Shown here in pieces: positions 1 to 45,703 of a stretch of DNA of 45,703 bases. The stretch's first letter is position 1, and each line of letters begins with the position of its first letter. This DNA is from Planctomycetota bacterium (GTDB taxonomy: Bacteria > Planctomycetota > Planctomycetia > Gemmatales > Gemmataceae). The notes beneath the pieces were generated by a model. That model was given only the letters and a program-made list of their open reading frames with translations, did not search any database and was not told the DNA's origin. Where the stretch lies: NCBI GenBank assembly GCA_021413735.1, contig JAIOPV010000087.1, forward strand, positions 1-45,703, given 5' to 3'. The position numbers and the translations under genes are program-made.

Positions 1-621
1 TAACTGGTGATGTGTCGGCGCCGACGGGCCTTCGACATAGGCGGCCAGATACTTGGCGCCACCAGCATCTTCTTTACAGACGACAGCCGCGCTATGCACC
101 CGCGGATGCCGCCGCACGGCCTGCTCCACTTCATCGAGCTCGATGCGGATGCCGCGGATCTTCACCTGGCTGTCGAGTCGGCCGAGGAATTCAAGGTTGC
201 CGTCGGGACGCCAGCACGCGCGATCACCGGTCTTGTAGAGCAGCCCCGCGCACACGTCAGCGACCGGGCTCGATACAAAACGCTCCGCGGTGAGCGCCGG
301 TTGGTTGAGGTAACACCGCGCCAGCCCCGCGCCGCCGAGATAAATCTCTCCCGGCACGCCGATCGGCACCAGCCGCCCTTGCGCATCGAGAATCACCACG
401 CTGACGTTCCAGATCGGCTTGCCGATCGTCACGGTGGCTTCGGGTTTTTCGAGACGGCAGGCCGTGGAACACACGGCGCTCTCGGTCGGACCGTACTCGT
501 TGTAGAGACCAACGGCGGGAAGCTTGGCGAAGTGCGCGGCCACGAGTTGCGGCGTTGCACTCTCGCCAATCGCTGCGCCGCAAGCGGCGAATACCAAGAG
601 CTGCACAGGTTGAAGACACAT
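1..621 (-). pseudogene. NRPS adenylation-domain fragment, 5'-truncated and open at the window edge
   Basis: Read on the minus strand, the frame whose codons end at base 1 stays open and encodes the C-terminal third of an amino-acid adenylation domain. In order it shows NEYGPTES (core A5), YKTGD (A7) and GRLDSQVKIRGIRIELDEVE (A8). Cores A1-A4, including the AMP-binding loop, are absent. Recognisable homology stops near base 595, beside a 16-bp palindromic repeat arm (576-591), and the divergent esterase gene starts at 620, so there is no room for the missing two thirds. The only in-frame ATG (at 621) overlaps the esterase start. I read this as a truncated remnant of a nonribosomal peptide synthetase whose later domains lie left of the window. 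A short intact protein is unlikely because the substrate pocket is incomplete. Confidence 0.6.
576..591. repeat. 16-bp palindromic repeat arm at the NRPS break
   Basis: CGCCGCAAGCGGCGAA here is identical to the outer 16 bases of the right arm of the perfect palindrome at 31418-31470. It lies at the point where homology of the NRPS fragment stops. Confidence 0.5.
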
Positions 622-1684
622 GCGGAAGTATTCAGTCTGGGTTGTCGTGGTTCTCCTCGTGGGTGGCACTCTGATGAGTCGGCACACGACCCCAGCACGG
701 GAGCGTCCCGCGGATGGGAAGCCATTCGCTCATGTTCCGGACACGGTTTCCCCCGAAGCGAAAAAGTATTTGGAGTCGCTCCCCGATCCGTCCACGCTGC
801 CAGTTTGGCCGGCTCCCGACGATCTCGTCGCGTGGAAACGCAACTGGGACGCAGGCGAGACCGCGAGCGAACCCAAAGTGCTGGCCACACTCAAACGCTA
901 CGAGCCGAGCGTCAAGGAAGCGAAGGTCGGCGGCGTTCCGGTGCTGGACATCAAGCCGAAAGGTTGGAAAGACAACGGCAAGCTGCTCGTTCACACGCAC
1001 GGCGGGGCGTACACGATGTACAGTGCCCGTTCGCGATTGCAGAGCAGCGTGCCAGCGGCCTTCGCGACCGGCTTGCGTGTGATCTCCATCGACTACACCC
1101 TCGCCCCATTCGCGAAGTGGCCCCAAGTAACCGATCAGGTTCTCGCCGTATTCGATGGTCTCCTGAAAGATGGCTACAAGCTGAAAGACATCGCGATTTA
1201 CGGCGAATCGGCCGGCGGCGGCCTTGCGGCTGGTGCCGTCCTCAAGATGCGCGACAAGGGACTCGGCATGCCGACGGCTATCGTGCTATGGTCGCCGTGG
1301 GCCGACATCACGAACCGCGGCGAATCTGCCGAAACGATGAAGCCGTTCGATCCCGCACACGTCTACGATCGACATCTCAAGCCGTCTGCCGATGCGTATG
1401 CCGATCCGAAGGATCAGAAGCATCCGTATGTTTCGCCAGTCTACGGTGACTATTCGAAGGGCTTTCCGCCGACGTTAATCCAAGGTGGGACGCGAGAGAT
1501 TTTCCTGAGTCACTTCGTTCGTCAGTATCGCGCGATTGACGACGCTGGCGGCACCGCAATCCTTGATCTTTACGAAGGAATGCCGCACGTGTTCCAACTT
1601 CGCCCGGAGATGGCCGACGCTCCGGAAACCAAGACGGCGCTGAAGAAGATGGCCGCGTTCCTAAAGCAACACCTTCGAGAGTAA
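620..1684 (+). CDS. Secreted alpha/beta hydrolase (hormone-sensitive-lipase-like esterase)
   Basis: 354 aa. The N-terminus (MRKYSVWVVVVLLVGG) is a signal peptide, so the enzyme probably acts outside the cytoplasm on carboxylic esters. The oxyanion-hole motif HGG is at residues 127-129, the nucleophile elbow GESAGG has Ser197, and the catalytic His is in GMPHVF (His323). The position where this family normally carries the catalytic Asp, shortly after GTREIFLS, reads His (residue 298); nearby Glu or Asp might substitute. The gene is divergent from the NRPS remnant, and a small co-directional gene follows 22 bp downstream. The natural substrate cannot be inferred. Confidence 0.85.
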   Translation: MRKYSVWVVVVLLVGGTLMSRHTTPARERPADGKPFAHVPDTVSPEAKKYLESLPDPSTLPVWPAPDDLVAWKRNWDAGETASEPKVLATLKRYEPSVKEAKVGGVPVLDIKPKGWKDNGKLLVHTHGGAYTMYSARSRLQSSVPAAFATGLRVISIDYTLAPFAKWPQVTDQVLAVFDGLLKDGYKLKDIAIYGESAGGGLAAGAVLKMRDKGLGMPTAIVLWSPWADITNRGESAETMKPFDPAHVYDRHLKPSADAYADPKDQKHPYVSPVYGDYSKGFPPTLIQGGTREIFLSHFVRQYRAIDDAGGTAILDLYEGMPHVFQLRPEMADAPETKTALKKMAAFLKQHLRE

Positions 1685-1706
1685 CGTCGCAGGAAGGGAA
1701 CTGAGG

Positions 1707-2036
1707 ATGGATGTTTTTCGATTTGCGAAGGTGGACCCGCGGCCGAACGATCCGACCCGTCGGTACAGGATTGTTCGGCGTCTGGAGAAAGACCACGTTG
1801 GGGACGTCGAGATTGGAGGCGATGCTCCGACGGGGCACACGGTCACGCTGAGCGTGGTCTGCCAACCGGTGTTGTCCGATGCGGCACGCGAAGATGCCCT
1901 GTCCACGGCTCGGCGATTCGTGGATGAACTCGTGGAAGGGTGGGCTCTTCAACTGACGGAGCCCGCGACTGCAAGCGGCTGGGTCGAACAACCGGATGGA
2001 AGCGTTCGCGTGCAGTTGGAGTATCGGGTTAGTTGA
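1707..2036 (+). CDS. Hypothetical protein, 109 aa
   Basis: Starts 22 bp after the esterase stop behind a purine-rich ribosome binding site (ggaagggaactgagg). No signal peptide, membrane segment or catalytic motif is evident. The protein is acidic, with a mixed alpha/beta look and a GGDAPTGH stretch near residue 40. Spacing suggests co-transcription with the esterase. I do not recognise the family. Confidence 0.6.
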   Translation: MDVFRFAKVDPRPNDPTRRYRIVRRLEKDHVGDVEIGGDAPTGHTVTLSVVCQPVLSDAAREDALSTARRFVDELVEGWALQLTEPATASGWVEQPDGSVRVQLEYRVS

Positions 2037-2070
2037 GTCTCACGTGTGCCATTCGATCGGGAGGCAGCCT

Positions 2071-3447
2071 GTGAATTCCACGTTCAAACGTCTGCTCGGC
2101 CTGCTGATTTTCGCGCTCTGCGGTTCGAGCAACTCGGCCAACGCGCAGGAACCAACCTGGAAAGCCGGCGTCGCCAAGGCGGTCATCACGCCTGAGAAAA
2201 GCGTCTGGCTCGCGGGTTACGGCACCAAACGCGCCCCTGACGGAAAGCTCCACGATCTGTGGATGAAAGCCCTCGCACTGGAAGACCCGAAGGGCAACCG
2301 CGTGGTGCTGGTCACCAGCGATTTCCAGGGCATCCCGAAGGAGATGACCGACCGCGTCTTCGAGCAACTGCTCAAGAAGCACAAGCTCGAACGTCGGCAA
2401 GTGATGATTACCTTTTCGCACAACCACTGCGGACCGCGGCTCGGTCTCGACTTGGTGGACTACTACCCGATCGAAGCGGAGCAGGTCAAACTCGTGGATG
2501 AGTACACGACGCTGATGGAAGGCAAGCTTGTCGAGATGGTCGGCGAATCGCTCAAGAACCTTGCCCCCGCGACGCTCGCAACGGGTCGAGGCAAAGCCAC
2601 CTTCGCCGTGAATCGTCGCAACAATCGCGAGGCCGATGTCCCAGCAATCATCGCGAAGGGCGAACCGCTCAAGGGGCCAGTCGATCACAATGTTCCCGTC
2701 GTGACCGTCACCGGAGCCGACAAAAAGCTGATGGCGATTCTGTTCGGCTATGCCTGTCACCCGACGACGCTCAACTTCACGAAATGGTGCGGCGACTATC
2801 CGGGCTTCACGCAACTCGCTCTGGAGAAGAATCACCCCGGAGCGACTGCCATGTTCGTGAACACCTGCGGCGGCGATCAGAACCCGCTGCCTCGTCGCTC
2901 GGTCGAACTCTGCGAGAAGTACGGCAATATGCTCGCCGATGGGGTCGAGGACGCACTCAAGAAGCCACTGAAGCCGATCGCTCCTGGTCTGCAAACGGCG
3001 TTCGAGTATGTCGATCTGCCATACGAGAAGGTGATCACTCGCGAGGAGCTGGTGACTGCATCGAAGGACGCTAACGCCGTGAAGAAGCGCTGGGCGGAAC
3101 GGATGCTGGGGAAGCTCGACGCCGGGGAGAAATTTGCCGCGAGTTATCCGTATCCGTTGCACGCCTGGCGACTCGGCAAGGACACGCTCATGATCGGCAT
3201 GGGTGCAGAAACGGTGGTGGATTATGCGTTGAACTTCAAGGCAGAATACGGTGCAGAGACATGGGTGCTCGGTTACGCCGACGACATGATTTCGTACATC
3301 CCATCGCGGCGAGTCTGGGATGAAGGCGGCTACGAAGGTGGTCCGAATCTGTTCGAGTATGGGCGGCCTGCGCTGCGCTGGGCCGGCGACATCGAGAAAC
3401 GTGTGACCAGCGGCGTGGCGAAGCTCGTGAAGGCCGTCGAACCGTGA
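2071..3447 (+). CDS. Neutral/alkaline ceramidase-like secreted hydrolase
   Basis: 458 aa from the GTG at 2071, chosen because GGGAGG precedes it and the product then opens with a clean signal peptide ending near ANAQ. An in-frame ATG at 1996 would overlap the previous gene. The family's N-terminal core is present: AGVAKAVITP, then a histidine motif FSHNHCGPR, then GYACHPTT and NTCGGDQNP, which match the zinc-binding and active-site regions of neutral ceramidases (PF04734). Family members hydrolyse the amide bond of ceramide. Bacterial homologs this short usually lack the C-terminal immunoglobulin-like domain, and their true substrates are mostly untested. Probably periplasmic or exported. Confidence 0.8.
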   Translation: MNSTFKRLLGLLIFALCGSSNSANAQEPTWKAGVAKAVITPEKSVWLAGYGTKRAPDGKLHDLWMKALALEDPKGNRVVLVTSDFQGIPKEMTDRVFEQLLKKHKLERRQVMITFSHNHCGPRLGLDLVDYYPIEAEQVKLVDEYTTLMEGKLVEMVGESLKNLAPATLATGRGKATFAVNRRNNREADVPAIIAKGEPLKGPVDHNVPVVTVTGADKKLMAILFGYACHPTTLNFTKWCGDYPGFTQLALEKNHPGATAMFVNTCGGDQNPLPRRSVELCEKYGNMLADGVEDALKKPLKPIAPGLQTAFEYVDLPYEKVITREELVTASKDANAVKKRWAERMLGKLDAGEKFAASYPYPLHAWRLGKDTLMIGMGAETVVDYALNFKAEYGAETWVLGYADDMISYIPSRRVWDEGGYEGGPNLFEYGRPALRWAGDIEKRVTSGVAKLVKAVEP

Positions 3448-3536
3448 TGCGCCTTGGCGAGTGGCCGGTCAGTCATAGCGTGAGAAGGTGCGGGGTATCG
3501 CGTGTGCGGCCCCGTTATTCCTTTTTGGGGTGAGAC

Positions 3537-4640
3537 ATGGGTTTTCGGTGTGGTATTGTTGGGCTGCCGAACGTGGGCAAGTCGACTCTGTTCAACGCGC
3601 TGGTCTCGGCAATGCAGGCCCAGGCGGCGAACTATCCGTTCTGTACGATCGACCCAAACGTCGGGCGAGTCGAAGTACCCGATGAACGTCTCGCGAAGCT
3701 GGCGGCCATCGCGGGATCGGCGAAGCTCATCCCGACGCAACTGGAATTCGTGGATATCGCGGGCCTCGTTCGGGGAGCCAGCAAGGGCGAAGGAAAGGGA
3801 AATCAGTTCCTGTCGCACATCCGCGAAGTGGATGCCATTCTTTACGTGCTTCGCTGCTTCGAGGACGACGACATCATTCACTACGAGGGGCGAGTTGACC
3901 CCCTCCGCGATGCCGACACGGTCGAAACCGAGTTGCTGCTCGCGGACCTCGAAAGTCTGGAAAAGCGGCTCCCCAATGCTCAGAAGAAAGCGAAGGGTGG
4001 CGATCAGGATGCCGCTGAGCAAGCGGCCATCATGGAACGTGTCCTCGCAGTGCTGAACCAAACCAAGCCCGCGAGTGCGGTCGAAATTCGGACGCCTGCG
4101 GAACGTCGAATCCTGGACAACATGCAATTGCTGACCGCAAAGCCGATCCTGTATGTCTGCAACGTCGAAGAAGCGAACGTTGCAACTGGGAACGCACTTT
4201 CCGAGAAGGTCGCGAAGATGGCGGCGGCTCGTGGTGCGCCGTGCGTGGTTGTCTCGGCTCGCATTGAATGCGAAATTTCGCTGTTGCCGTCGGCGGAAGA
4301 TAAGCGTGACTTCCTGGATTCGCTCGGGCTCACGGAATCGGGTTTGGCTCGCGTCATCAAGGCGGGTTACAGCTTGCTCGATCTGGTGACGTACTTCACG
4401 GTTGGCCCGAAGGAAGCTCGTGCGTGGACAATCACGGCCGGCACGTTGGCACCGCAGGCGGCAGGCGTGATTCACACGGATTTCGAGCGAGGCTTCATCC
4501 GAGCCGAGACGGTGGGGTATGGCGACTACATCGAATGCGGCGGCGAATCCGGCGCGAAGAAGGCCGGCAAGTTTCGGCTGGAGGGGAAGGAATATCCGGT
4601 GCAGGACGGCGACGTTTTACACTTCCGATCCGGCGTGTGA
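3537..4640 (+). CDS. ychF: Ribosome-associated P-loop ATPase YchF
   Basis: 367 aa, full family length. G1 is GLPNVGKST (residues 9-17), switch II is DIAGLVRGA, and the fourth motif is NVEE instead of NKxD, which is the known YchF change giving ATP preference. A central helical insert follows, and a TGS domain ends the protein (ITAGTLAP ... YPVQDGDVLHF). It is an Obg-family translation-associated ATPase that binds ribosomes and is implicated in stress responses. Start chosen at the ATG with GGGGTGAG upstream. It stands alone between the ceramidase-like gene and the DUF1559 gene. Confidence 0.95.
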   Translation: MGFRCGIVGLPNVGKSTLFNALVSAMQAQAANYPFCTIDPNVGRVEVPDERLAKLAAIAGSAKLIPTQLEFVDIAGLVRGASKGEGKGNQFLSHIREVDAILYVLRCFEDDDIIHYEGRVDPLRDADTVETELLLADLESLEKRLPNAQKKAKGGDQDAAEQAAIMERVLAVLNQTKPASAVEIRTPAERRILDNMQLLTAKPILYVCNVEEANVATGNALSEKVAKMAAARGAPCVVVSARIECEISLLPSAEDKRDFLDSLGLTESGLARVIKAGYSLLDLVTYFTVGPKEARAWTITAGTLAPQAAGVIHTDFERGFIRAETVGYGDYIECGGESGAKKAGKFRLEGKEYPVQDGDVLHFRSGV

Positions 4641-4669
4641 GTGGTCTCTCAGCTCTCACCGTCCGCTAA

Positions 4670-4698
4670 TTGTGTCCTGTGGTTGGCTGGGGTATCCT
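4670..4698 (+). promoter_or_regulatory. Candidate sigma-70 promoter for the DUF1559 gene
   Basis: TTGTGT (4670-4675), a 17-bp spacer, then TATCCT (4693-4698), 58 bp before the GTG start at 4757. Pattern match only. Confidence 0.4.
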
Positions 4699-4756
4699 TG
4701 GGGCGTTGTATTCATTCCATCGCCCTGATCGGTTCCTCACTCTCACAGGAGACGAC

Positions 4757-5692
4757 GTGGCCCGTACCACTTCGATTCATTGTCGTCGCGCGTTCACACT
4801 CATTGAACTTCTCGTCGTAATCGCCATCATCGCGATTCTGATCGGGCTACTTCTCCCCGCCGTGCAGAAGGTTCGCGAGGCGTCGGCACGGATGAAGTGC
4901 CAGAACAACCTCAAACAACTCGGCATCGGTTTTCACAACTACCACGATTCGACTGGCACACTTCCGATCGGCCAGCCGATGAACATGGCGACCAATGCCC
5001 CCGCACCCTACACCCTCGACCGAAGTTGCTGGTCCCATTACTTGCTGCCGTACATCGAGCAAGCAGCGCTCTTCACCAAGTTTGAAGCCATTCGGAAGGC
5101 GAACTCCGGTTACATTTGCGACAACGCCGACGCCGGCATCCCACTTTCCCCCTTCATGTGCCCGTCGGACCCCAACGCCGGCAAGAACAAGACGCACACA
5201 GGCAGCCAGGGGCTTCACATCAACTACGCCGCGTGCGCCGGATCGACTGTTTTCAATCCCTCCAGCGACACAACGGGAGCGAATCTGAATGGCGTCTTTT
5301 ACGTGCGATCGAGTACCAAGATTGGGGATATCACTGACGGCACATCGAACACTTTGTTCGCTGCCGAGATGCGAGTTTCCCCGGACACGACCAAGGACGA
5401 CTTGCGTGGCCGACATTACAACTCGTACACCGGGAACACGTTATTCAGCACCCTGAATCCGCCCAACACGACGGTGGGCGACCAACAGTACAGCGACTAC
5501 TGCATCGACATTCCCGGCGCACCGTGCCGCACCGCGGGAGGAACCTACATTCAATCGGCTCGCAGCGCACACACAAATGGGGTCAATGTTGTGATGGGCG
5601 ACGGTTCGTGCCGATTCGTGAACAACAACATCGACCCCCAAACGTATCAGTTCATGGGAACTCGATCTGGTGGTGAGTTGCTGAAGGAGTGA
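4757..5692 (+). CDS. DUF1559 domain protein with type IV pilin-like N-terminus
   Basis: 311 aa from the GTG at 4757, which follows CAGGAGACGAC. The N-terminus has the prepilin peptidase signature: basic leader RR, cleavage before FTLIELLVV, then a hydrophobic helix reaching LLPAVQKV. The rest is the DUF1559 beta-rich domain with the conserved end NVVMGDGSCRFV. Such proteins occur in many copies per planctomycete genome and are thought to be surface or periplasmic pseudopilins of unknown role. The next gene encodes a small lipoprotein, a usual partner in this phylum, and the two probably form an operon. Confidence 0.9.
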   Translation: MARTTSIHCRRAFTLIELLVVIAIIAILIGLLLPAVQKVREASARMKCQNNLKQLGIGFHNYHDSTGTLPIGQPMNMATNAPAPYTLDRSCWSHYLLPYIEQAALFTKFEAIRKANSGYICDNADAGIPLSPFMCPSDPNAGKNKTHTGSQGLHINYAACAGSTVFNPSSDTTGANLNGVFYVRSSTKIGDITDGTSNTLFAAEMRVSPDTTKDDLRGRHYNSYTGNTLFSTLNPPNTTVGDQQYSDYCIDIPGAPCRTAGGTYIQSARSAHTNGVNVVMGDGSCRFVNNNIDPQTYQFMGTRSGGELLKE

Positions 5693-5748
5693 TGCTCCCG
5701 AATGGCGGCTGTTGGGCGCGATTCGCCCTCACGAACAGGGAATCTCTC

Positions 5749-6150
5749 ATGCGTCGGCTTGTTTCGATCGGGAGTCTGGCCTGCCTCTGGTGCAGCACCT
5801 TGATTGGGTGCCAGGGGACGGGCTTTTACAAGGTCGTCGGCGAGGCCTCGCTCGATGGCGAGCCGATCAAAGAAGGGGACATCACCTTTTCCTCTGACGA
5901 CCCGCACATCGCGCCCGAAGCGGGAAAGATCGTCAACGGTCACTACGAGATCATGGCCAAGCCGGGCATGAAGAAGGTGGACATCCGCGCCGCCCGGTTG
6001 TCGCCGACGGTGAAAAACGCCTTCGGGGCACCACTCAGCGAGAACATTATCCCCGCACGCTATAACACCGCGACGGAGTTGACCGCTGACGTTCAGGCAT
6101 CGGACAAGAACCGGTTTGATTTCGTTCTTAAAGGCGAACCCGCGAAGTGA
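5749..6150 (+). CDS. Small lipoprotein with transthyretin-like beta fold
   Basis: 133 aa from the ATG at 5749; an upstream GTG at 5689 overlaps the previous gene and would bury the signal peptide. The N-terminus ends in the lipobox LIGC, so the mature protein should be membrane-anchored. The body (VVGEASLDGEPIKEGDITF, later a beta-strand end FDFVLKG) matches the short planctomycete lipoproteins commonly encoded after DUF1559 genes. They look like a single carboxypeptidase-regulatory or transthyretin-like beta sandwich. It lies 56 bp after the DUF1559 gene. Biochemical role unknown. Confidence 0.75.
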   Translation: MRRLVSIGSLACLWCSTLIGCQGTGFYKVVGEASLDGEPIKEGDITFSSDDPHIAPEAGKIVNGHYEIMAKPGMKKVDIRAARLSPTVKNAFGAPLSENIIPARYNTATELTADVQASDKNRFDFVLKGEPAK

Positions 6151-6188
6151 TGCATGAGAGGCTGCTCGATAGGCCGGAAAACAAGGAG

Positions 6189-6273
6189 CGGAAGGGCAGG
6201 GATTCGAACCCTGGAACGCTTTCGCGTTGCCGGTTTTCAAGACCGGTGCAATCGACCACTCTGCCACCCTTCC
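6189..6273 (-). tRNA. tRNA-Ser(UGA)
   Basis: 85-nt type II tRNA. Acceptor stem GGAAGGG/CCCTTCC with discriminator G; anticodon loop CTTGAAA gives anticodon TGA (reads UCA); long variable arm; T-loop TTCGAAT. CCA is not encoded. The 5' half (6234-6273) together with 9 bp of leader is duplicated at 23938-23986, so this gene is the integration target of the element to its right, and its present 5' flank is element DNA. Confidence 0.97.
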
Positions 6274-6282
6274 GGATTGCTC
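6234..6282. repeat. attL: 49-bp direct repeat in the 5' half of tRNA-Ser
   Basis: Begins TTTTCAAGACCGG and ends CCGGATTGCTC. It is identical over 49 bp to 23938-23986 and diverges on both sides. The crossover must lie inside this block, which covers the anticodon loop to 9 bp upstream of the tRNA. Confidence 0.93.
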
Positions 6283-6328
6283 AAAATCTAGCGTTCTAGC
6301 TCAAATCACGCTCCCGAACACTTCTCGC

Positions 6329-6371
6329 TTTACTACCGTCTCTACTACCACTAGACTGATTCGGTAGTAAA
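6329..6371. promoter_or_regulatory. Left integrase arm-type sites
   Basis: TTTACTACCG at 6329-6338, a core TACTACC at 6343-6349 and the exact inverse CGGTAGTAAA at 6362-6371. The same word recurs as an inverted pair near the right end (23801-23818) and I saw it nowhere between. They probably bind the integrase N-terminal domain, and being 73 bp before its start they may also autoregulate it. Confidence 0.6.
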
Positions 6372-6443
6372 AAGTTGTCCCGCTCCGACTGCGAATCAGA
6401 GCGGAACGACGCCACCTAACCCTTTGAACTGCAAGGTGTCGCC

Positions 6444-7769
6444 ATGTCCGATTCTACTCCTGCGCGCTCAGATCGAAAACCCGACCGGCCAAAGAAGCCC
6501 TACCCAGCTTTCCCGCTAACGCCACACGCTTCCGGTGCGTGGCAGAAGAAAATCCGTGGCAAGGTTCACTACTTCGGCAAATGGGCGAAGCGAGTCAAGG
6601 GTAAACTCGAACGCATCGAAGGCGATGGTTGGGAAGACGCACTGAAGGCGTACAAGGTTCAGGCCGACGACCTTCACGCGGGTCGCACTCCCAGGTTAAA
6701 GAATGACGGGCTGACGCTGGCCGACTTGTGCAACAGGTTCCTCACGTCGAAGACCCGCAAGAGGGAAGCCGGCGAACTCGGCGTTCGCATCTTTCAAGAC
6801 TACAAGGAAGTCACCGATCTGCTCATTGCCACGTTCGGGGCGAATCGCCTTGTAGATGACCTCGCGGCCGACGACTTCGGAACGCTCCGAGCGAAGATGG
6901 CTAAGAAGTGGGGTCCGGTTCGTTTGGGGAACACTGTCACGCGCTGCAAGAGCGTGTTCAAGTACGGCATTGATAACGGGCTGATCGAACGTGCGGTTCG
7001 ATTCGGAACCGAGTTCAAGAAACCCGGCAAGACCGTCATGCGGTTGCACCGTGCGAAGGGTGGCGAGCGCATGCTCGAAGCGGAACAAGTTCGCGCACTC
7101 ATTGAGGGTGCAATGATGCCGGGTGGCGATGCCGGCCCGGCGCTCGTGAAACCGACGCCAACGATGAAGGCAATGATCCTGCTCGGGGTGAACTGCGGGT
7201 TCGGCAACGCCGACTGCGCCTTGCTCCCTTTGTCGGCGATCAACTTGGATGAGGGATGGATCGTCTTCCCGCGTCCCAAGACGGGGGTTGCTCGTCGCTG
7301 CCCACTCTGGCCCGAAACGGTCGATGCGATCCGGACAGCGACGGGTGAGAAAGTGCGGCCGAAACCGGCAAGCTACGCGGAGTGTGGGCTTGCGTTCATG
7401 ACCAGCAAGGGGACACCCTGGATTCGTGTCCGCGAGGAGAACCGAACCGACATGATTACGATGCGGTTCAAGGAACTTCTCGAAGCCCAAGGCGTCTACC
7501 GCGACGGCATTAGCTTCTACACCCTCCGTCACGTGTTCCGCACCGTGGCAGACGCCGCACGCGATCCCGTGGCCATCGACACCATCATGGGCCACGCCGA
7601 CAACTCAATGGGTGCGGTGTACCGCGAACGGATCGACGACGCCCGGTTACGGGCAGTGACGGATTACGTCCGTGGGTGGTTGTGGCCGGCAATGACGCAA
7701 CCAAAAACCACCCCGACCACTATGACCGGACCGACCGCCAAACCCAACGAGGAACACGGCTCAAACTGA
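6444..7769 (+). CDS. Tyrosine recombinase (integrase)
   Basis: 441 aa. The C-terminal catalytic domain has Lys279 (PKTG), His363-x-x-Arg366 (LRHVFR), His384 (MGHADN) and the nucleophile Tyr393 (AVYRER). The first catalytic Arg, normally in a TGxRxxE context, aligns with CGFGNAD, where the Arg position is Gly254. The N-terminal part (about 1-220) contains a SAM-like core-binding region and a likely arm-binding segment. It lies directly beside attL and is transcribed into the element, as expected for the enzyme that integrates and excises it at tRNA-Ser. The Arg change may be a lineage feature rather than inactivation. Confidence 0.9.
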   Translation: MSDSTPARSDRKPDRPKKPYPAFPLTPHASGAWQKKIRGKVHYFGKWAKRVKGKLERIEGDGWEDALKAYKVQADDLHAGRTPRLKNDGLTLADLCNRFLTSKTRKREAGELGVRIFQDYKEVTDLLIATFGANRLVDDLAADDFGTLRAKMAKKWGPVRLGNTVTRCKSVFKYGIDNGLIERAVRFGTEFKKPGKTVMRLHRAKGGERMLEAEQVRALIEGAMMPGGDAGPALVKPTPTMKAMILLGVNCGFGNADCALLPLSAINLDEGWIVFPRPKTGVARRCPLWPETVDAIRTATGEKVRPKPASYAECGLAFMTSKGTPWIRVREENRTDMITMRFKELLEAQGVYRDGISFYTLRHVFRTVADAARDPVAIDTIMGHADNSMGAVYRERIDDARLRAVTDYVRGWLWPAMTQPKTTPTTMTGPTAKPNEEHGSN

Positions 7770-7895
7770 AGCTGTGATGCTATAGCGAGATGGCTGTTTG
7801 CGTGATAGTCTTTGCTGCCGGCTGATCCCCGCGCCAATCCCCGGGACTGCTGACGAATCCAGAGCGTCAGCGGTCGCCGGGGTCACTCTGGAGAC

Positions 7896-8597
7896 ATGTC
7901 AATGCCCACGCCGATTCCGGCCACACCCGGCCATTCGTCCAGACTCGACATTGAGAACTGGTTCCCTCTCGACGCATGGGAGAGCGTAAACCTGCTCTAC
8001 AAGTTGTTCGCGTTCATGGAACGTAACGGCACCAACGACCACCAGAGTTTTCTCAATCACTTCTTTCCGGGCAACGAGACTCTCGGTTTGGAGATGGCTG
8101 TTCGCAACAAGACTTTCGCACACAGTATCGAGGCCATCAAGATTGAGGCACTGCGAAACAAGATTCCCCTGTCGAATGGAGTGCTGGCCGAGATTTGCGC
8201 CGGGTCTCTCAAATGGGGTGAACCGTTACCGCTGGCAGTCCGCAACCAACTCACGCCATTGCTGGACGAGTTGCTCGCGCACCGGACACGAGTTCTCGCC
8301 ACCGAAGAAATCGAGACACCGGAAGACGGAACAGGACACGAGGAGAGCGTGAAGCCAGAGAGCAAGGACAAACCGGACAAGAGAGACATGGAACGGGCCG
8401 CGATTGCCGCTGTGCTCGCGGGCGAAATGAACGTCACGAAGATTGCCCGAGACCTTGCGGTACCCCGCACAACACTGAACGAATGGAAGCTGTTTAAGAA
8501 GACGCTCACCGCAGCCAGGAGGGCGGCGGAAACGAATAAGCAATCACGCCGGGGCAATTTCAGTGGTTCCAACGATTACGCACAAGAGGAGGATTAG
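7896..8597 (+). CDS. Putative DNA-binding protein with C-terminal helix-turn-helix
   Basis: 233 aa, start after GGAGAC. Residues 1-140 are an unrecognised helical region. A charged linker (EESVKPESKDKPDK) follows, then a homeodomain-like helix-turn-helix at about 179-200 (NVTKIARDLAVPRTTLNEWK) and a basic tail. It sits between the integrase and the excisionase-like genes, consistent with a regulator of excision or replication. The downstream 156 bp contains several CGTCAC motifs that could be its operators, which is inference only. Confidence 0.6.
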   Translation: MSMPTPIPATPGHSSRLDIENWFPLDAWESVNLLYKLFAFMERNGTNDHQSFLNHFFPGNETLGLEMAVRNKTFAHSIEAIKIEALRNKIPLSNGVLAEICAGSLKWGEPLPLAVRNQLTPLLDELLAHRTRVLATEEIETPEDGTGHEESVKPESKDKPDKRDMERAAIAAVLAGEMNVTKIARDLAVPRTTLNEWKLFKKTLTAARRAAETNKQSRRGNFSGSNDYAQEED

Positions 8598-8603
8598 AAC
8601 GCA

Positions 8604-8718
8604 GTGACGGTTCGCGCCATCGCAAGGTAGAGTCCGTCAGATTACCGTCACCCTGGAAAATTCTTCTCTTGATAGGGCATAAGGTTACGGTTTCGTCACT
8701 CGTCAATTTGTACGTCAC
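8604..8718. promoter_or_regulatory. Cluster of GTGACGG/CCGTCAC motifs before the replication operon
   Basis: GTGACGG at 8604-8610 and its exact inverse CCGTCAC at 8645-8651, then CGTCAC at 8694-8699 and ACGTCAC at 8712-8718. They fill the gap upstream of the four-gene operon starting at 8754, so operator or iteron sites are plausible. Confidence 0.4.
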
Positions 8719-8753
8719 TTCCGCAACGGCATACCCCTCACTCGGAGGATGCC

Positions 8754-8948
8754 GTGACAACAAGTCAGGTCAGCAACAACACCGCGAAAGAATGGCCGGT
8801 CTACTGGTTCGCTCGACTTGAGCGAGCCGTAGCAGAAGGCGACCACGAGGCCGCTGCCGAAGCACAGCGAGAATTGCGCCGGCTTGGTGTGACCGTGAAA
8901 TACGGTCGGCCCGCAGATCGAAAGGCGGTGGCAAATGGTCGCCGCTAA
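8754..8948 (+). CDS. Small hypothetical protein, 64 aa
   Basis: GTG start after CGGAGGATGCC. Opens with polar residues and then EWPVYWFARLERAV, a helical segment with many Ala and Glu (EGDHEAAAEAQREL). I have the impression that similar short proteins occur next to excisionase-like genes on planctomycete elements. Its end overlaps the next gene by 14 bp, so the two are translationally coupled. Function unknown. Confidence 0.65.
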   Translation: MTTSQVSNNTAKEWPVYWFARLERAVAEGDHEAAAEAQRELRRLGVTVKYGRPADRKAVANGRR

Positions 8949-9225
8949 ATCCCAGATCATGTTCACGGTTGAAGATCTTCGTCAGCGTTTCGGAGTGACC
9001 GAAGCGACAATTCTCACTTGGATTCACGCAGGTGAATTGAAGGCCATCAACGTCGGGCGCCATCCCGGACTGAAACGCCCCCGCTGGCGAGTCACGCAAG
9101 CCGCTCTCGACGCCTTCGAGGAGGCACGAACCCCGACCGCTACGCCGATCAAAAGCCGACCCAGGAAGCGAGCGGTTAGCGGCGTGATTGAGTTCTACCC
9201 CGTCGGTGGAAAGGCGGTGCGCTAA
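8935..9225 (+). CDS. Excisionase-like helix-turn-helix protein
   Basis: 96 aa. Residues 10-55 form a winged helix-turn-helix of the MerR/excisionase type (FTVEDLRQRFGVTEATILTW, then GRHPGLKRPRWRV as the wing). The basic tail KSRPRKR could contact DNA. Proteins of this HTH_17-like class act as recombination directionality factors or transcription regulators. Overlaps its neighbours on both sides by 14 bp and 1 bp within the replication operon. Which role it plays cannot be told from sequence. Confidence 0.75.
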   Translation: MVAAKSQIMFTVEDLRQRFGVTEATILTWIHAGELKAINVGRHPGLKRPRWRVTQAALDAFEEARTPTATPIKSRPRKRAVSGVIEFYPVGGKAVR

Positions 9226-9854
9226 TGAACGAGAGTTCTGAAACCGCAACCGCCCGATTGACCTTTGGCAGATTCGCCGGAAAGCCTCTCACCGACGTGC
9301 CCGCCGATTACTTGCTCTGGCTTGCCGACAACGCCGAAAGTGAGACGCTACGAAACCTCGCTCAGCAACAACTCGGACTCGAACCCGCTGACTTGGGGCC
9401 GGACCCAAGCCCCGAAGCGGCAAGTGTGGTTCTACCCGGTGTCATCTTTGAGTGGATCACCACCATGCAGCGGAAGCACGCGGGGCGCCCGCTTGCTCTC
9501 GCTGTGGTACGTGACGGCTCAGAGGTTCTGAAAACCATCTGCACACGGTACACCCGGAAGCAATGGCTCACCGACATCGAGACACGAACAGCGAAGCCCG
9601 CGAGCGACACCACGGCGAAGCCCGCGACACCCACCAGGAGCGAAGACGGGTGCGGCAAGTGTGGCGGCAACGAGCAACGACTCCGGTGGAAAACCATCGC
9701 CGGGGGTAACCGAGTCATCCGCGCCGAGTGCGCGAACTGCAACGCATACATCCGGTTCGCTCGTCAAACTCCGGCCAACGTCGCCGAGGCGGATCGTAAC
9801 CCATCACACGACGAATACCCGGCGCCACCTGCGCTGTTTGGAGGTGGCGCTTGA
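9225..9854 (+). CDS. DUF3820-like plus zinc-ribbon protein
   Basis: 209 aa, start overlapping the previous stop as TAATG. Residues 11-40 (LTFGRFAGKPLTDVPADYLL) match the short domain found at the end of exonuclease-X-like and DUF3820 proteins. A Pro/Thr-rich linker follows, then a C-terminal zinc ribbon with Cys143, Cys146, Cys169 and Cys172. It is translationally coupled to the primase-helicase gene by a 4-bp overlap, so it is probably an accessory DNA-binding factor in replication. That role is inferred from position. Confidence 0.65.
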   Translation: MNESSETATARLTFGRFAGKPLTDVPADYLLWLADNAESETLRNLAQQQLGLEPADLGPDPSPEAASVVLPGVIFEWITTMQRKHAGRPLALAVVRDGSEVLKTICTRYTRKQWLTDIETRTAKPASDTTAKPATPTRSEDGCGKCGGNEQRLRWKTIAGGNRVIRAECANCNAYIRFARQTPANVAEADRNPSHDEYPAPPALFGGGA

Positions 9855-12400
9855 ACACGCCCATTTTCGGCTACGCGATTGAGTACCGAGCCGCCGGCTT
9901 GTCGCCGATCCCCGTGCGGGTTGACGGCAGCAAGGCACCACTGTTGAACGGGTGGCGGGAGTTCGCGACAAGGCAAGCCACGGACGCCGAGTTGCACCAC
10001 TGGTTCAACAATGGCACCGTCGCCGGCATCGGCATCGCGTGCGGCCAAGCGAGTGGGAACCTTGTCGTTCTAGACATCGAATCCGCGGACGCGTGGGAGC
10101 GGTGGCGGAACGCGGTCCCGGTGGACACCGTTGATTTTCTCGAAGACTGCCCAATCGTCCGGACACCGCGAGGCGGTGCACACATCTGGGTTCGACTCCC
10201 GGAGCCGACCCCGGGCACCGTGCTTGCCAGGAAAGCCGACAAGTCGGTGCTGATCGAGGTGCGCGGAGAGGGGCACCAGGTTCTCGCGCCAGGTTGCCCG
10301 GCATCGTGTCACCCCACGGGCCGTCTGTACGAGTTCGCGGAGCGCGGTTGGCTCGACACCAAGAAGTCGGCACCCGTCCCGCTGTCGGTGTGGTTCGAGT
10401 GGCTCGACATCGCCGCTGGCCTGAACGAGTACACAACACCGCCGACCGCCAAGCCCACAAACGAGCCGCGACCGCCACGCGATCCACAGGCAAAAGACCC
10501 CGGAACGGATTTCAACATCCGCGGTAGTTGGGAGGAGGCCGGCTTGTTCGATACCGGCTGGAGTTGGGAACACCGGTTCGACGGGGATCGTGGTTACGTA
10601 CGCCGACCCGGGAAGGACACGGGGACATCCGGCACGATCGGCATGGTAACCAGTCGAACGACCGGCGCGCCGCTGTTCTATCCGTTCACCAGCAACGCAC
10701 ACCCGTTCGAGCAAGAGCACACCTACGACCGGTTCGGGGTGTTCGCCCGATTGAAGCACGCTGGAGATTTCAAGACCGCTGCGAAGGCATTACTTGATCT
10801 CGGTTACGGGGAGCGGACGACCCAATCCACCAAGGGCGCGACGGTGAACCGCGATCTTAAGCGTCAGGTGCCGCCAGTGTCGGAACCTGAACCAACCAAG
10901 GAGCGAAGCGACGAAGCCGCCGCCCCAGTGTCGCCGTTCACCGACACGGATATTGCCAACGGTCGGCGGTTTGTTCTCGACCACGGCGCAAGCGTCCGCT
11001 TCGTTGTGGATTGGAAAAGCTGGATCGTCTTCGACGGTCGCCGCTGGGTTCTCGACCGGTGCGACGTGATGGCCGAGGCGCTCGCCAAAACCACGACGGA
11101 CCGCATGGCATGTGAAGCCGCAAGCCGCATGGCGGATGCTGCGAAAGCGCTCGCCGCGGCCGGATCGGACGAAGCAAAGGAGCGAGCGAATCGTGAGGTG
11201 AAAACTGCGAAGCGCGATCTCGACCACGCGAAGAAGTCACAAGATATGCGGGCCATCCGGCGGATATTGAGCGCCGCACGGAGCGAGGCCGCAGTGAGAG
11301 TGCCGTATGGTCGCGACGTGTTCGACACTCACGCCCATCTGCTGAACTGCATGAACGGAACGGTTGACCTCCGCACGGGCTCGCTTACCCCACATCGCCG
11401 CGAGGATTTCATTACCCGGCTTTGCCCCACGCGGTTCAACCCGACCGCGGAGCGGGCCGGCTACCTTGAGTTTCTCGGGAAGGTTTTCGACGGCAAGCCG
11501 GCGCTCTCCGTCTACGTCCGGCAATTGTCCGGGTACGTCGCGACGGGGGAGACGTGCGACCACTCGTTTCACGTCTTCCACGGTGACGGGTCGAACGGGA
11601 AAAGCGTGTTGCTCACGCTCTGGACAACCGTACTCGGAGAGGGTGAGTACGAGCACACGGCCGCGCCCGAAATGCTCGTCGGTGACGGCAAGGATCGGCA
11701 CCCGACAGAGATGGTAGGACTTCGTGGGGCGCGTCTCGTCGTCTGTTCTGAGAGCAAGGAAGAGGGTCGGCTAGATGAGCCCAAGGTGAAGAAGTTGACC
11801 AGCACGGACATGCTGAGTGCCCGCGGCATGGGTCAAGACTTCTTTCAGTTCAGGCCAACCCACAAGCTCATCCTCGCGACGAACCACAAGCCCCGAATCC
11901 GCGGAACTGACGACGGTATCCGCCGCCGGATGCGGCTGGTTCCTTTCGCCGCGCAGTTCTGGAAAGAAGCCGACCGCCAGTTGCACCCCGAACGAGAGTT
12001 CGACCCCTCGTTCCAGGCCGACCCGAAGCTAGAAGACCGGCTCAAGGACACCGAGGCCGAAGGAATCCTCCGCGACATGGTGGAACACGCCGTTGCGTTC
12101 TACAAGGGCGGGAAAGCATTGACGCCCCCGACCGAGGTGACCGCCGCCACATCGGAGTACATCGAGTCGGAAGACATCATCGGCCAATACTTCAAAGCCC
12201 AAACCAAGGCCGACCCAGACGGCCGTGTGAAGGCCAAGGAGTTCCACGAGCAGTTCAAGAAGTGGGCCGTTAGCGAAGGGCACGACGAATCGCGGTTGCC
12301 CGGCATCAAGAAGTTCGGAGCGGAAGCCGGGAAACGCTTCGCATGCAAACGGCATGCGGGAACGGTTTATCTCGTCCGAGTGTTTGACCTTCAACCATGA
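9851..12400 (+). CDS. Replication protein: prim-pol primase/polymerase plus SF3 helicase (phage P4 type)
   Basis: 849 aa with a TTG start following GGAGGTGGCGC. The N-terminal bifunctional primase-polymerase domain has metal-binding Asp75 and Glu77 (VLDIES) and His111 (GGAHIW). The C-terminal D5-type SF3 helicase has Walker A GDGSNGKS (578-585), Walker B in RLVVCSESKEE, sensor ATNHKP and arginine finger RRRM. A long charged helical linker separates the two halves. Such proteins initiate and unwind at their own origin in satellites such as P4 and in many integrated plasmids. It overlaps the upstream gene by 4 bp. The large inverted repeat just downstream is a candidate origin. Confidence 0.92.
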   Translation: MNTPIFGYAIEYRAAGLSPIPVRVDGSKAPLLNGWREFATRQATDAELHHWFNNGTVAGIGIACGQASGNLVVLDIESADAWERWRNAVPVDTVDFLEDCPIVRTPRGGAHIWVRLPEPTPGTVLARKADKSVLIEVRGEGHQVLAPGCPASCHPTGRLYEFAERGWLDTKKSAPVPLSVWFEWLDIAAGLNEYTTPPTAKPTNEPRPPRDPQAKDPGTDFNIRGSWEEAGLFDTGWSWEHRFDGDRGYVRRPGKDTGTSGTIGMVTSRTTGAPLFYPFTSNAHPFEQEHTYDRFGVFARLKHAGDFKTAAKALLDLGYGERTTQSTKGATVNRDLKRQVPPVSEPEPTKERSDEAAAPVSPFTDTDIANGRRFVLDHGASVRFVVDWKSWIVFDGRRWVLDRCDVMAEALAKTTTDRMACEAASRMADAAKALAAAGSDEAKERANREVKTAKRDLDHAKKSQDMRAIRRILSAARSEAAVRVPYGRDVFDTHAHLLNCMNGTVDLRTGSLTPHRREDFITRLCPTRFNPTAERAGYLEFLGKVFDGKPALSVYVRQLSGYVATGETCDHSFHVFHGDGSNGKSVLLTLWTTVLGEGEYEHTAAPEMLVGDGKDRHPTEMVGLRGARLVVCSESKEEGRLDEPKVKKLTSTDMLSARGMGQDFFQFRPTHKLILATNHKPRIRGTDDGIRRRMRLVPFAAQFWKEADRQLHPEREFDPSFQADPKLEDRLKDTEAEGILRDMVEHAVAFYKGGKALTPPTEVTAATSEYIESEDIIGQYFKAQTKADPDGRVKAKEFHEQFKKWAVSEGHDESRLPGIKKFGAEAGKRFACKRHAGTVYLVRVFDLQP

Positions 12401-12404
12401 CAGC

Positions 12405-12504
12405 AGCAGATCAGCAGATCGGCATCATTTTCCGGGTAGTTGCTGGATTGGAAATTTCCCCACGAAGGACGACCCGGAAAACAGCTCCGATCTGCTGATC
12501 TGCT
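12405..12504. repeat. Nested inverted repeat after the replication gene (candidate origin or structured RNA)
   Basis: Outer arms 12405-12422 and 12487-12504 are perfect 18-bp complements built from repeated AGCAGATC. After symmetrical 5-nt internal loops, inner arms TTTTCCGGGT (12428-12437) and ACCCGGAAAA (12472-12481) pair over 10 bp around a 34-nt loop. It begins 4 bp after the replication-protein stop. Options are a replication origin, a strong transcript terminator or a small RNA. Confidence 0.7.
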
Positions 12505-12521
12505 GATCGAGGACAGACGAC

Positions 12522-12731
12522 ATGCTTGGCCAACTGACCGACGCGGCAACAGACGCATTACTCGAAACCAAACCAGCAACCGTGTTCATCGTGTGGCATC
12601 GTGAGAAGGGAACGAGATGGGTTGAGCTAGGGCGCGCGGCAACATGTCAAGGATCGCTGGCATTCGTGACGGGTAAGGGAAAGTTCTGGATCGAGGAACG
12701 ACGGGCGGAAGGGGCCAAGGATCACGAATAA
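12522..12731 (+). CDS. Small hypothetical protein, 69 aa
   Basis: ATG preceded by GAGGACAGACGAC, directly after the nested inverted repeat. The predicted fold is beta-rich (TVFIVWHREKGTRWVELG, then FWIEERRAEG) with no known motif. Co-directional with the replication operon and probably its last gene. Function unknown. Confidence 0.6.
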   Translation: MLGQLTDAATDALLETKPATVFIVWHREKGTRWVELGRAATCQGSLAFVTGKGKFWIEERRAEGAKDHE

Positions 12732-13187
12732 AGCCCGGTCGGGATTGTGACGATTGAGCCGACGACGACAGTGCGACGTTATGCCATCGGCTTGAGCGCC
12801 AGGTTTAGGCCGCGCCAAAAACTCGAGTTTACTCAAACGTTCTGAAAATCTAGGGTCCTTCCGGCGTGAAAAGTCGCATGGCATACCACGCGGAACAGTC
12901 GGGCATTCCACTAGTGTTTCTTTCTTGCACCGAGTTCGACAAAGTTATAACGCAACTTCTTTCGCCGTCGCGCGCTCCGTCAATCGCTCATCTCCATTAC
13001 GCCCGCGTTCGCTCACTTGCTTCCGTGCGCAGGAATTGTGCGCGGCGTTCCTCGCGCATGACCTGTAGCGCCACCAGATGACCTACGCCCCGAATTCGTC
13101 GCCCGTGTCCGTTGCGCTCGCGAACTGCCGGGTGCATTGTTCAGCCGGCGGTACTTGTGCTGCCAGTTGCATCCACGAGGGCGGCGC
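12732..13187. other. 456-bp stretch without a convincing gene
   Basis: No open frame here has both a ribosome site and normal composition. It contains a small palindromic stretch around GAGTTTACTCAAAC and a possible promoter at 12925-12951. It separates the replication block from the virion-like block. Confidence 0.5.
12925..12951 (+). promoter_or_regulatory. Possible promoter for the virion-like block
   Basis: TTGCAC (12925-12930), a short 15-bp spacer and TATAAC (12946-12951). It is the only promoter-like pair in the gap before the operon starting at 13188. Weak because of the spacer. Confidence 0.3.
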
Positions 13188-13388
13188 ATGAGATGCCCGA
13201 AGTGCAGAACCGAGACGGGTGAATTCGTTCGCCTCGAAGTCGTCGGCGTTCGCCATCCGGAACCGGGTTCCGTGAAGCGTTACCGGCGCTGCCCCTCGTG
13301 TGGCGGTCGCGTCACGACCATGGAAACGCCGTTGGTCAACGCTGCGCCCCTTACCTTCGCGGCAGCATCGACCACGATTCGAACGTAA
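13188..13388 (+). CDS. Small NrdR/Ogr-like zinc-ribbon protein
   Basis: 66 aa from the ATG at 13188 after GAGGGCGGCGC. Cys3 and Cys6 (CPKC) and Cys35 and Cys38 (CPSC) form one zinc ribbon, and the end RRCPSCGGRVTTMET resembles the zinc finger of NrdR repressors and phage Ogr/Delta activators. With no ATP-cone domain it is not NrdR itself. A transcription regulator of the downstream virion-like genes is a reasonable guess, since Ogr-type activators switch on late genes in phage P2 and satellite P4. Confidence 0.6.
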   Translation: MRCPKCRTETGEFVRLEVVGVRHPEPGSVKRYRRCPSCGGRVTTMETPLVNAAPLTFAAASTTIRT

Positions 13389-13403
13389 CCACGAGGCCAC
13401 ACC

Positions 13404-13616
13404 GTGCGCCCTCAACGAGCCATTCCCGAACCGCTGGCCGCGTTCCTTTCCGCTGCCGAGCAAGGCACCGTCGAGGCACCCACGCCGATGCACACGCCGA
13501 GAAAGCGAAAGCGGCGCGATATCGAGCAGTTGGCCGAAGCGGTTCGCGCCGACGAGCGCCAGGCCGCAGCATGGCGCAATTACGGACTTCGACCGGACGA
13601 CATCGTCTTGCTTTGA
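13404..13616 (+). CDS. Small basic hypothetical protein, 70 aa
   Basis: GTG start 15 bp after the zinc-ribbon gene with GAGG upstream. Basic centre TPRKRKRRDIEQLAEAVR and a short C-terminal helix ending DDIVLL. No recognised family. Spacing suggests the same operon. Confidence 0.5.
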   Translation: MRPQRAIPEPLAAFLSAAEQGTVEAPTPMHTPRKRKRRDIEQLAEAVRADERQAAAWRNYGLRPDDIVLL

Positions 13617-13689
13617 ACCACTGAACCCGACCGGCATACCCGCGCCCCGGTCGACCTCACGAAGCGGGTGGATCACGCAGAGGCAAATC

Positions 13690-14475
13690 ATGACGGCAGT
13701 TGAGCAGATGTTGAGCCAAGCGAAGGCCGCGAACGTCGCGCGGCAAGAAGGGTACAAGGCACGGTACGCCGACATCGTTCGCGCGACCGCGACGGGGAAA
13801 GAGATCGACCCGGAAAGCACCGTCGAGTTCTTGTCCGCGGCCGGCATCGAGTTCGAGCAGTATCAGAGCGACGTTGAGAAACTCACGACGCGGTTGGCAC
13901 TGGCAGCGAAGCATGCGGAGCTTTCCCGGCATCAACGCGAACTCGAAGAAGCGCAGACGGCCGCGGTCGCCCTGGACAACGCATTCACTGCGGCCGTCGA
14001 GAAGTTGCGCGCCGAAACGCTCGACAAGATCGCACCGCTACGCCGGACGATCACGGTCGCGTCGAAGGCAGTTGAAGAAGCCCAGGCCGCGGGCGCGAAG
14101 GTTTACGAGACGGCGCCGCAAGAACTTCGCGAGCGGTCGAAGGATTGCACCCGTCGCCTTGGGACTGCTCGCCAACAGTTGGCACAGGCCCAGGCCGACC
14201 TCGCCGAGTTCCCAAAATTGGTGGCCAAAGCCAAAGCCCTCGTTGCGAAGAGAGAAGGCAATCCGCCTGTCACAACGTTTGTGATCGATTACAAGGACGA
14301 GCAGTACCTTCGTGGCGTTGAGATGTGGAAGAAAGACGTGCAGCAGGCAAAGGACCAAATTCCGGGTGAGGCGATGCTGACAAGCATCAACAAGCGAATC
14401 GCCGATGCCGCGGCCTCGGTCGCGGAACTGGAACGCGAAAGCGCTGATCTCGAACGGCAGTTCATGATCGTGTGA
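13690..14475 (+). CDS. Coiled-coil protein, 261 aa
   Basis: Start at 13690 is supported by GCAGAGGCAAATC; the frame is open further upstream but overlaps the previous gene. Nearly all helical: long Ala/Glu/Lys-rich heptads between residues 45 and 185 (HAELSRHQRELEEAQ and so on), a short beta-like insert TTFVIDYKDEQ, then another helix. In a virion-like block such proteins can be scaffolds or minor structural proteins, but nothing here proves that. Confidence 0.6.
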   Translation: MTAVEQMLSQAKAANVARQEGYKARYADIVRATATGKEIDPESTVEFLSAAGIEFEQYQSDVEKLTTRLALAAKHAELSRHQRELEEAQTAAVALDNAFTAAVEKLRAETLDKIAPLRRTITVASKAVEEAQAAGAKVYETAPQELRERSKDCTRRLGTARQQLAQAQADLAEFPKLVAKAKALVAKREGNPPVTTFVIDYKDEQYLRGVEMWKKDVQQAKDQIPGEAMLTSINKRIADAAASVAELERESADLERQFMIV

Positions 14476-14542
14476 CCAACAGCCGAACCAGCCTCCGGAG
14501 ATGATCCGGAGGTTACTTCCCCCTCCACCATCACGGCCGCAC

Positions 14543-14908
14543 ATGGAACCCGCTGACAGCACTCCGACGACGCCCACGCCGCGCACCCCGGCTGAGCTTG
14601 CGGCACTCGCTGCTCAACTCGACAACCGGCGCGAGGCGTTGGCAAAGAATCGGAGAGACCTCGAAGACGCGGAGACCCGGAAACAGGCCGCGATTCTCGA
14701 AGCGAACCGAGAGTACAGCGCCGCCGTGACACTCGCCTACTCCGACTTCGCCACGACCGCCGACCCGCTGAATTCAGCCGAGCCAGAACTCTCCGCGGCC
14801 GTCAGCGAATCGGAAGGAGCGGCGACCGAGTTGGAGAAGCGAAAGGCGCGCGTCGCTGAGTTGATCGAGCAGTTGAACGCCGCAGAGTCCGTGTTGCCGA
14901 AGGCGTGA
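14543..14908 (+). CDS. Coiled-coil hypothetical protein, 121 aa
   Basis: Start uncertain: ATG 14501 would add a proline-rich leader typical of non-coding GC-rich DNA, so I prefer ATG 14543. The product opens with Thr/Pro repeats (TPTTPTPRTPAEL) and then two helical hairpins rich in Glu and Arg. Similar in character to the preceding coiled-coil gene, and possibly a partner. No known family. Confidence 0.5.
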   Translation: MEPADSTPTTPTPRTPAELAALAAQLDNRREALAKNRRDLEDAETRKQAAILEANREYSAAVTLAYSDFATTADPLNSAEPELSAAVSESEGAATELEKRKARVAELIEQLNAAESVLPKA

Positions 14909-14937
14909 GCCTACACCCGCCGACCCGAGGTGACCGC

Positions 14938-15600
14938 ATGTACCCGTACCGAGATCCGCCCGAAGTCATTGCGGCACGCTTGGCCGAGGAGCAAGCCGCC
15001 GAGCGAGCGGCGAAGGCGTTGCTACCGCCGACTCGTCAAGATCGCGTCAATCAACTTCGGGCCGAACGTCTTCGGGATCCTTTCCCCGATCTGTTCGCCA
15101 CGTCGAGGCACGACCTGGTTGCATCAATTCCCATCTTTAACAACCTCTCTGTTCCCAAGATTCTGCCTTCCGGACTCGGCGATGACCTGGGGTTCTACTC
15201 GGCAAAGATTCTCATTCGTCCGGGAGCGTTCGACACGCATCTAGCGTTCCTCGAAAGCACCCGATACGTCCGGCTGTTATTGGACCATGACGACAAAGTG
15301 GAACTCGCAAACACGCTCGACGGCTCATTAGTTGTGTGGGCTGACGACACACACATCGCCGCATATGTCCGAGGCACGACGAAGCGCGGGGCAGAAGCAA
15401 TCCGATTGATTCGCGAGAAACCTCACCACAGGGAACTTTCGGCCGGGTGGACCGGCGTTGGTCGCTCGCTGCGACGGCATGACCCCATTCGCGCCGGCAA
15501 CAAGAACGACAGCATCGTTGAGTACAAGCGGGCGCGCCTGAACGAGATCAGCCTTGTTCGCTCCGGAGCCTTTTCCGGTTCAAAGGTCGAGTTCATCTAA
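14938..15600 (+). CDS. Prohead-protease-like protein, copy A
   Basis: 220 aa from the ATG at 14938 (CCGAGGTGACCGC upstream). Resembles HK97-type prohead maturation proteases (peptidase family S78/U35). His117 in LLLDHDD fits the catalytic His, Ser168 in RELSAGW fits the serine of the LSxG motif, and the domain ends with EISLVRSGAF as in that family. The first 70 residues are a charged helical extension. Family members cleave the scaffold and capsid protein during head assembly. No major capsid gene is recognisable nearby, which makes the substrate unclear. A paralog follows at once. Confidence 0.6.
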   Translation: MYPYRDPPEVIAARLAEEQAAERAAKALLPPTRQDRVNQLRAERLRDPFPDLFATSRHDLVASIPIFNNLSVPKILPSGLGDDLGFYSAKILIRPGAFDTHLAFLESTRYVRLLLDHDDKVELANTLDGSLVVWADDTHIAAYVRGTTKRGAEAIRLIREKPHHRELSAGWTGVGRSLRRHDPIRAGNKNDSIVEYKRARLNEISLVRSGAFSGSKVEFI

Positions 15601-15615
15601 TCACCGAGTTGAACC

Positions 15616-16254
15616 ATGTGGCCCTCGCCGACATCAACCGCGTTCTGCTGGTCGCCTTCACTGGTCGCGCACGCTTCAACACGGGTACGCGAACCGGTAC
15701 CGCCGCGATCTGAGCGGAAAGCGACGCCGCAACTCACCGCGGCAAAGCGCCGGCAAGTTGTCTCGGAAACTCACGAGGACATGAGCGGCGTAGCGTTGTG
15801 GTTCGACTCGATCAGCGTCGTAAAAGCGCTTCCCGCCGGACTAGCAAAACTAGCCGGGTTCGATTCCGCCCAAGTCGTGTACCAACCCGATTCGCTCGAT
15901 CGTTCGCTATCACGGATACGATCCGGTTCGGCCTGGGTCAGATTCCAGTTCGAACACAACGACGATCTGAAAACATGCTCGACGCTCACCAATTCGTTGA
16001 AGGTTTTCGCCGACCGAAAAGCCCTTTACTTCCATGTGACGGGAAGCACTCGCGACGGCAGGAACAGCGTGAAGTGGGCGCGCATCTTCAAGGATTGTCG
16101 CGAGGTAAGCGCGGCCACTCACATTCACAAGTTTGCCGCTGTCCCCGCAGCCGAGGGCGAGCCTAACACGATCGTTGTGAGTGAGGCCGAGTTGTTCGAG
16201 ATCAGTCTCGTTGCTCTCGGGGCTTTTCCCCGCACTTGTTTCGAGTTCCTGTAA
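15616..16254 (+). CDS. Prohead-protease-like protein, copy B (paralog)
   Basis: 212 aa. Aligns with copy A along the whole domain: FEHNDD with His114 replaces LDHDD, REVSAAT with Ser165 replaces RELSAGW, and EISLVALGAF matches EISLVRSGAF. The His-to-Ser distance is 51 residues in both copies. The Gly after the Ser motif is lost (SAA in place of SAG), so activity may be reduced. Start is uncertain: the first 55 residues look poorly conserved, and Met at 15781 is an alternative. It starts 15 bp after copy A, suggesting a tandem duplication. Confidence 0.5.
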   Translation: MWPSPTSTAFCWSPSLVAHASTRVREPVPPRSERKATPQLTAAKRRQVVSETHEDMSGVALWFDSISVVKALPAGLAKLAGFDSAQVVYQPDSLDRSLSRIRSGSAWVRFQFEHNDDLKTCSTLTNSLKVFADRKALYFHVTGSTRDGRNSVKWARIFKDCREVSAATHIHKFAAVPAAEGEPNTIVVSEAELFEISLVALGAFPRTCFEFL

Positions 16255-16272
16255 CCCTTTCGAGGTTTAGCC

Positions 16273-17001
16273 ATGATCCGCAAAGTGAACATGAACGACC
16301 TTGCGTTAATCGAGTTGAGCAACACCGGCAGCACAGATGCGCCGGGTGAAGTGCTGGCGCAACTTGAACGCGCCGGCTACCTGACACTTCGAGGCGGCGC
16401 GAAGCTGACGGCATCGGGCCGAACCCGAGCGAAAGCGCTGACACCGATCGCAGGGAATTTGCGTGCAATGGGCGCGAGAGCGAACGCCGGCAGGTGCGCT
16501 CACAACCGCCGGAGGCACGTCACGCCGGTGACCGGTGGCGACCCGAACGCCACGCAGTTCGATCAGTGGCACACGCTTTCCCGGACCCTGAACACGAGGC
16601 CGATCATGTACGGCGGCGCGATCACGAATCCAGAATTTACGACCACGCCCACACCCGCACCCACTGCGACCACGTCGCCGCAAATCGGATTCGCGGCCGG
16701 CGGGCGCTGGTTCCCCCTCGCGATCACGCCAGCCCGGATCGAGGCCGGACGCATTGGCGGTATCGACCTCGCCCGCCCGCAGACCATATTCAACGGGTCC
16801 GGGCCCAAGCGTCTCATGTTGGCGGTTCAAGCTGTATACCTCGCCGCCGGTGGCCAGGACGACGAGGAAGGCGTAGCAGTCGCAGGCACGCGAGTAAGCC
16901 CCGAGCAGTTTGGCCGCATGATGGCTGACCCGAAAACCTTCGAGGCAGCGGGCCGCGCCTTGATCCTTGCCGCGATCGAGTACGCCAAGCAGCGAGCGTA
17001 A
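16273..17001 (+). CDS. Hypothetical protein, 242 aa, possible N-terminal winged helix
   Basis: Residues 20-55 (LAQLERAGYLTLRGGAKLTA and on) look like a winged-helix end with its beta wing. A basic stretch follows (ANAGRCAHNRRRH), then a Thr/Pro-rich linker (TTTPTPAPTATT) and an alpha-rich C-terminus rich in Ala (EAAGRALILAAIEYAKQRA). It lies between the protease pair and the tape-measure-like gene, so a structural role is also possible. Not recognised. Confidence 0.5.
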   Translation: MIRKVNMNDLALIELSNTGSTDAPGEVLAQLERAGYLTLRGGAKLTASGRTRAKALTPIAGNLRAMGARANAGRCAHNRRRHVTPVTGGDPNATQFDQWHTLSRTLNTRPIMYGGAITNPEFTTTPTPAPTATTSPQIGFAAGGRWFPLAITPARIEAGRIGGIDLARPQTIFNGSGPKRLMLAVQAVYLAAGGQDDEEGVAVAGTRVSPEQFGRMMADPKTFEAAGRALILAAIEYAKQRA

Positions 17002-17056
17002 ACACTTCACCCGCGGCGCGACCCGCGACCGCATCACAGCACAGGAGAGTTGAGAC

Positions 17057-18736
17057 ATGGCAGGTTCCCAAGGCGTGCGCGCTGGAAGGGCTTTTGTCGA
17101 ACTTTTCGCAAATGACAATGCATTAGTTCGCACTCTGGAGAAGGCCGGTTCCAAGCTGAAATCGTTCGGTGTGCAATCCGCGGCCGTGGGTGGCGCGATC
17201 GGCGCACCGCTCGCGAAGTCGTTTTCCGACGCGCTCAACAAGGGCGCCGAGATCAAGAATCTTTCGATTCAGTTCGGTGAAACCACGTCGAGCGTATCGA
17301 CACTCGCCGGCGCCTTCAATGTGGCCGGCGCGAACCTCGAAAACTTCGGCGGTTCAATCGACGGGCTGAAAAGCAAAATCAAGGCCGCGGCCGACGGGAA
17401 CGGTGAACTGGTTGAAGGTCTGCGAGGCTTACGCGGTCGCGACCTCATCAACATGAGCCTGGAAAAGCAACTCGACACCATCGCCGAACGGTTCAAGGAT
17501 ATCAAACTGGCGACCGATCAGACGGCAGTAGCGCAAGACCTGTTCGGCGCATCGGCCGCGAAGTTGCTGCCCTACCTGCGTGAAGGCGCAGCAGGGCTGG
17601 CGAAGCTGAAAGCCGAAGGAAAGAAGGCCGGCGAAATCATGTCCGACGAGGACATTGAACGCAGCTACACCGCGTCCAAGGCGTTGAATCTGGTTTGGGT
17701 GGAACTCAAAAACACGGTGGTTGCTCTCGGCGCGTCACTGCTACCCACACGCGGTCAGACCAAGAGCGTCACGGACGCCATCCGCGAAGCGTTCCAAAAT
17801 ACGCGCGCCTGGATTGCGGAGAATCGCAATTTCATCATCGCCGCAGCCGGAGCCGCGGCCGGATTGATCGGACTCGCCGGGGCAGCAGTCGGGGTAAAGC
17901 TCGCTCTTACTGCAGTGACCACGCTCGTTTCCGGTATTGGGCTAGCACTCGGGTTACTTTTGTCGCCCGTGGGGCTTGTGACGATAGCCGTAGTTGGAAT
18001 CGGCACGGCGTTTTTGACCTGCACGGAGACCGGGAGAAAGATGACTTCGGCACTTGGGGAAGCGTTCGCCGGGATGAAAGAATCATTCGGCGTTGCGTGG
18101 GGTGGAATCCGCGATGCGATCAAGGCCGGGGACATTGAGGGCGCGATGCAGATTGCCGGCGCTGGCATCAAGGCCATCTGGCGCGAACTACTTTTGGGAC
18201 TCCGCAAGGGGTGGAATGACTTCGTGAAGTGGATGGTGAGCATCATCAAGGATAACCCGATGTTGCTCCCCGTCATCGGCGCAGCCGTGGGGACAGCAGT
18301 CGGCGGGCCAATCGGCGCGGTCGCGGGACTCGCAGCCGGTACCGGCGCGAACTTCATCGACTTCGAGAAGCACCTATCCGCCGATCTGGAAGCCGCAAAC
18401 GCCAGCGTTAAAGAGGCCAAGGACGAGTTACGCGCGCTGGTGATGGGAAGGGGCAACAAGGGAGCGGCAGGGGACCAGGGCATCATCGACGGAGCCGCAG
18501 CGGACGCCGCCCGACTCAAAGCCTACGAGCAAATCAAGGACGCTGGGAAGAAACTCCCGGAGCTATTCGACCACAGCAAGGGCGTGTTTTCCGGGCCGAT
18601 CGGTCAGCAGTTGGGGCTTGGTGACAAGATCGCACAACGGCAACTCGACGTGCAGCAAAACATGGACAAGGGTATTCAGCAAGTTGTGAAAGGCGTGAAC
18701 GACCTCGGGAAAAACAAAGCTGTGTTCGGCCGGTAA
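17057..18736 (+). CDS. Phage tail tape-measure-like protein
   Basis: 559 aa. Layout typical of tape-measure proteins: N-terminal helical region with LEKAGSKLKSFGVQSAAVGG, then a conserved SIQFGETTSS segment, a strongly hydrophobic glycine/alanine stretch at about 259-319, a second hydrophobic stretch at 402-428 and a helical C-terminus. In phages this protein sets tail length and helps DNA entry. At 559 residues it would imply a short tail. No tail tube, chaperone or baseplate gene is recognisable here, so it may act with a helper phage or have another membrane-related role. Confidence 0.6.
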   Translation: MAGSQGVRAGRAFVELFANDNALVRTLEKAGSKLKSFGVQSAAVGGAIGAPLAKSFSDALNKGAEIKNLSIQFGETTSSVSTLAGAFNVAGANLENFGGSIDGLKSKIKAAADGNGELVEGLRGLRGRDLINMSLEKQLDTIAERFKDIKLATDQTAVAQDLFGASAAKLLPYLREGAAGLAKLKAEGKKAGEIMSDEDIERSYTASKALNLVWVELKNTVVALGASLLPTRGQTKSVTDAIREAFQNTRAWIAENRNFIIAAAGAAAGLIGLAGAAVGVKLALTAVTTLVSGIGLALGLLLSPVGLVTIAVVGIGTAFLTCTETGRKMTSALGEAFAGMKESFGVAWGGIRDAIKAGDIEGAMQIAGAGIKAIWRELLLGLRKGWNDFVKWMVSIIKDNPMLLPVIGAAVGTAVGGPIGAVAGLAAGTGANFIDFEKHLSADLEAANASVKEAKDELRALVMGRGNKGAAGDQGIIDGAAADAARLKAYEQIKDAGKKLPELFDHSKGVFSGPIGQQLGLGDKIAQRQLDVQQNMDKGIQQVVKGVNDLGKNKAVFGR

Positions 18737-18795
18737 CGATCCCCGTCACTCGATCCGGGCGCGGGCAACCGTGCCTTTCTCATTGGGGGCATGTG

Positions 18796-19335
18796 ATGAC
18801 CGCACCCGAAGCGACGGAGCTAACCGAGAAGTACATTCGGCTCGCGTTCAAAATCGCGAACCGCTGGGCAGCAAATCACCCGCACCTTCACGACGAGTTC
18901 GAAAGCGCGGCGGTATTCACACTCTGGCAATCGGCTCTTGGATTCGACCAGGCGCGAGACGTCCATTTCTCGACTTGGTTTCGCTTGCAGTGTCGATCCG
19001 CGCTCATTCGAGTGTTGCGGAAAGAGCGAGCCAAGGCACCGGAGATGTTCATACCGCAGTTCGTGCCCACGGAGAAGCAAGAGACGCACCCGGCCGAGCG
19101 AATTGCCGACCCGCGACGAGGGCCCGCGGAGGCCGCAGAAATCGCGCTCGATGCTGCCCCGTTGCTGCGAGCGCTCGACGCACTACCTGAGCGGCAACGC
19201 GATGTAGTGCAACGGCGCGTGATGCTGAACCAAAAGTTCGATGAGATAGCGGCCGCTCACGGGATGAGTCGCGCCAACATCGGGAACATCCTGAACGCTG
19301 CTCTGGATTCCATCAAAGCGAATCACATGGCCTGA
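18796..19335 (+). CDS. Sigma-70 family RNA polymerase sigma factor
   Basis: 179 aa from ATG 18796, with GGGGGC upstream; a GTG three bases earlier is an alternative. Region 2 spans about residues 30-75 (FESAAVFTLWQSALGF, FSTWFRLQCRSALIRVLRK) and region 4 spans 125-172 (LPERQRDVVQRRV, FDEIAAAHGMSRANIGNIL). Region 3 is missing, as in ECF-type factors. It follows the tape-measure-like gene and could direct transcription of element genes, like phage late sigma factors. Its target promoters are unknown and no anti-sigma gene is evident. Confidence 0.75.
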   Translation: MTAPEATELTEKYIRLAFKIANRWAANHPHLHDEFESAAVFTLWQSALGFDQARDVHFSTWFRLQCRSALIRVLRKERAKAPEMFIPQFVPTEKQETHPAERIADPRRGPAEAAEIALDAAPLLRALDALPERQRDVVQRRVMLNQKFDEIAAAHGMSRANIGNILNAALDSIKANHMA

Positions 19336-19362
19336 CCCCTTCACCCTTTCAGGAGTTTTGAC

Positions 19363-19581
19363 ATGACGACGTTAGCCGACTGCCTGAGCCTCCGCGAACA
19401 GAAAGAACACGACGCGGAACTGCTCGTGCGTATCCGCGCAAACGCGACGCCGCCAACACTGGCCGCGCTCTTCGACGGGATGGAACCACTTTGGGCACGG
19501 GAAGCCGCGGAGCGCTTACAGATCGCCGGGAAGATTCGCGAAGTGGAAGGCGAGCGGTTGGTAGCTGTCGCGAAGCGCTGA
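19363..19581 (+). CDS. Small hypothetical protein, 72 aa
   Basis: Good ribosome site AGGAG, 8 bp before the ATG, 27 bp after the sigma factor gene. Helical, with a middle segment LAALFDGMEPLWAREAAERL and an end (KIREVEGERLVAVAKR) that could be a winged-helix wing. Possibly a regulator that partners the sigma factor. Not recognised. Confidence 0.55.
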   Translation: MTTLADCLSLREQKEHDAELLVRIRANATPPTLAALFDGMEPLWAREAAERLQIAGKIREVEGERLVAVAKR

Positions 19582-19662
19582 CCACGATCAGCCTGACAGT
19601 TCCGCAGGTTGTCGCAAGATCGGTAGCCAAGTTGCGGAGAGTCGCGGGAATCAGCTAATTCC

Positions 19663-19691
19663 TTGCGTCATTAAAGCTTTTCGCCAGAATA
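19663..19691 (+). promoter_or_regulatory. Candidate promoter of the DUF6414-like operon
   Basis: TTGCGT (19663-19668), a 17-bp AT-rich spacer, AGAATA (19686-19691). About 28 bp upstream of the 62-aa gene. Confidence 0.35.
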
Positions 19692-19719
19692 CCTGTATGC
19701 GAACATCGGGGCGAAGATC

Positions 19720-19908
19720 ATGAATACCCCAGAGCCAGAGAAGAATGCAGACCAGCCGAAGCGTCGTGGAATGATGCAACGGCTGAAAGATTGGATCGAA
19801 GGCGCGTCGGTCGAGATAGACAAAGCAGAAGCTGACATCGACCGGAAGCGCAGAGAACTCGAAGAAAGGAACGCCCGTGGAACCCGCCGAACAGACGGAC
19901 GTATATGA
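19720..19908 (+). CDS. Small amphipathic helical protein, 62 aa
   Basis: No close AGGAGG-type ribosome site. Charged N-terminus (EPEKNADQPKRRG), then a long helix MMQRLKDWIEGASVEIDKAE continuing as an Arg/Glu-rich coil. Its last 32 bp overlap the start of the DUF6414-like gene in another frame, so the two are translationally coupled and probably act together. It could be a membrane-binding peptide or a partner subunit; no family is recognised. Confidence 0.5.
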   Translation: MNTPEPEKNADQPKRRGMMQRLKDWIEGASVEIDKAEADIDRKRRELEERNARGTRRTDGRI

Positions 19909-20662
19909 CTTCCTTTACCGCGATCCCTCACGGGTCGCGTCATACTACGCTCAACTCCACGGAGGGCAGGTACTCACCACCGAAATCGGCGGCCAGAGCC
20001 GAGAGGCGACAGAAAACCTCATTGGTGGAAGTCTCACGCTCGCCAAAGGGGAACGGAAGAAAACGAAAGATTACACCACTACTCGCAAAGAGCAACTCGC
20101 ACCGCACGACACAGCCACCGTGGACATGATTGGCACATTGAAGGCGAAGGGGAAATTTTGGGACAAGCACCCCAAGAACGCTCCGAATGGTTCCTTGGTT
20201 CAGATTGAAGGAACACTATCATTTGCCGATTCCGCAATGCTTAGACTGGCATCCTCTGTTGATGAAGACACCTGGGTGTCTTTGATGAGTCAACAAGGGC
20301 AACAGGGGAAATACGGTAAGCCGGGCAGACAGGAAAAGGCCACCGCAAAACTCATCAAGGCGCTTCTCCAATCACTCGAAATTCCTTCCGTGTACTTTCT
20401 CTGGACGCCAGAAGGAACCTATGTCGGATCGGTGAAGGAAGCTGGCTTGGACGAGCCAATCGGCGGCTATTACTACAAGCATGGTGATGGCGGACTTCCT
20501 GGCGCGGTCGTGGTCGGAATCCGAGAGACTGCAACCCCGTCAGCAATGGTGAATGCGGGACTTGTAGGGGCAACCCTCAACATGGCCCAAGTGCTTCGGA
20601 ATCTTGTCTTTCCAGAAGATGCCATCCGTGTTGCTCCACTCGCAATCTATCGAAGACTGTGA
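19877..20662 (+). CDS. DUF6414-like protein, possible cargo or defence gene
   Basis: 261 aa with a GTG start after AAAGGAACGCC. The N-terminus VYDFLYRDPSRVASYYAQLHGG resembles, from memory, DUF6414 proteins, which open with a tyrosine/aspartate motif followed by a serine- and glutamine-containing helix. A SKKV-type catalytic motif is not seen. A beta-rich middle segment (QIEGTLSFADSAMLRLAS) and a hydrophobic C-terminal third follow. Its position at the right of the element, after its own possible promoter and before a giant hairpin, is where mobile elements carry cargo. Function unknown; a defence role is inference. Confidence 0.5.
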   Translation: MEPAEQTDVYDFLYRDPSRVASYYAQLHGGQVLTTEIGGQSREATENLIGGSLTLAKGERKKTKDYTTTRKEQLAPHDTATVDMIGTLKAKGKFWDKHPKNAPNGSLVQIEGTLSFADSAMLRLASSVDEDTWVSLMSQQGQQGKYGKPGRQEKATAKLIKALLQSLEIPSVYFLWTPEGTYVGSVKEAGLDEPIGGYYYKHGDGGLPGAVVVGIRETATPSAMVNAGLVGATLNMAQVLRNLVFPEDAIRVAPLAIYRRL

Positions 20663-20916
20663 GCAAACACGACACCGCCCGAGGCTTCACCATGGGCGCG
20701 CTTTGGTTGGGCAGAACGAGTGCCCACGGATCGACAACACCCGGGCACGCGGGGTCGGGTTGCTTCATTCAGCGGCGAGACCGCGTTCCGCTCCCATCCT
20801 TGCAACTCGCCGCGCTCTCGGTTACCCTCACCGCGTTCTCGTGGTTGGTTTAGCTCGTCGCTCTGCGACAGGACGATGTTGCGTCGTCCGAGCACATGGC
20901 TTGTCTTGCGACCCGA

Positions 20917-21044
20917 GGAAGGCTATTCCAGCACCGCTTTCGGCCCCCTGGGTCCAGGGGCCCTGTCGGTCTGGAGCAACCTCACCAGTCGCGGTTCCGA
21001 CAGGGCCCCTGGACCCAGGGGGCCGGCGGTGCCGTGAGCCTTCC
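20917..21044. ncRNA. Giant 128-nt hairpin, candidate non-coding RNA
   Basis: Three successive arm pairs: GGAAGGCT (20917-20924) with 21037-21044; GCACCGC (20931-20937) with 21026-21032; and a perfect 28-bp pair, 20942-20969 with 20997-21024, around a 27-nt loop. Each 28-bp arm is itself near-palindromic (CCCCTGGGTCCAGGGG), so each arm could also fold alone. Total 43 base pairs. Strand and transcription are unknown, and no reverse transcriptase is nearby to suggest a retron. Confidence 0.6.
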
Positions 21045-21083
21045 GCGTCTCAGGTCTTGAAGTAAACGCCACGGGAACAGGAC

Positions 21084-21107
21084 AGGCCGGGGATTGCTCC
21101 CCGGCCT
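21084..21107 (+). terminator. Terminator-like hairpin
   Basis: Perfect 9-bp stem AGGCCGGGG/CCCCGGCCT with a 6-nt loop, followed by TGTTCGTT. On the plus strand it would end transcripts from the DUF6414-like gene and the giant hairpin. Confidence 0.55.
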
Positions 21108-21139
21108 TGTTCGTTATGCTGCGTTTCGCCGCGTTGTGA

Positions 21140-21307
21140 TTAGCTCACGGCATATTGTTTCAGGTAGGTAACCATCTCGACCGCTGCGCCGTGTGCGGCC
21201 TCGGCATCCGCTTTTGTCGCCTGACCACCCTTGTGAACGATTGCGTTGCGCTTCTCCGAAGTGGCCCTGAATCGCGCCCAGAACGGCACGTTCCGCGGCA
21301 ACCTCAC
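21140..21307 (-). CDS. Small basic hypothetical protein, 55 aa
   Basis: Frame opens with GTG at 21307 (a TTG at 21319 is an alternative) and ends with TAA at 21140-21142. The translation has normal protein composition: MRLPRNVPFWARFRATSEKR, then an Ala-rich helix and the end MVTYLKQYAVS. No strong ribosome site, so it could be the tail of a decayed longer gene. The Trp-Ala-Arg-Phe start suggests an amphipathic basic helix. Confidence 0.4.
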   Translation of the reverse strand: MRLPRNVPFWARFRATSEKRNAIVHKGGQATKADAEAAHGAAVEMVTYLKQYAVS

Positions 21308-21383
21308 ACGCGATGTCAAGTGACGGTCATTTCCAAATCATGAACTACCCCGCTTAAAAACCAAGAGACTATCCCGTTATCAC

Positions 21384-21438
21384 CGATCACCCTGCGTGCT
21401 CTCCACTGAAGTTTCTTGACTGGCACGCAGGGTGATCG
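21384..21438. repeat. Perfect 16-bp inverted repeat
   Basis: CGATCACCCTGCGTGC (21384-21399) and its exact inverse (21423-21438) with a 23-nt loop. It lies 8 bp beyond the stop of the minus-strand gene at 21447-21710, so it may terminate that transcript. No T-tract follows. Confidence 0.5.
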
Positions 21439-21446
21439 AGATGGGG

Positions 21447-21710
21447 CTAATCTCCATAGACGCTGATTCGCAGGAGCGTGTTTGTGTTTGGTTTCAAGGT
21501 GATTTTGAAGCCAGCCGGGTCGGGTTCTACCTCAATGTGGTCCCATGATACAATGTTTGTAAGATTGTCTGTTGGTGCATACCAGCACGCTGACAATGCG
21601 GGACCAGCAACCGCAACAGTGAACGACTGTGTTGCACCAACGGGAACTTGGAACGCTCCACCGACATTCCCGCCGCCGAGGACAAAACTGCCCAAAAATC
21701 TTGCCGCCAT
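21447..21710 (-). CDS. Hypothetical beta-rich protein, 87 aa
   Basis: ATG at 21710 preceded by GGAGTTTTGAC, nearly the same ribosome site as the gene at 19363. The product is Gly-rich at first (FLGSFVLGGGNVGGAFQVPV) and then strand-forming, ending FKITLKPNTNTLLRISVYGD. No cysteine pairs or catalytic motif. Lower GC than the rest of the element. Likely an operon with the gene at 21734-21949. Could be a small virion decoration or beta-sandwich protein, but not recognised. Confidence 0.6.
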   Translation of the reverse strand: MAARFLGSFVLGGGNVGGAFQVPVGATQSFTVAVAGPALSACWYAPTDNLTNIVSWDHIEVEPDPAGFKITLKPNTNTLLRISVYGD

Positions 21711-21733
21711 GTCAAAACTCCAAAAGTGTGAAA

Positions 21734-21949
21734 CTACTCCATCCGCAGGTTCAACTTGAACCCGTCTCTCTCTAAATCGAAATCAATCTGCAAAAAATGT
21801 CTTCGTGGAACAAATTTTTTCAAAAATTGCCGCACAGTAACTTTTAACTGATTGATTGCCGATTGTTTGTATATTTCAACGGAGATAACGTTGAGGGAAA
21901 TGTTCAGGTTTATGATCGTCCTCGCTTCCGGACACTCGCATCTTGCCAT
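21734..21949 (-). CDS. Hypothetical AT-rich protein, 71 aa
   Basis: Ends 23 bp before the downstream minus-strand gene starts. Composition differs from its neighbours: many Ile, Asn, Lys and Phe (IINLNISLNVISVEIYKQSA, then QFLKKFVPRRHFLQIDFDLE). Helix followed by strands. No clear ribosome site at ATG 21949. It may have been acquired separately from a low-GC source. Function unknown. Confidence 0.45.
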   Translation of the reverse strand: MARCECPEARTIINLNISLNVISVEIYKQSAINQLKVTVRQFLKKFVPRRHFLQIDFDLERDGFKLNLRME

Positions 21950-22008
21950 CTGAACGGTCGATGCTGCATGACGGCAGAACGACGAGGCCGGAGCGGTCAG
22001 CGCTTCGA

Positions 22009-22048
22009 GTAACCGGGTAACAAAGTAACCCCGTAACGCAGTAACAGA
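22009..22048. repeat. Five GTAAC iterons with an exact 8-bp period
   Basis: GTAAC occurs at 22009, 22017, 22025, 22033 and 22041, each followed by three variable bases. An AT-rich stretch (AGAAATTTAATTGTCATCG) comes next. It lies between the divergent genes at 21949 and 22193, so cooperative operator or replication iterons are possible. Confidence 0.65.
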
Positions 22049-22128
22049 AATTTAATTGTCATCGTATTGACCTGTCGCGACCGACGCGATATCTTCGCCG
22101 CATCCAGGCCAAAGGTAGAAACGAAAAC

Positions 22129-22159
22129 GCCCGCCCGAAGTTCGCACCTTCGAGCGGGC
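22129..22159 (+). promoter_or_regulatory. Leader hairpin before the 22193 gene
   Basis: GCCCGCCCGAAG (22129-22140) pairs with CTTCGAGCGGGC (22148-22159) apart from one mismatch, loop 7 nt. It ends 33 bp before the start codon; attenuator or transcript-stabilising leader. Confidence 0.4.
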
Positions 22160-22192
22160 CAACGTCCCCCACCCTTATCAGGAGTCGAGAAC

Positions 22193-22564
22193 ATGACCAG
22201 CGTACCCACGACAGCGCCAGCGATCAAGACCGCCCCATCCGTCGCGCTTGTCACGAGGCCCAGGAATCGCGTCTTGCACGCGATCAAGGCCAACAACGCC
22301 AAGGCAGAGCAACCCGCCACCATTCGCAGCAACGAGGCCCGCGAGCGCTTGCATGCGTGGCTCACACGGATCGTCGGAGAGATGCGAACAGTGAGCGAGG
22401 GAATGGGAGGCGTCGCGGATGCGTTCACAGCAGAAGAGCGTCGGGAGATGGTTCATGCGCTCGAAGGCGCGAGTGAGTTTCTTTCCACCGTGCTACCCAA
22501 AACGGTTCCCGACGAGCTTGCCGCGTTGTTCAGCCGACGCGAAGCCGGACGAGATCGCGGTTGA
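22193..22564 (+). CDS. Hypothetical helical protein, 123 aa
   Basis: ATG 22193 follows GGAGTCGAGAAC; the frame is open 42 codons further upstream but through the leader hairpin. Thr/Pro-rich start (TSVPTTAPAIKTAPS), basic region RPRNRVLHAIKANN and two helices (ARERLHAWLTRIVGEMR, AEERREMVHALEGASEFL). No known domain. First gene of a plus-strand pair with the zinc-ribbon membrane protein. Confidence 0.6.
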   Translation: MTSVPTTAPAIKTAPSVALVTRPRNRVLHAIKANNAKAEQPATIRSNEARERLHAWLTRIVGEMRTVSEGMGGVADAFTAEERREMVHALEGASEFLSTVLPKTVPDELAALFSRREAGRDRG

Positions 22565-22795
22565 GAGCAGGAGCGGCGACCGACGGCCCGGCCTTGCGCG
22601 TCGGGTCGTTTCATTCGGGCCGGCTTATCCTCCCCGGCAGTGGTAATTCGCCCACCTATTTCAGCCTTTACCGCGGACAGACTTTCTGGAGGGTAGGCAA
22701 ATGGCGGGGCCACGCAGAACAGCCGTACAGCTTTCGATTGCTGCGGTGGGAAGCGACAATTCTCCGGATGGAATACGCGAACTTGGGGAAAGATC

Positions 22796-23416
22796 ATGCG
22801 AGCCGAGTACGTCTGTCCAGAGTGCGAGGAAACCATTCTTGCGCCTGAGTCGCTCGCCGGCTCGTCAGCACCATGCCCAAAGTGCAAAACTCTCATCGCC
22901 CGCTGGCCATTGCCATTGGAGAAGGAGGCGATTCCGTTGCCAGAATCACTCCCGGCGAAAAAGACACGTGAACGATTCGAGTACGTCTGCCCTGCGTGTA
23001 ACGAGATTATTGAGTCAGGTAAAGGGCTGGAAGGCTCAACAAATGACTGCCCAGAATGCGGCTCTCGTATCAAGAAATGGCCAGCCCCAAAGCCACCGAA
23101 GGTAAAAGCGAGGCCAGCTTGGCAAAGAGCCATCATCGCTGCCGTCCTGGCCGTCGTCCTCGTTGTCGTTGCTGCTACTGTTTTGGCCTACGTCTCAAGC
23201 CGGCCGAGCGAGGCCGATCTCGCTGAGTCGGCGAAACCGCTTGTCACACAAATCATTCGCGACAATGGCGGCTACGAGAAATGCATCAAGGTTGAAATCC
23301 TTGGTCGGATTGATGGCGGTGGGTACAAAGCCGCTGCCGAATTGAGCAACGGGCGGTTTCTGCCCATTACGATCCACAAAGTAAAAGGCATGGTCTACGT
23401 CGAAATACAGCGGTGA
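22796..23416 (+). CDS. Double zinc-ribbon membrane protein, 206 aa
   Basis: ATG after GGGGAAAG. Two zinc ribbons: Cys7/Cys10 with Cys27/Cys30, and Cys65/Cys68 with Cys85/Cys88. A single transmembrane helix spans about 112-133, followed by an outer domain (AKPLVTQIIRDNGG ... MVYVEIQR). The ribbons are cytoplasmic if the helix is a type II anchor. Such proteins are frequent in planctomycetes. A stress-sensing or recruiting role at the membrane is a guess. Host-like gene possibly carried as cargo. Confidence 0.65.
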   Translation: MRAEYVCPECEETILAPESLAGSSAPCPKCKTLIARWPLPLEKEAIPLPESLPAKKTRERFEYVCPACNEIIESGKGLEGSTNDCPECGSRIKKWPAPKPPKVKARPAWQRAIIAAVLAVVLVVVAATVLAYVSSRPSEADLAESAKPLVTQIIRDNGGYEKCIKVEILGRIDGGGYKAAAELSNGRFLPITIHKVKGMVYVEIQR

Positions 23417-23520
23417 CTCAACTCGTCGGCGGGTAATCTGTGGTGAATTGACCTCCGTTACCCGCACTTCCCACCAACCCGCGACCGCCACGCCGTTCAC
23501 CACGTCGCCGCGGTGTTGGA

Positions 23521-23724
23521 TCACTGCATCTGCTCATGCCTCTCGATGTGTTCTTTCGCTCGACGAATGCCGACCAACGCAACGAGTTTGTGAAGACTGT
23601 TCAGCAGTTCGGCGACATCCAATTCCGCCTCGGCTCTACCCCTGTCGTAATTGCCCTGATCGCGGGTCAGATTTGCGATCTTGCCGCCCCTTTTGCGAGC
23701 ATAACTCGGTGGGCCCTTAGCCAT
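23521..23724 (-). CDS. Small basic hypothetical protein, 67 aa
   Basis: ATG at 23724 preceded by GGGGGAACGGTT. Basic, Gly-rich start (MAKGPPSYARKRGGKIANL), then a long helix ending AKEHIERHEQMQ. The last gene before the right end; small proteins at this position often regulate integration, which is inference from place only. Confidence 0.55.
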   Translation of the reverse strand: MAKGPPSYARKRGGKIANLTRDQGNYDRGRAEAELDVAELLNSLHKLVALVGIRRAKEHIERHEQMQ

Positions 23725-23800
23725 AACCGTTCCCCCATTGATCAAAGTTATTCTAATAATATCCAGTGTATTACCCCGCGAAGCCGCGAGCGGTTCAGAC

Positions 23801-23818
23801 CGGTAGTATTTACTACCG
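23801..23818. promoter_or_regulatory. Right integrase arm-type sites
   Basis: CGGTAGTA (23801-23808) abuts TTTACTACCG (23809-23818), an inverted pair of the word found near attL, 120 bp inside attR. A direct copy of TCTAGCGTTC is also shared by both ends (6287-6296 and 23888-23897). Confidence 0.6.
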
Positions 23819-23937
23819 CGAGGGGCTGTTTTGGGTTGTTACGGGATGTTTTGGTGAGCCGTGCGAAGTGTGCGAACGCCTGGAATTTCTAGCGTTCGGT
23901 GCGTTTCCAAGGCGATAGCAGAGTTGGCCGAAAATGC

Positions 23938-23986
23938 TTTTCAAGACCGGTGCAATCGACCACTCTGCCACCCTTCCGGATTGCTC
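23938..23986. repeat. attR: 49-bp direct repeat, partial tRNA-Ser copy
   Basis: Identical to 6234-6282. Only the 5' half of the tRNA is present, so it is not a functional tRNA. The DNA to its right (from 23987) is the original upstream flank of tRNA-Ser and has a TAAGAT box suited to the old promoter. Confidence 0.93.
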
Positions 23987-24038
23987 TCCGCTATCTTACA
24001 AACTGCGGAAAGCGATAGAAAGACGGCGCTTCAACGGA

Positions 24039-24794
24039 TCACGCAACCTTGCGAAACGAAACGAGCTTCTGCCACCACGGATCGGAGTGTGATGGTTTCG
24101 CTTCGGGCTTCGGCTCGTGAGCGTGTTTGTCTTCCGACTTCACTTCCGGTGGCTTCTCCTTGTGCTCGGCCTTTTCCTTCGGCTTCTCGTGCTTTTCGTG
24201 CTTCTGCTCCGCCTCGCCACGGCTCCCGCGGGTGAACACAGCCTGAAGCACAATTCCCAGAATCGCGAGAGCAATCGCGCTGCCGTTGACCGCGGCTTGA
24301 TTCGCGGCCACCCATTCCACGGCGTCGAACTCAAGGAGTGGTTCGAGAAGCAGCAACGCCGCGTGACCCGCGACCAACACACCGCCGAGACTCGTGAGAA
24401 GCATCGTCCAGACGCGGTACAGGATCAGGCCGAACAGCCCACCCGAAAGGAAGACCGCCCACAGTTCTTGAGCCTGCGGGAAGACCCACAACGCCGCGAG
24501 CCACGCCGCACAACCCGCAGCCACGAACGCGAAGATCCGCGCCAGCTCAAGAGCCATCATCCCGGCGGCCACGGAGAGAAGTACCCCAACCGCGAGAATC
24601 TGTGCGCCGCCCACAGCTCGGCCAGCATGCAACCCACACAGCCCGGCCCCGAGCGTCACACCTGCCACGATCCAGAAGCGGTGCCAGCGCCAGCCGAATA
24701 GCCACAAGGCCATACCCAAAACGCAAAGCGTTCCAGACATGGCCTCAGTCAGCCCGCGTGCTTCCGCGAGAATGTCGGGGGCAATCAATTGCAT
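24039..24794 (-). CDS. Multi-pass membrane protein with charged C-terminal tail
   Basis: 251 aa from ATG 24794; an upstream in-frame start at 24839 is possible. Six or seven hydrophobic segments lie between residues 15 and 190 (GMALWLFGWRW, LSVAAGMMALELARIFAFVA). A cytoplasmic-looking tail of Lys, Glu and His (KHEKHEKPKEKAEHKEK) follows and ends WWQKLVSFRKVA. The arrangement recalls DUF4203-type TM proteins. It borders attR and in the uninterrupted chromosome would be next to tRNA-Ser. Transport or envelope role unknown. Confidence 0.7.
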   Translation of the reverse strand: MQLIAPDILAEARGLTEAMSGTLCVLGMALWLFGWRWHRFWIVAGVTLGAGLCGLHAGRAVGGAQILAVGVLLSVAAGMMALELARIFAFVAAGCAAWLAALWVFPQAQELWAVFLSGGLFGLILYRVWTMLLTSLGGVLVAGHAALLLLEPLLEFDAVEWVAANQAAVNGSAIALAILGIVLQAVFTRGSRGEAEQKHEKHEKPKEKAEHKEKPPEVKSEDKHAHEPKPEAKPSHSDPWWQKLVSFRKVA

Positions 24795-25053
24795 GCGGCA
24801 ACCCGACTGGTGATGGAGTCCCGAGGTTCCATCGACCAACCTCGCGGTCGAAGTTCGGAAGACCTGCCGGAAACAGCTTCGCGAAGCCGTCGCAATTTCG
24901 GGTGCTTCCGATTGTTCACGCCGCGACGGCGGCTGGTGAATCGACTAACCCGCAGATGAGTTCGGCGTTCCGTTTGTTGTGACTAATCGCGAACCAGCCG
25001 CGATCATATCCTGTCTCCATCACGATGCGATCCACGCTGACGGAGCCGAGAAT

Positions 25054-26091
25054 ATGGCCGACGATGCCACGGATGAACTGAAGAAGCTCGAAGGACAGGC
25101 ACAGACACACCTTCAGCAGTGTGCCGACGAGGCTGCGTTGCGTGCGTGGAACACGCAGTATTTCGGCGATAAGGGGCTTGTGAAAGCGGCACTCGCGAAG
25201 CTCAGCACCATTCCGAAGGAACAGCGGGGAACCTACGGCAAGGAAGTGAACCGCGTGAAGGAAGACCTCACACGCGCTTACGATGCTGCCCTCGCCTCCG
25301 CGAAGGCAGCGGCCCTGCAAGCGAGCCTGACGGCGAATCCGCTGGATGTGTCGCTGCCCGGGCGTGGTCGGCCACGCGGCAGACTGCATCCCGCGACGCA
25401 AATCTTGCGACAAATCTACACGATCTTCGCCGACCTGGGATTCCAGGTGTATCGCACTCGCGAAGTGGAAACGGACGAACTGAACTTCGAGTTCCTGAAC
25501 ATGCCGGCTCACCACCCGGCCCGCGATATGTGGGACACCTTCTTCACGACGACGCCCGGCGTGGTGCTCCGAACGCACACAAGCCCAGGACAAATCCACG
25601 TCATGCGTGAGGCGGCGGGCAAGCCGATCCGTGTGATCCTGCCTGGGATGTGTTACCGCAATGAAGCCATTAGTACACGCTCTGAGATTCAGTTCTATCA
25701 GGTGGAGGGGCTGGTCATCGGCGAAGGCGTGACGATGGCGGATCTGAAGGGCACGATCACGGCGTTCGCGCGACGGATGTTCGGTCCGGAGCGTCGTGTG
25801 CGAATCCGCAGCAGCTACTTCCCGTTCACGGAGCCGAGCATTGAGGTGGACATCGACTGGCCGAAGGACGACCCGAACCGCGACCGTTTGACGAAGGGCA
25901 CGGGCTGGCTGGAGATTCTGGGTGCGGGGATGGTGCATCCGAACGTGTTGCGGGCCGGCGGCTACGACCCCGACAAGGTGACGGGTTTCGCGTTCGGGAT
26001 GGGGCCGCAGCGAATGCTGATGTTGAAGCACGCGATCGACGACATCCGCCTCTTCTGGCAGAACGAGCTGCGTTTCCTGCGGCAGTTCTGA
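25054..26091 (+). CDS. pheS: Phenylalanine-tRNA ligase alpha subunit
   Basis: 345 aa, start at ATG 25054 with GGAG nine bases upstream (the frame is open further, but upstream residues are unlike the family). N-terminal coiled coil for tRNA binding, then the class II core: motif 1 around HPATQILRQIYTIFADLGF, motif 2 in QFYQVEGLVIGE and motif 3 in FGMGPQRMLMLKHAIDDIRL. Charges tRNA-Phe as an alpha2-beta2 tetramer in the cytoplasm. No pheT follows; a tRNA-like RNA gene lies 32 bp downstream. Confidence 0.95.
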   Translation: MADDATDELKKLEGQAQTHLQQCADEAALRAWNTQYFGDKGLVKAALAKLSTIPKEQRGTYGKEVNRVKEDLTRAYDAALASAKAAALQASLTANPLDVSLPGRGRPRGRLHPATQILRQIYTIFADLGFQVYRTREVETDELNFEFLNMPAHHPARDMWDTFFTTTPGVVLRTHTSPGQIHVMREAAGKPIRVILPGMCYRNEAISTRSEIQFYQVEGLVIGEGVTMADLKGTITAFARRMFGPERRVRIRSSYFPFTEPSIEVDIDWPKDDPNRDRLTKGTGWLEILGAGMVHPNVLRAGGYDPDKVTGFAFGMGPQRMLMLKHAIDDIRLFWQNELRFLRQF

Positions 26092-26123
26092 TGACTTTGC
26101 AGCCCTGGGAAATGCAAGCGGTG

Positions 26124-26227
26124 GGTGTTGTGGCGCAATGGTAGACGCGGGGTGAGCAACCCTGGGCCAGCACCCCGCGACGCGGCAAGTGAACTGGCCT
26201 CTGCCGGTTCGACTCCGGTCAACGCCC
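26124..26227 (+). tRNA. tRNA-like RNA, type II shape with an abnormal anticodon arm
   Basis: Acceptor stem GGTGTTG (26124-26130) pairs with CAACGCC (26220-26226). U8 is present, the D-arm GCG/CGC encloses AATGGTAGA as in tRNA-Leu, and the T-arm GCCGG/CCGGT has loop TTCGACT. A long variable arm pairs GGCCAG with CTGGCC. The anticodon stem GGGG/CCCT closes a TGAGCAA loop with G at the usual U33, giving AGC if read normally. A competing 9-bp pair CGCGGGGTG/CACCCCGCG would disrupt the arm. It may be a pseudo-tRNA, a non-decoding tRNA-like RNA or one with an insertion. Confidence 0.5.
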
Positions 26228-26246
26228 CTTGAACTGCTCCAACCGA

Positions 26247-26897
26247 TCACAGCGTGTCAGGGTCCACGCCAAGCTCACGGAGCTTCGCAGCAAGTCTCGC
26301 GGCTTGCTGTTCAGCCTCTGCCTGCTCCTGTGCCATCTCCATCGCAGTTCGGAAGGGACGACCATCGCGTCCGATGAGCGTGAGTTCGCCTGCTTCCAAC
26401 ACGAACCGCATTCCAAGCCGCGGGCTTACGTGCCCATTCATGTCAGCAATGCGAACGAGCGAGCCACCTTCTCGTCGCCAACCCTCCGCGTGCGATGGGA
26501 ACTCGGGATACACAATGTAGTATTCCTCCGCGCCGTACTTCTCGTAGAAGTCACGCTTGTCTTCCATCGCCTGCTGACGGTTATGCGGTGACCACACCTC
26601 GAACACCACCTGCGGGAAGACGCCTCCCTCCTCCCACACCTTGTAGCTGCCACGGTCGGCTTTGGGGCGTCCGAACACGACGTACACACCCGGAGCCTGT
26701 CGAATCCCAACCTTTCCCTCGACCGCGTAAATGAGGTGATTCCCAGCCACGAACACGTTCGGATTGGCTCGGTATTGCACATCCAAGTTGGAATGAATCC
26801 GCACGATCCAGTTGAATTGCCAGGTGTTGTCGGACATGGGCAGTCCGTCGTCGTCGGGGTAGTGGATGATTGGGGTGAGAGTTGCGGTTGCAGCCAC
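26247..26897 (-). CDS. Uma2-family PD-(D/E)XK endonuclease-like protein
   Basis: 216 aa. The central part VVFEVWSPHNRQQ followed by DKRDFYEKYGAEEYYIVYPE is the Uma2 (DUF820, PF05685) signature with its restriction-endonuclease-like core. The C-terminus is a helical coil with AEAEQQAARLAAKL. Planctomycetes and cyanobacteria carry many such genes; they are presumed nucleases and no target is known. Convergent with the tRNA-like gene; 66 bp separate its start from the downstream sugar transferase gene. Confidence 0.85.
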   Translation of the reverse strand: MAATATLTPIIHYPDDDGLPMSDNTWQFNWIVRIHSNLDVQYRANPNVFVAGNHLIYAVEGKVGIRQAPGVYVVFGRPKADRGSYKVWEEGGVFPQVVFEVWSPHNRQQAMEDKRDFYEKYGAEEYYIVYPEFPSHAEGWRREGGSLVRIADMNGHVSPRLGMRFVLEAGELTLIGRDGRPFRTAMEMAQEQAEAEQQAARLAAKLRELGVDPDTL

Positions 26898-26963
26898 GAT
26901 GCGATTCCTTTGACGTGCGTCCCCCGTGCCGAAGGCGTGCGACTATTGTAGCGGTTCAAGCAC

Positions 26964-28367
26964 TCAATATGCGTGCTTCTGCTTCTGGAACAGCATCCGC
27001 CACACTGTCAGGAACATGATTCGCAGATCGAACAACGGGTTCCAGTGCGTGATGTAGTACAGGTCGAACTGCACCCGCCGCCGCAGCGACGAGTTGCCCC
27101 GCCAGCCGTTCACCTGTGCCCAACCCGTCATGCCAGCTTTCACTGCGTGCCGAGCCATGTAGCCGGGGATCGTCTTCGAGAACTGATTCACGAACACCGG
27201 TCGCTCGGGACGTGGACCGACGAGGCTCATGTCGCCACGCAATACGTTGAACAGTTGCGGCAACTCATCGAGATTCGTCGCGCGGAGGATCGTGCCGAGC
27301 CACGTTTTGCGAGGATCGTTCTGAGCGGTCATCTGCGGGCCGTTCTTCTCAGCGTCCGCTCGCATCGTCCGGAACTTCAGCATGTCGAACGGGCTGCCAT
27401 TCAACCCGCAGCGTTCCTGTCGGTAGAACACCGGTCCGGGGCTTGTGATCTTGATAAGCAGCGCGAGGAACGCCATGAACGGCGAGATCAGCACAAGCGC
27501 GACGGTCGCGAGAATCATGTCCATGAACCGCTTCACGACGACGTTCATGCCGTGATGCGGACTTTCCCGAAGCCCCACCACTGTCATGCCGTGAAGTTGC
27601 GTTGTGTGGAACGTCATGCCGGCCATCTGTGGAACGTCGGCGATGAGCTGAACATCGACCACAATCTGCGAAAGCTCGCCGAACACGCGGCGGGCATCGC
27701 CATAGCGGTTCAGTGGCAACGCGATGAACACATGATGGATGTTGTGCAGCGCGATCAGTTCCCGCAAATCAGCGATCGTTCCGACGACTGGCAGATCGGC
27801 AGCGGGCCCACGATGGGCTTCGTCTTCGACATATCCAAACGGCTGGATGCCCGACCACGACACAGCGCGAAGAGTTCGCACAGTGCGTCGAGCGAGCCTC
27901 CCGGAGCCGACGATCAGAGCGCGACTCTGGTTCACACCGTGCGAACGCAGTCGCCGCACAGCTTTCCACGTCATACGGCGAGTGAACACCACGCCGATCA
28001 GAGCGCCTGCCACGAACGCAGCCATCGCGATGCGGGATTCGTAGTGGTTCTGCCGGGCGAAGCTGGTCGCCATCACGGCGAGAGCCATCAACCCGACGCC
28101 CTTCACAACGGCGAGAAGTTCTTCGCGGAATCGGCGGAGTCGGTGGATTTCGTACATCCCGGCGAGTCTGAACGCGACCGCTGCGAGGATGACGATGAGC
28201 GGGAGACTGCCGAGATAGAGCGAGAAAGGTGGCTGGATGTCGGGATCGGTCGCGACAAGCCCCGTATCGAAGCGGAACCAGTACGACGCGAGCCAGGCGG
28301 CCGACGTGAGCGCAAGATCCCAGGCGACGAACCAGATAGTGAGCGTTTGACTGGTACGGCGGATCAT
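26964..28367 (-). CDS. Polyprenyl-phosphate sugar phosphotransferase (WcaJ/CpsE type)
   Basis: 467 aa from the ATG at 28367; earlier in-frame codons encode a proline-rich stretch. Four N-terminal membrane helices, a Rossmann-like nucleotide-fold region (about 110-235) and a fifth hydrophobic segment ([20 protein letters not shown]). The C-terminal bacterial sugar transferase domain carries [37 protein letters not shown] and [10 protein letters not shown]. The family transfers a hexose-1-phosphate from a UDP-sugar to undecaprenyl phosphate, the first step of exopolysaccharide synthesis. No other glycan genes are next to it. Confidence 0.9.
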
Positions 28368-28492
28368 GGTCGGGCCAGGGGACCGTGGTTGCGGCGCGGG
28401 GTGGAAACGTAGCACCCCCGGCCACTCGTTGTCAAGCCGGGTAAACTATCGGCATTCGGGAAGTGGTTTCGTGAATTTGAGTGGAGATCGCG

Positions 28493-28669
28493 ATGTTGAA
28501 TGCCGACCAATTGCTCGCCCGGTTGTACGCTCTTCGCAAGGACTACGCCGACGACCCCGAAGACGAGACGTATCAGGCGTTGCACCATGCGTTCATGTTC
28601 GTGTCGTACAACATGGCCGCGTTCAAGGAATACGTGAAGGCCGAGGCCGAGAAGCAGGCGAAGGGGTAA
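28493..28669 (+). CDS. Small hypothetical protein, 58 aa
   Basis: ATG 28493 after GGAGATCGCG. All-helical (LARLYALRKDYADDPEDETY, then HHAFMFVSYNMAAFKEYV). Monocistronic and followed by its own hairpin. A planctomycete-type short protein of unknown role. Confidence 0.65.
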   Translation: MLNADQLLARLYALRKDYADDPEDETYQALHHAFMFVSYNMAAFKEYVKAEAEKQAKG

Positions 28670-28673
28670 CTCG

Positions 28674-28693
28674 TATTCGCCGCCGGGCGAATA
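28674..28693 (+). terminator. Hairpin after the 58-aa gene
   Basis: TATTCGCC/GGCGAATA, 8 bp, loop 4 nt, starting 5 bp after the stop codon. No T-run follows, so termination would be imperfect. Confidence 0.4.
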
Positions 28694-28745
28694 AGATGGT
28701 GCAGTCGCCTGGAATCATGCGGACGGTCCATGGGAGGGATTCATC

Positions 28746-29696
28746 GTGAAAATGCGAACGCTCGGCCGGTCGGGGATCGAGGTTGCTCCGCTCGCGCTCG
28801 GCGGAAATGTGTTCGGCTGGACAATCGACGAGCCGACATCGTTCCGGGTGCTGGACGGCTTCGTCGGGCAAGGGCTTAACCTGATCGACACCGCAGACGT
28901 CTACTCGGTCTGGGTTCCCGGGAACAAGGGTGGCGAGTCGGAGTCGATCATCGGGAAGTGGCTCAAGCAGACCGGAAACCGTGCTCGCGTGGTGATCGCC
29001 ACCAAGGTCGGGCTTGAGGTCGAACCCGGAATCAAGGGACTCTCTCGGGAGTACATCCTGAAGTCGGTGGAGCGTTCACTGAACCGCCTTCAGGTGGATG
29101 TCATCGACCTCTACCAAGCCCATCAGGACGATCCTGCGACGCCGCTCGAAGAGACCCTTGGAGCATTCGCCGAACTCGTCTCCCAGAAGAAGGTGCGAGC
29201 GATTGGAGCCTCGAACTACTCAGCCGCGAGGCTTGCCGAGGCACTCAAGGTGAGCCGGGAGTTGGGTCTTCCGCGGTATGAGATGCTTCAACCAAACTAC
29301 AACCTGTACGACCGCGCCGACTTCGAGAAGGAGTTGGAGCCGTTGTGCATTCGAGAGGGAGTCGGGGTCATCCCGTACTACTCGCTGGCTGCTGGCTTCC
29401 TGACCGGGAAGTATCGGTCTGAGGCTGATCTCGCGAAGAGCGCCCGCGGAGTGAAGGTCAAGAAGAACTACTTGAACGAACGGGGTCTGCGTGTTCTTGC
29501 GGCTCTCGACAAGGTCGCGAGCGAGTATCGCGCGACCCCTGCGAAGGTGGCGCTGGCGTGGCTCATGGCGCGACCCAGCATCACTGCTCCCATCGCCAGC
29601 GCGACGAACACGGCACAACTCGAAGAACTTGCAGCCGCGACCCGGCTTGAGTTAAGCCCCGACGCGATTGCAACACTGAACGCAGCGAGTGCCTGA
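28746..29696 (+). CDS. Aldo/keto reductase
   Basis: 316 aa, GTG start after GGGAGGG. Beta/alpha-barrel oxidoreductase: the catalytic tetrad comes from Asp48 and Tyr53 (DTADVYS), Lys in IATKVG and His in YQAHQDD. A coenzyme-binding stretch (PYYSLAAGFLTGKY) and a family end AWLMARPSITAPIASATN follow. Reduces aldehydes or ketones with NADPH in the cytoplasm. Closest in style to the YajO/YghZ-like or general stress group. Specific substrate unknown. Confidence 0.92.
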   Translation: MKMRTLGRSGIEVAPLALGGNVFGWTIDEPTSFRVLDGFVGQGLNLIDTADVYSVWVPGNKGGESESIIGKWLKQTGNRARVVIATKVGLEVEPGIKGLSREYILKSVERSLNRLQVDVIDLYQAHQDDPATPLEETLGAFAELVSQKKVRAIGASNYSAARLAEALKVSRELGLPRYEMLQPNYNLYDRADFEKELEPLCIREGVGVIPYYSLAAGFLTGKYRSEADLAKSARGVKVKKNYLNERGLRVLAALDKVASEYRATPAKVALAWLMARPSITAPIASATNTAQLEELAAATRLELSPDAIATLNAASA

Positions 29697-29753
29697 CGAG
29701 AGATTCGTCCCATTGGCAGTGGCCATATGGGACGAATCCCTGCGTATCCACGG

Positions 29754-31250
29754 CTACTTCTTGTCGAAGCCTGGAAGCCACGACTTCGCCTCGGCCTTGA
29801 CGAGCACCTCCGGCGGGAACGGCGTGCGGTCAGCCATCAACACCAAGAGCGCGCCGGCAGTGCAGAAGGTCTTGCCGGTGATGCAGTGATGGCCCTGCCA
29901 GCTTCCGTCCTTGTCCTGGGCCTTCTCCAATCCCTTCGCCATCCTCGCGTCCCAGTCTTCCCAGTCCTTTCCGCCCTTGATGACAAGCGTCTCGCTGATG
30001 TTGAGGAAGCTGAGGAATTCTTCGCCGCCGTTGGAACCGAACCCCGCGACGAACGCCTCGTTTTTCACGTTCTTCGCCACTTCGGCCTGAACCTTGTCGT
30101 TGGCGTCCTCGGCTTTTTTCAACTCGACAAGCTTCTGTTCGGCTTTGCCCTTCTCGTCCTTGCCTGCTTTCGCATCTTTGATGACCTGACGGGCCTTCTC
30201 GGCATCGAAACGCATGGCATTGACGATGTCCTGCGAGTTCCCGCCGCCTTGCCCAACGCGGTAGAGCGTCACACCCGCATCACCGAAACCACCAGCCGCT
30301 CCCGGCGTTCCCCCAAAGCCGCCACCGCCACCAAGTCCACCACCGCCGAACCCACCAGCAAATCCTCCTGCCGGCACCTTCCCGGCTGGGATAGGCCCTC
30401 GCGCGGCACCTGCACCGCCGAGAGCCATCGTGTTGCCGGTCGCCGATGCCTGCGACTGAGCGAACGCTCGCTCCAGAATTCGGTCATCGACCACCACGCC
30501 GTTTTGTTTCGCCCGCACCAGGCTCTTGTTGGCGATGCCCACCGATAACACCGGAGCCCAGCCGCCGTTGTTGGCGAAGTTGCCATCCGTTGTCTGGTGT
30601 TTCACGATCTTGGTCATGGTCTTTTCGAGGGCCGCGACGAGTTGCTTTTCCTGTTCACCGGCCTTACCAAGAAGCTCCGCGAGGACGAGATTCACGAGGA
30701 AGGTATCGGCATATGGGCCGATTTTGCTTTGTAGTTGCGTGCCCTTGACGTCAGTCACATAAAGCGACTCCGAATCGGCCTTTTCGACCTTCGTGATGAC
30801 AAACTTCAACCCGCGCTTCACGGCATCCTTGTACTCGCCTTCGGTTGGTGAGCTACCCGTCCGCACCAGAGCAAGCAGCGCCAGAGCCGTGTTGCCGACA
30901 TCAGATGGATCTTCCACTTTCGGTCCATCGACTCTCGCGCCGCCAGCTCCACCGACTCGCCAGCCGCCGCCCTGGTTCCAACCGCCATCTTCTTGCTGGG
31001 CCTTCACCAGATATTCGAGACCCTTCTTGACGACGGGGCTGAGCTCTTTCGGCTTCACAGCGAATTTCATCTCGGCTCGTGCGTCGGTGACACGCACGGG
31101 AATTAGCGCCGCGGCAGCGTGTGGCGCGGGAGCAACTTCAAGGGTTGCGGGTGGCGTTGTCGGCGGTGCGGCCCGAAGAAAGTGGGCACCAACCGAGACG
31201 GCTGCGAGACCGCCGGTGAGGGCCAAAAGCGAACGGAACAGCCTGTTCAT
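29754..31250 (-). CDS. Secreted prenyltransferase/squalene-cyclase-repeat protein
   Basis: 498 aa from the ATG at 31250 with GGAGG upstream. Signal peptide, then alpha-toroid repeats (LVKAQQEDGGWNQGG, LKFVITKVE) like those of squalene-hopene cyclase and prenyltransferase beta subunits. A Gly/Ala low-complexity insert lies near residues 300-345, followed by a Lys/Glu-rich helix and a last repeat (KGLEKAQDKDGSWQGH ... TAGALLVLM). The DxDD catalytic motif of cyclases is missing, so a binding or structural role outside the cell is likelier. Convergent with the aldo/keto reductase. Confidence 0.8.
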   Translation of the reverse strand: MNRLFRSLLALTGGLAAVSVGAHFLRAAPPTTPPATLEVAPAPHAAAALIPVRVTDARAEMKFAVKPKELSPVVKKGLEYLVKAQQEDGGWNQGGGWRVGGAGGARVDGPKVEDPSDVGNTALALLALVRTGSSPTEGEYKDAVKRGLKFVITKVEKADSESLYVTDVKGTQLQSKIGPYADTFLVNLVLAELLGKAGEQEKQLVAALEKTMTKIVKHQTTDGNFANNGGWAPVLSVGIANKSLVRAKQNGVVVDDRILERAFAQSQASATGNTMALGGAGAARGPIPAGKVPAGGFAGGFGGGGLGGGGGFGGTPGAAGGFGDAGVTLYRVGQGGGNSQDIVNAMRFDAEKARQVIKDAKAGKDEKGKAEQKLVELKKAEDANDKVQAEVAKNVKNEAFVAGFGSNGGEEFLSFLNISETLVIKGGKDWEDWDARMAKGLEKAQDKDGSWQGHHCITGKTFCTAGALLVLMADRTPFPPEVLVKAEAKSWLPGFDKK

Positions 31251-31417
31251 TGCGAGACCTCCGCGAAAGGCGAATTCGGACCGCGAGAGATGAGATGTTG
31301 CGGCCCAACTGATACCGTACCCTAACATGTCAGACGGAGATAGTGCTGTTGCGTTGGCGCATTATCCGCCGACTTCGGATCGAGAATGGAATAAGTTCCT
31401 GATTTGGATTCACGGTC

Positions 31418-31470
31418 TTCGCCGCTTGCGGCGTAGCGCTCGGGCTGAGCGCTACGCCGCAAGCGGCGAA
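31418..31470. repeat. Perfect 24-bp palindrome (Gemmataceae-type repeat)
   Basis: Arms 31418-31441 and 31447-31470 are exact complements around the 5-nt loop GGGCT. It lies downstream of the sulfatase stop. The same core GCCGCTTGCGG occurs at 576-591 and 44784-44812. Terminator or REP-like dispersed element. Confidence 0.75.
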
Positions 31471-31512
31471 AACCAGATGGTTCCGCTCGATCTTGCCACT
31501 GTCAGGGAACTG

Positions 31513-33210
31513 CTACTTCTTCTTCGGCGGATTCACCGGCCACGGCTCAACGTTCGCTCGCTTCGCCCATGCATCGTACTTCGCGACCAGTTCCTTCACC
31601 ATGTCCGGGTGCTTTGCTCTGAGGTCGTTCGCCTCGACGCGATCCTTCGACAGATCGTAAAGCTCCCACGGACCGCCGTGCTTGCCGACGAGTTTCCAGT
31701 CCCCAACGCGGACCGCCCGGTTGCCCTCGTGTTCCCAGAACAGGTCGCGTTCGAGCGGTTTGCCCGCGAACACCGGCAACAGACTTTTGCCTTCCAGCGG
31801 CGTGATGGCCCGCTCACCGACAGTCTTCGGATACTCGGCCCCCGCCAGATCTATGCAGGTCGCGGCGATGTCGATGAGGTGGCCGGGTTGTTGACGCAAC
31901 TCGCCCTTCGCTGTGATCCCCTTCGGCCAGTGGGCGATCAGCGGCGTGCTGATCCCACCTTCGTGAACCCAGTGCTTGTACTCGCGGAACGGCGTGTTCG
32001 ACACGTTCGCCCAGCCTCGGCCGTAAGCAACGTAGGTATCGGCTGGCCCAGGCATCACCTTGTTCCCCATGCGCACCGGGAAGCCGTCGCGAGTTTGATT
32101 GGGAACGCTGCCCCCCGCTGCGAAGTCCCCAGGCTTCATCACTGGGAATGTCGGCTTCTCCGGTCGCTCGATGTTCGGGTGCTCCTTGTTCCCCGTGCGG
32201 CCCATCGGTTCAGCGCAGCCGCCGTTGTCTTGAAGGAACAGGATCAGCGTGTTGTCGAACTGGCCAGTACGTTTCAACTCCGCGATGATTTTGCCGACGC
32301 CCTGATCCATGCGATCGACCATCGCTGCGTACACCTCCATGCCCGCCGCTTCCCACTTTTTGTCGGGCACTTTCTCCCAGTTCTCTGCTTGGGGAGCCAT
32401 CGTTTGCTTGGGGTCGATGAGTCCAAGTTTCGCCGCCTTCTCGAATCGGGCCTTGCGGATCAACTCGTAGCCGGCAGCGTACTTCTCCTTGTATTTGGCG
32501 ATGTCCTCCGGCAATGCGTGCATCGGCCAGTGGGCTGCGGTGTACGCGACGTACAGGAAGAACGGCTTGCCGACGTGATCCTTGGCATGTTGCCCCACGA
32601 AGCGGGTTGCGTGTTCCGAGATCGCGTCGGTGTAGTAGTAAGTCGCTGGCGTGTACTCCGGGTCGGCGAATGGTGAAATCATGGTGTCGTCGCGAACAAG
32701 TGACGACGGATCGTAGAAACTGCCAGCGCCGTGGATCGTGCCATAGAAGCGATCGAACCCGCGAGCGAGCGGCCAGTTCTCTTTCGGTCCGTCCTTCGCG
32801 GTGTGTCGAGTGACGTGCCATTTCCCGACGGCATAGTTTCGATACCCGGTTGGCTTCAGCATCTCGGCAATCGTGCGGCAGGAGTTGTTCAGATTGCCTC
32901 TGTAGCCGGGAAACTGATTCCCCTTGTCTTCCATCATGTGCCCGACGCCGGCCTGATGCGGGTAAAGCCCGGTGAGCAGGCTCGCACGGGTCGGGCAACA
33001 GCGAGCGGTGTTGTAGAACTGGGTGAACCGCAATCCGTTCGCGGCAAGGGCATCGAGGTTTGGGGTGTTGATCTCACCGCCGTAACAACCGAGGTCGGAG
33101 AAGCCCATATCGTCACTGAGGATGACGATCACGTTGGGCTTCTCGGCTGCGTGACCGAGCGGGGCGAGGCACACGAGCGCGAGTAGTGCGAAAAGCATCT
33201 TGGAGTTCAT
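31513..33210 (-). CDS. Exported sulfatase (arylsulfatase family)
   Basis: 565 aa from ATG 33210 with AAAGGGATCGCG upstream; signal peptide MNSKMLFALLALVCLAPLGH. Metal ligands are Asp33 and Asp34 (LSDDMG). The signature C-x-P-x-R is at Cys71, Pro73 and Arg75 (CCPTRASLLTG), so Cys71 should be converted to formylglycine. Later motifs include KWHVTRH, the QDNGG loop and a C-terminal AlkP-like domain. Hydrolyses sulfate esters of polysaccharides in the periplasm. Planctomycetes have many. Nineteen bases separate it from the upstream peptidase gene, so they probably share a transcript. Confidence 0.95.
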   Translation of the reverse strand: MNSKMLFALLALVCLAPLGHAAEKPNVIVILSDDMGFSDLGCYGGEINTPNLDALAANGLRFTQFYNTARCCPTRASLLTGLYPHQAGVGHMMEDKGNQFPGYRGNLNNSCRTIAEMLKPTGYRNYAVGKWHVTRHTAKDGPKENWPLARGFDRFYGTIHGAGSFYDPSSLVRDDTMISPFADPEYTPATYYYTDAISEHATRFVGQHAKDHVGKPFFLYVAYTAAHWPMHALPEDIAKYKEKYAAGYELIRKARFEKAAKLGLIDPKQTMAPQAENWEKVPDKKWEAAGMEVYAAMVDRMDQGVGKIIAELKRTGQFDNTLILFLQDNGGCAEPMGRTGNKEHPNIERPEKPTFPVMKPGDFAAGGSVPNQTRDGFPVRMGNKVMPGPADTYVAYGRGWANVSNTPFREYKHWVHEGGISTPLIAHWPKGITAKGELRQQPGHLIDIAATCIDLAGAEYPKTVGERAITPLEGKSLLPVFAGKPLERDLFWEHEGNRAVRVGDWKLVGKHGGPWELYDLSKDRVEANDLRAKHPDMVKELVAKYDAWAKRANVEPWPVNPPKKK

Positions 33211-33229
33211 CGCGATCCCTTTGTTCACT

Positions 33230-35950
33230 CTATGAGGCAACCCAAGCCGATTCCTTCAACCGGTCCATCTCTTGTCTCAGCGCCGGACCAGGACCGCCCG
33301 GCCATTCTTTCATAGCGGTTTCGAAGTCGGCCTCAGCAAGTTCATGCTCCCCGATCGCGGCATAGGCTTTCCCACGAGCAACGAGTGCCGCGAGCGACGA
33401 ACTCTTCCATTTGAGCACTTCAGTGTATTTCTCGATCGCAGCCGTGTGATTTCCAATACTCGTCAAGCATTCGCCAAGCGCAAGCAGGAACACGATGTGG
33501 TCTTCCGAGGTAATCTGAGCATTGCGGGAGAACAGGCCGTGCTCATCTTGGCCGGATTCATTGACAAGGAGCTCATAATGCACGATCGCCAAATTGTACC
33601 TCTTGATCTTTTTGAAGGCCGACGCCAAAAAGAAGCGAACGCGGCTCTCTTCTGGTATCTCTGTTAAAATATCCCCGAGGTCAGCGACCGCTTTATCGTA
33701 CTCACCAATACTCATATATAACCGTGCTCGTTCAAAGAGAGCATTTGGATTGAAGCGAGTCCGAATGACGGAATTCATGAATCGAATGCCGCTATTGATA
33801 TGCTTCAGGATGATTGACGATTCAATCCTCACCACATGCTCGATGATCTCATTCATCTCAGTCATCAGGTTCGCGTTCGCGGCCACCTGATCCCACGTCG
33901 ATTCATCGTCCAAGCTCGCGGGGTTCGGGTCGAGTTGCTCCGCGAGTTGAAATCGGTCTTTCGGGCTGGGGTGTGAATCCTTGGCATCCGTGTCGCGAGA
34001 AAGAACTTCGTTCACCACCGTCTCGATCCGCTCGCGTTCGTGTATTTCCGGAATCAGTGTGTTGTCGAAAAACTGCACCGCAGGAACGCCGGTCTTGATC
34101 GCGTTGTCGAGTGACTTATCCATCGCCCACTGATACTCGACACTTCGCCGAATCACATGCGTCAGTCCTTCTCGGAGAGCGTTGGCACCATACAGTTGCA
34201 CCGCGAGGCGATCAGCGTAGATTTCTTGCAACCGGCTTGCACCGAATGTCAACTGACGGAAGATGGAATGATAAAGGCGAAGGAAGTGAATCGCGAGATC
34301 CCAACTCCGAATCTTACCTCGCTTCACGATCGCCTGGGCGAAGTTGTTCATCGCCAAATTGACGCGTAACGCGATATCACCGCCGGCAGTATCACGATTC
34401 TGGAAGTGTCCGTATTCGTGAGCCAGAATCGACTTCAAGGCGTCTTTCTTCATTCCGTACAAAGCCCCAACGCCCAACACAAGAACCCGTTCAGAAGTAT
34501 CACGTCGCCGTGCCAGCCAGCTTCCTTTTTCAAAGACACACACATCGGTGGAACACAGCAGTCGGATCTGATTGACAGGGCGAGTACCAACTTTCTCGGC
34601 GACTTCTCGAGCCAGTTTCCAGAGTTCAGGAAGTTCATCTTCGCCAACAACTCGGCCCGATTCGAATGGCTTGACACGAAGGAACGCGGTACGGATACCG
34701 CTAATGGCAGTGATGATTCCACCTAACCCGATCAGAAGGATAAGCAGGACGAGAAGGATATTTAGATACGGCACCATGAGCATCGCGTAGCCCAGGGCCA
34801 GCGGCAACGCGATTGAAATGATCAACACGATGGGAAGAGAGAGATAGTAGTAGAGGCCAGCGATCGCAATCAATCGCCGATACATGCTGCGGTGCCAGCG
34901 ATCACCTGTTGTGACTCCATCGGGATTTCGATGCAGATTGCCGAGAGTGCGTTTCGAGAAGAGTCTTCCGATCACAAAGATGGCGAGCAAGCCAATCAGC
35001 CAGAGAGCGACAACAATAGTAATGCCCAAAGCATATTCCCAGATCCATTTTTGATTATCAATTGCGACTCGCATCAACTCTGCGATGGTCTCTTCCGGCA
35101 TACCAAGTTCACGAGCCTTGTTTAACGATTCTTCTGCCTGCTTGAAGTCTCGATTTTGAAGATGCTGAACACCCTGGTAGAAGTGCGAGTATTCACTATC
35201 GGGAAACTTCTGCATCATCATTTGCGTCGTTTCGTTGAACTTCTGCGAGTTTTTATCCTGAAGCGACATTTGCGCCACAACAACGTAAGGCATCGGCTGG
35301 TTCGTACCATCAGCAATTTGCTTCTGCGCAAGCTGCATGGTCGTCGTTCGCATCTGATGGTACGCCGGGTTATCGACTCCATGTAAGGCGTTCACGGCAG
35401 AGAATAGGTTGGGCAAATTATTGTTATTCGCCTGCATGTGGCCGTTGACAAACGTCGTCAGTTCGGCGGTTCGCCCGTTCTGAGCAAAGCCCCGTGCCTG
35501 ACTGAATTCACCAGCCGCAGCGCCGCCGAACTTCGGGAGATTCGGGTTGGAAACGTGGATCGGCACGCCCGCTGGCACAACATGCGAATTCGAGAACGAG
35601 ATTGGATTTCGCACCTGAAACGTGGCCGTGGGCTGTTGATACTGCGCCCCGCCGGGACGAATCCCCGTCTGCTGGAACCCACCCGGAGTCGGATTGAAGC
35701 TCCCGGGCCGATTCCCACCCGGAGACATCCCTCCTGGGACGCCGGGGTTGAAACCGCCCCCAGCGTTGCCAGGGTTGCCAGGATTGAAGCCACCCGCCGG
35801 ACGACCACCGCCACCAGGATTGAAACCGCCACCGCCGGCCGGGCGACCGCCACCACCACCGCCCGGACTGAAACCACCGCCACCTTTTTGCGCGAGAACT
35901 GGAGATGAATGCAGACCCAAGCACAGAAGTGCCATTCCAAAAAGCCTCAT
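33230..35950 (-). CDS. Membrane M48-family metallopeptidase with glycine-rich and TPR regions
   Basis: 906 aa from ATG 35950. Signal peptide, then a long Gly/Pro/Asn-rich low-complexity region (about 25-105), a TPR-like helical part, a transmembrane segment near 310-335 and a hairpin of further ones around 370-425. The zinc peptidase core has HEYGH with His511 and His515, and the third ligand Glu lies downstream in EIYADRLAVQLYG. C-terminal TPR repeats (EYDKAVADLGDIL, HTAAIEKYTEVL) follow. M48 peptidases such as HtpX or BepA degrade misfolded membrane or outer-membrane proteins. Divergent from the spermidine-synthase-like gene. Confidence 0.88.
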   Translation of the reverse strand: MRLFGMALLCLGLHSSPVLAQKGGGGFSPGGGGGGRPAGGGGFNPGGGGRPAGGFNPGNPGNAGGGFNPGVPGGMSPGGNRPGSFNPTPGGFQQTGIRPGGAQYQQPTATFQVRNPISFSNSHVVPAGVPIHVSNPNLPKFGGAAAGEFSQARGFAQNGRTAELTTFVNGHMQANNNNLPNLFSAVNALHGVDNPAYHQMRTTTMQLAQKQIADGTNQPMPYVVVAQMSLQDKNSQKFNETTQMMMQKFPDSEYSHFYQGVQHLQNRDFKQAEESLNKARELGMPEETIAELMRVAIDNQKWIWEYALGITIVVALWLIGLLAIFVIGRLFSKRTLGNLHRNPDGVTTGDRWHRSMYRRLIAIAGLYYYLSLPIVLIISIALPLALGYAMLMVPYLNILLVLLILLIGLGGIITAISGIRTAFLRVKPFESGRVVGEDELPELWKLAREVAEKVGTRPVNQIRLLCSTDVCVFEKGSWLARRRDTSERVLVLGVGALYGMKKDALKSILAHEYGHFQNRDTAGGDIALRVNLAMNNFAQAIVKRGKIRSWDLAIHFLRLYHSIFRQLTFGASRLQEIYADRLAVQLYGANALREGLTHVIRRSVEYQWAMDKSLDNAIKTGVPAVQFFDNTLIPEIHERERIETVVNEVLSRDTDAKDSHPSPKDRFQLAEQLDPNPASLDDESTWDQVAANANLMTEMNEIIEHVVRIESSIILKHINSGIRFMNSVIRTRFNPNALFERARLYMSIGEYDKAVADLGDILTEIPEESRVRFFLASAFKKIKRYNLAIVHYELLVNESGQDEHGLFSRNAQITSEDHIVFLLALGECLTSIGNHTAAIEKYTEVLKWKSSSLAALVARGKAYAAIGEHELAEADFETAMKEWPGGPGPALRQEMDRLKESAWVAS

Positions 35951-36084
35951 GGCAGATATCTCGCTGAATGAATCATTCCAACGTCCAAATCGTAATTGTT
36001 CTCGGTTCTCTGTCAAGAACCAAAATTTATACCGCTCACTACAACGGACGGCACATTGCTATCATTCCTCGCCCTCGGTGCCGT

Positions 36085-38310
36085 GTGCCATTTCTCTTCT
36101 CGCTGACGCTGTTCTGCAACGCATTTCTCTTGTTCCAGGTTCAGCCGATCGTCGGCAAAATGTTGCTGCCGAAGCTCGGCGGCACGCCTGCCGTCTGGAA
36201 CACCTGCATGGTGTTCTTCCAGGCTGCGCTCCTGGCCGGGTATGCTTACGCCCACGCGACCTCGAAATGGCTCGGGAGCCGTCGCGCTTCGTTGCTGCAT
36301 CTCGTTGTGCTGCTGTTCCCGTTGATCGTGCTGCCCGTCGTCATTGGCGACGACGCCTTTCGCTCGTCCGCAGCGACCGACAACCCCGTCTTGCTGGTGT
36401 TGGGGCAACTGGCGCTCGCCGTTGGGTTACCGTTTTTCGTCGTCTCGACGACAGCGCCGCTTCTGCAACGCTGGTTCGCTGATACGGGGCATCCGTCGGC
36501 GCACGATCCATATTTCCTCTACGCGGCCAGCAACCTCGGCAGCATGTTGTCGCTACTCGCGTATCCGATTCTCGTGGAACCGCAGTTGGCGCTCGATCGG
36601 CAAAGCTGGTTCTGGATGTGGGGCTACGTTCTCTGTGCGCTGCTCGTTGGCATCTGTGCCATGACGCTCCGCGGGAAGCCGCAGACACAACCCGAAGCGT
36701 CGGTGTCGAACCCACCGGCCACTCCTGAAACGCTCACCTGGAAGCGTCGCCTTCGCTGGATTTTCCTGGCGTTCGTGCCGTCGAGTTTGCTCCTCGGCTG
36801 CACTACCTACATCTCAACCGATCTCGCGCCAATTCCGCTGCTGTGGATCGTGCCGCTGGCGCTCTACCTGCTCACGTTCATCATCGTCTTCGCGAAGCGG
36901 CCGTGGATTCCGCACGAATTGTCGTGTCGCATCCTGCCGATTTCGGTGCTCGTGCTGACGCTGCTGCTCGTGCTGGGCGCGAACCAAATTCGCGGACTGC
37001 CGTTCTGGGCGCTGCTGCTCGTTCACTTGTTGGCGCTGTTTCTGACGGCGCTCGTGGCACATGGCGAACTGGCCCGCGACCGACCGCACACGGAACACCT
37101 GACGGAATTCTTCCTGTGGATGTCCGTCGGTGGCATGCTGGGCGGCATGTTCAACGCACTGCTCGCACCCGTGATCTTCCAACGCACGGGGCTCACCGAA
37201 TATCCACTGGCGCTCGTGCTGGCGTGCCTCATTCGACCGACGCCGAAGAGTGTTTCGCGGTTCGATGCCTGGGATGGCCTCTTGCCGTGCCTCATCGGCG
37301 TGTTGGCGGTCGGGATGTGGTTCCTGACAAGAGCGCTCGACCTGGAGCCTGGACCGGTTCGCAACGGGCTTGTATTCGGGGTGCCTGGCCTTCTCGTGTT
37401 CACCTTCGCCGACCGCGTTGTGCGATTCGGGCTTGGCATCGCTGTGCTGTTCCTCGTCAGCGCGATCAACGTTGACGACAAGCAACTGACGCTGGAACGC
37501 AACTTCTTCGGCGTCGTTCGCGTGGTCGAAACGCATTCGAGCGACGGCATACGCTTCAGACAGATGATTCACGGTAACACGCTGCACGGTCAGATGAGCC
37601 TCGATTCGGTCGATGCTGATGGGCGGCATGAACCGTTGACGTACTACCATCGCACCGGGCCGATTGGCGTTGTGTGCGAGAAGTGGGCAGGGAGCAAGCC
37701 CGGGCGGGTGTCGGTGGGTGCGGTTGGTCTCGGGACAGGTTCTCTTGCGTATTATGCAAGGCCTGGCGATGAGTGGAGCTTCTACGAAATCGACCCGGCC
37801 ATTGAGCGTATCGCTGCGGACTCTCGCTATTTCTCGTTCCTCAGTGAGTGTCGGGCGGCGCGTTCGGGGGTGATTCTCGGCGATGCGTATTTGCGATTGC
37901 AGGAAGCGCCGGAAGGCTCGTTCGATCTGCTCGTGTTGGATGCGTTCAGTTCAGACTCGATCCCGGTTCACCTGATGACTCGTGAAGCGGTCGCGTTGTA
38001 TCGGTCGCGGTTGAAGCCAGGCGGCCTGATGGCATTTCACATCTCGAATCGCTACCTGAACCTTCGACCGATTCTCGCGAAGCTGGCGGAAGATGCGGGG
38101 TTCGTGGCTCGGGTTTGGCGTGATTCACCCACGGACGAGCAGAAGAAACTCGGCAAGACCGAATCGGCGTGGGTCATCATGGCGGCACGGGAAGAGGATT
38201 TCGGGGCGCTCGTGGGGTCGAATTCACGCTGGGAACGAATTGAGGCGAGACCCGACACGCCGCTGTGGACGAACAATTTCTCAAACTTGTTGAGTGCATT
38301 GGGGCGGTAG
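36085..38310 (+). CDS. Membrane protein with C-terminal spermidine-synthase-like domain
   Basis: About 741 aa from the GTG at 36085. An ATG at 35968 is open in frame but sits 18 bp from the divergent gene and adds residues unlike the family. Up to 13 membrane helices (FLFSLTLFCNAFLLFQVQPI to FGLGIAVLFLVSAI) precede a class I methyltransferase fold: VGLGTGSLAYYA, acidic YEIDP, GDAYLR and LLVLDAFSSDSIPVHL. Spermidine synthases transfer aminopropyl groups from decarboxylated SAM. Membrane fusions like this are common in bacteria but their reaction is not known. A 21-bp-arm palindrome follows. Confidence 0.82.
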   Translation: MPFLFSLTLFCNAFLLFQVQPIVGKMLLPKLGGTPAVWNTCMVFFQAALLAGYAYAHATSKWLGSRRASLLHLVVLLFPLIVLPVVIGDDAFRSSAATDNPVLLVLGQLALAVGLPFFVVSTTAPLLQRWFADTGHPSAHDPYFLYAASNLGSMLSLLAYPILVEPQLALDRQSWFWMWGYVLCALLVGICAMTLRGKPQTQPEASVSNPPATPETLTWKRRLRWIFLAFVPSSLLLGCTTYISTDLAPIPLLWIVPLALYLLTFIIVFAKRPWIPHELSCRILPISVLVLTLLLVLGANQIRGLPFWALLLVHLLALFLTALVAHGELARDRPHTEHLTEFFLWMSVGGMLGGMFNALLAPVIFQRTGLTEYPLALVLACLIRPTPKSVSRFDAWDGLLPCLIGVLAVGMWFLTRALDLEPGPVRNGLVFGVPGLLVFTFADRVVRFGLGIAVLFLVSAINVDDKQLTLERNFFGVVRVVETHSSDGIRFRQMIHGNTLHGQMSLDSVDADGRHEPLTYYHRTGPIGVVCEKWAGSKPGRVSVGAVGLGTGSLAYYARPGDEWSFYEIDPAIERIAADSRYFSFLSECRAARSGVILGDAYLRLQEAPEGSFDLLVLDAFSSDSIPVHLMTREAVALYRSRLKPGGLMAFHISNRYLNLRPILAKLAEDAGFVARVWRDSPTDEQKKLGKTESAWVIMAAREEDFGALVGSNSRWERIEARPDTPLWTNNFSNLLSALGR

Positions 38311-38317
38311 TAACCCT

Positions 38318-38388
38318 GCGAGCCACGGGGTTTACCCCCGTGGTGTGTGGGAGATTCAAAGACCACAGGGGTAAACCCCGTGGCTCGC
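38318..38388. repeat. Palindrome with perfect 21-bp arms
   Basis: Arms 38318-38338 and 38368-38388 start GCGAGCCACGGGG and are exact complements; GTGGT/ACCAC pairs further inside. It begins 8 bp after the stop at 38310. The preceding bases TAACCCTG also start the structured element at 40080. Confidence 0.75.
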
Positions 38389-38433
38389 AAATAAAAACGC
38401 ATGCCCAAATCTGAAAGCCGGGAAGTCGCGCGC

Positions 38434-38465
38434 TACCGGTGGGTATACAACACCTGTCACCGGTA
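38434..38465. repeat. 8-bp inverted repeat before tig
   Basis: TACCGGTG (38434-38441) and CACCGGTA (38458-38465), loop 16 nt, 77 bp ahead of the tig start. Possible operator or leader hairpin. Confidence 0.35.
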
Positions 38466-38541
38466 AATTCCGGTTCTTCGTTTTCACCGAGTACCCGAAA
38501 CCGGCACCAACACGAACAGTCACCCCAGGACGGAGCGAAAT

Positions 38542-40059
38542 ATGGCCGACGAAACTCCAGAAACTCCAGAAACCAACGCAGGCACGGTCACCATCGACAC
38601 GCCTGAGCAAGAAGGCCCGATCAAGCTCAAACAGAGCGTCGAACTCCGCGATGTCGGCCCGTGCAAAAAGCACGTCAAGGTGACCGTCGATCGCGAACTG
38701 ATCGACGAACGCCTCGACGAAAAGTTCACCGAGATCGTTCGCAGCGATCAACCGCAAGTGCGTGGATTCCGCCCCGGCAAGGCTCCTCGCAAGCTCATCG
38801 AGAAGCAATACCACGATTCCGTCGCGGAAGAAGTGAAGACGCAAGTTCTGATGGCGAGCCTGGAACAACTCGCCGACGAGCAGATCATTGCTCCGCTCAG
38901 CCCGCCGGATCTCGATCCGAACGCGATCAAGCTGCCCGAAGAAGGGCCGTTCATCTACGAATTCGAGATCGAAGTTCGTCCCGAGTTCGACCTGCCGGAC
39001 TACAAGGGGCTCAAGCTTCGCCGACCGACGCACTCCTTCACGGATGCCGAAGTCGTGACCGAACAGAAGCGATTGCTCGAAACCTACGGGCAACTCGTGC
39101 CGAAGGAACCTGCGGTTGTCGCGATCAACGATTACCTCACGTCCGACGTGACGATCAGCTTCCGCGGCAAAGAGATCAACACGCTGAAGGAAGTGCGTGT
39201 GAAGGTCGAGAAGCAACTCGCCCTCTCCGACGGCGTGGCCTCGGACTTCGGCGCCAAGATGGTCGGAGCGAAGCCTGGTGATGTTCGTGAAGTCGATATC
39301 ACACTCGGCGACGACCTCGGAACCGAAGGGCTTCGCGGTCAGAAGGTGCAGGCTTCATTCACGGTCAAGGACGTGAAAACGATTCGTCAGCCCGAACTGA
39401 CGCCTGAACTGCTGGAAGAAGCGTTCGGTGTCAGCACACCGGAATCGCTCACGGAGTTCGTGAAGACCGTTCTGGAGCGTCGGCTGGAATACACGCAGCG
39501 TCAATCGGCTCGCGGTCAGGTTCTCGAACTGATCGGAGCCGCGGCGAACTGGGAACTGCCGCAGGATCTGCTGCGTCGGCAGGTTCGCAAGACGCTGCAA
39601 CGGAAAGTCATGGAGATGAAAAATTCCGGGATGAGCGACGAGCAAATCAAAGGTCGGCGTCGGTTGCTGGAGCAGGATGCGATGAAGAACACCGCGTCGG
39701 CCCTGAAAGAGCACTTCGTGCTCCAGAAGGTCGCCGAGGTCGAGAAGATTGAGATCGAGGAAGAGGACATCGACCGCGAAATCGAGCGAATCGCTGACCG
39801 CAGCGGGGAAAGTCCTCGTCGGGTTCGTGCCCGAATGGAGAAGGACGACCTGATGGAAGCGCTGGCCACGGACCTTTTGGAGCAGAAGGCACTGGACTTG
39901 ATTCTTGCTGGTGCGACTTACGAAGATTATGAGTGGAACGCGGAAGAATCACAGGGCGGCGAAGTTTCGACCATGACTGCCGAAGCGATGCCTGAGGCCG
40001 AAGCGAAGGCCGCCGAAGCTACGGAAGCGGCTAGCAAGGCAGAGGACAAGCCTGCTTGA
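38542..40059 (+). CDS. tig: Trigger factor, ribosome-bound chaperone
   Basis: 505 aa, start after GGAGCGAAAT. Ribosome-binding signature GFRPGKAP at about residues 75-82 in an N-domain preceded by an unusual acidic extension (TPETPETNAG). A PPIase-like middle domain with a divergent motif, then a long helical C-domain (EEEDIDREIERIADRSG). The tail is very acidic and Ala/Glu-rich. It sits on nascent chains at the ribosome tunnel exit and assists folding. Followed by two clpP genes, a usual order, here separated by a structured RNA element. Confidence 0.93.
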   Translation: MADETPETPETNAGTVTIDTPEQEGPIKLKQSVELRDVGPCKKHVKVTVDRELIDERLDEKFTEIVRSDQPQVRGFRPGKAPRKLIEKQYHDSVAEEVKTQVLMASLEQLADEQIIAPLSPPDLDPNAIKLPEEGPFIYEFEIEVRPEFDLPDYKGLKLRRPTHSFTDAEVVTEQKRLLETYGQLVPKEPAVVAINDYLTSDVTISFRGKEINTLKEVRVKVEKQLALSDGVASDFGAKMVGAKPGDVREVDITLGDDLGTEGLRGQKVQASFTVKDVKTIRQPELTPELLEEAFGVSTPESLTEFVKTVLERRLEYTQRQSARGQVLELIGAAANWELPQDLLRRQVRKTLQRKVMEMKNSGMSDEQIKGRRRLLEQDAMKNTASALKEHFVLQKVAEVEKIEIEEEDIDREIERIADRSGESPRRVRARMEKDDLMEALATDLLEQKALDLILAGATYEDYEWNAEESQGGEVSTMTAEAMPEAEAKAAEATEAASKAEDKPA

Positions 40060-40086
40060 CCGACAGCGTACAGTACCAGTAACCCT

Positions 40087-40201
40087 GGCGAGCGGGGACA
40101 GCTGAACGGCCGGAGTAGCCTGCACGCAGGCCGTTCGGCTCCTCCGGCAAGTCCCTCGAGTAGCGTGAAGAGACTCGGGGGGCTGATGCCCCCCGCTCGC
40201 C
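40087..40201. ncRNA. Three-stem structured element between tig and clpP
   Basis: An 11-bp closing stem (40087-40097 with 40191-40201) encloses a 12-bp stem (40100-40111 with 40129-40140) and a 9-bp stem (40153-40161 with 40173-40181). G.U pairs are kept in both inner stems, which suggests an RNA. CCGGAG (111-116) could also pair with CTCCGG (142-147). It may be a repeat, an attenuator or a processing site. Confidence 0.6.
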
Positions 40202-40219
40202 TATAGATTGGAGTCTGTT

Positions 40220-40849
40220 ATGTTCCCACCGTTCGATCCGTCACTCGCGGCCGGCTCATTCGAGCCGATGTTTCAACGCGGGGGTGGCTATGCGCGTCAG
40301 CGGACGATGACCCTTGAAGACCTGCTCCTCGAACAGCGGATCATCTTCCTCAGTCACCCGATCTCGAATCCGCTCGCCGACCTCATCATCAAGCAACTGC
40401 TTTACTTGCAGTACGAGAACAAGACGGCCGACGTTCACCTGTACATCAACAGCCCAGGCGGTTCGGTGTCGGCGACGCTGGCCATCTACGACACGATGCA
40501 GTTCCTCGACGCTCCGGTTCACACGTACTGCATGGGTATCGCGGCCAGCGGCGCTGCTGTTCTGCTCGCGGCCGGTAGCAAGGGCAAGCGGTATGCGTTG
40601 CCGAACTCGAAGGTCATGATTCACCAGCCTTACGGGCAAGTCGGCGGGCAGATCTCGGACATCGAGATTCAGGCGAACGAGATTCTGAAGGAACGCCACC
40701 GGCTCAACGAGATTTTGGCGAAGCACACCGGCCAGCCGTTGAGCAGCGTCGAGAAGGAAACCGACCGCGATAAGTATTACCACGCTGCCGAGGCCAAGGC
40801 GTTCGGCCTCGTGGACGAGGTTCTCGTCAAGCCGGAAGCCAAAAAGTAG
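40220..40849 (+). CDS. clpP1: ATP-dependent Clp protease proteolytic subunit, first copy
   Basis: 209 aa, ATG after TTGGAGTCTGTT. Catalytic triad Ser110 (AASGAA), His135 (MIHQPYG) and Asp184 (TDRDKY) with family spacing of 25 and 49 residues. The handle helix and YINSPGGSV are intact. Nucleophile context is GIAASGA in place of GxAASMG. Forms tetradecamers with ClpX or ClpC. Two different subunits in tandem suggest a mixed ring. No clpX is visible in the window. Confidence 0.93.
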   Translation: MFPPFDPSLAAGSFEPMFQRGGGYARQRTMTLEDLLLEQRIIFLSHPISNPLADLIIKQLLYLQYENKTADVHLYINSPGGSVSATLAIYDTMQFLDAPVHTYCMGIAASGAAVLLAAGSKGKRYALPNSKVMIHQPYGQVGGQISDIEIQANEILKERHRLNEILAKHTGQPLSSVEKETDRDKYYHAAEAKAFGLVDEVLVKPEAKK

Positions 40850-40857
40850 CGCGGAAC

Positions 40858-40999
40858 GCGGAATGCGGAACGCGGAGTTAAAGCAGAAGACACAAAACCC
40901 ATACGGTGCGCGGTTACGACGGAAACAGCGGTGGAGCAGGCCGAAGGGATGGTTTCGTCTTTTCGGCCTTCGTTCCGAGATCCGCGTTCCTCATTCCGC
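40858..40999. repeat. Imperfect large hairpin between the clpP genes
   Basis: 19-bp arms (40858-40876 and 40981-40999) match at 18 positions, built of GCGGAATGCGGAACGCGGA-like units. Inside, AGGCCGAA (40938-40945) pairs with TTCGGCCT (40962-40969). A dispersed inverted repeat or a stability element between the two clpP cistrons. Confidence 0.5.
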
Positions 41000-41070
41000 G
41001 CTTCCTCGAATTCACCTGCGGACTCGCCGCCGATCTCAGAAGGTGTGCGGGTCCGCCCGGAGGACCGAAT

Positions 41071-41691
41071 ATGCCGTTGATTCCAATGGTAGTGGAGAGC
41101 AAGGGTCGCGAAGAACGCGCCTACGACATCTACAGCCGACTGCTGAAGGATCGGATTATCTTCCTGCAAGGCGTCGTCAACGACGACATGGCGAACCTGA
41201 TCGTCGCCCAGATGCTGTACTTGCAGTTCGAGGAACCGAAGCGTGACATCAGCCTGTACATCAACAGTCCAGGCGGCAGCGTCACAGCGGGCATGGCGAT
41301 TTACGACACCATGCAGTTCGTGACCTGCGACGTGGCGACGTACTGCATGGGTCAGGCTGCGAGTATGGGTGCCATGCTGCTGACGGCGGGCACGAAGGGC
41401 AAGCGTTACGCGTTGCCGCATGCTCGCGTGATGATTCACCAGCCGCTGGCGGGTACCGAAGGTACGACCGAAGAGATTCTGATTCACGCGAAAGAGTTCC
41501 TGCGGACCAAGGACACGCTGAACGGCCTGCTGGCGATGCACAGCGGCCAATCGATCGAAGCTATCAAGAAGGGCACCGACCGCGACAACTTCATGTCCGC
41601 GGACGAGGCGCAGAAGTTCGGGCTGATCGACAAGGTTCTGGAACGGATTCCGGCTGACCAGTTGGGTGCCGGGCACCGCTCATCGGAGTGA
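41071..41691 (+). CDS. clpP2: ATP-dependent Clp protease proteolytic subunit, second copy
   Basis: 206 aa, start supported by CGGAGGACCGAAT. Ser98 (QAASMGA), His123 (MIHQPLAG) and Asp172 (TDRDNF) match the Escherichia coli ClpP numbering exactly, and YINSPGGSV is present. More canonical than the first copy, so it is probably the main catalytic subunit. It ends 4 bp into the next frame, where a GTG overlaps its stop codon. Confidence 0.95.
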
Positions 41692-42536
41692 CAGAGAACA
41701 GAGGACGGACATCAGTGAGCAGGAGGCAAGGCAAACACCCCGCCACGGAAAGGGCTCCCCGAACGCGGGTGTGCTTGCGGTGTTGCCTTCCCTGGCTTCT
41801 GGCTTCCGTCCTCTGTCCGCTTCTTGGTGCGTGCGGCCCGAATAAACGTTACGACCTGATTGAAGCGGAACTTCGCACGCGCGAACGCGAGTTGGCCGAA
41901 ACTCGCGTTGCACTCGAACAAGCCCGCAATCTGAATCGGGCATACGCACAGCAATCGCAGAGTTCGCCGGGCGTGCAGGTTCCCAATCCGACAACCCCCG
42001 CTTACGTTCCCGTAAAAGAAATCTCGCTCGCTCGCGGTACCGGTGGCGTCGATGACGACGGCATTCTCGGTGACGAGGGCTTGATGGTCGTGATCCTCCC
42101 GCGAGACGAAGACGGCGCAGCGGTGAAGGTGCCGGCTCGCGTGCAGATCGCCGCGTGGGAAGTGACCACGGCTGGCATCAAGAACCCAATCGGGAACTGG
42201 GAAATCCCAGCCGAGAAGGTTCGTCCGACGTGGCGGCAGGGCTTCGTGAGTACCGGCTACTTCATCGGTGTACCGTGGCAAACCTTCCCGAGCGCCGAGA
42301 AGGTGCGGATCGCGGTTCGGCTCACGACGCTCGACGGTCGCGCATTCGAGGCTGACAAGGACATTCACGTTCGCGTCTGCCTCGGGAAGAGCGCCCCCGC
42401 AACACCGGTTCCCGCACCGAAGGGGGCACGCGAACCGTTGTTCCCGGACCCGTTGCCGCCTGGGGTGGAGGAATTGCCGCTGCCGAGCCGCACGTCGCAA
42501 CGCAGTTCGGTGCTGCTGCCTCCGGTGAAGGAATAG
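41688..42536 (+). CDS. Lipoprotein with coiled coil, 282 aa
   Basis: Start uncertain: GTG 41688 overlaps the clpP stop; GTG 41715 and 41769 are alternatives, and 41769 would give a 22-residue signal. Lipobox LGAC follows [10 protein letters not shown] short coiled coil ([20 protein letters not shown]) comes next, then a beta-rich domain with [15 protein letters not shown] and [16 protein letters not shown], and a Pro-rich tail. A long imperfect inverted repeat overlaps the first 130 bp. Probably an outer-envelope lipoprotein of unknown task. Confidence 0.75.
41698..41816. repeat. Inverted repeat overlapping the lipoprotein start and signal
   Basis: Perfect 12-bp arms ACAGAGGACGGA (41698-41709) and TCCGTCCTCTGT (41805-41816). 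Further inside AAGGCAAACACC pairs imperfectly with GGTGTTGCCTT. The right arm encodes part of the signal peptide. Confidence 0.5.
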
Positions 42537-42548
42537 GTTTGCTCGGAG

Positions 42549-42585
42549 CGGAGATCTCGTTAATCTCACGATGAATGGATCTCCG
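42549..42585. repeat. 8-bp inverted repeat after the lipoprotein gene
   Basis: CGGAGATC and GATCTCCG, loop 21 nt, 13 bp after the stop. Possible weak terminator; no T-tract. Confidence 0.35.
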
Positions 42586-42614
42586 AACTGAGGAAACCGA
42601 CGCCCGGAGGCCGC

Positions 42615-43157
42615 ATGTCCGCGCCCCCTCAATACTATCGTTGTCCAAAATGCGGATTTGTTGGACCGGCTGTCCCCGTGCCGTTGACGTTCGATGTTCG
42701 TTGCCCTGATTGCAAGATGCTTCTTCCCCTCTCCGCGATCGTTTCAGGACCGCCGAAACCATCGACGGCACGATTGCTATGGTCAATAATCCCGCAGTCA
42801 ATCAAGTGGGTTGCTGGGTTCGCCGTGATCTTCCTCGTGATCCTGGCATCCTTCAAGGAACCTGCGTGGCCGCTCCTCGGATTCATCGGGTTGTCCTACA
42901 TCGGGCTAGTCGCCCACATGGCCGTCGAACACGCACTCACTTCCTCCCCGGTTCCCCCGACCGAACGCCGCCGAACACGCTTCCGGGGGATTGGCCTGTG
43001 CTTGTACGGCGTCCTCATCATGGTGGTATGTGTGGCCCTCAGTATTTTGATGTCCGGTACTGAAACTATCGTGATTTTTGGCGGAGGAATTCTGGTGGGA
43101 TTCGTCGTAGTGGTGAGGGGCTTCGCCCAGATTCTGACCGGGTGGAAGTACGAATGA
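42615..43157 (+). CDS. Zinc-ribbon membrane protein, 180 aa
   Basis: Start after CGGAGGCCGC. N-terminal zinc ribbon with Cys10/Cys13 (CPKC) and Cys30/Cys33 (CPDC), then four or so membrane helices ([61 protein letters not shown]). It overlaps moaC by the 4 bases ATGA, so the two are co-translated; that link is likely positional only. Function unknown. Confidence 0.75.
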
Positions 43158-43651
43158 AACCAACACTATCGCACTTCGATGAGTCGGGCGCTTCTCGCAT
43201 GGTCGATGTGGGAGCGAAACCCGAAACCGAACGCATCGCACGCGCTTCGGCCGTCGTGCGAATGCAGCCTGCAACGCTCAACCTCATACGGGATAAGCAG
43301 ATCAGCAAAGGCGACGTTCTGGAAATTGCCCGCATTGCGGGCATCATGGGGGCGAAGAAAACGCCCGACCTCATTCCGCTGTGTCATCCGTTGGCACTCA
43401 CGTCGGTAAAGATCAATTTCACGTTCCCGTCGGAAGATTCGGTGCGAATCGAGGCCACCGCGAAGGTTTTTGCCCGCACGGGTGTTGAGATGGAGGCACT
43501 CACTGCGGTTACTGTCGCAGCCCTGACGGTGTACGACATGTGCAAGGCGGCCGATCGCGGAGTGGTGATCGAGTCGGTGCGCCTGGAAGAGAAAGACGGC
43601 GGCAAGAGTGGGCATTTCGTCCGCGAGCCGTCTTCTTCTTCGGTCGAATGA
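43154..43651 (+). CDS. moaC: Cyclic pyranopterin monophosphate synthase
   Basis: 165 aa from ATG 43154, which overlaps the upstream stop; an in-frame GTG at 43142 is possible. Signatures are [18 protein letters not shown] with its active-site Lys, [20 protein letters not shown] and KAADRG with the second conserved Lys. With MoaA it makes the first stable molybdenum-cofactor intermediate from GTP. No other cofactor genes lie nearby. Confidence 0.95.
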
Positions 43652-43684
43652 ATGTGAACTCGGTAGGTCGCGTTCTCATTCAAA

Positions 43685-43712
43685 TTGACGGTCGTCATCG
43701 TGGGCGTATGCT
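43685..43712 (+). promoter_or_regulatory. Sigma-70-like promoter for the polyprenyl synthase
   Basis: TTGACG (43685-43690), a 16-bp spacer and TATGCT (43707-43712), 43 bp before the ATG at 43755. One of the best promoter matches in the window. Confidence 0.5.
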
Positions 43713-43754
43713 TTCCGGATTGCGGTTACCGCACGGAAAGCGGGAGGCCGAGCG

Positions 43755-44774
43755 ATGGGGACCGTCATGCTCAGTGTTCCGCCCGCCCAGCACACGGGCA
43801 CTGGCTCGAAAGCCACGGGTCTCGCGTTCGCTCCGGTTGCGAGTGACATCGAGGAAGCCGACCGCATCTTCGACCACACCCTGTCGCAGTACCGTTCGCC
43901 GTTCGGCTCCCTCATCGAACACCTCCGCCACTATCGCGGCAAACGTCTTCGCCCGGCGCTATTGCTGCTCACGGCGAAGTCATGCGGCAAAGTGACCCCG
44001 CAGCACCACACGCTCGCGGCGGCTGTGGAAATGATTCACACCGCGACCCTCGTTCACGACGACGTTCTCGACGAAGCCGAGTTGCGGCGACACATTCCAA
44101 CCGTGAACGCCGGCTGGGGCAACAAGGTCAGCATCCTCCTTGGCGACATGCTCTTCACACACTCGTTCCACCTCACGAGCACCGTGGACCGTCGAGCGTG
44201 CGAGATCATCGGCGAAGCGACGAATCGCGTCTGTGCGGGCGAACTGCGACAGGTCACCGAACGCGGCAACCTGAACCTCACGGAAGCCGATTACTTCGCT
44301 ATCATCGACGGCAAGACGGCAGCGCTCACGGAATGCTGTGGCAAGCTCGGGGCGTTGTACGCGGGTGCATCGGAAGAAGTCGCGACGAGGCTCGGGAACT
44401 TCGGTCGCAACCTGGGATTGGCGTTTCAGATCGCCGACGACCTGCTCGATTTGGTCGGCAACGAGGACACTGCGGGCAAGACGCTTGGCACCGATCTCGA
44501 ACAGCAGAAGCTGACGTTGCCGGTGATTCACTGCCTGAATCGGCTCCCCGTGGCCGAGGCGGAATCGTTGCGAGCCGCCATCCGCGACGGCGAATCGGGT
44601 CTGGGTCGTCGTGTGCTGGTGGCGTTGGAGAAGTCGCAGTCGCTGGCGTATGCACGTCGGAAAGCGGAGGAGATTGCCCGCACGGCGCGACAGGAACTGG
44701 AGTGCCTGCCGAGGGGTGAGTGCCGCATGATTCTGGAAGCGATGACCGACTGGAGCGTAAAACGGGAGAAGTGA
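43755..44774 (+). CDS. Polyprenyl diphosphate synthase
   Basis: 339 aa, start behind GGGAGGCCGAGCG. Trans-isoprenyl diphosphate synthase: first Asp-rich motif DDVLD in TATLVHDDVLDEAELRR, second DDLLDLVGNEDTAGK, with GKRLRPALLLL upstream. The bulky residues before the first Asp motif fit medium to long chains (octaprenyl-like), making quinone side chains. An in-frame Met four codons downstream is an alternative start. A short palindrome follows. Confidence 0.92.
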   Translation: MGTVMLSVPPAQHTGTGSKATGLAFAPVASDIEEADRIFDHTLSQYRSPFGSLIEHLRHYRGKRLRPALLLLTAKSCGKVTPQHHTLAAAVEMIHTATLVHDDVLDEAELRRHIPTVNAGWGNKVSILLGDMLFTHSFHLTSTVDRRACEIIGEATNRVCAGELRQVTERGNLNLTEADYFAIIDGKTAALTECCGKLGALYAGASEEVATRLGNFGRNLGLAFQIADDLLDLVGNEDTAGKTLGTDLEQQKLTLPVIHCLNRLPVAEAESLRAAIRDGESGLGRRVLVALEKSQSLAYARRKAEEIARTARQELECLPRGECRMILEAMTDWSVKREK

Positions 44775-44783
44775 TTTCGCAGT

Positions 44784-44812
44784 GCGAAGCCGTAAGCCGC
44801 TTGCGGCTTCGC
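44784..44812. repeat. 9-bp-stem palindrome, GCCGCTTGCGG family
   Basis: GCGAAGCCG (44784-44792) and CGGCTTCGC (44804-44812) around an 11-nt loop, 10 bp after the polyprenyl synthase stop. Shares the core GCCGCTTGCGG with 31418-31470. Confidence 0.5.
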
Positions 44813-44837
44813 AGGTCTCCCAACCCAATGCACCTCC

Positions 44838-45557
44838 ATGAACGTCGACGAACTCTCCAGTCTCCTTCGCCAATCGCTCGCAGATCACAAGCTCACCCCA
44901 AGCGAGAAAACTGCTCTTTCTGGCTGGTTCACCAAGAACGTCCAGACCGATCAGCAACGCGGTGTCGCGAGGCACACGGCGTTTGAGATCGCGAAACTGT
45001 CGCTTTCCACGGCGGATGCCACGATTGTCGGTTGGCTCGAAGACGTGATGCGGATTTTCGCGCCGATGGGGTCCACAGTAACGAATGCCCCGGGCTCGTC
45101 GGAACCAGATCAGGCGTTCTTCGCGCCTGGCGAACGCTGCCTGCAACAGATCGTTCATCGGTTCCTGACCGTTCGCCACACCGCCGACGTTTGCGTTTTC
45201 ACCATCACCGACGACCGCATTAGTCGAGCGATCGCCGACGCCCATCGTCGCGGCGTGAAGCTGCGTATCATCTCCGACACCGACAAAGCCTTCGACCCAG
45301 GCTCCGACATCCAACGATTCCGTGAGGCCGGCATTCCCGTGAAAACGGACGACATCCACAAGCACAGCGAACCCGGCCAGAACGGTCACATGCATCACAA
45401 GTTCGCGATCTTCGACGGCGTTCGCTTGCTGAACGGCAGCTACAACTGGACCCGCGGCGCTGCCGACATGAACTACGAGAACATTGTGGACACGGGCGAC
45501 TCGAAACAGATCGCGGTTTTCGCTGCCGAGTTTGAACGGTTGTGGAACCGCTTCTGA
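44838..45557 (+). CDS. Phospholipase D-like domain protein
   Basis: 239 aa. N-terminal helical domain (about 1-75), then a single PLD half with the HKD motif HMHHKFAIFD followed by GSYNWTRGA. One HKD motif implies a homodimer, as in Nuc-type nucleases and FAM83/MitoPLD-like enzymes. Phosphodiesterase on DNA or lipid; the target cannot be told from sequence. No signal peptide, so it is cytoplasmic. Confidence 0.88.
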   Translation: MNVDELSSLLRQSLADHKLTPSEKTALSGWFTKNVQTDQQRGVARHTAFEIAKLSLSTADATIVGWLEDVMRIFAPMGSTVTNAPGSSEPDQAFFAPGERCLQQIVHRFLTVRHTADVCVFTITDDRISRAIADAHRRGVKLRIISDTDKAFDPGSDIQRFREAGIPVKTDDIHKHSEPGQNGHMHHKFAIFDGVRLLNGSYNWTRGAADMNYENIVDTGDSKQIAVFAAEFERLWNRF

Positions 45558-45584
45558 GTCGGCTAATTTTACTGTTTCCCCTCC

Positions 45585-45614
45585 TTGACTCGCCGTAACT
45601 GTTTTTGATCTAAT
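45585..45614 (+). promoter_or_regulatory. Candidate promoter of the last, partial gene
   Basis: TTGACT (45585-45590), an 18-bp spacer, TCTAAT (45609-45614), 38 bp before the ATG at 45653. Confidence 0.45.
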
Positions 45615-45652
45615 CTCTTGCAGCACGCGAGCCTTCCAGGAGGGATCCGATC

Positions 45653-45703
45653 ATGGAAAGACGATACGAAACGCGGTTGAAGGAGATGTTGGTCCAAGCC
45701 CAA
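45653..45703 (+). CDS. Start of an unidentified gene, cut by the window edge
   Basis: ATG preceded by AGGAGGGATCCGATC, a strong ribosome site, and a promoter match. Only 17 codons are visible (MERRYETRLKEMLVQAQ), a charged helical start. Too short to name. Confidence 0.6.
   Translation, partial: MERRYETRLKEMLVQAQ

Follow-up and report, generated by a model that had tools for sequence, protein, structure and literature searches.

Gene content and borders of the element

The window analysed here, a 45,703-nt stretch of a Gemmataceae contig (GCA_021413735.1, JAIOPV010000087.1), holds a 17.7-kb mobile element at positions 6234-23986 (Table 1). The element is bordered by the two copies of a direct repeat, which overlaps nt 1-40 of the tRNA-Ser gene. 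The integrase, the excisionase-like gene and the primase gene all run in one direction. A preliminary description of this DNA had reported a complete-looking element with attachment sites, integrase, excisionase-like HTH protein, prim-pol helicase and sigma factor, and all of these parts were recovered using a repeat search, Pfam and PHROGs. The domain and family scans covered 20 element proteins, not including three short frames (at 8754, 13137 and 13404); a gene proposed earlier at 21447 was not selected by the codon-based gene call and has no family match. The empty integration site was sought through the gene on the right flank, present in 17 of the 19 genomes of the genus, but none of the nine loci scanned had a tRNA gene within 1.5 kb, and the site was not found in this way.

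Table 1. Features of the element and its target site (positions in the window)
Feature	Position	Strand	Evidence
tRNA-Ser(TGA), integration target	6188..6273	-	ARAGORN
attL	6234..6282		49 bp perfect direct repeat
Tyrosine integrase	6444..7769	+	PF00589 4.8e-7, phrog_1 6.4e-31; homologues in two related elements
HTH protein, regulator	7896..8597	+	phrog_7344 0.0025
Excisionase-like HTH_17 protein	8935..9225	+	PF12728 1.9e-9, phrog_66 excisionase 2.3e-6
Protein adjoining primase gene, no assigned family	9225..9854	+	homologue in element G015 (6e-10)
Prim-Pol/D5/DUF5906 primase-helicase, P4-alpha-like layout	9851..12400	+	PF09250 1.1e-16, D5_N 1.7e-23, DUF5906 4.6e-11
Imperfect inverted repeat 3' of primase gene; possible terminator or origin	12404..12505
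Protein I, long coiled coil	13690..14475	+	in 11 of 12 elements examined; all-helical predicted model
Protein J, short coiled coil	14543..14908	+	also in element G016_C8 (8e-13)
Stand-alone S78 prohead protease K	14938..15600 (longest frame from 14905)	+	PF04586 4e-6, 27.5 bits
Stand-alone S78 prohead protease L	15616..16254	+	PF04586 2.7e-4, 21.5 bits
Winged-HTH-like N-part and probable tail-assembly chaperone (TAC)	16273..17001	+	homology to phage gene upstream of TMP
Tape measure protein (TMP)	17057..18736	+	phrog_8462 3.3e-20
Sigma factor	18793..19335	+	sigma-70 regions 2 and 4; homologue in 9 of 12 elements examined
Small protein	19363..19581	+	also 3' of sigma gene in element G022_C3a (1e-17)
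DUF6414 protein, likely accessory	19877..20662	+	4.3e-8
Perfect 29-bp inverted repeat, in region without called genes	20941..21025
Small protein, no assigned family	22193..22564	+	codon-based gene call
Double zinc-ribbon protein with hydrophobic stretch	22796..23416	+
attR	23938..23986		49 bp perfect direct repeat, other copy of attL

Virion genes not recognised in the element

None of the 20 proteins has a significant match in Pfam or PHROGs to a capsid, portal, large terminase, tail tube or lysis family. This agrees with the preliminary description, and the hidden capsid or terminase gene of which it had warned was sought in this copy, with no capsid or large terminase recognised. Protease K matches the 'major head protein' family phrog_13042 at 0.2, a chance-level value, within its S78 part. 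The match of the zinc-ribbon protein to GpA_ATPase (0.082) is likewise at chance level and under the cut-off. Three small-terminase families in PHROGs match the HTH protein at 7896 weakly (0.0025, 0.17 and 0.23), which probably reflects its HTH alone. The locus is an integrative element with its own mobility and replication genes and without the full virion gene set, as in a satellite; the capsid, portal and terminase genes of a complete prophage are not found in it.

A self-sufficient phage, with capsid, portal and terminase too divergent to be recognised, is very unlikely. Such a phage would account for the several genes without an assigned family and for the small-terminase-like HTH at 7896, and two of 12 related elements do encode a large terminase. 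However, the proteins without an assigned family are all at most 261 aa long, which is short for a portal, and the predicted model of protein I is a long coiled coil. The proteases and the TMP fall into recognised families, yet the rest of a virion is absent, and the 12 elements share these gaps.

Tail genes

The tape-measure-like gene noted earlier is confirmed by its phrog_8462 match and by another seven PHROGs annotated as tape measure (E≤0.0013). The C-terminal domain encoded by the gene before it is homologous to the protein that full phages encode upstream of TMP. Because of this homology and its position, the protein probably ends in a TAC, a part that the preliminary description missed; its predicted model gives weak structure matches only.

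One could place the protease-like and TMP-like genes in a plasmid-like integrative element, in a non-virion role such as maintenance or a membrane function. Some loci with protein I have genes for primase and ParB-like proteins nearby, with no virion gene seen, and I often stands beside an HExxH protein (15 of the 39 I genes having an upstream gene). We give this explanation very little credence: TAC and TMP occur together in phage order and alternate among the related elements with a post-TMP tail gene (c4), which points to tail assembly.

The suggestion that the element resizes the tails of a helper was rejected on TMP lengths. The window TMP has 559 aa, close to the 580 aa of its sister phage, and other satellite TMPs range from 433 to 741 aa, against a median of 664 among the 150 TMPs of loci from the TMP searches. 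It fits better that the element's TMP replaces the helper's.

At 43-50% identity, the three TMPs nearest to that of the window belong to elements of the same type and not to the full prophages that had been put forward as possible close relatives. For a TMP tree we used the first 420 residues of 24 of the 130 full-locus TMPs, the relatives' TMPs over 400 aa and four class-level TMPs, leaving out the G098 fragments. The TMPs of the window and these three relatives form a satellite-only clade. The tree has six changes; two rows, G051a and G051b, are labelled phage by default, although a TAC-like gene in G051a is the one further morphogenesis gene at their loci, and the count is still six with both uncounted and eight if they are called satellites. 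Elements of this group have probably captured the TAC-TMP pair from siphophages more than once. A TMP profile search of IMG/VR kept 80 of 520 matches, and the TMP as a single query, the S78 protease and the sigma factor gave no confirmed relatives there.

Head-side genes

Both genes earlier called prohead-protease-like exceed the Pfam S78 cut-off of 21 bits, L barely. Protease K keeps His, Ser and Glu, the presumed catalytic residues, and processing of heads by the element's S78 proteases is plausible for this reason. Two other elements carry copies of protease L, at 44-53% identity. For the S78 tree we took 18 of the 84 capsid fusions longer than 560 aa, together with four other proteins and the C185 protease; the S49-type fusions (G052_C12, G001) and the capsid fragment G010a were left out.

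Relatives in the genus and class

We examined 12 such elements in 7 of the 19 genomes of the genus. Most share protein I, a stand-alone protease and the sigma factor; TMP is present in eight and c4 in three, never both together. Custom HMMs detected portal, capsid and tail tube genes in none of the 12. The preliminary description had looked to the same gene order in other genomes, and a similar gene mix does recur in several species, with different integrases. Its reading as a planctomycete phage satellite holds for an intact, recurring element in which none of these three genes was found, and is qualified by the two relatives with a large terminase. The window copy lies in tRNA-Ser, and one relative, G015, is the only one found within a phage S78 protease gene, which it interrupts in the opposite orientation, with few phage head genes around.

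The virion genes of the element have relatives in full planctomycete siphophages, as would those of a decaying prophage after loss of the genes for head, packaging and tail tube. We nevertheless regard decay as most improbable. Three species keep a similar subset of S78, TAC, TMP and sigma genes; identities are 41-53%, the frames are open and third-position changes are in excess, in line with the earlier argument from intact frames. The att sites are intact, the TMP clade is satellite-only, and protein I, whose frames stay open at 26-35% identity among the elements, is found in none of 137 full loci.

Late-gene content varies among the elements with protein I, since two of the 12 have a large terminase and at least two more distant elements encode a capsid protein. 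Protein I was considered as proof of a satellite and rejected as such, as 6 of 40 class-level I loci carry clear virion genes (G010c, G211a, G310b, G046, G195, G012c). Five further loci have a capsid- or portal-like HMM match in the stretch (G208, G220, G335, G354, G310a), and the rest have no virion-gene match. At the other 34 loci, a PHROGs scan of 45 of the 60 neighbours of I, which left out 15 HExxH proteins, matched 61 families, and the 25 of these that were listed include none named for a head or tail. Protein searches with I and with S78 each yielded four proteins, the window's own included, from about 8000 candidates scored. For contig G014, which has an end repeat of 48 bp, a circular form was considered and dropped, as the repeat also resembles a stretch inside a called gene.

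Satellite reading and proposed mechanism

The satellite reading itself is well supported. Taken as a whole, with chimeric tails and head processing included, the model of an integrated phage satellite is probably correct. A helper siphophage would induce the element, which would excise, be replicated by its own primase-helicase and switch on its late genes through its sigma factor. The TAC-TMP pair would take the place of the helper's pair, and the helper tail tube would polymerise around the satellite TMP to give a chimeric tail. The S78 proteases and protein I, the latter possibly a trans-acting scaffold or a protease substrate, would act on helper head assembly, and helper shells would mature around satellite DNA. 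The helper would supply capsid, portal, terminase and tail tube. More tentatively, the group as a whole might reprogram both virion ends. Tails would be changed by TAC-TMP or, alternatively, by the tail gene that follows, and heads by a scaffold-protease pair, with interchangeable proteases (S78, S49, HExxH metallopeptidase) serving protein I.

The same genes could form a resident anti-phage island, in which the proteases and TAC-TMP act as decoys that spoil the assembly of invaders, the gain being host protection and not packaging. Interference with tail assembly by satellite- or prophage-borne proteins is documented in the available parts of two reports (Tai, PMC11364771; Rta, PMC12987554). 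An island of this kind is unlikely here. PADLOC, given ten proteins, returned no convincing match, with one coiled-coil match at 0.007, and a complete TMP with chaperone, mobility, replication and sigma genes exceeds what a decoy needs. Defence is also compatible with the satellite reading, as PLE11 does both.

Comparison with known systems

The phage satellite P4 has a Prim-Pol and helicase protein (P4-alpha) and a tRNA attachment site, and no capsid or tail tube of its own; Sid, Psu and Delta are P4 genes. The element resembles P4 in its P4-alpha-like Prim-Pol and helicase, its tRNA attachment site and the lack of a detected capsid or tail tube. Unlike P4, it carries TMP, TAC and proteases. 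Among the Pfam and PHROG matches of the 20 proteins, none is named for a P4 capsid-control gene (Sid, Psu or Delta).

The PLE satellites of Vibrio cholerae put their own TMP into hijacked tails. Chimeric tails were described in 2026 for this one satellite family, in a paper that presents the finding as the first of its kind and notes that other satellites have putative tmp genes (PMC12987554). The core genes of PLE include its integrase, TcaP and NixI. Like PLE, the element encodes a TMP and a probable TAC, the latter by position and homology with weak structure support, and no tail tube was found. Unlike PLE, it belongs to another phylum and has siphophage-type genes, S78 proteases, a Prim-Pol/D5 replicase and a sigma factor. 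Another difference is that the planctomycete elements have TMP and the post-TMP gene in alternation. If the model is true, the same TAC-TMP choice in another phylum would show tail reprogramming to be a general satellite strategy.

With PICIs, helper-embedded and capsid-forming ones included, as the accessible portions of two papers portray them (PMC10111431, PMC12987554), the element shares a size of 10-20 kb, variable captured late genes, and an integrase, an AlpA-like (HTH_17) excisionase-like gene and a DUF5906 primase that run in one direction. PICIs redirect packaging with a small terminase of their own; in the element, the protein at 7896 gives the weak small-terminase matches described above. 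The captured genes of PICIs are mostly capsid genes in these accounts, whereas those of the element are a stand-alone protease and TAC-TMP, and it also has protein I and a sigma factor. G015, like helper-embedded PICIs, is inserted in a phage late gene of a kind that it also encodes; it differs in its orientation and its surroundings from these PICIs, described as co-oriented. The preliminary description had proposed a new satellite family. This is fair for the gene set, but satellites with phage late genes, TMP and TAC included, already appear in the excerpts of both papers. No planctomycete satellite was described in the titles and abstract openings searched. The position of a stand-alone protease next to a coiled-coil protein suggests a mechanism on the head side that would be new among the satellites compared, so far as their partial accounts go, and our literature search found no description of a satellite that redirects heads with a stand-alone protease of its own.

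Protein I was not found in planctomycete siphophages with a fused protease-capsid protein. These phages (e.g. G052_C7, G092) have TAC, TMP and an S78 domain homologous to those of the element and, unlike it, terminase, portal, capsid, decoration, connector and tail tube genes.

Ends and gene content of the element

The element is bounded by a 49-bp perfect repeat, and nearly all genes called inside it lie on the plus strand. A search of 20 of its proteins against Pfam and PHROGs yielded, chance-level matches aside, nothing significant for capsid, portal, large terminase, tail tube or lysis proteins, which bears out the preliminary description of an element without capsid or packaging genes. 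The element is best read as a phage satellite, and this reading is rather probable. The att repeat spans the 5' half of a tRNA-Ser gene, so that the tRNA is parted from its own upstream region on integration; most elements integrating at tRNA genes restore the 3' end. Two strong inverted repeats, one imperfect with internal repeats after the primase gene and one of 29 bp, perfect, in a stretch without called genes, are candidates for an origin, packaging signal or terminator.

Features of the element and of related loci
Feature	Position	Strand	Remark
Left repeat copy	6234-6282		49 bp
Right repeat copy	23938-23986		49 bp
tRNA-Ser(TGA)	6188-6273	minus	nt 1-40 covered by left repeat copy
Mobility/regulation part			integrase, HTH protein, HTH_17 excisionase-like protein
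Replication part			209-aa protein without assigned role; Prim-Pol/D5/DUF5906 primase-helicase
Late part			coiled-coil proteins I, J; S78 proteases K, L; 242-aa M; tape measure protein (TMP) N; sigma factor O; accessory genes
DUF6414 protein	19877-20662		accessory part; also matches phrog_9699 (2.2e-13)
Imperfect inverted repeat	12404-12505		
Perfect inverted repeat	20941-21025		
G022_C3b element ends			61-bp repeat at tRNA-Ser(CGA); 20.6 kb
G016_C24 element ends			45-bp repeat at tRNA-Asn; 15.3 kb
G015 element	L064 3003-15001, L065 1-4025		ends with 12-bp core; 16.0 kb
I-before-capsid elements, other genomes	L139 8578-13669; L135 4086-5315 and 5802-6488		

Related elements in the genus

Of the order's 102 genomes, the S78 query matched 7, every one in the window's genus, and the TMP query 21; in the class, a profile of protein I matched 59 of 397 (E<=0.001). 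Surroundings were fetched for part of these matches and genes called with a codon-score script. We examined 12 elements, the window's included, from 7 genomes (the genus has 19), not counting a locus of the same genus with I and no virion gene (G023), and scored their gene content with HMMs built from these loci (E<=0.001). Since S78, TMP or I served to pick the loci, the following counts are partly so by construction: 11 elements carry protein I, 11 a stand-alone protease (10 of S78 type and one of S49 type, the latter matching phrog_53 at 1.8e-58) and 8 TMP, including divergent copies in G012b and G010b (hhalign probability 73%, E 3.2e-5, 99 columns). The sigma factor occurs in 9 elements and c4, the gene that follows TMP in phages, in 3; none has both TMP and c4, and one has neither. 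PHROGs placed a large terminase in 2, and these HMMs found portal, capsid, tail tube, decoration and connector genes in none of the 12. With C185-type phage genes as queries, capsid- and portal-like matches appeared at G015 alone, outside the element ends.

The cassette is common to elements with differing backbones: the window, G010b and G012b combine it with tyrosine integrases, G016_C8, G022_C3a and G022_C1 with serine recombinases. At G016 C24 (L078) a second integrase gene directly follows the element between the tRNA-Asn repeats, suggesting elements in tandem; the protease gene there has two S78 domains of different origins.

The G015 element, which itself encodes an S78 gene and a large terminase, splits a phage S78-type protease gene. 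A portal-like gene and the protease start lie on one side, the protease remainder and a capsid-like gene on the other; searched separately against the C185 protease, the larger piece matches at 1.1e-8 and the smaller only at 0.023. The few phage genes around the element look like a remnant. In PMC10111431, a PICI is described that has inserted into a capsid gene and itself encodes a capsid.

Maintenance of the late genes

Among the window, G016_C8 and G022_C3a, S78, the probable tail-assembly chaperone (TAC), TMP and sigma factor share 41-53% identity and protein I 26-35%. Change at third codon positions (0.56-0.68) exceeds that at first and second positions in every gene pair compared. These comparisons make decay a very unlikely origin of the element, in line with the earlier argument against simple decay. 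In ten aligned satellite S78 proteins (by eye; alignment without G012c), His and Ser of the presumed His/Ser/Glu catalytic triad are kept in all, and the third residue is Glu in nine and Asp in one.

Protein I, a long helical protein in the predicted structure, adjoins S78, S49 or HExxH proteins, and this suggests a putative substrate-protease relation. An HExxH-encoding gene lies upstream, within 22 nt or overlapping, in 15 of the 39 class-level I genes that have an upstream gene. One related protein, from G014, matches Pfam M90 at 1.6e-4, below cut-off. Planctomycete loci including L120, L121, L123, L124, L127, L132 and L133 combine a helicase or primase with overlapping HExxH and I genes, mostly with no virion gene by HMMs; L127 and L133 have capsid- or portal-like genes farther away.

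PMC12324425 regards prohead proteases as a hallmark of tailed phages or of known satellites, and its own element lacks them. Among titles and abstract openings we met no phage satellite described as having a stand-alone protease but no capsid gene. Protease-based control of heads is a tentative proposal here; chimeric tails, likewise inferred, are slightly more likely than not.

Phage relatives and possible helpers

We assembled TMP loci from genome contigs (226, of which the best 80 were kept) and from IMG/VR (520, again the best 80 kept), 160 in all. In 137 of these best-ranked loci, at least two other morphogenesis families lie within the sequence covered; protein I occurs in none of the 137 and a sigma match in two. 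Across all 160, I is present in two, both already-known satellites. A sigma match lies nearby in two further full prophages, G052_C12 and G089; the sigma factor is therefore not exclusive to satellites. By PHROGs, G052_C7 encodes terminase, portal, protease-capsid fusion, decoration and major tail protein.

In the TMP tree (46 rows; bootstrap not fully settled), the window, G016_C8, G022_C3a and G022_C3b form one clade (100/100), with the remaining satellite TMPs outside it. The satellite/phage label changes six times, at least three of them forced by starred branches; three of the changes may also reflect a single gain with two losses. An unstarred branch (92/92) of the S78 tree sets 11 satellite domains on one side, representing 11 proteins from 10 elements, with K and L separate and G016_C24 entered by its C-domain alone. 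The G016_C24 N-domain and the G310b capsid fusion fall among phages. Some rows are long, making inner placements unsure.

A capsid of the TMP lineage was not found in the window's genome. Its contig C185 (L077) bears a siphophage prophage with head-morphogenesis protein, S78 protease, capsid, TMP and fibre, a possible helper with relatives in G011, G012 and G094. The satellite-bearing genomes G010 and G022 have capsid genes of the TMP lineage, possibly those of helpers.

Elsewhere, protein I precedes a protease/capsid fusion, TAC and TMP in G310b and a capsid in G046; both elements have integrase and primase, and no terminase or portal was seen in them. Two TMP loci of another genus, G051a (L062/L063) and G051b (L071/L072), show no other morphogenesis genes in ~30 kb and may be further satellites. 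G051a has a TAC-like gene, and G051b has serine-recombinase-like genes and two gene families in common with G022_C3b.
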